Below, piece by piece: positions 1 through 32,631 of a stretch of DNA of 32,631 bases; positions within the stretch are counted from its first letter, which is position 1, and the number at the start of each line of letters is the position of its first letter. The notes under the pieces are model-generated. The model was not told the origin of the DNA, searched no databases, and saw nothing but the letters and a program-made list of their open reading frames with translations. A program made the translations under genes and the position numbers. The stretch is from a virus, in the IMG/VR virus record IMGVR_UViG_3300025326_001769, positions 1-32,631 of that record; one strand, written 5' to 3'.

Positions 1-236
1 CTACCATCAAAACCAGCTCCTATAAATCCTTTACATGCGGGGTCAAGTTGTGTTTCCATCACAAATGTACCCCAAGATGAAACTGTATTAAAATCTTGTG
101 TAGTGTCATACCTAGCTACTCGACCAAAAGGAACACCATTATTATTTGGCACAAAATACATATATCTACCATCAAAACCAGCTCCTATAAATCCTTTACA
201 TGCAGGGTCAAGTTGTGTTTCCATCACAAATGTACC
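1..236 (-). repeat. Direct repeat, 71 bp copies at 1-71 and 166-236
   Basis: Bases 1-71 and 166-236 differ at a single position (gcggggtc against gcagggtc) and are offset by 165 bp, exactly 55 codons, so the repeat is in frame. It codes for the second repeat type of the fibre. More copies probably lie beyond the left edge. Confidence 0.9.
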
Positions 237-2501
237 AAAATACCTTGTTGCCATTATCTGCCTATCCAAATATCCAGAACCTCCATTATTAAATCTTGTT
301 GCAAATATTTTTTTTCTATTTTCTAATGATAACCAAGTATGAGAATCTTTTAATATTTCTATATTCAATTCTTGTAAAGTAGCTGTCCCACTAATAGTTA
401 AAGCCCCATTAATCTTAATCCTACTATTAGCAAAATCCCCATAAATAAGTGGGTTTGCTGTATTTGAATTTGCTATATAAAGTTTATCACTACCTGTTTC
501 ATCATATCCAGCTTGGTATCCTATAAGTACATTGGCATTTCCTACAGTATTATTATATCCGACAGCATGACCAATGAAAACATTTTTTGAACCAGATGTA
601 TTTGAATATCCGGCGGCATTGCCTATGAAAACATTATTATGACCAAAAGTGTTAAAACGCCCAGTTTCCTCCCCTATGCAAATATTATTTCTGCCAACAG
701 TATTTGAATAACAAGAACGAAATCCAATACCAACATTAGCATTACCAGAAACAGTATTAAAACCAGATTCAAAACCCAAAAAGAAATTTTCCTCCCCTAT
801 TGTATTTGACTTTCCTGCATTATCCCCAAGAAATGTATTATATTTCCCAGTAGTATTACTGTATCCCGCATTATTGCCTACAAAAGTATTCTTTACACCC
901 GTGGTATTTTTTACCCCAGAACTAGCCCCAATAAATGTGTTAGGCCCTGAAGTTGTATTATACCCAGATAAGTTTCCTATAAATGTATTAAAATTACTTG
1001 TTCCAGAAATAGCCCCTACATTTACTCCAAAACCAATAAAAGTGTTTGAGGAGCCCGTAGTATTTGGAAACCCCGCATTATTTCCAATAAAAGTATTATA
1101 ACCCCCTGTTGTGTTGGTATAGCCAGCAGCAGCACCAATAAAAGTATTTTGAGACCCTACTGTGTTATTATACCCAGAATGCCCTCCTATACAAATATTT
1201 TCCATCCCAGAAGTTAACTTTCTTCCACTCAAAAATCCTACCAAAGTATTATTCATACCAGTTGTGTTACCTCTCCCTGCATGGAATCCTATAAAAGTAT
1301 TCCTTGAAGTGATATTATTGTATCCAGATTGATTACCAATAAAAGTATTACAAGAACCTTCGGTATTAGAATATCCAGTATTATACCCAACAAAAAGATT
1401 CTCACCACCAGTTGTATTTTTTCTCCCAGCAAGATTACCTATGAAAGTATTTGGTAAACTTGTTGTATTTGCTCTACCAGCATGATAACCAACAAAAGTA
1501 TGCCCAGATAAAGTAGTGGTACGGCCTGCTTGATTGCCCACAAAAGTATTGCAAGTACCACTTGCATTTGAATACCCTGCTTGAAAACCAACTAATACAT
1601 TTTCTTGCCCATCTAAATTGGCATAACCAGCTTGATTACCAACAAAAGTATTTTTAGACCCTACTGTATTGGTAAAACCTGTCTCCATCCCAAGAAATGT
1701 ATTATAATCCCCACCTATATTGGCATATCCAGATTTTTTACCTATAAATGTATTTGCATACCCAGTAGTATTTAGCCTTCCTGCACAATACCCAACAAAA
1801 GTATTTTCTGCACTGGTATTAACCCTCCCAGCATGGAATCCTATAAAAGTGTTTCCTGACACTGTTCCTTGGGTATACCCTGTACTATCACCTATAAATG
1901 TATTGCAGGAACCTACTGTATTTGTATAACCTGATCGAAAACCTATATTAACATTTTCATTACCAGAAGTATTATTAAATCCAGCTTCTCCACCAACAAA
2001 AGTATTTTTTCCAATGCCTGCAACATTATAACCAGCCCGATCCCCAATATATACGCCATAATCCCCAGGATCACCATTATTTAAGGCATCAGGGCCTATT
2101 GCTGTATTTCTTGTACCGGAACAAATTTTTCCAGCACCAACACCTACTAAGGTATTATATTGACCACCGACAGAGGTTAATCCTGCTTGGTAGCCAACAA
2201 CTGTGTTATAAACACCAGATGTTCCACCTTTTCCGGCCTGATATCCAAGGAATGTATTATATTTTCCAGTAGTATTTGAATAACCAGATTCTATTCCTAT
2301 AAATGTATTATATATTCCTGTGGAGTTTGATGTTCCTGCATCATGCCCTAATAGGACATATTTTGTTCCATGAAAATCTGCGTCTCTGTGAGAACCATCA
2401 TTTTTGTGAGAGATCAAGGATAGACGATTTAGAACATCATCCTTCCCAGGCATATTTGCCCCTACAAGGCACTCAGTGTAAATTATACGTTGATCCGCCA
2501 A
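1..2501 (-). CDS. Tail fibre with YadA-head-like repeats, C-terminus cut by window edge
   Basis: The reading frame is open for 833 codons and leaves the window without a stop. It starts at TTG (2501-2499), eight or so bases after a strong GAGGAGG site that lies in the last codons of the upstream gene. After about 46 unique residues come roughly 37 repeats of 15-20, mostly 16-17, residues with consensus NTFIGxxAGYxNTTG, like the left-handed beta-roll head of trimeric autotransporters, then a KLYIANSNTANPLIYGDF segment that commonly closes such arrays. The tail of the visible part starts a second repeat type of 55 residues (RYMYFVPNNNG, GRVARYDTT, GTFVMETQLDPACKGF). Inference: a trimeric fibre at the tail tip that binds the host surface. 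Position after the distal-tail-like gene fits this. A head fibre is less likely. The true C-terminus is not visible. Confidence 0.85.
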   Translation of the reverse strand, partial: MADQRIIYTECLVGANMPGKDDVLNRLSLISHKNDGSHRDADFHGTKYVLLGHDAGTSNSTGIYNTFIGIESGYSNTTGKYNTFLGYQAGKGGTSGVYNTVVGYQAGLTSVGGQYNTLVGVGAGKICSGTRNTAIGPDALNNGDPGDYGVYIGDRAGYNVAGIGKNTFVGGEAGFNNTSGNENVNIGFRSGYTNTVGSCNTFIGDSTGYTQGTVSGNTFIGFHAGRVNTSAENTFVGYCAGRLNTTGYANTFIGKKSGYANIGGDYNTFLGMETGFTNTVGSKNTFVGNQAGYANLDGQENVLVGFQAGYSNASGTCNTFVGNQAGRTTTLSGHTFVGYHAGRANTTSLPNTFIGNLAGRKNTTGGENLFVGYNTGYSNTEGSCNTFIGNQSGYNNITSRNTFIGFHAGRGNTTGMNNTLVGFLSGRKLTSGMENICIGGHSGYNNTVGSQNTFIGAAAGYTNTTGGYNTFIGNNAGFPNTTGSSNTFIGFGVNVGAISGTSNFNTFIGNLSGYNTTSGPNTFIGASSGVKNTTGVKNTFVGNNAGYSNTTGKYNTFLGDNAGKSNTIGEENFFLGFESGFNTVSGNANVGIGFRSCYSNTVGRNNICIGEETGRFNTFGHNNVFIGNAAGYSNTSGSKNVFIGHAVGYNNTVGNANVLIGYQAGYDETGSDKLYIANSNTANPLIYGDFANSRIKINGALTISGTATLQELNIEILKDSHTWLSLENRKKIFATRFNNGGSGYLDRQIMATRYFGTFVMETQLDPACKGFIGAGFDGRYMYFVPNNNGVPFGRVARYDTTQDFNTVSSWGTFVMETQLDPACKGFIGAGFDG
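485..2363 (-). repeat. About 37 tandem degenerate repeats (mostly 48-51 bp) in the fibre gene
   Basis: Each unit codes for mostly 16-17 residues with the core N-T-F-I-G-x-x-A/S-G-Y/R-x-N-T. The units are diverged at DNA level but the G and N positions are nearly fixed, as in beta-roll structures where each unit is one coil turn. Confidence 0.85.
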
Positions 2502-3272
2502 TTATAATTCCTCCTCTACGGAAAATGAGACATCATAAATCCCATCCATTATTTCTATATTTTTAAATGAATTCTTTAAAAATCTTACAAAGTATGTTTC
2601 ATAAGGATTGTCTTCCTTATCCAAACACATCCAAAATGGTCTATAAGATCCACCACAGTAATTCCTTATTTTGCTCAGAGTCCCAAATGTGGGGGTGTCT
2701 ATTGATGGATATTCAAAACCCCATCTTTGCTTCGTATACTTATGGTAAACTTTTCTTTGCCCCTTTTCAGATTCAGTTACAATCGTGGATGATTCTATTT
2801 CTTTATGAAAAGGGTATTGAGGATTCACAGATAATTCATCTCTTTTCCCAATAAATACTTCTTTTATTTTAACAACCTCTGATAATTTAGTTCCATCTGC
2901 AAATAATTGCCAAAAATTGTAACCAACAGTAGGACTAAAAAAATTAACAGAAGTCCCTGTACTTCCCAAAATTGGAAGTGGGTAAGTTGCTGTAGTTGGG
3001 GGATTTGTATCCCCAGCTTTTACATAGAGCGTTCCAACATTCATATTGTGAACAACAATAATACTGTCTATGAATACGGCACTGCCCATTGTAAAAAGAA
3101 TATTTACAACTGTCCCTATTGGGGTTATAATTCTATCTGCACTAAAGTAGGATTGTAAATTATTATCAGCAATTTTAGAAGTTCCAAAATCTGAATTTGT
3201 TGTTCCAAAAGTTTCTGTTATTGCTGAAGCTGTTTCACAAAAATTCTTATACAGCCAGGAAATATTACTCAC
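2502..3272 (-). CDS. Distal-tail / baseplate-like protein
   Basis: A protein of 256 residues if started at the GTG at 3272, which has GGAG eight bases upstream and overlaps the stop of the HNH gene by four bases (GTGA). A GTG at 3281 in the same frame would add three residues but has no good ribosome site. The first two thirds are rich in beta-type sequence (AVFIDSIIVVHNMNVGTLYV). The end contains RWGFEYP, then GGSYRPFWMCLD and a final FLKNSFKNIEIMDGIYDVSF, a layout seen in siphophage distal tail or minor tail proteins. Its place just after the tape measure and before the fibre supports this. No enzyme motif is seen. The exact family was not identified. Confidence 0.6.
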   Translation of the reverse strand: MSNISWLYKNFCETASAITETFGTTNSDFGTSKIADNNLQSYFSADRIITPIGTVVNILFTMGSAVFIDSIIVVHNMNVGTLYVKAGDTNPPTTATYPLPILGSTGTSVNFFSPTVGYNFWQLFADGTKLSEVVKIKEVFIGKRDELSVNPQYPFHKEIESSTIVTESEKGQRKVYHKYTKQRWGFEYPSIDTPTFGTLSKIRNYCGGSYRPFWMCLDKEDNPYETYFVRFLKNSFKNIEIMDGIYDVSFSVEEEL

Positions 3273-4015
3273 AATAAACACTCCATTAATTTACCCATCA
3301 TTATATTTTGGTAAAATTCTGTCCAGTATTTTCTTTTATTTTTACCAATAGTTTTAGAATGACAAGAAGTTCCTAAAGTTATTAAATTTTCTGGGTCATT
3401 GTTTTGTTTATTATAATCAATATGATGAACATGAAGCCTATCATGTATTTCAATACATCCAGGGTACTGACATTTGTAATTATCACGTTCTAAAATAGAT
3501 TTCTTTATTTGTTTAAATTCTATTGGGTATTCTTCAAAGGATTTACCGTTTTGCCAAGAGGGACAGTTTTCCCCAGAAAATCTATCTTTTCTAGCATCTC
3601 TCATTTTTTGTCTTGTTTCTTCTGTAGGGGATTTTCCAAAATTAGGGTGTTTTTCACCAGTATACTTCCCCTTTTTTATTTCTGATTGTTTTCTTCTCGT
3701 TTCTTCTGATAAATGTTTCCCTTTCCAATAACCAACCCTGCCTTTATTAGCTTCCCTCATTTTTATCAAAGTTTCTTCTGAATAAATATTTTTTAATCCT
3801 TTATTCCAGGGGATTGTCCCCTTTTTAGATTTCTTTATTTTTTGCCTTGTTTCCTCTGATACTGTTTTACCTTTTCTATATGCTAAACTACTTTTATCTT
3901 TTGTTGCATGTCCTTTAATATATATAGGAATTCCATTATATTTATGCCATTTCTTTACTTCTATTTGTCCACCACAACCACATTTGCATGTATGTTGATA
4001 ATATTGTGTTTCCAT
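3269..4015 (-). CDS. HNH homing endonuclease with NUMOD3 repeats (type A N-terminus)
   Basis: A 248-residue protein of the free-standing phage homing endonuclease type. Residues 1-40 hold a cysteine-rich module (HTCKCGCGGQIE, then GIPIYIKGH). Residues 50-150 carry several NUMOD3-type DNA-binding repeats ([45 protein letters not shown]). The catalytic end has CQYPGC, HVHHIDYNKQNNDPENLITL and a CHSKT. The second cysteine expected before CHSK is replaced (LGTSCHSK has one C only), while the other copies have LC.SCH or LCGNCH. This may weaken zinc binding or activity. It starts three bases after the tape measure stop, and its last codons supply the ribosome site and start of the next gene. It probably spreads by cutting related phages that lack it. 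Confidence 0.88.
   Translation of the reverse strand: METQYYQHTCKCGCGGQIEVKKWHKYNGIPIYIKGHATKDKSSLAYRKGKTVSEETRQKIKKSKKGTIPWNKGLKNIYSEETLIKMREANKGRVGYWKGKHLSEETRRKQSEIKKGKYTGEKHPNFGKSPTEETRQKMRDARKDRFSGENCPSWQNGKSFEEYPIEFKQIKKSILERDNYKCQYPGCIEIHDRLHVHHIDYNKQNNDPENLITLGTSCHSKTIGKNKRKYWTEFYQNIMMGKLMECLL
3282..3322 (-). repeat. 3' end of HNH gene, near-identical to 31801-31841
   Basis: Forty of 41 bases match bases 31801-31841 in the other HNH gene, including 32 in a row. Both copies encode the identical C-terminus [16 protein letters not shown], although much of the rest of the two proteins is diverged. Confidence 0.9.
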
Positions 4016-4018
4016 AAA

Positions 4019-6553
4019 TTATCTCGCCTCACGAATCATCGTTTTGCCCTGCCCATTATTCCGAATATTATCCCTGATTAAAGGAATAATTTTGGATCTG
4101 ACCACCCGCTCCATATCCGAACTATCCATTGACGAAATATTAAATGATAAACTTACATTTGAAGAACCCCCTCCACCGCCTTCAGAAGCCCCTCTTCGGT
4201 AAGCATCAGACTCTTTCTTGTTTAAAACAATCTCTCCTTGATGTAAAAGAGCGGGTCCCGTTTCCCTAACGCCCATTAAACCAGTCCCTTTTTCAAAACC
4301 AGCGATTTTTGAAGCAAATCCAAGAACAAGACCTAATGCGGCAGCACCAGCACCTATGGCTAAAAATGGGCCAACAAAAGGTATTCCAGCAATTGCTTTA
4401 AATGCTGCGGCGGCAGCTTCATAAGCATATATAGTTATTCTTTTAATAGCCCCACCTACAGCTATTGCAATGCTTTTAATAACAGAAGTGGATTCTATTC
4501 CTAATCTTTCAGCTTCACCTTCAGCAGTTACAGCAGTCAGTCCTTTTTGTATAAAAATTTCTGTTGCTAACATTTCCATCTTTCCAACTAACCAATTTGC
4601 AACCATATTAGAAATTACAGAGAAGAAACTTGCTTCTATAGATTTCAATATACCTTGCATCCCTTCACTAAAAGTAGCTGTTCCATCTAATATACTTTGA
4701 AAAGCGTTACTAAATCCTGTTCTTAAAGAATCAAAAAAATCTTTAAAATAATCCACCAATCCTTTGATTTGCCTCTTCTTCATCATTTCTTTATATTTTT
4801 CAAACCCAAGTTCCATTTTTTGCCAAAAAGTACCATTTTCAGCTATATGATTTTGATAAGCCGTATGTAGTTCTTTAGGGGACATAAGAGTTTTTTGGAC
4901 TTTTTGATTATTTTTTTCAATCATACCTAACATCTTATCATATTCTAATAATGCTTTATCCATTTCTGCTATTTCTTTCCCATAATCTTTTATATAAACA
5001 TCTGCACCATAATTGGGATATTCTGTTTTAGCAACTTCCATTGCCACAGGTATTGCTGCGGTTTCTTTATATTTTTTATAATTAATTTGTAATTTAGCAA
5101 TCATCTTATCTGTGTTATCTATAACATTGTTTATTTCTGCCCCAGTAGCGGCAAAAGCATCAGCGGTATCAAGGGTCATTTTACCCATAATTAACATATC
5201 ATCTTTCATTAAATCTGCAAAACCAGAAGAAAAACCATGTACAGTTTTAAAAACAGATTTTAAAGTCTCCACTCCTGGAATTGCTGAAGGAAGCAATTCT
5301 ACCAAGAGTTTCCATCCCTCAATAATTTTATTTATTATTCCAACAATAATAAATAAACCACTATAAAGCATTGTTGTTAAACCAGCCCACACAAATTTTA
5401 TACCCAAAAATACTAATTTTATACCCAATAAACTTTTTTCTAAAAAAGAAACTGCTCTTACTATTCCAATTAATGCTTGTATAAAAACATCTGCAAAATC
5501 TTTTACTTCCACTTTACTATTTCGCAAACCCTTAGTCATATCACCAAAAACAATACTAAAAGAAGATACTATAAAATCTGCAAATTTTTTCATTTCCCCA
5601 CTTTTAAAAGCTTCGCTTAACCATTCAACTATATTTTTTAATGCATCTCTTAATGGAGCCATTGCCCCACTTTCACCGATCTCTCTAATAAATTCTTTGA
5701 AATGATTTTGCATTCTAATCCATAAACCAGACCAAGTTTTACTTATAGATTCAGCGGCCCCACCAAAATGTTCCTCTATTGTTTCCCAAAGAGCTTTTGT
5801 AGCGGTTGCGGCATCAATCATTGTAAATTTTAATTTTTCTTTAGCTATGCCTGTTTTTTTAGAAATTTTCTCAAATATTTTGGTATAAACAGCTTCATAT
5901 CCAGGAACAGCCCATTCAGCTAACTGCCTCAATTCCTGCCCTTCCAACCTACCCTTGGCCTGTATCTGTCCCATTGCTCTCGCTATACCTACCATTGCTC
6001 TGCCAGACTCAGGTAATAAAGAAGCTACGTTTACCAAATTTTCCATCATTTTTGTTGTTGGTTCAAGTCCATAAGCCTTCATCGTTACAAAAGCTTTGGT
6101 AACTTCTGCAATAGATATAGGCATGTTTAATCCCCAATTATTAAATCTATTAAAAAATTCCTCCCCTCTACCCTTTGTCAAAACATCCATTGTTACTTGT
6201 ATTTTTTCAAATTCAGCATTTATTCCAATAAAACCTTTGACAAGTGCCCCCACTCCAAGAATGCCTATAAGACTTAAAAAAGCGGTTTTCAAAGAAAATA
6301 TTGAATCGGCCATAGCTGTTAAAACAGTCCTTCCTTGTAAAAAAACTGAGGAAAAGGCCCCCCCCACAGTTTTTAAACTAGAAGAAATATTTTTGAAAGC
6401 ACTCGTTAGGGAAGTATTTACTGCCCCAAATTTAGGCCCAACAGATTGTACGGAAGAAGAGAATTTTTTTACATCTTCAGTAGCATCTTTAACACCCTTA
6501 CCATCATATTTGGATTTTATTGTTAGATTTAAATCACGGTTTGTTACGGCCAC
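4019..6553 (-). CDS. Tail tape measure protein
   Basis: An 844-residue protein that sets tail length and later helps DNA entry. It starts at GTG (6553) with GGGAG upstream. A tape-measure domain lies at about residues 100-290 (EFEKIQVTMDVLTKG, LEGQELRQLAEWAVPGYEAV). Two hydrophobic stretches at about 385-425 and 725-760 could be membrane segments. The C-terminus (FEKGTGLMGV, GPALLHQGEIVLNKKESD) is the usual ending of this family. At the common rule of about 0.15 nm per residue the tail would be roughly 125 nm, which is an estimate only. The start overlaps the frameshifted chaperone reading frame by 20 bases, the usual arrangement of chaperone followed by tape measure. Confidence 0.93.
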   Translation of the reverse strand: MAVTNRDLNLTIKSKYDGKGVKDATEDVKKFSSSVQSVGPKFGAVNTSLTSAFKNISSSLKTVGGAFSSVFLQGRTVLTAMADSIFSLKTAFLSLIGILGVGALVKGFIGINAEFEKIQVTMDVLTKGRGEEFFNRFNNWGLNMPISIAEVTKAFVTMKAYGLEPTTKMMENLVNVASLLPESGRAMVGIARAMGQIQAKGRLEGQELRQLAEWAVPGYEAVYTKIFEKISKKTGIAKEKLKFTMIDAATATKALWETIEEHFGGAAESISKTWSGLWIRMQNHFKEFIREIGESGAMAPLRDALKNIVEWLSEAFKSGEMKKFADFIVSSFSIVFGDMTKGLRNSKVEVKDFADVFIQALIGIVRAVSFLEKSLLGIKLVFLGIKFVWAGLTTMLYSGLFIIVGIINKIIEGWKLLVELLPSAIPGVETLKSVFKTVHGFSSGFADLMKDDMLIMGKMTLDTADAFAATGAEINNVIDNTDKMIAKLQINYKKYKETAAIPVAMEVAKTEYPNYGADVYIKDYGKEIAEMDKALLEYDKMLGMIEKNNQKVQKTLMSPKELHTAYQNHIAENGTFWQKMELGFEKYKEMMKKRQIKGLVDYFKDFFDSLRTGFSNAFQSILDGTATFSEGMQGILKSIEASFFSVISNMVANWLVGKMEMLATEIFIQKGLTAVTAEGEAERLGIESTSVIKSIAIAVGGAIKRITIYAYEAAAAAFKAIAGIPFVGPFLAIGAGAAALGLVLGFASKIAGFEKGTGLMGVRETGPALLHQGEIVLNKKESDAYRRGASEGGGGGSSNVSLSFNISSMDSSDMERVVRSKIIPLIRDNIRNNGQGKTMIREAR

Positions 6554-7339
6554 TTTTTTGTTTCATCTCCCTATTCTGTTTTTCAATTTCAGAATTTTCA
6601 TGTCGTTTTATCTCAGAATTTATAATTATAAATGCTTCCATTGTCCTATTGTCCTGATCTAATAAACCACCAACTTCGGGTAAACATCCTATGTCTTTAC
6701 ATAAAATATATGTTTTTATAAAAAAATCAGAATCATAAGAAATTGCCCCTATGGGGCATATATGATATCTGTACTTACCACAAGTTAAATTAAAATTAGA
6801 TTTTTCTTTTTTAAAACTATGTATATGAGTTGTCTTTACGTCTTCTATATACTCAATTTCTTCTTCTTGTAATTCTATGCTACAATTTCTTGAAATTTTT
6901 TGTTCATCGGTACAAGAAGTACACTCCCATGTCTTGTCTAAAAAAACCCATGAGAGTGTACTTATTAGTTTTTTATTTCTGCATCCTTCAGCCTTGAAAC
7001 ATCTAAAATAGCTTCAAGGATTTCTTCAATGAGTGGATGTGGAGCTTCATCATAAAATCTTTCCACATCTGTAATTTCTACACCTGTATCCGAATCAAGA
7101 AAATTAGAAACTACTTTAACATTATCTGTGAATTGTTTCTTTTGTATAGAGAGAGCATTACTGTCCCACTCCCCACGATTCCCCGGTCTCTGAAAGTATC
7201 TTGTACGTTTAGCATATTCATCCGCATCCCCACGTGACATTGGATGAATTGTAACTGTTAAAGGATTACTATCTTCTCTATTTCCTGCATAGGCAGGTAC
7301 AAATGTAATCTCTCCCTTTGATACACTTTTTATAGCCAT
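6534..7339 (-). CDS. Tail assembly chaperone, long form made by -1 frameshift (GT type)
   Basis: The short chaperone frame (7339-6965) ends in A AAA AAC followed by two stops. A slip of one base back at 6974-6968 opens a frame of 144 further codons, from CTA at 6968 to TGA at 6536-6534, with no stop, giving about 268 residues. The extension has no good start of its own, so it appears to be reached only by frameshifting. It includes WECTSCTDEQ with a CxxC pair, a charged EEEIEYIED segment, and a lysine-rich end. This matches the gpG/gpGT organisation of lambda-like phages, in which the minor long form bridges the tube protein and the tape measure during assembly. The extension itself was recognised by position and open frame, not by family similarity. 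Confidence 0.85.
6919..6974 (-). promoter_or_regulatory. -1 ribosomal frameshift signal: slippery heptamer plus hairpin
   Basis: On the minus strand the heptamer AAAAAAC (6974-6968) is in phase as A AAA AAC. A six-base spacer TAATAA carries two zero-frame stops. Then GTACACTCTCATG (6961-6949) pairs with CATGGGAGTGTAC (6931-6919): 13 base pairs with one U-G wobble and a 17-base loop. Slippery site, spacer length and strong stem all match known bacterial -1 frameshift elements. Confidence 0.88.
6965..7339 (-). CDS. Tail assembly chaperone, short form (G type)
   Basis: A 124-residue protein between the tail tube and tape measure genes, the position of the G-type chaperone that coats the tape measure until the tube polymerises. 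It begins MAIKSVSKGEITFVPAY after an AGGAG site. The body contains NPLTVTIHPMSRGDADEYAKR, a typical pattern for phage protein families that act on tail assembly, and an acidic helical end (HPLIEEILEAILDVSRLKDAEI). The stop comes directly after the slippery heptamer, so most ribosomes should make this form. Family assignment rests on position, size and the frameshift rather than on a specific motif. Confidence 0.8.
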   Translation of the reverse strand: MAIKSVSKGEITFVPAYAGNREDSNPLTVTIHPMSRGDADEYAKRTRYFQRPGNRGEWDSNALSIQKKQFTDNVKVVSNFLDSDTGVEITDVERFYDEAPHPLIEEILEAILDVSRLKDAEIKN

Positions 7340-7364
7340 TTAAAAATCTCCTAAGTTAAATTGT

Positions 7365-8444
7365 TTAGTTAAGCCCAAATCCCACGCAACTATCTGTGTT
7401 CACTAAGAAGACACGAAGATCAAAATTTGTGCTCACAATTGCTTGAAACGGCATTTCTACCACGTTTTCTTCCATGCTGTCTACACTTGGGGCATTGCCC
7501 GTGTAATATATATTAGGACATCTAAACTCTAATCTATATAGCCCATTCACAAATGCCATATTCATGGAACTTGGTGTACCTGCCAACCACTTATCATATT
7601 CTGCTCGTACCCATAAATCAAAGGGCGCTGTATAAGAACCAGTAACAACTCTTTGTCCATTAGGAACTACTCTTCCAAGTACATTTGTGCCTAATGTCCA
7701 AACTTCTTTTAGTGAATTGTCTATAGAGATAGAAAAAGCTTCTAATGTTACTTGTTCTGTTCCACCCGCCCCAGCTTCATTGATACCGAGTTGAAAAGTT
7801 GCATCCTTCCATTGAAAAGGAGCCATTGAGGAGAATACAGGAACTCTTGCTGTCCCATGTGCTTTTGATATCCTAGCAACTGCATCAACTGTACATTTCA
7901 TTTCTTCGCCAGCAGCACAAGAAAAAGCTAAAGATTTTATTCTATTTCCTAAGAATGGATAATTTCTTATGGTTCCAGATGTATCCTCTCTACCAATATT
8001 AAATGTTAATCCAAATACATGCCCAGTTCCTACTCCTAAACCTGTACCAGCGGCTAAATTAACATATAAATTATCCTGTGGAGTAAATACATGCAAATAA
8101 GTCCCTGCACCAGAGTAAGTTCCGGTGCTTACAGCACCAAAAACATGCTTCAATAGAAGTCCTAAACCACCTTTATCACCACCAGATTCAGGGTATACCA
8201 CAAAATCTAAACCGCCCTCGGCTTTTAATCCCATTTGACGATATCTCTTAACACCCCTGTCTTGAACCCCAGACCTACCAATTTCTGTCAAAAATTTAGC
8301 TTCATTTGCAGGAGCCATTGATTCTGAATCAAAGTACATTCCACACCTGAATAGACCCGAATCAACGCCCCACACTTGGTATTCCGTACCCATTTGGGTC
8401 CCTTCCTCCGAAATCTCTATGTAACTGTTATAACCTTGAGGCAA
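7365..8444 (-). CDS. Major tail tube protein
   Basis: A 359-residue protein resembling the tail tube family Phage_tube_2. It starts at TTG (8444), which follows directly on the stop of a 15-codon leader and has AGGTGGTGA upstream. The N-terminus MPQGYNSYIEISEEGTQMG and the segment SESMAPANEAKFLTEIGRSG resemble those of tube proteins that begin with a loop and an inspection of strand-rich repeats. The central LTFNIGRED, IKSLAFSCAAGEEMKCTVDAVA and ISIDNSLKEVWTLG fit the two-fold beta-barrel of these proteins. It lies upstream of the chaperone and tape measure as expected. It is the first gene after the sugar island, and the small glycines and serines of its surface loops (GTYSGAGTY) could be sugar attachment places, which is speculation. 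Confidence 0.85.
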   Translation of the reverse strand: MPQGYNSYIEISEEGTQMGTEYQVWGVDSGLFRCGMYFDSESMAPANEAKFLTEIGRSGVQDRGVKRYRQMGLKAEGGLDFVVYPESGGDKGGLGLLLKHVFGAVSTGTYSGAGTYLHVFTPQDNLYVNLAAGTGLGVGTGHVFGLTFNIGREDTSGTIRNYPFLGNRIKSLAFSCAAGEEMKCTVDAVARISKAHGTARVPVFSSMAPFQWKDATFQLGINEAGAGGTEQVTLEAFSISIDNSLKEVWTLGTNVLGRVVPNGQRVVTGSYTAPFDLWVRAEYDKWLAGTPSSMNMAFVNGLYRLEFRCPNIYYTGNAPSVDSMEENVVEMPFQAIVSTNFDLRVFLVNTDSCVGFGLN

Positions 8445-8492
8445 TTAAATCACCACCTTTCTGTTAAATGTAAAAAGTATTAAATTTTTCAT
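8445..8492 (-). CDS. 15-residue leader peptide before tail tube gene
   Basis: An ATG at 8492 with a perfect AAGGAGG six bases upstream opens MKNLILFTFNRKVVI and stops at TAA (8447-8445), exactly next to the TTG start of the tail tube. The tube gene's own ribosome site lies inside this frame. Translation of the short peptide could feed ribosomes to the weak TTG start (coupling). It may also be a chance frame, but the strong site is better than that of most genes here. Confidence 0.5.
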   Translation of the reverse strand: MKNLILFTFNRKVVI

Positions 8493-8551
8493 AAATAACC
8501 TCCTTAAAAAGTAGAAAATTGACATAAGTATAAAACTTATCACTATATATT

Positions 8552-8581
8552 ATTATACCTTGAAATGCCTAAAAAAATAAA
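8552..8581 (-). promoter_or_regulatory. Putative phage promoter for the tail operon
   Basis: A perfect TATAAT (8557-8552) has the T-rich element TTTATTTTTTTAGG 10 bases further upstream. With a 17-base spacer the -35 hexamer is TTATTT, not TTGACA. The same arrangement occurs before the scaffold gene at 30466-30495. The start of transcription would fall near 8545, about 50 bases before the leader peptide. A small inverted repeat (ATAAGT-ATAAA-ACTTAT) at about 8524-8540 lies just after the start. Confidence 0.5.
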
Positions 8582-8625
8582 TGATTTTTGGTGAGAAGAT
8601 AGGATTTAAATAAAATTAAAAAAGT

Positions 8626-10656
8626 TTAACCCAATTCTTTACATTTTCGTGCAACAATATATAAAAACATGCTATTTTCAATAGTTTCCATAGTAATTAT
8701 AGAAAATCCAACATCCTCCAATAAAACCTTCATTGCTTCCTGAGAATAAAGGCAGGAATGGTAGTCAAAAGATTCCTTCTGTTCCCCAAACATAAGCTTT
8801 ATAAAATCTATATAGGGCAGATTCCCTTCAGCATATCTTTTAACAATTTCTTGCATATTTAGTGTTTTTATAATTATTTCACCATTTAATGCCATCTGAT
8901 CATAAATCTTGACAAGAAATTCACCCACAGCATTAAATCCTATATGTTCCAATAAATCTTCAATTAATATAAGATATGGTTTTGTTGTCTCTGTGGTCAA
9001 ATTAATATTAAAAATATCTTTATCTTTAAGACAAACATTTGTGAATCCTTCCCTTTGTAGTGGAAATACTGACATATTTATTTTTAATTTATATTTGTGT
9101 ATATATTCTAAAAATCTTGAATGGGTTTTCATTGCTTCTGGGTGTTCTCCTTGAAAAAGTTCAGTCCAACTTGGTTTACCAAATAAATGATTCCCATATT
9201 TTTCTTCCACACCTTTTGGATCTTTATCCCAAGCTAACCATACATTTTCATACCAATTTTGCTGTTGTTGAAACCCTGGAGTCCCAGTTTTAATATAATA
9301 ATCTATTTTATTCTTGATCTGTTGGTCTGTTCGGACATAAGAGTAATGATGGAAAAAAATATCTTTAGCGAATACTGAAGGAATATCTTCTCCATTTTCC
9401 AAAATGGGGAGTGTGTGTATATTATACTTGATTTTACCACAAATATTCAAGTTTATCAATGACTTACGCCCTGTAAATTGTTCCCAAACTCCTTTTGAGA
9501 CATGCCCAAGGTCTTTCCAATAATCAAGAAAATTAAAACAAAAAGAAGATACTTGTGGATTGGCAAAAATTAAGTGTTCCACCTTTCTAAGATTTTCCCC
9601 AGACCAAACCTCGTCCGAATCTATGATCCAGGCATAATCAAATCCATCAAGCATTTGACAGTATACATTTCTCTGATCTGTCTTGCTTTTGAATTCCTTA
9701 CTAATAACTATTATCTTTTTCTGTGGATCCTCCATTTTTTCTAATATTTCTAAAGTTTTATCCTTGGAACAATTATCCACCACAACAATTTTAGAAACCA
9801 TTCCATATACACTTCTAATAGATGCTTCTATAAATTCTTCACTATCCTTTGTTATATAGCAAGCACAAATTGTGGGGGATTTAACAACTTTCCCTGTACG
9901 AATCCATTTTTGCTTAAATATCTCATGATTCCTGCCAAAGTGTTCGGCAGTTGGTCCACCCGTAAAAGACTTCGATTGATGGTGGTATAAAAGTGCTTCA
10001 GCACAACAAATATTAATGTAACCCAATTCTTTTGCTCTTAGACAAAAATCTGTATCTTCAAAGTATCCAGGGGAAAATACCCTGTCAAATCCTCCAAATT
10101 TATTCCATAAATCTTTTGCTACCATAAAACAAGCACCACTTATTACATCAAAAGTTTGACTTGTACAAACAGTGGGGTCATTCTTATCCTTTCCTATAGC
10201 AAAATGTATATAATTCATTTGCTTAGGTTCCCAAACCAACCCAAAATGCTGCACCGTATCGTTTGGATATAATAACTTTGCCCCGACTACACCAACATTT
10301 TTATTAAATTTGTATACATCAAGCATTTTCCTAAAACTTAAAGGGTCAATCAATTCGGTATCACTATTTAAAAACAAAATATATTTTGCCACACTTCTTT
10401 TTGCCCCCAAATGGCAGGATTCTATAAAACCTTTGCTTTGTTGATGATGTACAATATTTAATTGTGGGAATTGTTCAAGATAATGAACTGTCTCTGCATT
10501 ACTTCCATCATTTACAATTATGATTTCGTATAAGCAATCTTGAATCTTTTGTAAAGATGCTAAACATTTATCTACATAAGGAAGAGCATCTTTTATGGGA
10601 ATTATTATGGATAATTCAGGTCTTGTTAATATTTTTTTCTTAATTTTGAATGACAT
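8626..10656 (-). CDS. Fused double GT2 glycosyltransferase with methyltransferase-like tail
   Basis: A 676-residue protein with three parts. Residues 13-240 are a family 2 glycosyltransferase (ELSIIIPIKDALPYVDKC, IIIVNDGS, LFLNSDTEL near 95-102, GYFEDTDFCLRAKELGY), like rhamnosyltransferases. Residues about 260-480 are a second GT2-like domain (CACYITKDSEEFIEASIRSV, VVVDNCSKDKT, AWIIDSDEVW). Residues about 560-676 look like the end of a SAM methyltransferase (LIEDLLEHIG, VLLEDVGFSII), but the usual glycine-rich SAM loop is missing, so that part may be inactive. The start has AAAGGAG, and the gene follows the GT9-like gene by one base. Likely role: adding and possibly extending sugars on a virion protein or surface glycan. 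The acceptor is unknown. It is the last gene of the sugar island. Confidence 0.85.
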   Translation of the reverse strand: MSFKIKKKILTRPELSIIIPIKDALPYVDKCLASLQKIQDCLYEIIIVNDGSNAETVHYLEQFPQLNIVHHQQSKGFIESCHLGAKRSVAKYILFLNSDTELIDPLSFRKMLDVYKFNKNVGVVGAKLLYPNDTVQHFGLVWEPKQMNYIHFAIGKDKNDPTVCTSQTFDVISGACFMVAKDLWNKFGGFDRVFSPGYFEDTDFCLRAKELGYINICCAEALLYHHQSKSFTGGPTAEHFGRNHEIFKQKWIRTGKVVKSPTICACYITKDSEEFIEASIRSVYGMVSKIVVVDNCSKDKTLEILEKMEDPQKKIIVISKEFKSKTDQRNVYCQMLDGFDYAWIIDSDEVWSGENLRKVEHLIFANPQVSSFCFNFLDYWKDLGHVSKGVWEQFTGRKSLINLNICGKIKYNIHTLPILENGEDIPSVFAKDIFFHHYSYVRTDQQIKNKIDYYIKTGTPGFQQQQNWYENVWLAWDKDPKGVEEKYGNHLFGKPSWTELFQGEHPEAMKTHSRFLEYIHKYKLKINMSVFPLQREGFTNVCLKDKDIFNINLTTETTKPYLILIEDLLEHIGFNAVGEFLVKIYDQMALNGEIIIKTLNMQEIVKRYAEGNLPYIDFIKLMFGEQKESFDYHSCLYSQEAMKVLLEDVGFSIITMETIENSMFLYIVARKCKELG

Positions 10657-10657
10657 T

Positions 10658-11560
10658 TTATAAAATCTCCTTTATAACATTATAAATATCTTCAGCTTTT
10701 ATTGCTTGCATACAAGGTGCAGGATTTATATTTCTTGGGCAATAGTAAGAATGTGACCAACAAGGCCATTGATTACAAGTAGATTTTCCACCATAAATAG
10801 GATGTATAGTATTATAATATTTCAAACGACATTTTGGATCTGACCCCCCGAAAATAGCAACTGTTGGAATCTTAAAAAATCCTGAAAAGTGCAATAGACC
10901 CGAATCTGGTGTTATCATAGCATCAACATTTTTAATAATTGCTACAACTTCTCTAATATCATAACTCCCACACAAGTTTATGACCCCATCATCTTTAAAA
11001 CCGAAAGGATGGTTATCCATAACAACCACTGTGCAATTATTATATCTTAGCATTCTAATAAGCCTAATAATTTCGTCTGGCACAGGATTCCTAACCCAAG
11101 AAGAGGCTTTTAACTGTACCCCCACAATTGGTCTTGAATATTTTGATAAAAAACTTGTTGCCCACTTTTGTTCCTCTGGCAAAACTTCATATACAAATGA
11201 TTTGTCTCGTATCAGGAAACCTGCCCAAATTTCTAAGGAATCCAGTGCGTCCATTTCTCTACTATATGAACTAACAACGTGTGGGCAAACCCTATCTGAG
11301 ATGTAGTAATCTACTCCATTTGTATATGGGGGATTCCCAACACGATCCACGAGTTTATCTATGTAAGAATTTGTTTTATAAAGAGGTTTCCAATAGTTTC
11401 CAATCGAAGAAACCCATAATTTTAAATCAGGATTTCTTCTCTTTAACTCTCTGTGCAGACAAGTCCTCCAAAGTGCATCCCCGATCCCCATATAGTGATC
11501 CAATAAAAGGACTTTGCCAGATTGATCAATAGAACCATCAAATTGTTTTAAAAGATTCAC
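10658..11560 (-). CDS. Heptosyltransferase-like (GT9) glycosyltransferase
   Basis: A 300-residue GT-B type enzyme of family 9 (ADP-heptose LPS heptosyltransferase family). The N-terminus has the expected start KVLLLDHYMGIGDALWRTCL. The C-terminal domain shows PIVGVQLKASSWVRNP, and the donor-binding segment VDAMITPDSGLLHFSGFFKIPTVAIFGGSDP in split form (TPDSGLLH then VAIFGGSDP), the hallmark of the family. It ends in a cysteine-rich part (CNQWPCW, YYCPRN, APCMQAI) also common in this family in phages and bacteria. It starts at GTG (11560) after AAGGAA. Donor sugar is not deducible: many family members outside LPS clusters do not use heptose. It overlaps no gene but is packed tightly with its neighbours. 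Confidence 0.85.
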   Translation of the reverse strand: MNLLKQFDGSIDQSGKVLLLDHYMGIGDALWRTCLHRELKRRNPDLKLWVSSIGNYWKPLYKTNSYIDKLVDRVGNPPYTNGVDYYISDRVCPHVVSSYSREMDALDSLEIWAGFLIRDKSFVYEVLPEEQKWATSFLSKYSRPIVGVQLKASSWVRNPVPDEIIRLIRMLRYNNCTVVVMDNHPFGFKDDGVINLCGSYDIREVVAIIKNVDAMITPDSGLLHFSGFFKIPTVAIFGGSDPKCRLKYYNTIHPIYGGKSTCNQWPCWSHSYYCPRNINPAPCMQAIKAEDIYNVIKEIL

Positions 11561-11578
11561 TATATAATTTCCTTATAA

Positions 11579-12859
11579 TTATTCCATGCTGATTGGGTCT
11601 TCATAAAGATTTTTTAATTCCTCTTCTGTATTAAGATCCCCTTCTAAAAAATTCTTAATTGCTTCAAAAGTTAAAACACAGCTATTCCCCTGAACCCCAT
11701 TGAAAAAGTCTTTTACTATATTTGCTCTACCTTCCATATTTTTATTAGGATTCTTTAGATTTTCCTCTATATAGTTAAACAACTCCCCATACTTCTTGCT
11801 TCGGTTCACACACTTATAACTATCAAGCACATTCCAGTACCAATTCATTACATTTTTACGAACCTCATAAGGATGTGACCAATACATATTTTCTAATACA
11901 ACAGGCTTGTTAAATATTAAAGCCTCAAGTGCTGAAGTAGAAGGAATACTACAACAAATATCAGAATTAAATAGTAAATTACCTAAAGCCCATGTATCGA
12001 AATTATCTAAATGATATGAATGCCCCTCATATTCTTTAACACCGTAAGCAGTGCCTTTGTTAAGGCTTGGATCTGCTATAATTTTAACATCTACTGTTGG
12101 ATATTTCTTAATAATTAAATTATATATCCAACTATCCCCAGTTCTAATAGGGTGTGCTTTTATGATTACTTGAGCACCGAATTCTTTAGCCGTCTCCATA
12201 AAATTGTCAAACGTATCAAATACCCATTGGGATATTTCCCCATTTGGAAGATATGTAAATATGGGTTTCTTTATATCAAAACCTATTTCTAAACAAAATT
12301 TTTCCCTATTATAATATTCAGATTTTCTATAAATATCAAAATGACAAGGACCTGTTATAACTACATTTGGTAATGGTTCTTCCACGCTTAGTCCATGTAA
12401 AGACCCAATTGGATGCCAAATCATTACATCTCTTTTCCTTGAATACATTCTTTTAAAAAAGTCCCCCCAACATAGATATAAATCTGGAATAACTGGCATT
12501 GGGTGGAAAATGGAATCTATGAAGTCTTGTATAATTATTATTGGTATTCCTAACGCTCTGCCCATTTTCTGAAAATTAACATCGAAAGTGTGTGCTGGAA
12601 CATCTGAATTACCACAAGCCACTATTGCTGAAATATTGCCTCTTTCCATAATATCTTTAATATTTTTAGCATCCCCTTTTTGCATTAAATCTGAAAAAAA
12701 AGTTATATCTTTAAATTCTTCTCTCCACTGTGGGGACAACTCAGCAGGGGAAGCAACAATAATATCATATTCTTGTTTCAATAATTCAAATAATTCCGTC
12801 CTAAGAAGTATCCTAGAAGTCCTCTCCATCGCTGTTGTGATTAAAATTTTCTTTTTCAT
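11579..12859 (-). CDS. GT-B fold glycosyltransferase-like protein (CDP-glycerol transferase/epimerase-like)
   Basis: A 426-residue protein that starts KKKILITTAMERTSRILLRTELFELL and contains IIVASPAELSPQW. The C-terminal half has PIFTYLPNGE, AQVIIKAHPIRTGDSW and DICCSIPSTSALEALIFNKPVVL, which is the donor-side pattern of CDP-glycerol glycerophosphotransferases and UDP-GlcNAc 2-epimerase-like GT-B proteins. The S-T-S-A-L-E-A segment corresponds to the nucleotide-sugar-binding loop. The last 40 residues are acidic and probably a flexible tail. Its start overlaps the preceding small gene by four bases (ATGA), so translation is coupled. Whether it transfers a sugar, a glycerol phosphate or a nonulosonate cannot be told; the NeuB-like gene just upstream makes a nonulosonate donor a fair guess. 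Confidence 0.65.
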   Translation of the reverse strand: MKKKILITTAMERTSRILLRTELFELLKQEYDIIVASPAELSPQWREEFKDITFFSDLMQKGDAKNIKDIMERGNISAIVACGNSDVPAHTFDVNFQKMGRALGIPIIIIQDFIDSIFHPMPVIPDLYLCWGDFFKRMYSRKRDVMIWHPIGSLHGLSVEEPLPNVVITGPCHFDIYRKSEYYNREKFCLEIGFDIKKPIFTYLPNGEISQWVFDTFDNFMETAKEFGAQVIIKAHPIRTGDSWIYNLIIKKYPTVDVKIIADPSLNKGTAYGVKEYEGHSYHLDNFDTWALGNLLFNSDICCSIPSTSALEALIFNKPVVLENMYWSHPYEVRKNVMNWYWNVLDSYKCVNRSKKYGELFNYIEENLKNPNKNMEGRANIVKDFFNGVQGNSCVLTFEAIKNFLEGDLNTEEELKNLYEDPISME

Positions 12860-13017
12860 TTATCCCCTTTTTTATGCCCCAAAGTTTGTTTAACAGATAG
12901 CCACAAGTCTTGCAGTATTTCAGCCACTTGTTTATTACTATTCCATTTCATAATAGATTCTTCCATATCTTTATATTTTTCATAGACTTCTTTTATTTTT
13001 GATAGATCAGTTTTCAT
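12856..13017 (-). CDS. Small helical protein, 53 residues
   Basis: An ATG at 13017 overlaps the NeuB-like stop by one base (TAATG), and the TGA at 12858-12856 overlaps the next start by four (ATGA). The product starts MKTDLSKIKEVYEKYKDMEE and continues with QVAEILQDLWLSVKQTLG: amphipathic, charged, probably helical, with no signal peptide. Overlaps on both sides make it very likely real. Function not recognised; a small partner of the adjacent enzymes is possible. Confidence 0.7.
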   Translation of the reverse strand: MKTDLSKIKEVYEKYKDMEESIMKWNSNKQVAEILQDLWLSVKQTLGHKKGDK

Positions 13018-13859
13018 TAAATATCCCTCAATTTTTTTATAATTGGTATTTCTGATTCTTGTATTTCTTTACAAGGTTCACCCATACCTTCTTCTATAGC
13101 TTTTATATATTTTACAAGATGCCTAATTCCTTCTGGCTCAAGTGAAGAACTTTGATCTGAACCATACATTTTTCTATCAAGTGTAATATGTACTTCAATC
13201 ATTTTTGCTCCATGAGAAACAGCTAATGAAGGGAATAAAATTCCTCCGGTATGGTCACTCCAACCGATATCACAATAAGGTGTTTTAAAATAATAGGATA
13301 AGAATTTTATCTGATTAAGATTAATATCCTTTAATGGACAAGGATAACTACTAGTACAACCAAGCAAAAATCTTAATTTATCTGTAATTGTAGAAACTGC
13401 TTTACCCACCATTTTCAAATCGCACATTCCGGTGGACATTATTAAATCAAATCCTGTTTCTACACATTTTTTTAAAAAAACTTCATCTGTAACCTTTGCT
13501 GATGGAATCTTTAAATAAGACATGTTTGGAAAATTAGATTTAAGAAAAGCTATTGATTGTAAATCCCAAGGACTTGCAAACCAAGATACATTTCCTTTTT
13601 CTTTACAATATTCATCAATTTCTTGATACTGTTCTAAAGATAGTTCGAGAGCTTCCTTCTGTGCTCTCTGGGTTTTTCCAAAAAGGCTTTCTCTAGGGCT
13701 ATCTAAAAATTCTTTTGTGTAACATAAAGTTATATCTCGTTTTTGGAACTTCACGTAGGGGATATTAAGATCAGAACAAGTATCTATAAGTTGTTTAATA
13801 ATACGCATGTCCCCGTTATGATTTATTCCAATCTCCCCAACCAATATCACAGAATTCAT
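13017..13859 (-). CDS. NeuB-like nonulosonic acid synthase lacking the SAF domain
   Basis: The 280-residue product matches the TIM-barrel part of N-acetylneuraminate/legionaminate/pseudaminate synthases, which join PEP to a six-carbon amino sugar to give a nine-carbon acid. Visible motifs: EIGINHNGD (9-17), YVKFQKR (35-41), WFASPWD (93-99), IPSAK (118-122), MSTGM (141-145), GCTSSYPCP (167-175), GWSDHTGG (199-206), EVHITLDR (222-229) and SLEPEG (239-244). The usual family has about 340 residues with a C-terminal SAF (antifreeze-like) domain that closes the neighbour's active site; here the protein stops before it. It starts ATG with GGGGGAA upstream and overlaps the gene before by four bases. 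Which acid it makes cannot be decided. Confidence 0.88.
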   Translation of the reverse strand: MNSVILVGEIGINHNGDMRIIKQLIDTCSDLNIPYVKFQKRDITLCYTKEFLDSPRESLFGKTQRAQKEALELSLEQYQEIDEYCKEKGNVSWFASPWDLQSIAFLKSNFPNMSYLKIPSAKVTDEVFLKKCVETGFDLIMSTGMCDLKMVGKAVSTITDKLRFLLGCTSSYPCPLKDINLNQIKFLSYYFKTPYCDIGWSDHTGGILFPSLAVSHGAKMIEVHITLDRKMYGSDQSSSLEPEGIRHLVKYIKAIEEGMGEPCKEIQESEIPIIKKLRDI

Positions 13860-14041
13860 TTTATAAATTCCCCCTTATTCAAATCCCATTTCTTTCTCTT
13901 CCATTCCTTTTTTAAATCTCTATAAATCCTAATTAACCCCTTCCAAATAATAGAACCATCTGTACAAAGATATTTTGTTGATTCCGTTTCACCTGATTTT
14001 TTAGCAAGATTTCTCAAACGTTTTGCTGTTTTTCCTCTCAT
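13856..14041 (-). CDS. Small basic protein, 61 residues
   Basis: Starts at ATG 14041 with a perfect AAGGAGG, and overlaps the NeuB-like start by four bases (ATGA). The sequence begins MRGKTAKRLRNLAKKSGE and ends with WKRKKWDLNKGEFIK: strongly basic, without membrane segments. Similar short basic proteins beginning MxGKxAKxLR are, from memory, common in phage genomes and have no known function. RNA or DNA binding is possible from the charge alone. Confidence 0.7.
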   Translation of the reverse strand: MRGKTAKRLRNLAKKSGETESTKYLCTDGSIIWKGLIRIYRDLKKEWKRKKWDLNKGEFIK

Positions 14042-14071
14042 ATATCCTCCTTATTTTTATCATGTTATCTT

Positions 14072-14626
14072 TTATATCCATGATTTATTTCTAATAATAA
14101 GTGAAATACTTGATGCATCCATATTAAATTCAATACCCAATTCCTTTTGTGTATAATTTCCTGTTTTGTGTAACTTTCTAATTTCATTAGCTTTTTCTAA
14201 AGTTAAAATGACTTGCCTTGTATTTCTTGTGTTCTCTTTTGCAGTTACCCAATTACAGTTAAATGGTCCATAATTACCATCATTATTTATTCTATTTATT
14301 TGTAAATTATCCTTATACCCATTATTTACTGCCCAATCCCTGAAATTAATAAATCCATTTAACTTGTTTGTCCATTCTGGGCATACTGTTATCCCTCTTC
14401 CACCATAGTCTTTGAACTGTTTAAAATTTGAATTGTAAACTCTTCTTTTTATCTCTCTCCAAATATTATACAATCTTGTTCCTTTACCCCCATGTCTATA
14501 ATTAGGATTATTATCTTTACTATGATGTCCTTGTATATAATTAGGAATACCACACCAATTATGATGTCTCTTTATTTCTATTTGACCACCACAACCACAT
14601 TTACATGTATGAGAATAATAATTCAT
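14072..14626 (-). CDS. HNH/AP2-like endonuclease with zinc-ribbon-like N-terminus and C-terminal HTH
   Basis: A 184-residue protein. Residues 1-40 repeat the cysteine module of the HNH gene at 3269-4015 (HTCKCGCGGQIEIK, GIPNYIQGH). The middle has LYNIWREIKRRVYN, GGRGITVCPEW, FRDWAVNNGY, INRINNDGNYGPFNCNWVT and KENTRNTR, the pattern of a phage endonuclease family related to HNH and AP2 domains. The last 45 residues form a helix-turn-helix-like end (EKANEIRKLH, TQKELGIEFNMDASSISLI). It starts five bases after the Gfo/Idh stop, interrupting the sugar operon without breaking a gene. Likely a homing endonuclease that moves by cutting copies without the insert. Confidence 0.85.
   Translation of the reverse strand: MNYYSHTCKCGCGGQIEIKRHHNWCGIPNYIQGHHSKDNNPNYRHGGKGTRLYNIWREIKRRVYNSNFKQFKDYGGRGITVCPEWTNKLNGFINFRDWAVNNGYKDNLQINRINNDGNYGPFNCNWVTAKENTRNTRQVILTLEKANEIRKLHKTGNYTQKELGIEFNMDASSISLIIRNKSWI
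14569..14611 (-). repeat. HNH N-terminal module, DNA match to 3952-3994
   Basis: Forty of 43 bases match 3952-3994 in the HNH gene at 3269-4015, although the catalytic halves of the two proteins belong to different families. This points to recent exchange of the module. Confidence 0.85.
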
Positions 14627-14631
14627 ATACT

Positions 14632-15606
14632 TTAATTATTTTGATGAAAATTTGATTTTATGTCATAAACGTACACAAGACTTTGTATTCCATCCTCTAA
14701 AGTTGCTAAATTTAACTGCTTTTTTCCATTTATCAAACCAATAAATGCTTCCATCTCACGATAAAACAAATCATTCCAATCATCAGAATTATTAGGCAAT
14801 AAATCAAAAGTTTCTATTTTTTCTATACCATAAACAGTAATTTTTCTTGTAGGAACTTTTAATAAAAAATCTAAATTTATTATTATAGGAATACATTTAT
14901 TATCTAATTCTAAAGAACTTAAAATAGTAATATTATCCTCAACCCCATACCCTAATCTATTGCTATAAATAGCTGATATAGGATACTGTTGCCCAAAAAT
15001 CCATGTTAAATAATCTATCTCATGGCTTTGGCTATTGAGAACCCCACCCCCCGCTTCATTTTTCAAAGCATAAAAGTCTTTTAAATCTCTACCATTTGTC
15101 CAATTATAAATACTATTACAATGATATGCTTCAATTCTATAAATATCCCCAAATTCATTATTATCCACCATATTTTTTAATTTTTGAAGATTTGGATGAA
15201 ATCGCATCTGAAATCCCATAGCACATTTCAAATTATTTTCTTCAACTTTATCTTGTAATCTATAAATTTGGGCTAAATTGTTAGATAAAGGTTTTTCTAT
15301 AAAAAGATTAAATCCCCTCTTTGCTATTTCTATTGCTATATCTATCCTTTCAGGAGGCAATGAACAAACAAAAGCAGCATCATATTTATTTAATAATGCT
15401 TCATCTAAATCATGATAAATTTCATTTATAGCATAAAAATCTAATAAATTATTGCTAAGTGTAATGTTCAAATTATTATCAAAAATTCTATATTGTTCTC
15501 TTTTAGAACAATAAATATCAATTACACAATCAGGCAATAAAGTTTTAAGATTCCTGAAATGCCTTTGTGCTATATTCCCCGCCCCACAAATTAAAAAGTT
15601 TTTCAT
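14632..15606 (-). CDS. Gfo/Idh/MocA family sugar oxidoreductase
   Basis: A 324-residue NAD(P)-dependent dehydrogenase. The N-terminal Rossmann loop reads FLICGAGNIAQRHFRNL (residues 4-20), and the family's EKP motif is present (NLFIEKPLSNN). The C-terminal domain has GFQMRFHPNL, EAGGGVLNSQSHEIDYLTWIFG, which includes the expected GG.L.D/E..H..D substrate-binding pattern. Members oxidise or reduce sugars and sugar nucleotides. In this operon it could act on a precursor or on the nonulosonate. It follows the CmcI-like gene after one base, with GAGGGTGAAATAAT before the ATG. Confidence 0.88.
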   Translation of the reverse strand: MKNFLICGAGNIAQRHFRNLKTLLPDCVIDIYCSKREQYRIFDNNLNITLSNNLLDFYAINEIYHDLDEALLNKYDAAFVCSLPPERIDIAIEIAKRGFNLFIEKPLSNNLAQIYRLQDKVEENNLKCAMGFQMRFHPNLQKLKNMVDNNEFGDIYRIEAYHCNSIYNWTNGRDLKDFYALKNEAGGGVLNSQSHEIDYLTWIFGQQYPISAIYSNRLGYGVEDNITILSSLELDNKCIPIIINLDFLLKVPTRKITVYGIEKIETFDLLPNNSDDWNDLFYREMEAFIGLINGKKQLNLATLEDGIQSLVYVYDIKSNFHQNN

Positions 15607-15607
15607 A

Positions 15608-16252
15608 TTATTTCACCCTCTTCAAAAATCCATACGGAGCAAAACTTAAATAAAATTTTTCACAATATCTATCAATTATAAAATTCTTGGAATTACCAAT
15701 AAATTCAAAAACAGCTTCTAATGGTTCTGCTGTATTTGTATCTTCCACAATAATGTAAGACCCTACAGAAACAAATTTACTATATATTTCAAGTTCTTTT
15801 AAAACATGACTTTTAGAATGGTCACTATCAAGAATAACCATAACTTTTTTATCTTTCACCTTTGGATTAATAAAATTTATTGTAGCTTCATCAACAGAAT
15901 TAGCCCAGAGATAAGAAATCCTTCCATGTTCAGGCAAGTTCCCCTTACCATTAGTATCTACTGTTATAATTTTCCCATTACCTATCATATCACATATTGA
16001 TGCAAAAAACAATGCAGAACCCCCAACTTTAGTCCCAGTTTCTATAATATAATCAGGTCTTATATTACAAATTAATTCTTGATATATCCAACAATCTAAT
16101 GGACATTTCTGAATAGGAACTCCCAACCAATTAGTGTTTTTCCAAGTTCCACCAATACAAGAGGATTCATAGTACAAGTCATGAAAATCTTGAATTATTT
16201 TATTAACTTTTTCAGTATCATTGTATTTTTTATAAAAAGTTTCTCTCTCCAT
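15608..16252 (-). CDS. CmcI-like / rhamnosyl O-methyltransferase family
   Basis: A 214-residue protein of the cephalosporin hydroxylase (CmcI) family, SAM-dependent O-methyltransferases with a Rossmann fold. Motifs in order: IRPDYIIETGTKVGGSALFFAS (split: IIETGT and GGSALFFAS), KIITVDTNGKGN, and VILDSDHSKSHVLKEL, then SYIIVEDT. These are the strongest marks of the family. Genes of this kind are often found in bacterial clusters for methylated sugars. It sits inside the tight block from CMP-sugar synthetase to NeuB-like, so it probably methylates a sugar hydroxyl on the same glycan. Confidence 0.85.
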   Translation of the reverse strand: MERETFYKKYNDTEKVNKIIQDFHDLYYESSCIGGTWKNTNWLGVPIQKCPLDCWIYQELICNIRPDYIIETGTKVGGSALFFASICDMIGNGKIITVDTNGKGNLPEHGRISYLWANSVDEATINFINPKVKDKKVMVILDSDHSKSHVLKELEIYSKFVSVGSYIIVEDTNTAEPLEAVFEFIGNSKNFIIDRYCEKFYLSFAPYGFLKRVK

Positions 16253-16254
16253 TT

Positions 16255-16710
16255 TTACTTAATCCCCCAAACTCTTATGCAATCATCTTTAATTTTTGAT
16301 TCCCATATAATAATATTTGAAAAATGATTAAAACATAATTTTACAGCATCTAAACTAAATCTCCAATAATCTTTTGGGTGTTCATGATATTTGAACTTAT
16401 ACTCAGGAACACTTAATATTAATTTTCCACCCACTTTTAACACCCTTTTCATCTCATCTAAACTTGTCCAAAAACAAGTATCATGCTCCAATGTTCCTAT
16501 AGAAATAACATTATCAAAACTATTTGATTTAAATGGTAAATTGTGACTTGATGCTTGAATATTTACATTTTTGCCTTTTCTTATATCTATTCCGATATAA
16601 AAACCTTCACATAAACTTTTTATAGAACCATTTATATCCAAACTACCAACATCTAAAGTTCTGCCCTGCAAATTTAAAGACTTTATAAAATTTTTATCTT
16701 CTGCCATCAT
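16255..16710 (-). CDS. Small class I SAM methyltransferase
   Basis: A compact 151-residue methyltransferase of the type 11 family. The SAM region starts at RTLDVGSLDINGSIKSL with YIGIDIRKGKNV as the acidic strand, followed by FDNVISIGTLEHDTCFW and VLKVGGKLILSVPEYKF. The first glycine loop is degenerate (DVGSLDINGS instead of DxGxGxG), as in several sugar-cluster members. It abuts the TIM-barrel gene upstream (no gap) and the CmcI-like gene downstream. Likely modifies a sugar in the same pathway; substrate unknown. Confidence 0.8.
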   Translation of the reverse strand: MMAEDKNFIKSLNLQGRTLDVGSLDINGSIKSLCEGFYIGIDIRKGKNVNIQASSHNLPFKSNSFDNVISIGTLEHDTCFWTSLDEMKRVLKVGGKLILSVPEYKFKYHEHPKDYWRFSLDAVKLCFNHFSNIIIWESKIKDDCIRVWGIK

Positions 16711-17541
16711 TTATAATAAATCCCTAACAAATTCAATTTGTTCTTTGATAGTTTCTACTTCTTCCCCTTCCACGCCACGAGCGACTTGTAATGTAAAATT
16801 TCCCAAGTAATCCACCCTTCTTAAAAATGTAAATAAATCCTTCCATCCATTTCTTCCAATAACACCTTCGCCCAATGGAACTGTATTTCCTTTAGAATCC
16901 TTTTCTTTTATATGAATATGATGTAACATATTATAATCATTATAATTTTCCATTTCTTTAATTACATCTCTATTATAATTATTTCCAATATCAAAACAAC
17001 ACCCTATTCTACCCGATCTTGAATTTAATTTATCAGGGTAAGTTAGATCATTTATAAAATTTATTCCTGCAAAACTATTTACATCTAAAAATTCAAAAGC
17101 TATTCTTACATGGAAATTTTCTATGACTGAAGATAACAATGCTTGAATTGTTGGAAAATCCATATTTTTTACATATATGGGAATAACCAATAACCCACAA
17201 TCAACCCTATATGCGATATTAGCTATCCAAGTCAATAACTTTTTTGCAAAAATTAAATTTTCATCCTTATTCAAATCCATATCCATTAAATAATCTAAAC
17301 AAACGGCATTAATTGGAACTTTAAAATATTTAATTAAACTCTGGATCGTGCCACAGGAATAAAAATCACCTAAAAATAAATTGGGGTTTGTTTTTGGTAT
17401 TATCCATTCAATATAGTCTAATCCAATCTCACTAATTTTTTCAAATTCTTCGCTTATTTCCTGACCATAGGGATTAAATTGCACATGCTCTCTTCCCCTT
17501 GGTGGGATTAATCTTCCTTGCATTATTCCGATATTATTCAT
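16711..17541 (-). CDS. Xylose isomerase-like TIM-barrel sugar isomerase/epimerase
   Basis: A 276-residue protein beginning IGIMQGRLIPP, the usual opening of the sugar phosphate isomerase/epimerase (AP endonuclease family 2) barrel. Other expected points are visible: IGLDYIEWII, RIAFEFLDVN, GCCFDIGNNYN and HHIHIKEKDSKGN with PLGEGV, which supply the metal-binding acidic and histidine residues. It overlaps the SDR gene by four bases. Similar barrels are found next to NeuB-like and CMP-sugar synthetase genes in some flagellar and surface glycan clusters. Its reaction here is unknown. Confidence 0.82.
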   Translation of the reverse strand: MNNIGIMQGRLIPPRGREHVQFNPYGQEISEEFEKISEIGLDYIEWIIPKTNPNLFLGDFYSCGTIQSLIKYFKVPINAVCLDYLMDMDLNKDENLIFAKKLLTWIANIAYRVDCGLLVIPIYVKNMDFPTIQALLSSVIENFHVRIAFEFLDVNSFAGINFINDLTYPDKLNSRSGRIGCCFDIGNNYNRDVIKEMENYNDYNMLHHIHIKEKDSKGNTVPLGEGVIGRNGWKDLFTFLRRVDYLGNFTLQVARGVEGEEVETIKEQIEFVRDLL

Positions 17542-18299
17542 ATTATATCTCTACCTCCACAACAAATTAAATTACCCCCTTGCATATAATCTGAGTCTGA
17601 ACTACACAAAAATTTAATTGAACCATTATACTCATCAACTTTGGCAAGCCTGCCGATCGGTATTTTATCTTCCAAATTCTTTTTTAAAGTATCTGATTGC
17701 CCATTATACACACTTCCTGGGGATAAACAAACCGACTTGATCTGACTGCCATAATAACTGGCAATGTACTTAGTTAGATGTATAAGACCTGCTTTTGAGA
17801 CACTATAATCTGGTGGTTTAATATATCCATTTTCATATATTCTTTGATCACTTGTTATTATACCAAGGTCTGATATTATATTCACAATAGTTCCCTTAAA
17901 CCCTTCATTTGTATTTTTCAACATATATTTTATGCATTCTCTACTAAGCAAAAAAGCTCCTGTTAAATTAACAGATAATGTTTTATTCCATTTGTCTAAA
18001 CTATAGATTTCAAAACTGTTATTCACACCTTCTTTTGGAGGAAAATTTATAGCAGCACAATTAATAAGTATATCAATTCTGTCATAATTATCATATATTT
18101 GATAAATTGTTGTTTTAACATCCTCTTCATCTGTAATATCTATTGGGTAAAAACGTGATTTTTTAATCAATCTATTGATTTTTTTACTTGGCAAATCCAA
18201 AATAATTACTTCATTATTATCATCTTTGGATAATGTATATGCAAATTCACCCCCAAGTAAACCGTGACCACCAGCAACGAGTATTATTTTTTTATTCAT
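17538..18299 (-). CDS. Short-chain dehydrogenase/reductase (PtmA-like)
   Basis: A 253-residue SDR. The cofactor loop GGHGLLGG is at residues 10-17, NCAAI at 80-84, the catalytic serine in IISDLG (near 143) and YSVSK at 165-169. The C-terminus PSGSVY-like segment reads SPGSVYNGQ and GGRDI closes the protein. All catalytic residues are present. Pairing with a cytidylyltransferase resembles the ptmA-ptmB pair of Campylobacter flagellin glycosylation loci. Overlaps of four bases on both sides show translational coupling. Substrate not known; the name PtmA is by analogy of context and length. Confidence 0.87.
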   Translation of the reverse strand: MNKKIILVAGGHGLLGGEFAYTLSKDDNNEVIILDLPSKKINRLIKKSRFYPIDITDEEDVKTTIYQIYDNYDRIDILINCAAINFPPKEGVNNSFEIYSLDKWNKTLSVNLTGAFLLSRECIKYMLKNTNEGFKGTIVNIISDLGIITSDQRIYENGYIKPPDYSVSKAGLIHLTKYIASYYGSQIKSVCLSPGSVYNGQSDTLKKNLEDKIPIGRLAKVDEYNGSIKFLCSSDSDYMQGGNLICCGGRDII

Positions 18300-19048
18300 T
18301 TATAAATTCCAGTATTTTTAAAAATTTGAGCAGAATTTTCTTTCATTAAAGCTTCTGCATTAACAAAATCAATTTCATCATTTATACTTATACCATATAA
18401 TTTATCAATAATAACTGGTTTGCATGGATGAACAATTCTAACCCTATCCTTCAAAAATCTTTCTATTTTAATAGCCCAAGCTCCAACTTCTCTAAATAAA
18501 GTATCATCATCATTTTGCCTCATTTTCCTATCGGTATATAATGCTTCCCATTCAAACTTTGGTCTCGGACATTTCCAAAATTGCCCAATATCTTCATGAA
18601 TGATAAAAGAAGAATCCACACAATCATCTATTGAATCAAGCATAAGATCTAATGAGTCTATTGGTATTAAGGGGGAAGTCACTTCAACAATACCCAAAAT
18701 ACCTGTATATATTCCATACTTGTAGAGTTCGTTTAGGCATACTTCCTCAGTTGTTGTGAAACTTGTTGCTAAATCATCTATTCTTTTTGATAAAATTAAA
18801 GCCTCTTCATCAAATATTAATCCGAAGTGCAATTTTACCATTTCCAAGTACCAATCACTGTCAGAAGAAACTATTACTTTATTAATTTTTCCATTCTTAT
18901 ATAAGTGATATAATTTTTTGATGGTCCAATAATAAAGTGGTAGATCAAGGAAATTCTTAATATTTTTATTTTTTATTTCCTTTGAGCCTGATCTCATGGG
19001 TACAATAACTGTAGTATTGTATGTAGGTTTTTCTAAATTATTTTCCAC
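18296..19048 (-). CDS. Acylneuraminate cytidylyltransferase-like CMP-sugar synthetase
   Basis: A 250-residue member of the CMP-NeuAc synthetase family, which activates a nonulosonic acid with CTP. The nucleotide-binding motif is visible as VIVPMRSGSKEIKNKNI (residues 14-30), with the R-x-G-S-K core conserved. Further marks are KVIVSSDSDWYLE, SFTTTEEVCLNEL, EVTSPLIP and GISINDEIDFVNAEAL. It begins at GTG (19048), close after the small membrane protein gene. With the NeuB-like gene about 5 kb downstream in the same operon it supplies the last two steps of a nonulosonate donor pathway. Confidence 0.87.
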   Translation of the reverse strand: MENNLEKPTYNTTVIVPMRSGSKEIKNKNIKNFLDLPLYYWTIKKLYHLYKNGKINKVIVSSDSDWYLEMVKLHFGLIFDEEALILSKRIDDLATSFTTTEEVCLNELYKYGIYTGILGIVEVTSPLIPIDSLDLMLDSIDDCVDSSFIIHEDIGQFWKCPRPKFEWEALYTDRKMRQNDDDTLFREVGAWAIKIERFLKDRVRIVHPCKPVIIDKLYGISINDEIDFVNAEALMKENSAQIFKNTGIYK

Positions 19049-19050
19049 TT

Positions 19051-19230
19051 TTAGTTCTCAAGTTCATTAAAAAGAGTCACAAAAAATCCCCAAACAAATA
19101 AAGCAATTACTGAAATTGTGTATAAAAAATAAAGATAATCATTTTCCATATTAACTCTATACTGCCCAACAAAAACAGATCCGAGCATTGCTCCAATACC
19201 AAAAAGTCTTTTTTTGTTTTTTAGTTTCAT
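19051..19230 (-). CDS. Small membrane protein, 59 residues
   Basis: An ATG at 19230 overlaps the stop of the upstream small gene by one base (TAATG) and the frame ends at TAA 19053-19051. The product has a basic start (MKLKNKKRLFGIGAML), a short hydrophobic stretch (GIGAMLGSVFVG), then a stronger membrane segment (YFLYTISVIALFVWGFFVTLF) split as FLYTISVIALF and VWGFFVTLF, and ends ELEN. Probably one or two membrane spans with a basic inside end. Function unknown; it may anchor or flank the glycan enzymes at the membrane. Confidence 0.7.
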   Translation of the reverse strand: MKLKNKKRLFGIGAMLGSVFVGQYRVNMENDYLYFLYTISVIALFVWGFFVTLFNELEN

Positions 19231-19433
19231 TAATCATTTACCTTCTTTCTTCCCCCTCTTTTTACCACAACACCCTTTTCTTTCCTCCATTGACTGAGAA
19301 TCGTTCTGAAAGTTGATTCTTTTAAAGAAACCGATGTAATCATATTATAAGAAAGACTACCCCCAGCTTCATCTAAAAACTTAAATACCTTTTCCTTTAC
19401 TGTTGAACCTACTTCCAATTTCTTTCTCCCCAT
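19230..19433 (-). CDS. Small winged-helix-like protein, 67 residues
   Basis: Starts at ATG 19433 with AAAAGGAG upstream. The sequence MGRKKLEVGSTVKEKVFKFL is followed by LSYNMITSVSLKESTFRTIL and SQWRKEKGVVVKRGGRKK, the size and spacing of a small winged-helix fold (helix, turn, recognition helix at about 40-52, basic wing). This suggests DNA binding, perhaps a regulator of the island, but no specific family was recognised. Confidence 0.6.
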   Translation of the reverse strand: MGRKKLEVGSTVKEKVFKFLDEAGGSLSYNMITSVSLKESTFRTILSQWRKEKGVVVKRGGRKKVND

Positions 19434-19453
19434 TTTAGTCTCCTTTTTATTAA

Positions 19454-20272
19454 TTATTTCTTCCTAAATTTATAGAGTATCTCCGCTCCATTTGCAGGTC
19501 CCGATATAAAAATCCTTTCGTTTGTTACAAATTTTAAGTATTCAAAAAAAGCAACTATTTTTGTATCCAAATCTGCTACTTTGCCCTCCATTGATAGTTT
19601 TAATCTTGTAACAAAATCTCTAACCATATCTAAATACATCCCCCTCTCTTGATCAAAGGTTAAAATTGTTTCACATTCAAAATCATAGCGATTAATGTAT
19701 TCAAATATTTTATCAGGCAAAATCATTTGTTTATCTGTTTTTGACATTTCTGCTCCAACAAACAATTCTAATGTTTTCCATATAACACCCCTAAGATTTA
19801 GAAAATTTGGATGTTCCAAAACAAAATAACCACCGGATTTTAAAAGTTTATTTGCGATATAAAACAAAATTTCAGGATTATCAAGGTGTTCGATAACGCC
19901 GATTGATGCAATGACATCAAAGTGTTCTTTATCAAGACAAAGATTTTCCTCAATTTCAAATTTTAGATCTTCAAATGATATATGTCTAAAATCAATCTTT
20001 CGCAACGCTGTTACTTCGTTTTCTTTTGCTTTATTTATTCCTACCCCAGAAAAGTCATAGCCGTGAAGCTCAGAAGGTTCTTCCAAAGTTGCATATCTTG
20101 TTAAGAAATTTCCTGTCCCGCACCCCAAATCCAAGATTTTTTTCCCATTTATATGATTTTTAATCATTTTATAAACTTCGGAATATATAAGGTCTAATGG
20201 AGATGTGAAAAATTCTTCCTTGTCATTTTCATAAACTTTATTATAAATTTCTCTCAATTCTTCATCTGGCAT
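19454..20272 (-). CDS. Class I SAM methyltransferase
   Basis: A 272-residue methyltransferase with a well-kept SAM loop KILDLGCGTGNFLTRY (near 45-60), the acidic strand ELHGYDFSGVGINKAK, FDVIASIGVIEHLDNPE and LLKSGGYFVLEHPN. The C-terminal third is helical and specific to this gene. The start lies inside the CgeB-like gene (overlap 19 bases), which indicates coupling. Likely acts on a sugar or a glycan-linked intermediate; the substrate cannot be told. Confidence 0.88.
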   Translation of the reverse strand: MPDEELREIYNKVYENDKEEFFTSPLDLIYSEVYKMIKNHINGKKILDLGCGTGNFLTRYATLEEPSELHGYDFSGVGINKAKENEVTALRKIDFRHISFEDLKFEIEENLCLDKEHFDVIASIGVIEHLDNPEILFYIANKLLKSGGYFVLEHPNFLNLRGVIWKTLELFVGAEMSKTDKQMILPDKIFEYINRYDFECETILTFDQERGMYLDMVRDFVTRLKLSMEGKVADLDTKIVAFFEYLKFVTNERIFISGPANGAEILYKFRKK

Positions 20273-21132
20273 ACATCCTCCACGATTTGTTGAACTCTAT
20301 GAGTATATAGATGTTTTCTTAAAACCAAGTCTTGTCCTCTTCCTGCAATTTCTTTTGCTTCGCTTCTGTGTATATTATAATAGTAACATAGATTTACCAA
20401 ATCGTCAAAGTCTTTATAATATCTAAGGTGTATCCCATCTTGAAATAATTCTGTTTCCCCTTCCACTTTATTTGTTAGAAGAAGTCCCCCCATACTCAAA
20501 ATTTCAAACACCCTCATTTGGTATCCTGAGTTTGTTATTCCTATGTTAAGATTGATTTTTGTGTCATTAACTGTTTTTACATAATCTATATGTGTATAAG
20601 AATACTGGATGGGGATTCCCTTATCCAATAAATAGTTTATCATATTGATCCTATTCACATTCAGATTGCCAACGAACCCAACATCTATTAATTTATTTGA
20701 TACTTGCAAATCTTTATGAACTTCTTTATCCGCCGCTAATGGAAGGAAAAAAGAATTCTTATTGAATTGTTTATAAAAAGGAAGCTCTGCTTCTGTGAAG
20801 GAATATACAATATCAAATAGAGGGGATTTTGTCTGAATAATGAAAGCGGCTTCTTGGTTTGCTTGCACAGAGTCTTGCAAATATAGTATTTTACATATCC
20901 TGCAAGCAAAAACATCCTCTGGGTTTATGCGTTCCCCCTTAATTACCAACAAAAATTCTGCATCTGTAATATATCTTATTCTATTAGAAACTTCGTGTCT
21001 ATTCATAACTCTATAATCGGTTTCTATTACTTCATAACCCAAATCTTTAAATGCTTTTGAAATAAAATTTTCCATCCCATTAGGGTTCTTTGTATTAGCC
21101 CCAACCAAATGTATTCTTTTTTTATTTTCCAT
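20254..21132 (-). CDS. CgeB-like GT-B glycosyltransferase
   Basis: A protein of 292 residues from the ATG at 21132; a TTG at 21147 in frame would add five residues but lies deep in the preceding gene. It begins MENKKRIHLVGANTKN. The C-terminal donor domain has VGFVGNLNVNRINMINYLL, INLNIGITNSGYQMRVFEIL, GGLLLTNKVEGETELFQDG and HLRYYKDFDDL, which is the pattern of the CgeB/Glyco_trans_1_2 family, common in spore, flagellar and phage glycosylation loci. Overlaps by 11 bases with the sulfotransferase-like gene. Donor and acceptor unknown. Confidence 0.85.
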   Translation of the reverse strand: MENKKRIHLVGANTKNPNGMENFISKAFKDLGYEVIETDYRVMNRHEVSNRIRYITDAEFLLVIKGERINPEDVFACRICKILYLQDSVQANQEAAFIIQTKSPLFDIVYSFTEAELPFYKQFNKNSFFLPLAADKEVHKDLQVSNKLIDVGFVGNLNVNRINMINYLLDKGIPIQYSYTHIDYVKTVNDTKINLNIGITNSGYQMRVFEILSMGGLLLTNKVEGETELFQDGIHLRYYKDFDDLVNLCYYYNIHRSEAKEIAGRGQDLVLRKHLYTHRVQQIVEDVCQMKN

Positions 21133-21727
21133 AGTGTACCTTTTCAAAATCTACAATAGAATGCCAAATTTGTCTTCCTCTATCCTTATCTATATGAATG
21201 CCCAAAGAACTTATACTATGATAAACCTCATCATAATTCTCAAGAAAATAGGGAAAATACAAAATATGGTGTTTTATTCTAAGATTTATACACGTATTTA
21301 TAAAAACTTTAAATTTTTCATCCAATTCAGCAGGTGAGAAATTTGTGTAATATCCTAAATTACCATGACTTTTCTTTGATTCTAATGCGTGTAATGGTTC
21401 CCTATAGGTTATTAAAACAGATATATTAGGTTTTACCACAGTCCAAATTTTTAAAATATTTGGATTAAAAAGTAAACGAGGGTGCTTCATAACAATTTTA
21501 TCAATTTTAGCAATTTCTTTTTCCAAAAATAAAATTAGTTCTTCTGAAAAAGGGTTATTTTGAAAAGTAGTTAAAACGGCTTGTACCTGTTCGTCTTCAA
21601 AACCTGCATTTATGGAATCGTTCCAAGAACCTCCTGTATTATAACCTAAGTCATGCAAAAATTTGGTGAGTAGTGAAGTCCCTGATCTAAAAAATCCCGT
21701 GATAAAAAGATGTTTTTGATAATCCAT
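21122..21727 (-). CDS. Sulfotransferase-like P-loop protein
   Basis: A 201-residue protein whose start MDYQKHLFITGFFRSGTSLL contains the sulfotransferase PAPS-binding loop pattern GxxRSGTSxL (residues 11-20), followed by LTKFLHDLGY. A second mark is MKHPRLLFNP and then VLITYREPLHALESKKS, the site of the 3'-phosphate contacts in the family (R followed by P within a helix start). At about 200 residues it is shorter than most (250-300). If active it would sulfate a sugar using host PAPS. It might instead be a related kinase-type P-loop enzyme. Confidence 0.7.
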   Translation of the reverse strand: MDYQKHLFITGFFRSGTSLLTKFLHDLGYNTGGSWNDSINAGFEDEQVQAVLTTFQNNPFSEELILFLEKEIAKIDKIVMKHPRLLFNPNILKIWTVVKPNISVLITYREPLHALESKKSHGNLGYYTNFSPAELDEKFKVFINTCINLRIKHHILYFPYFLENYDEVYHSISSLGIHIDKDRGRQIWHSIVDFEKVHYGK

Positions 21728-21736
21728 ATTTATCCT

Positions 21737-22408
21737 TTATAAATAAACACTCACAATCTCAGAATAATAATTAGTCCAATATTCCCTATTATGTACATTT
21801 GTTTTACAATGACAATTACCACACAAAGTTATTAAATTTTCTGGGTTATTGTTTTTCTTGTCATAATCTATATGGTGAATACATAAATTTTCTGTGTTCA
21901 TACATCCAGGTGTTTGACATATATTTAAATCTCTATTTTTAATGAATTGTTTAAATTCTTTATTAAATTCTTTAGGATATATTTCAAAAGAAGAGCCTCC
22001 ATTCCAATTTGGGGATAATTCCCGTTTCTTCCCATACATAGGGTTATCTTTTCCTATCCATTTACCCTTTCTATATTTAGACATTTTTTGTCTTGTTTCT
22101 TCTAACACTTCTCTCCCCATAGCTTTATTTCTTATTTTTAATCTTGTTTCTTCTGTAACTTTTTTACCAAAAGAGGGGCTTTTTTCACCCTTTTTTCCAA
22201 ATTGTGGATTGTTCTTTCCCTTTTTAGATTCAGATACTTTCTTATTTCTTTCCTTAGAATATTGCTGACAACCACAGGATTTACATCTTTTTCCACTACT
22301 TAATTGTCTTTCAACTTCTTGTAAACAAAAAGAACATAAAAATATGCCATAATAAATCCATCTACCATTCTTATTTTTCTCTTTTCTTGTTTTTCTTATT
22401 AATTTCAT
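21737..22408 (-). CDS. HNH homing endonuclease with NUMOD3 repeats (type B N-terminus)
   Basis: A 223-residue protein from the ATG at 22408, one base after the stop of the upstream gene; a longer start at 22462 lies within that gene and is unlikely, since the other type B copy begins at the matching residue (MELIRN against MKLIRK). Residues 1-55 carry the type B module (CSFCLQEVERQL, CKSCGCQQY). NUMOD3-type repeats follow (FGKKGEKSPSFGKKVTEETR, LEETRQKMSKYRKGKW). The catalytic end has [28 protein letters not shown] and GNCHCKTN with all expected cysteines and histidines. No good ribosome site is visible. Confidence 0.88.
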   Translation of the reverse strand: MKLIRKTRKEKNKNGRWIYYGIFLCSFCLQEVERQLSSGKRCKSCGCQQYSKERNKKVSESKKGKNNPQFGKKGEKSPSFGKKVTEETRLKIRNKAMGREVLEETRQKMSKYRKGKWIGKDNPMYGKKRELSPNWNGGSSFEIYPKEFNKEFKQFIKNRDLNICQTPGCMNTENLCIHHIDYDKKNNNPENLITLCGNCHCKTNVHNREYWTNYYSEIVSVYL

Positions 22409-22409
22409 A

Positions 22410-23642
22410 TTATAATTTTTGTAAAAAACAATCAAAAGACCATGAATTTTGAATTTTATCAAAACTTAATAATTTAAATTGTGTTTGTAATTTAGCTAAA
22501 ACCATGTTCCTAAAATCTTCTGGCAAAAAGTCATTTATGTGGGTTGGGTCTGCTTGTTCTGTCCCGATGTTTGGAATATATCTTTTATGAGGAACAATAA
22601 GTAACAATACCCCTCCAACTCTTAATTTCTTAAACCAATCTTCTACTGCTTGAACAGGGTCTTTAATATGTTCGATAAGATGAGAAGCACAAATAAAATC
22701 AAGTGTTTCATCTCTAAAAGGTAATTCCTTTGTCCCATCCCAAACTAATTCTGGTGTCTTCCCACCATTTCTGTCTTGATCCACCCCAACTGCAAAATTC
22801 ACCTTTTTTCGATTATTACAACCTAAATCCAGGCCGTTCAACATATTTTCTTGTGTCTTTAAAAAATTATTTATAAATTCTGTCTCAGACCTCCATAAAT
22901 GACTACCAGATGTTTGTAAAATAATATTGAATTTCCCCTCAACCCAAAGGTCGGGTCTCCGTTGGAGTGCCCGATTAAATATTAAATTCTTCCAATACTG
23001 AGGGTCATTTCCTTCTCTTACCCATTTCTGAGTAAATTGCTCAGAATGCAAACGATTCTCTACCAAAACTTCTGATATATGCTTTAGTTGAACAGAATGC
23101 CCCACAAGTCTAATAATAAAATCCGTATCTGCGGAATATTTAAGCGTTGTGTCCCATCCCCCAATTTCTAATGTTTTATCCCTTCTGTAGCATTGAAGAT
23201 GCCCAATATTTTGAAGATCCTTTATACTTCCAGATTTCCATTCAGGATATTTTCTAACCTGATTTGTTCCTAAAATTTTAAGATCTGAATATATAAATCC
23301 AATCTTTCTATTTACTTCCTTATCAATAAAATTTGAAAGTTTTTGCAAAGCATCTGGCATCAAAACATCATCGTGGTCTAATCTAATTAACCATTCACCT
23401 TTAGAATAATAAACTCCTATGTTATGACTCTTCTGTAGGCCAAGATTTTGCTCATTCTTCACGTATATTAAGTCTATTTCAGGTCTATCCGGCAATAAAA
23501 CTTTTGAGGTAGATGGGGTATCTGAATCATCTATAATTACTACTTGAAATGGTTCTTTATATATTTGATTATAACAAGACTCCACCGCTTCTGACAAAAA
23601 CTGGGGTTGATTATATGCAGTAATTATAATTGAGAATTTCAT
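22410..23642 (-). CDS. GT2 glycosyltransferase fused to SAM methyltransferase
   Basis: A 410-residue bifunctional protein. Residues 1-260 are a family 2 glycosyltransferase (KFSIIITAYNQPQFL, VVIIDDSD, LIRLDHDDVLMPDAL with the metal-binding DDV, and SADTDFIIRL). Residues about 275-410 are a type 11 methyltransferase (GLDLGCNNRKKVNFAVGVDQ, LDFICASHLIEHIKDP, LRVGGVLLLIVPHK). Both active regions look intact, so the enzyme could add a sugar and then methylate it. Translation starts at ATG next to the stop of the upstream gene with weak AGGAAG signal. Donor and acceptor unknown. Confidence 0.88.
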   Translation of the reverse strand: MKFSIIITAYNQPQFLSEAVESCYNQIYKEPFQVVIIDDSDTPSTSKVLLPDRPEIDLIYVKNEQNLGLQKSHNIGVYYSKGEWLIRLDHDDVLMPDALQKLSNFIDKEVNRKIGFIYSDLKILGTNQVRKYPEWKSGSIKDLQNIGHLQCYRRDKTLEIGGWDTTLKYSADTDFIIRLVGHSVQLKHISEVLVENRLHSEQFTQKWVREGNDPQYWKNLIFNRALQRRPDLWVEGKFNIILQTSGSHLWRSETEFINNFLKTQENMLNGLDLGCNNRKKVNFAVGVDQDRNGGKTPELVWDGTKELPFRDETLDFICASHLIEHIKDPVQAVEDWFKKLRVGGVLLLIVPHKRYIPNIGTEQADPTHINDFLPEDFRNMVLAKLQTQFKLLSFDKIQNSWSFDCFLQKL

Positions 23643-23990
23643 TTAATTTTCTTCCTCATCATCTTCCAAATCAACTTCTACTGTAGGGTCTTCCCCATTT
23701 TCCAATTTTTCTTGACAACATGAGCAAGTCGTCTCATATCTATCACCAAATTTATTCTCAAATTCTTCATAAAAATCATATACATTGGATAAAAATCCAA
23801 TTAAAAATCTATAATCTCTATCTGTTTCCCCAAACTGCCACAAAAGATGTAAGGCATGGTAAATTGAATCTTTTGTTAATTCTATATCATCTTCCTTTTC
23901 ATTCAAGGAAAGCCTATTAACTGCGTACTCTATAAAGTCGTCTTCAAAATTTTCTAAAGGTCTTAACTTTTTTTCCTCTTTTTTTGTCAT
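23643..23990 (-). CDS. Acidic protein with YxEFENKFGxRY motif, unknown function
   Basis: A 115-residue protein. The start is basic (MTKKEEKKLRPLEN), the middle helical (DSIYHALHLLWQFGETDRDY), then FYEEFENKFGDRYETTC and CSCCQEKL, with an acidic end. The C-S-C-C group may bind a metal. The block EFENKFGxRY is shared with the next gene upstream. It abuts the GT2-methyltransferase gene. No family recognised; the pair is described as related proteins. Confidence 0.7.
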   Translation of the reverse strand: MTKKEEKKLRPLENFEDDFIEYAVNRLSLNEKEDDIELTKDSIYHALHLLWQFGETDRDYRFLIGFLSNVYDFYEEFENKFGDRYETTCSCCQEKLENGEDPTVEVDLEDDEEEN

Positions 23991-23999
23991 TTTATACCT

Positions 24000-24485
24000 C
24001 TATTTGTTTTTATACCTACTCCCAAATTTGTTTTCAAATTCACTATAAAGATTATCAATTTCTATTATTTTACTAATAGCTTCTTTAGCATTGCTATTGG
24101 CTAAAATGGAAAGAGTTTCATCAACCCAATCCTTCTTTTCTTCTATGCTATGATTATTCCAATCATTTGAAGGTGTCCAATCATTTTCTGGGTCTGTTAA
24201 TCTACTTGAAATATATGTTAATACTACATCATTATAAGTTTCCTCTGGTTTAATTTGAAATTTCTTATGTTCAAATTCCCACCACAAATAATCAATTTCA
24301 AGGGTTCTTCTAAGAACACAATTAACACAATATTGGCATAAAAGTTGCAATATAGTTGCAATATATATTGCTGGTTTTCTTGATTCCTCCTTAGAAGGGT
24401 CAGGAACAAATCCCAATCTATGCATAATATATGTATGACAATCCAACCCAAAATCTTCTTTTTTCCTTTTTATTATTTTATTCAT
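24000..24485 (-). CDS. Protein with C-terminal YxEFENKFGxRY motif, unknown function
   Basis: A 161-residue protein, MNKIIKRKKEDFGLDCHTYI at the start, with a cysteine-rich helical stretch (LLCQYCVNCVLRR) and a C-terminus LYSEFENKFGSRYKNK that matches the neighbour's FYEEFENKFGDRYET. Both also share a helical segment ahead of the motif. They may be a duplicated pair or two subunits of one complex. No catalytic motif found. Start chosen at the first ATG, 17 bases after the GT gene stop; no clear ribosome site. Confidence 0.7.
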   Translation of the reverse strand: MNKIIKRKKEDFGLDCHTYIMHRLGFVPDPSKEESRKPAIYIATILQLLCQYCVNCVLRRTLEIDYLWWEFEHKKFQIKPEETYNDVVLTYISSRLTDPENDWTPSNDWNNHSIEEKKDWVDETLSILANSNAKEAISKIIEIDNLYSEFENKFGSRYKNK

Positions 24486-24502
24486 AGTTTAATATTATCA
24501 TA

Positions 24503-25573
24503 TTATACAATTATGTCAATTAAATGTTTAGAATTCTCAAACCACCCAAGGTTAGCCTCAGCATACTTCCTACTTGCTAATTGCATTTTATATAATTCCT
24601 CTTTGTTTTCAGATAGTTCTATCATTTTCTCAGCAAAATCTACAATGTCTACCTCACAAGATTTAACGAAAATTCCAGGAATTTCTTTCTTCTCTTTAAC
24701 TTTTATTAAATAACCATTTTCCCCCTCAATTATCCTTTCATTTAGAGGAGCACAATCAGTTGCTATTACAGGTCTGCCCAATGCTAAAGATTCCATCTGC
24801 GGAAGGCAATTACCCTCCCATCGGCTTGGCAATACCACCAAATCTGCCTCTTGGTAATATTTAATAAGTTCCTGAGTAGAGACAGTGGAACTTGATTTTA
24901 TAACATTTTGTGACCTCACTGATTGATTCTCCTGCTGTGTATGAATGTGCAGTAAAGTTTTGTCTCTTGGGCAAATCCAACTAAAAGCATCTACTACAGC
25001 TTTTTCATTCTTACGATCATTTACCCCACCAAAACCTGCTGGGAAAAAAATTAAGGGTTTATCTTTTTTGATAGGTTCTTGGAAGGAATATTGGTCTAAA
25101 TCTATCCCCCAAGGAACAAAAACAGCATTATCTAAAAGATGATCGTTTTTTAAGAGATTATATGAGGATTTGGTAGGACAAACAATATGTGTAAACTGTT
25201 GATAATATTGAAGTTCTGCCGGATTTATGAATTCCCATACGACATAATTTATACTTTTGACCCCTAATTTGTTGCAAATTGGGACAAGATTTTTGGTATG
25301 TTGTTCCTCTACAAAAATTACTATATCAAGTTTATTTGCAATAATCCATTGTTCAAAATCCCCTTCTTCTATCTTATAATTTGGATAAAGCAAGATATTT
25401 GGGTGGAAGTAATCGTCCCAGTATTTTATTTTCTTTCTGTTGTCAGCTATGGACATTCTGGCAAGAATAGATATATTGGCATTTGGTATATGCCACTGAA
25501 TAGCTTGTTTAATCTGTTGACAAATTACGCCAGAACCACGATCAAAATATACAGACACAATTCCAATATTCAT
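24503..25573 (-). CDS. Glycosyltransferase family 4-type (GT-B)
   Basis: A 356-residue GT-B enzyme that opens the sugar island. It begins IGIVSVYFDRGSGVICQQI, contains a nucleotide-sugar domain with LIFFPAGFGGVNDRKNEKAV, LLHIHTQQENQSV, and the donor-binding region ELIKYYQEADLVVLPSRWEGNCLPQ, then ALGRPVIATDCAPLNERI, characteristic of glycosyl transferase group 1. The E in PSRWEG is the expected catalytic-side glutamate. No ribosome site precedes its ATG, but a good TATAAT lies six bases upstream, so it may be read from a leaderless transcript. Acceptor unknown. Confidence 0.88.
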   Translation of the reverse strand: MNIGIVSVYFDRGSGVICQQIKQAIQWHIPNANISILARMSIADNRKKIKYWDDYFHPNILLYPNYKIEEGDFEQWIIANKLDIVIFVEEQHTKNLVPICNKLGVKSINYVVWEFINPAELQYYQQFTHIVCPTKSSYNLLKNDHLLDNAVFVPWGIDLDQYSFQEPIKKDKPLIFFPAGFGGVNDRKNEKAVVDAFSWICPRDKTLLHIHTQQENQSVRSQNVIKSSSTVSTQELIKYYQEADLVVLPSRWEGNCLPQMESLALGRPVIATDCAPLNERIIEGENGYLIKVKEKKEIPGIFVKSCEVDIVDFAEKMIELSENKEELYKMQLASRKYAEANLGWFENSKHLIDIIV

Positions 25574-25579
25574 TTATAT

Positions 25580-25608
25580 ATTATATCTTATTATTTTATA
25601 AAAGGCAA
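25580..25608 (-). promoter_or_regulatory. Putative promoter of the sugar island
   Basis: TTGCCT (25608-25603), a 17-base spacer and a perfect TATAAT (25585-25580). The start of transcription would fall on or beside the ATG of the first island gene (25573), which would give a leaderless message. In AT-rich DNA chance matches are common, so this is only a candidate. Confidence 0.4.
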
Positions 25609-25621
25609 GTTTTTATTTGAT

Positions 25622-26077
25622 CTAAGTTAATACAACAGATATGATCTTATGGCAAACCAGAGAGACTACTCCACCCATAACAATTTCTTGGTCTCGTGCC
25701 AAAACATAAGGGGTTATGGATAGAATTTCAGATCCTAATTGAGGACAATAATCATTTATGTCCCAATTTTCCCTTAAAACGTTCCCCAATTTTGAAAGCC
25801 CCGTCCTTAACCCCTGGCGGGAATTTCGGTCATTTAAATTTGCATACCAATATGTTATGGAAAGTTGCATAGAAAGTGTTTTTCTTCTAGGCATTTCCTT
25901 CCATGCTTCTGTAATACTATCCAATTCTATTGTGATATAGGGGTATTTGGGGATGAAATTATCCTCAGTTTTTGCAATATCTGCAACAGCTAAGTAATCT
26001 TTATAATTACTTATAACTGTGTGCACATTTGTGATTAGGTCTTCAATGTAATTTGTGGTATCTGAAGGATTTGACAT
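25622..26077 (-). CDS. Tail terminator-like protein
   Basis: A 151-residue protein at the position where siphophages keep the tail terminator (after the neck protein, before the tube). The sequence YIEDLITNVHTVISNY, PYITIELDSITEAWKEMPRR, SITYWYANLNDRNSRQGL and the ending RDQEIVMGGVVSLVCHKI fit the small alpha/beta fold of this family, which caps the tail and joins it to the head. It overlaps the neck gene by one base (TAATG). Identification is by position, size and pattern. Confidence 0.65.
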   Translation of the reverse strand: MSNPSDTTNYIEDLITNVHTVISNYKDYLAVADIAKTEDNFIPKYPYITIELDSITEAWKEMPRRKTLSMQLSITYWYANLNDRNSRQGLRTGLSKLGNVLRENWDINDYCPQLGSEILSITPYVLARDQEIVMGGVVSLVCHKIISVVLT

Positions 26078-26586
26078 TATATATTAGTCTCTACAGCTTT
26101 TTCCATAATTTGAAATACTTGCTCGGCTTCCTCTTCCGTGATGAAGAAAAATTCTCTTTTATTGTTAAAAAATTTAGCATAGGGCAACTTCGATCCAGAA
26201 ATAGCATACCTGAATTGAACCCCATTTGCTATTTTATCAACTTCAAATATGTTAGCATCTTTCTCTCGTTCTGTTGCGGATGTGTACATGGTATTAGTTA
26301 AGCGTCCCAATTCGTTTAACTTGCATACTCTTTTTCCAAAAGAACCAACCTTAACTTTGTATCCTTTGCTAACTGCTCTTGTTTTCCATTTTCTATACAT
26401 TGGTGTAAGTGGCTTCCAATTAGACTTCCCCTCTTCAAAACGCTTCTTAATAAAAACACTAATTTGTTCAAATACATTTTTCCATAAAGCATTAGTAAAA
26501 GTTTTATTTTTTAGTGCCTCATCTAATCCTTCAAAATCTCTTATAATTTCGGTTGCACCATCAATTTCTACTTTCCAAGTTATCAT
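26077..26586 (-). CDS. Neck / head closure protein (HK97 gp10 / Mu gpG-like)
   Basis: A 169-residue protein that resembles the virion morphogenesis group: ITWKVEIDGATEIIRDFEGL, WKPLTPMYRKWKTRAVSKGY, SGSKLPYAKFFNNKREFFFI and TEEEAEQVFQIM. The pattern of a helical start, SKLP..KFFN.R and final helix is typical of proteins at the head-tail joint. It starts right after the adaptor gene. The exact family is not certain. Confidence 0.65.
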   Translation of the reverse strand: MITWKVEIDGATEIIRDFEGLDEALKNKTFTNALWKNVFEQISVFIKKRFEEGKSNWKPLTPMYRKWKTRAVSKGYKVKVGSFGKRVCKLNELGRLTNTMYTSATEREKDANIFEVDKIANGVQFRYAISGSKLPYAKFFNNKREFFFITEEEAEQVFQIMEKAVETNI

Positions 26587-26588
26587 AA

Positions 26589-27077
26589 CTATTTTTTATA
26601 ATGAGTTTTTATGTCCTTGGAATCTTCAAGCAATCCGTCTCCGATTCCTTGCACACCACGATCTTTGAAAATCCTTGTAGCACTTGTGTATCCAGCCATA
26701 TTAGAAGTATCCCCACTGGCTCCTGAGATGTAACCCTTCTTATAAGATTCGATAGTTTTATCCACCATTTCTTTCCAAGACTTCACTACGTCTGATAACT
26801 CACCTGGCTTATTTGCACTGAATACTGCACTGTAAAGCAAAAATGCCCCCATATAATCTGAAGCAAACTGAAGGGAATTTGGGGCAGGACTTACTGGAAT
26901 GGAAGAAACAGTATCTTCAAGTTGAGAATTTATGTAGCGTTCCCCATCTTCAATGTAAGCTCTTACATCAGAAGTTCCTAACGAATCTGTCATAGCTGTG
27001 CCTATCGAAAGATTCCCATAGGCTATTCTTAAAATACGTTCAATGGTTTGTGTCCCAGTTGAATAATTTATTGACAT
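26589..27077 (-). CDS. Head-tail adaptor-like protein
   Basis: A 162-residue protein, probably the adaptor that binds below the portal. It contains IERILRIAYGNLSIGTAMTD, DVRAYIEDGERYINSQL and SDYMGAFLLYSAVFSANK with a helix-rich layout as in head-tail connector families, ending LLEDSKDIKTHYKK. Position after the capsid genes and before the neck protein supports this. Low specificity of motifs. Confidence 0.55.
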   Translation of the reverse strand: MSINYSTGTQTIERILRIAYGNLSIGTAMTDSLGTSDVRAYIEDGERYINSQLEDTVSSIPVSPAPNSLQFASDYMGAFLLYSAVFSANKPGELSDVVKSWKEMVDKTIESYKKGYISGASGDTSNMAGYTSATRIFKDRGVQGIGDGLLEDSKDIKTHYKK

Positions 27078-27078
27078 A

Positions 27079-27156
27079 TTATTTTTTCTTTTTAGGTTTT
27101 ATTTTTGTTAAATATGTATTTGTTTTGATCTTAGGTGTTTGTTTTGTTATAGCCAT
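27079..27156 (-). CDS. Tiny basic peptide, 25 residues
   Basis: An ATG at 27156 follows the stop of the upstream gene by one base; the frame MAITKQTPKIKTNTYLTKIK ends with KPKKKK and stops at 27079, just before the next gene's ATG. It fills an 80-base gap exactly. It is extremely basic and has no clear ribosome site, so it could be a short virion peptide or a chance frame. Confidence 0.35.
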   Translation of the reverse strand: MAITKQTPKIKTNTYLTKIKPKKKK

Positions 27157-27157
27157 T

Positions 27158-27517
27158 TTATTTAACTGTGTAACCTTGTGAATTCAAAAAAGCTGTGCCA
27201 AATAAATTACTTAGTTTTATATTCAAAGCAGTGCCTTCTGAAGTTTTCAATGGGGTTACAAAAAATTCATTTATTTTATCAGCAGTAGGTAATTGCATAA
27301 AATATAAAAATGCTGTACCATTTAAGAACTGAACAGAACAACCAGCCAAATTACTTGAAAAAGATAAACCAGTGATAAATTGAATATCTCTTCCAGAAGT
27401 AGGGGCAACAGATAAACTAACTGTTCCACCGCTAACAGTTCCTATAGAACCATGCCATCTACGATTCCATGAATCCGTTTCCTTGGATCTTATAATTTGA
27501 TCAAAGTCTCTTGGCAT
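27158..27517 (-). CDS. Small virion-like protein, unknown function (119 residues)
   Basis: MPRDFDQIIRSKETDSWNRR starts the protein, followed by alternating beta-type segments (GTVSGGTVSLSVAP, IQFITGLSFSSNLAGCSV) and an ending FGTAFLNSQGYTVK. The pattern suggests a beta-sandwich virion component. Lies in the head gene block. No family recognised. Confidence 0.6.
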   Translation of the reverse strand: MPRDFDQIIRSKETDSWNRRWHGSIGTVSGGTVSLSVAPTSGRDIQFITGLSFSSNLAGCSVQFLNGTAFLYFMQLPTADKINEFFVTPLKTSEGTALNIKLSNLFGTAFLNSQGYTVK

Positions 27518-27781
27518 TTATATCAACCCAGTCCCAATAAAAATTCCGATTGCGGTTCCAGCAACTCCAGCATAGGTTCCGCCTCCGACTTGCCATATAG
27601 TCACTGATTTCATATTATCAAAAGAAGTTCCGTATGTATGAGCAGTTGATTTATTTAAAGCTGTTATTACATGTTGGGGAACTTTTATAAGCCATGATCC
27701 ATCCACATTCTTATCTCTCATCAATTGAACCCGACCAACTCTATATATTCCAAACTGACTATTATCTATCACATCAGCCAT
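27518..27781 (-). CDS. Small virion-like protein, unknown function (87 residues)
   Basis: Starts MADVIDNSQFGIYRVGRVQL after AAAGGGGGTTAG. Contains WLIKVPQHVITALNKST and ends with a glycine-rich hydrophobic stretch (GTAIGIFIGTGLI). It abuts the gene after it (27517). Probably a small structural protein of the head or neck; function not recognised. Confidence 0.6.
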   Translation of the reverse strand: MADVIDNSQFGIYRVGRVQLMRDKNVDGSWLIKVPQHVITALNKSTAHTYGTSFDNMKSVTIWQVGGGTYAGVAGTAIGIFIGTGLI

Positions 27782-27798
27782 TGATTATCTAACCCCCT

Positions 27799-28050
27799 TT
27801 ATTTCTTATGTGAAAAATTGTGTATTAAATTTTTATCAACAAGAACACTTTTTGATAAATCTGTTACAAAATTTATTTCCTTTTTCCGTTTACCAACTTT
27901 CCCTTTGGGCTGCAACTCTTGTGGAAGAATTTCGATCCAACCAAGTTCTTTATAATATTCTGCTAAATTTTTAGTAATATCAAAAATATCCCCTAAATTT
28001 TGGGGACCGTTGGGATATAAGGTGCTATAATGTTTGCATCGCACAAGCAT
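27799..28050 (-). CDS. Small protein after capsid gene, unknown function (83 residues)
   Basis: Starts MLVRCKHYSTLYPNGPQNLG with GAGGGAAT upstream, contains NLAEYYKELGWIEILPQEL and ends basic (KGKVGKRKKEINF). The start VRCKHY...G.IFDI..NLAEYY resembles short phage proteins in the head completion block. No family recognised. Confidence 0.6.
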   Translation of the reverse strand: MLVRCKHYSTLYPNGPQNLGDIFDITKNLAEYYKELGWIEILPQELQPKGKVGKRKKEINFVTDLSKSVLVDKNLIHNFSHKK

Positions 28051-28071
28051 TTAAATTCCCTCAATAATATA

Positions 28072-28095
28072 GGGACCTCTTTTTATAGAGGTCCC
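28072..28095 (-). terminator. Hairpin terminator after the major capsid gene
   Basis: GGGACCTC, an eight-base loop and GAGGTCCC form a perfect 8-bp stem just after the major capsid stop. The tail on the minus strand (TATATTATT) is U-rich but interrupted, so termination is probably partial, allowing lower expression of the neck genes. Confidence 0.65.
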
Positions 28096-28116
28096 ATCAA
28101 TTTAATAAAACTAAAA

Positions 28117-29052
28117 TTAGGTTATGACACCTGAAAGTAAGTATCCGCAATCATTACAGATTACTTTAGGAACATAGTTATGGACCTCTCTGATCCAATC
28201 CCCTTCACGTTCCTCATCCCTCCAGGATGAAACCTGCATATTACGGCTTGACAATACAAATGTTCTTGCAAGAGTAATGGTATCGGCAGGGTTCACATAA
28301 GCAAGGATGCAATTTTTACCCCATACATAAGCCATAGAAGGAGCAAGCCCTTGAACAGCACTATTGTAAATAGCGGGAGCAATTACAACTTCCATATCCC
28401 AAAGGGTTTTTGGCAATCCACCTTTTGTAAGCATGGTTAGATCCACATATTTCCGTAATTCCTTCACCTGTGGATGATGTGCAAGATACCGCTCAACGTG
28501 GGGAGGAACCAAAATTACATTTGGAACCCTACCAGTTCTTGCAGTAACAGCTTCCTTCCCAGTGCTTATATCGCTCTCTGGGTCTGAGTTTGTGTAATCA
28601 TCCCAAAGATTTGAAGGAGTAACTATGAAATCAGGAGCAGCAGCAGAAATACCACCAGAAGCACCTGTTAGGAGTGTTGCAACGTCAATCTCCACACCAA
28701 GCTTTATTTTCTCAGCAAGGAATTTAGTAACATCTGCCTTTAAATTGAATACATTATCAGCATTGTTCATTGCACGGTCAGTTACCATATCCTTCTGTGC
28801 TCTTTCGTATGTTGAATATGTATCTTCATCATACGCTAAAGAAGCTTCCTCAGCAGGAGCACCATCAGCCCGTTTAGGAGCACCAGAGAAGTAACCATCT
28901 TTCTTATACTTCCTATATATATCAGATTCTTTTGTTACAAAAAAGGAAGGTGCAAGCTTTTCAGCCACAAAAGCGGCATTACTATACTGAACCGCAATTT
29001 TGGACAAATGCTGATTAGTCTTTATCTTCCCTGTTTGAATTGTTATAGCCAT
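28117..29052 (-). CDS. Major capsid protein (HK97 fold)
   Basis: A 311-residue protein of the phage major capsid group that has no N-terminal delta domain; a separate scaffold lies upstream. Visible are AAFVAEKLAPSFFVTKESD, the coiled region YERAQKDMVTDRAMNNADN, VPNVILVPPHVERYLAHHP followed by QVKELRKYVD, and LPKTLWDMEVVIAPAIYNSA, the peripheral-domain pattern of gpE-like capsid proteins. It starts ATG with AAAGGTGGTG upstream. The C-terminus has NDCGYLLSG. Placed between the decoration protein and small head genes, as expected. Confidence 0.88.
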   Translation of the reverse strand: MAITIQTGKIKTNQHLSKIAVQYSNAAFVAEKLAPSFFVTKESDIYRKYKKDGYFSGAPKRADGAPAEEASLAYDEDTYSTYERAQKDMVTDRAMNNADNVFNLKADVTKFLAEKIKLGVEIDVATLLTGASGGISAAAPDFIVTPSNLWDDYTNSDPESDISTGKEAVTARTGRVPNVILVPPHVERYLAHHPQVKELRKYVDLTMLTKGGLPKTLWDMEVVIAPAIYNSAVQGLAPSMAYVWGKNCILAYVNPADTITLARTFVLSSRNMQVSSWRDEEREGDWIREVHNYVPKVICNDCGYLLSGVIT

Positions 29053-29071
29053 TCATTTCCACCACCTTTCA

Positions 29072-29701
29072 TTAATTTACTGTATTATTTTTAATAAATC
29101 TATCTTTAACTATTTCAACCTTAAACAACTGTCTTGGCGTAGTTGCAACTTCCTTAGCAAAACCAAGCACAGGTTGATCAATTTGATAATAGAAATTCCC
29201 ACCACCGAAAGCACCTGCATCAACTGACATAAGAACAGTCCCACTTGCTTGTAATACCAAGAAAGAATTTGTCCCTGTCTCTCTTACTGACCCAGGAACA
29301 GCCTTGAAACTAAGTCCTGCATGTGGTATAACATGTGTACCTATATCCCCACCTGCGGCTATAGATGCAATAGCTTGAGATGTATAACCACTACGAACAA
29401 AACCAGTTGTACCCCCACTATTTGTATAATCCAATATAATAGGATCACCTAAAGCAACCGTGCCATTAAGTGAATTCCTCATATTAATTACGCCTTCAGT
29501 AGCAACAGTAACAAGATTGTTCTGTGTTCCATCATTTGCTAAAATACCCCAAGGTATATCAGCAGCAGTATGACAATATTCAGCAGCTTCAGCAGTTCCT
29601 ATAGCAGTTCTAACAACATGGCCTTCAAACCCATAACTTGAAGGAACCCACTTTGCTGATCTATGACCACCTTTATTATCCCCTGTAGAAAACTGTGGCA
29701 T
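29072..29701 (-). CDS. Capsid decoration protein (DUF2190-like)
   Basis: A 209-residue glycine-rich protein beginning MPQFSTGDNKGGHRSAKWVP, with TAADIPWGILANDGTQNN, VATEGVINMRNSLNGTVALG and GDPIILD. The alternating short strands and the G-V-I-x-x-R, A-L-G-D-P pattern are those of the DUF2190/head decoration family often found just before the capsid gene. Strong GGGGGTGA site. It would sit on the outer capsid surface. Confidence 0.7.
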   Translation of the reverse strand: MPQFSTGDNKGGHRSAKWVPSSYGFEGHVVRTAIGTAEAAEYCHTAADIPWGILANDGTQNNLVTVATEGVINMRNSLNGTVALGDPIILDYTNSGGTTGFVRSGYTSQAIASIAAGGDIGTHVIPHAGLSFKAVPGSVRETGTNSFLVLQASGTVLMSVDAGAFGGGNFYYQIDQPVLGFAKEVATTPRQLFKVEIVKDRFIKNNTVN

Positions 29702-29728
29702 TAAAAATCACCCCCTTCAATAAATTTT

Positions 29729-30433
29729 TTATAATTCTATTTTACCTTCTTTTGTAAGAACTGAACAAGCTTCTTGATAAGAAAGTTTATTTGTCTTTGC
29801 ATATTCTTCTACTTCTTTATCGCTCATATATTTCTTATTAGGGTCTTCATTTTTCTTGTTATGAGCAATTTCTTCAAGATTGACCCTAACTTCTGTTGGA
29901 ATAGTTTCAAGAATATCAACCAATACTTCACTTATTGACATATCTGACTTATCATCAAGTTTAATAGTGGCAAACTTTCCATCAACATCTGAAAGCATGA
30001 CCTTTTCTACCTTGGCAATCACTGCGGGCCAAAAACCTTTTTCTACAAGAGCAGAACAAGTATTTTTAACCTTTTCTGTGTGAAGGTCTTTATCCCTTTC
30101 AGCAAGTTTAGCTTCAGCATCAGCCAATTTTTTATTAGTTTCTTCCATTTTCTTTGAATTTTCTTCAGAAAGCTTTTTCTCAACTTCAGCAATAGAAGCC
30201 TTATGAGCATCCTCCATAGCTTTCTTATCCTTTGCAAAAGTATCTGAAAGTTCTTGTAGTTTCTTTTCCATATCCTCTAATCTCTTTTCTTCCGCCATAT
30301 TATCTTCACCCCCCTCTTTTTTCAAATCTTTTGTTTTGAGGTCTCCCCCATCAACCAAAGCAGTTGATTTTTCTTTTAATATATTATCTAAAAATTGAAA
30401 AAATTTAACTTTTTGTTCCTCTAAAATAGCCAT
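29729..30433 (-). CDS. Scaffold protein with coiled coil and internal start
   Basis: A 234-residue protein of the capsid scaffold type. Residues 45-125 are a long charged coiled coil (KRLEDMEKKLQELSDTFAKD, VEKKLSEENSKKMEETNKKL). The C-terminal third is helical and acidic-basic (TEVRVNLEEIAHNKKN, CSVLTKEGKIEL). Starts at ATG 30433 after AAAGGGGGTGAAGT. A second ATG at 30298 (residue 46) has GGGGGGTGAAGATAAT upstream, so a shorter form of about 189 residues is probably also made. No protease motif is seen. Role: helps the capsid protein assemble, then leaves. Confidence 0.8.
   Translation of the reverse strand: MAILEEQKVKFFQFLDNILKEKSTALVDGGDLKTKDLKKEGGEDNMAEEKRLEDMEKKLQELSDTFAKDKKAMEDAHKASIAEVEKKLSEENSKKMEETNKKLADAEAKLAERDKDLHTEKVKNTCSALVEKGFWPAVIAKVEKVMLSDVDGKFATIKLDDKSDMSISEVLVDILETIPTEVRVNLEEIAHNKKNEDPNKKYMSDKEVEEYAKTNKLSYQEACSVLTKEGKIEL
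30298..30314 (-). promoter_or_regulatory. Internal ribosome site and start in scaffold gene
   Basis: GGGGGGTG at 30314-30307 lies eight bases before ATG 30298, nearly the same site as that of the full-length start. A nested shorter scaffold starting MAEEKRLEDME would keep the whole coiled coil but lose the 45-residue N-terminal part. Confidence 0.6.
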
Positions 30434-30465
30434 ACTTCACCCCCTTTATATCAATCCTATAATAT

Positions 30466-30495
30466 ATTATAGTACAAAAACCTAAAAAAAATAAA
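30466..30495 (-). promoter_or_regulatory. Putative phage promoter before the scaffold gene
   Basis: TATAAT (30471-30466) preceded by TTTATTTTTTTTAGG with the same 24-base distance as at the tail promoter (8552-8581). With a 17-base spacer the -35 hexamer is again TTATTT. The start of transcription would lie near 30459, giving a short leader with the scaffold's ribosome site. Confidence 0.5.
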
Positions 30496-30532
30496 CTTTT
30501 CTTTTAAAAACAAGGAGTTATAACCAAAATCT

Positions 30533-31015
30533 CTATTCAAACCAAGAAAAAGTGCTCCAGGGTAAAAAAACATTGCCAGAAGTTTCAGATTCATGGACTA
30601 TACAAACCCCATTCCCCGGCAAAAGTTCAAATTCCTGTTTAAAATCAATGCTTTGTGGTGGTGAACCATTAGAAAAATTGAAAGTTCTTCTATCAACAAC
30701 ATTCCCTAAAGTCAAAGATCCCCCGGCATATATTTGGGCAACTGAATTTGGAGAATTAGGATTATATTTAATTATATTTCCTGTTAAATCAGTAGGCCCA
30801 CTGCCGATGCTTGTAAATAAAACTGCTTGAGATATAACTGTAATACTTCCACTTGCGGAAGCACCCATACTTATTTCCAAAATATTTAAGTTTTTACCAC
30901 TGCCTAATGGGTTCCATAAAGCAAGGATATTAGAAAAAAGGGGGACATCTGTCCCCCATCTAAAGGAGCAAGAGTATAAATTTTCTTTCCAAAACGTGCG
31001 TCTTAGGTTTAAAAT
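30533..31015 (-). CDS. Virion protein with apparent AUU start (about 160 residues)
   Basis: The frame is open from a stop at 31045-31043 to the end at 30533, yet it has no ATG, GTG or TTG before the TTG at 30880, which lacks a ribosome site. A clean AAAGGAG (31030-31024) lies eight bases before ATT at 31015. From there the product reads ILNLRRTFWKENLYSCSFRW, then WNPLGSGKNLNILEISMG and a beta-rich tail ending FLPWSTFSWFE. The start ILNLRR resembles the neighbour's MALNLRR, which supports it. The NPxGSGKNL-LE pattern is common in phage surface or fibre-related proteins. Function: likely a virion surface protein, not proven. Confidence 0.65.
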   Translation of the reverse strand: MLNLRRTFWKENLYSCSFRWGTDVPLFSNILALWNPLGSGKNLNILEISMGASASGSITVISQAVLFTSIGSGPTDLTGNIIKYNPNSPNSVAQIYAGGSLTLGNVVDRRTFNFSNGSPPQSIDFKQEFELLPGNGVCIVHESETSGNVFLPWSTFSWFE

Positions 31016-31048
31016 ATTAAAAACTCCTTTATTATCAAATAGTTATAT

Positions 31049-31075
31049 AAAATTGGGTTTTTGGCAGAAACCCAA
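31049..31075 (-). terminator. Hairpin terminator after fibre-like gene
   Basis: On the minus strand TTGGGTTT, a seven-base loop and AAACCCAA form an 8-bp stem followed by TTTTATAT. An A/T tract also lies on the other side, so it might work in both directions. It separates the gene ending at 31100 from the one starting at 31015. Confidence 0.6.
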
Positions 31076-31099
31076 AAAACTGTGAGATTAAATAGAAAA

Positions 31100-31768
31100 C
31101 TATCCCCCTAAATGTAATTCAACTAACTGATTGTAAGAAATTCCAGCAGCGTCATCAGAAACTAATTCTACATCTAACAAATGCCTTCCATTAGCTATTG
31201 CAGAAATATCTATTTCCTGTTCTTTTAATTCATAAGTTGTAGCCACCGAAGTCTCATCAGAACCTACTGTAACACCATCAATTTTGTATCTTACTGTAGC
31301 TGTGTAAAGAGCATTATTGCTTTTCATTTCAGTTTTAGTTATTAAAGTAGTTCCTGGAAGATTTGATGCTTTCACAAATCTAAGTGTTTTCTGTATACTT
31401 GGAGTAACCCCTGTTACAGAAACTTCAGAATCATCACCAATAACTAAAGAAGTTTTGTGCTTAGAAGACAATTCCGCATCAACAACCCCAGAAGCAATTT
31501 TAGCCCCAATAACAGCATCATCCGCTATTTCAGTAGAACCTACTGCACCATCCGCTATCTTAGCTGAGGTTACTGCATCAGCAGCAATCTTAGCTGAGGT
31601 TACGGCATCATCAGCCAAATCTGTTGAACCAACTGCTCCAGGAGCTATTTTTCCTGTTACAACTGCATCATCTGCAAGTTTAACTGTAATAACCGCCCCA
31701 TCTGCTAATTTGGCAGATGTCACAGACCCGTCAGCTACTTCCCCCACTCGTCTTAAGTTTAAAGCCAT
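31100..31768 (-). CDS. Fibre-like protein with AD-G-A-V-T-S-A-K-I repeats
   Basis: From ATG 31768 (GGGGGTGA eight bases upstream; an in-frame GTG at 31777 lies in that ribosome site) the product has 222 residues. Residues 8-100 are about nine decamer repeats of the form [20 protein letters not shown], known from phage tail and head fibres where they form a thin trimeric shaft. The rest is a beta-rich domain ending [28 protein letters not shown]. Its C-terminal domain resembles the partial protein at 32533-32631. Lying with the head genes, it could be a head fibre rather than a tail fibre. Confidence 0.7.
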
Positions 31769-31787
31769 GAAAATCACCCCCTTTCTA

Positions 31788-32531
31788 TTATAGTAAGCAT
31801 TCCATTAATTTACCCATCATTATATTTTGGTAGAATTCTGTAAAATATTGCCTTTTATTTTTGCCATTAGTTTTCATGTGACAACTTCTACATAAAGTTA
31901 TAACATTCTCTGGTATATTGTTCTTTTTGTCATAATCTATATGATGTGCATCTAAAGTATTTGATTTATGTTCACAATTTGGGTCTTGACATGTATAGTT
32001 ATCTCTTTCCAATATTTGTTGTTTAAATCCCTTATTGAATTCAGGGGGATATATTTCAAAGGATTTTCCATTTTGCCAATTAGTTGATAATTCACCAAAT
32101 CTATGAGTATCATACATAGGATTATTTTCTCCTTTATTTCTTTCAGAATTCCTTCTATTCTCCTCTTCTGTATGTTTTCTACCTATAGCTTTTTCTCTTA
32201 TCTTTTGTCTTGTTTCTTCAGATACTATTTTACCATACATGGGATTATTCTCACCTTTTCTTTGCTTAGACCATATTTTTTTAGTTTCTTCTGTATATTT
32301 TTTACCTAAATGACTTTCTCTCATTTTTTGTCTTGACTCTTCTGTTCTTTTTTGACCTTTATTTGATTCAGAAGATAATTTGTATTGAACACAACCGCAA
32401 GAGTTTTGTTTTAAACCATTAGTTAATCTTCTTTCAACTTCTTGTAAACAAGCAAGGCATTTAAAAACGGCCCAGGATACTGCATATCCATTTTTATCTC
32501 TTCTTGTTGGTAAGTTTCTAATTAATTCCAT
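31788..32531 (-). CDS. HNH homing endonuclease with NUMOD3 repeats (type B N-terminus)
   Basis: A 247-residue protein. Residues 1-55 are the type B module ([40 protein letters not shown]). NUMOD3-type repeats follow ([60 protein letters not shown]). The catalytic end has [36 protein letters not shown] and the C-terminus [16 protein letters not shown] shared with the gene at 3269. All cysteines and histidines expected for the HNH zinc site are present. It starts one base after the stop of the gene before it. GGGAG lies about 10 bases upstream. Confidence 0.9.
31801..31841 (-). repeat. 3' end of HNH gene, near-identical to 3282-3322
   Basis: Forty of 41 bases match 3282-3322. Thirty-two bases are identical in a row (31801-31832), then one change, then eight more. 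Confidence 0.9.
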
Positions 32532-32532
32532 T

Positions 32533-32631
32533 TCAGCGTTTCTCCCAAATTTCTATCAATTGTTGATAAGATGTCCCATATTCTAAATTCTGTAAGTTAA
32601 TTTTTATAGAATTAATTCCGTTTAGTAAATC
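32533..32631 (-). CDS. Partial fibre-like protein, C-terminal 32 residues
   Basis: The frame enters from the right edge and ends with TGA at 32535-32533. It reads DLLNGINSIKINLQNLEYGT and SYQQLIEIWEKR. This resembles the C-terminal end of the fibre-like protein 31100-31768 ([30 protein letters not shown]), so two related virion genes appear to flank the HNH gene. The N-terminus lies beyond the window. Confidence 0.7.
   Translation of the reverse strand, partial: DLLNGINSIKINLQNLEYGTSYQQLIEIWEKR

Follow-up and report, generated by a model that had tools for sequence, protein, structure and literature searches.

To our knowledge, glycosylation of phage virions has been documented in few systems. 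In mycobacteriophages, phage-encoded glycosyltransferases are present and glycans are found on the C-termini of capsid and tail-tube proteins (Freeman 2023, as cited in the excerpt of PMC12619734 used here). Glycosyltransferase genes lie near the 3' end of the genome in a Cheoctovirus example (PMC11256854, in excerpt), and in this system (Che8 and relatives) they are few, with no nonulosonate gene set or methyltransferase-rich island in a tail operon described in these excerpts. Flagellin receives nonulosonate by transfer in the cytoplasm (PMC4065374), and the flagellin nonulosonate islands of the Maf/GmaR type (Campylobacter, Aeromonas) combine NeuB/NeuA, methyltransferases and soluble glycosyltransferases that modify a self-assembling tubular polymer. 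Two further comparisons are the gtr O-antigen conversion clusters of temperate phages, with their gtrA flippase and membrane-anchored GtrB/Gtr(type), and a cluster in Marine virus AG-345-L05 (a Kyanoviridae cyanophage with a 149-kb record), in which an SDR, a cytidylyltransferase-like gene, an aminotransferase and NeuB line up alongside further sugar genes near a psbA-like gene.

Here we describe a sugar-gene island of about 17 kb in a groundwater phage (IMGVR_UViG_3300025326_001769), wedged between the tail tube gene on its left and the tail terminator gene on its right. The window, meaning the whole 32,631-nt stretch analysed, holds about 20 ORFs between positions 8626 and 25573, every one on the minus strand. 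The recognised genes of the island and its flanks are as follows.

4019..6553, minus: tape measure protein (phrog_2854, E 3.9e-37)
7365..8444, minus: tail tube, left flank (PF18906 Phage_tube_2, E 1.5e-21; phrog_290, E 5e-21)
8626..10656, minus: double GT2 glycosyltransferase, adjoining the tube (PF00535, E 1.8e-33; PF13704, E 2.9e-9)
10658..11560, minus: GT9, heptosyltransferase-type (PF01075, E 4.8e-10)
11579..12859, minus: probable transferase, weak and only glycosyltransferase-like (NF046086 BFO_1060 glycosyltransferase, E 6.7e-11, below cut-off; no Pfam or PDB match)
13017..13859, minus: NeuB-type nonulosonate synthase without SAF domain (PF03102, E 4e-58; PDB 6ncs, E 5.7e-30)
14072..14626, minus: HNH homing endonuclease (phrog_374, E 8.7e-38)
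14632..15606, minus: Gfo/Idh/MocA sugar dehydrogenase (PF01408, E 1.5e-13)
15608..16252, minus: CmcI/rhamnosyl O-methyltransferase family (PF04989, E 5.8e-47)
16255..16710, minus: methyltransferase (PF08241, E 4e-10)
16711..17541, minus: xylose-isomerase-like TIM barrel (PF01261, E 5.7e-14)
17538..18299, minus: SDR oxidoreductase (PF13561, E 8.2e-33)
18296..19048, minus: CMP-sugar synthetase, NeuA/PseF type (PF02348 CTP_transf_3, E 1.8e-12; TIGR03584, E 1.9e-13, below cut-off)
19454..20272, minus: methyltransferase (PF13847, E 3.6e-19)
20254..21147, minus: Glyco_trans_1_2 glycosyltransferase (PF13524, E 2.1e-22)
21122..21727, minus: unknown, with a motif that looks sulfotransferase-like only by eye (PDB match weak, E 0.17)
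21737..22462, minus: HNH/NUMOD3 homing endonuclease, which probably begins near 22408 (PF07460, E 5e-15)
22410..23642, minus: GT2 fused to a methyltransferase (PF00535, E 6e-24; PF08241, E 9.3e-8)
24503..25573, minus: GT1-family glycosyltransferase, adjoining the terminator (PF00534, E 1.2e-16; phrog_2170, E 2.9e-33)
25622..26077, minus: tail terminator, right flank (AF2 fold and Foldseek PDB matches)
26077..26586, minus: tail completion/Neck1 (phrog_26, E 2.8e-6)
28117..29052, minus: major capsid protein (phrog_1005, E 6e-57)

Much of this had been proposed in a first-pass annotation made from the letters alone. Its placement of the island between terminator and tube is borne out by the Phage_tube_2 match on one side and the terminator fold on the other. 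Pfam likewise recovers the at least five glycosyltransferases that it had counted (five genes with six glycosyltransferase domains) and its four methyltransferase regions (the C-terminus of 22410, and 19454, 16255 and 15608), all co-directional as it had said. Its description of tightly overlapped genes holds for most of the intergenic gaps, which run from -26 to 30 bp, and fails at three of 157, 181 and 181 bp. Its sulfotransferase-like protein was not upheld: that label depends on a motif picked out by visual inspection, since 21122..21727 has no family match, its PDB match is weak and its AF2 model is unusable (pLDDT 43).

Overlapping contigs of other assemblies traverse the island from end to end at 98.5-100% identity, one (L002) spanning window positions 1-11007 and G002 (L132 plus L005) spanning 10897-32631, and L003, L004, L006, L007, L008 and L133 also overlap the window. 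The island is therefore genuine and correctly placed, and chimeric assembly or bacterial contamination is ruled out. Since it also contains a pair of HNH homing-endonuclease genes and a number of small ORFs of unknown function, the sugar genes fill only part of the 17 kb, in a phage genome of at least about 56 kb. None of the seven island proteins tested for anti-phage defence genes proved to be one, and a promoter scan gave no excess over shuffled sequences. There is no flagellin gene near the island, whose flanks are phage head and tail genes.

The right flank, 25622..26077, had no match by sequence in Pfam, PHROGs or tblastn, and is a tail terminator by its predicted fold. The AF2 model has the topology helix-strand-strand-helix-strand-strand, and its best Foldseek matches in the PDB are the R4C stopper-terminator complex, T5 p142 and lambda gpU. 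A terminator and tube that adjoin directly, with no sugar genes between them, are found in five distant phages (RDJL phi 1, Jenst, Marinitoga MPV1, MCV2 and Donnerlittchen). Homology of the flanks with RDJL and Jenst rests on gene order and size, since BLASTP of the window's terminator or tube against these phages found no similarity. No close relative without the island was found, so the suggestion that this junction is otherwise an empty site draws on the distant phages.

The glycosyltransferase genes next to the tube are conserved. Two diverged relatives have a homologue of the double GT2 gene immediately upstream of the tube: L024 (68/60% identity, with an HNH gene interrupting it) and L028 (73%). 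L024 has in addition a GT9 homologue (65%) upstream of its GT2 gene. The comparison reaches only the tube-side part of the island, both contigs ending inside glycosyltransferase genes. Identity between the GT2-GT2 proteins (68-73%) is close to that between the tubes (74-78%). Three lineages, then, keep the GT2-GT2 gene adjoining the tube. Because the two genes are conserved together, the tail tube comes first among the candidate acceptors, by adjacency only, with a fibre or head protein also possible. Both glycosyltransferase genes tested are under purifying selection, with pN/pS of 0.19 (8626..10656) and 0.18 (10658..11560), similar to 0.17 for the tube. No homologue of the double GT2 gene was confirmed among bacterial genome contigs. 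Its second glycosyltransferase domain resembles GmaR (PDB 22ao, E 8.6e-9, by profile), which we take to be the Listeria flagellin glycosyltransferase, and its C-terminal part looks methyltransferase-like by eye. The GT2 matches are at the level of the family and would also fit acceptors other than protein.

This conservation bears on the idea that the junction is simply a permissive spot for mixed cargo, sugar genes and homing endonucleases alike, with no functional tie to the tube. HNH genes are indeed dispersed through the island, its surroundings and its relatives, and the GC3 of the nonulosonate block is below that of the remaining sugar genes (AT-richer, p=0.001), as if separately acquired. 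That the glycosyltransferase genes are nonetheless conserved and under purifying selection, and that sugar-transfer-type genes rather than random cargo occupy the junction in a second phage group as well (below), makes this account rather improbable.

The nonulosonate module resembles, in its gene content, an ordinary bacterial cassette. The NeuB protein has 80 bacterial homologues at 39-48% identity, and an SDR homologue is present in 46 of the 80 bacterial loci and the TIM-barrel type in 30; no TIM-barrel or CmcI homologue was found in annotated phages. The AG-345-L05 cluster differs in that no TIM-barrel, Gfo or CmcI homologue was detected there and no tail-tube gene was recognised beside it. 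The nonulosonate set previously proposed is confirmed for NeuB, the CMP-sugar synthetase and their partners, but not for the early steps: no dehydratase, aminotransferase or hydrolysing epimerase appears among the Pfam matches of the sugar genes in this incomplete genome. An incomplete pathway counts somewhat against a role in virion modification.

The occurrence of NeuB/NeuA/SDR/TIM modules in bacterial sugar loci would suit a phage that remodels its host's surface polysaccharide during infection or lysogeny, for superinfection exclusion or antigen conversion, through host lipid carriers and flippases, with the position in the operon being incidental. Phage glycosyltransferases are also classed as 'moron / host takeover' in PHROGs, some of them GtrB-like. 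The gtr clusters share phage-encoded sugar transfer and the GT2 family with the island, yet their flippase and membrane-anchored transferase are absent from the window. Among the island genes Pfam found no flippase (GtrA or Wzx), polymerase (Wzy) or lipid-carrier transferase, and no TM helices are predicted in the sugar enzymes. Soluble glycosyltransferases could still use lipid-linked host precursors by way of host flippases. Together with the conserved adjacency to the tube and the presumably late expression alongside structural genes, the missing export proteins make host remodelling unlikely, although it is the most credible of the competing accounts.

Position alone is weak evidence, since the mycobacteriophage genes in the PMC11256854 excerpt lie near the 3' end. 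A second, distant phage group (major capsid protein about 31% identical) has, in L023 and L117, a PF01973 MptE-like/Maf-family gene between terminator and tube. L118, L119 and L022 likewise come from records with PF01973 matches. The family also includes archaeal pterin enzymes, and the only PDB match of the second-group protein to what we assume to be a Maf protein, 5mu5 ('Uncharacterized protein'), was insignificant (E 0.08). The L117 junction also holds two small unknown ORFs, as a permissive spot might. No PF01973 homologue was found in annotated phages and none of the window's sugar proteins matches the family, so that the Maf-family domain is confined to the second group and the GmaR-like domain is seen here. 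We tentatively entertain, while thinking it doubtful, that the junction is a recurrent virion-glycosylation locus of siphophages, in which unrelated sugar-transfer systems (the GT2-GT2/nonulosonate island; the Maf-like enzyme) settled to decorate the tail tube and coat tails with nonulosonate glycans as flagella are coated.

Glycosylation of phage DNA against restriction is very improbable. Some phages are known to encode glycosyltransferases that serve DNA hypermodification (reference 46 in the PMC12619734 excerpt), but the families here (GT9, NeuB/NeuA, CmcI) fit cell-surface or protein glycans, and no hydroxymethylase was recognised on reading the ORFs of the window and a further 20 kb (L012) of this incomplete genome. 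Two genes in those 20 kb look, from their ORFs, like ordinary DNA methyltransferases.

We therefore somewhat favor the interpretation that the island, a single block within the structural operon, encodes a pathway by which the phage glycosylates virion proteins in the cytoplasm. Modification of the virion, which had been preferred before over general host change, is the better reading because of the junction site, the glycosyltransferases next to the tube, PF01973 at the distant junction and the absence of export proteins; as the modified protein, the tube is a candidate. NeuB, the NeuA-like enzyme and the Gfo, SDR and TIM-barrel enzymes would either synthesise a CMP-activated nonulosonic (sialic-acid-like) sugar or tailor one, with early intermediates probably drawn from the host, since early-step enzymes were not found. 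Soluble GT1, GT2 and GT9 enzymes would then add sugars straight to a virion subunit to form a short glycan, as happens to flagellin in the cytoplasm, the four methyltransferases might cap or modify its sugars, and the decorated subunits would assemble. Substrate, product, timing and benefit are all deduced here, the likely benefit being that an altered virion surface aids adsorption, stability or shielding.

Like the flagellin islands, this one would act on a self-assembling tube in the cytoplasm; unlike them, the window has no flagellin or Maf homologue, an incomplete nonulosonate pathway and a phage tail operon as its setting. Nothing in the window points to an actinobacterial host, and the actinobacterial phages serve as precedent. 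Virion glycosylation is already known from mycobacteriophages, where the acceptors are established; what is new is the size, chemistry and site of the island, which appears to combine nonulosonic acid chemistry with placement at a structural junction in one phage genome. The recurrence of a different sugar-transfer-type gene (PF01973) at this junction in the second group makes the reading testable in any cultured phage so arranged. If it is true, tail glycosylation would be a broader strategy among phages, and one predictable from gene order.

The record is linear, 32.6 kb long and about 33% GC, and all of its identified structural and sugar genes lie on the minus strand. Judged by the metagenome numbers of its sister contigs, it probably comes from groundwater. 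Transcription upstream of the island passes through the capsid assembly proteins, major capsid protein, adaptor-like proteins, Neck1 and tail terminator; the island itself (25573 to 8626) follows, and after it come the tail tube, chaperone, tape measure, distal tail and fibre. The placement rests on the following genes:

28117-29052 (-), major capsid protein, phrog_1005
25622-26077 (-), tail terminator, predicted fold and Foldseek
7365-8444 (-), tail tube, PF18906

The gene at 25622-26077 has no sequence-family match. Modelled from its sequence alone (pLDDT 55), its product folds in the order helix-strand-strand-helix-strand-strand, and a siphophage stopper-terminator complex, T5 p142 and lambda gpU are among its best Foldseek matches in the PDB; on this predicted fold we assign it as the terminator. 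Immediately ahead of its stop, the tail-assembly chaperone gene (6554-7339, -) carries AAAAAAC, a classic -1 slippery site, and the -1 frame is open nearly to the tape measure start, as it also is in two diverged relatives, L024 and L028. A protein at 31100-31777 (-) contains '[11 protein letters not shown]'-type repeats, and the base differences of one near-identical contig (L007) cluster at 31500-31784.

Near-identical contigs of other assemblies (98.5-100% identity) span both junctions and the entire island: L002 covers window 1-11007 and G002 covers 10897-32631, with L003, L004, L006, L007, L008 and L133 also overlapping the tiling. Contig G004 adds at least 21 kb upstream, where terminase, portal and head-assembly genes were read by eye, and so brings the known phage genome to about 56 kb or more. 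Strain differences fall in short tracts; L002, for instance, has 52 of them within the 250 bp of 9500-9750. This pattern resembles recombination between relatives that occur together. In L004, about 60 bases differ across window 7419-8444, and all lie at the tube gene's 3' end; next to them is an end with a match to an HNH gene (window 14543-14637), and the pattern looks like co-conversion from homing.

The gene-order comparison proposed in the first-pass annotation, made here with distant phages, has terminator and tube directly adjacent in Marinitoga MPV1, Marinitoga MCV2, RDJL phi 1, Jenst and Donnerlittchen, several of these roles being inferred from gene order and size. The two diverged relatives found (L024: tube 78%, tape measure 49%; L028: 74% and 49%) both have the GT2-GT2 glycosyltransferase gene immediately upstream of the tube (68/60% and 73% identity, respectively), and L024 also keeps the GT9 gene. 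In a separate phage group with a related capsid protein (~31%), a PF01973 gene lies between terminator and tube (L023, E 1e-23; L117), and the L118, L119 and L022 records contain PF01973 matches as well. We take this family to include Maf flagellin glycosyltransferases and also archaeal pterin enzymes; because of the latter, and since the profile matched only archaea among control genomes, sugar transfer by these phage proteins is a lead rather than a result. Small ORFs without assigned function (4412-4726 and 5699-5998) flank the PF01973 gene of L117, between terminator and tube.

Pfam gives 5 glycosyltransferase genes with 6 domains and 4 methyltransferase domains in the island, in agreement with the at least five glycosyltransferases and four methyltransferase regions first read there, together with NeuB, a CMP-sugar synthetase, SDR, Gfo/Idh and a TIM-barrel protein. 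The product of 11579-12859 is weakly transferase-like. The proposed sulfotransferase (21122-21727) was not upheld, having neither family support nor a usable structure model. The island also contains 2 HNH homing-endonuclease genes, as well as several small ORFs of no assigned family. HNH relatives, some with NUMOD3, occur in the window at 3269-4015, 14072-14626, 21737-22462 and 31788-32531, and the same family is found in L024 (1928-2713), where it splits the GT2-GT2 gene, and in L028 (2654-3304), just after the tube. Two adjacent small genes beside glycosyltransferase genes (23643-23990 and 24000-24485, -) share an 'EFENKFG.RY' motif and have no family match.

The island NeuB (280 aa) lacks a SAF domain, as does its best PDB relative, 6ncs (290 aa). 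It matches 80 bacterial loci at 39-48% identity, with homologs of the SDR in 46, the TIM barrel in 30 and Gfo in 14, and in a Pfam tally of 8 such loci (121 ORFs) the families for SDR, cytidylyltransferase, NeuB, methyltransferase and TIM barrel are abundant. From this co-occurrence, the nonulosonate gene set claimed earlier is, by its sequence relationships, a bacterial-type cassette. A search of the window did not find the usual early pathway steps, for which the phage would have to draw on intermediates made by its host. The block (13017-19048) has a GC3 below that of the remaining sugar genes (Mann-Whitney p=0.001), which suggests that it was acquired separately, perhaps later. Phage homologs of NeuB are few: one cyanophage, one 484-kb phage and a Moritella record. 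Cyanophage AG-345-L05 (L032:8752-15813) has a run of glycosyltransferase, SDR, cytidylyltransferase-like, aminotransferase and NeuB genes, with a psbA-like gene a few kb away.

The glycosyltransferase genes variable enough to test (pN/pS 0.18-0.19) are under purifying selection similar to that on the tube (0.17). The island enzymes are soluble and include no export parts; together with the structural-operon site and conservation beside the tube gene, this fits glycosylation of a virion subunit in the cytoplasm, which these enzymes would carry out. Modification of the host envelope by the island seems to us possible but less likely. In the tube-adjacent protein, the second glycosyltransferase domain has a match to GmaR, and flagellin, to which CMP-nonulosonate is transferred in the cytoplasm before assembly (PMC4065374), offers a mechanistic analogy. 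A direct precedent for virion glycosylation comes from mycobacteriophages, in which glycans occur on the C-termini of capsid and tail-tube proteins (PMC12619734). The fibre-like protein at 3-2501 (-) is highly repetitive and Asn/Thr/Gly-rich, with dozens of 'NTFIG..AG..NTTG' repeats, and is a possible alternative acceptor. Phage virion glycosylation is already known as a kind; in the limited open-access literature we found no description of the island's size, its nonulosonate and methyltransferase chemistry or its recurrent terminator-tube location, and by that measure these are its new parts.
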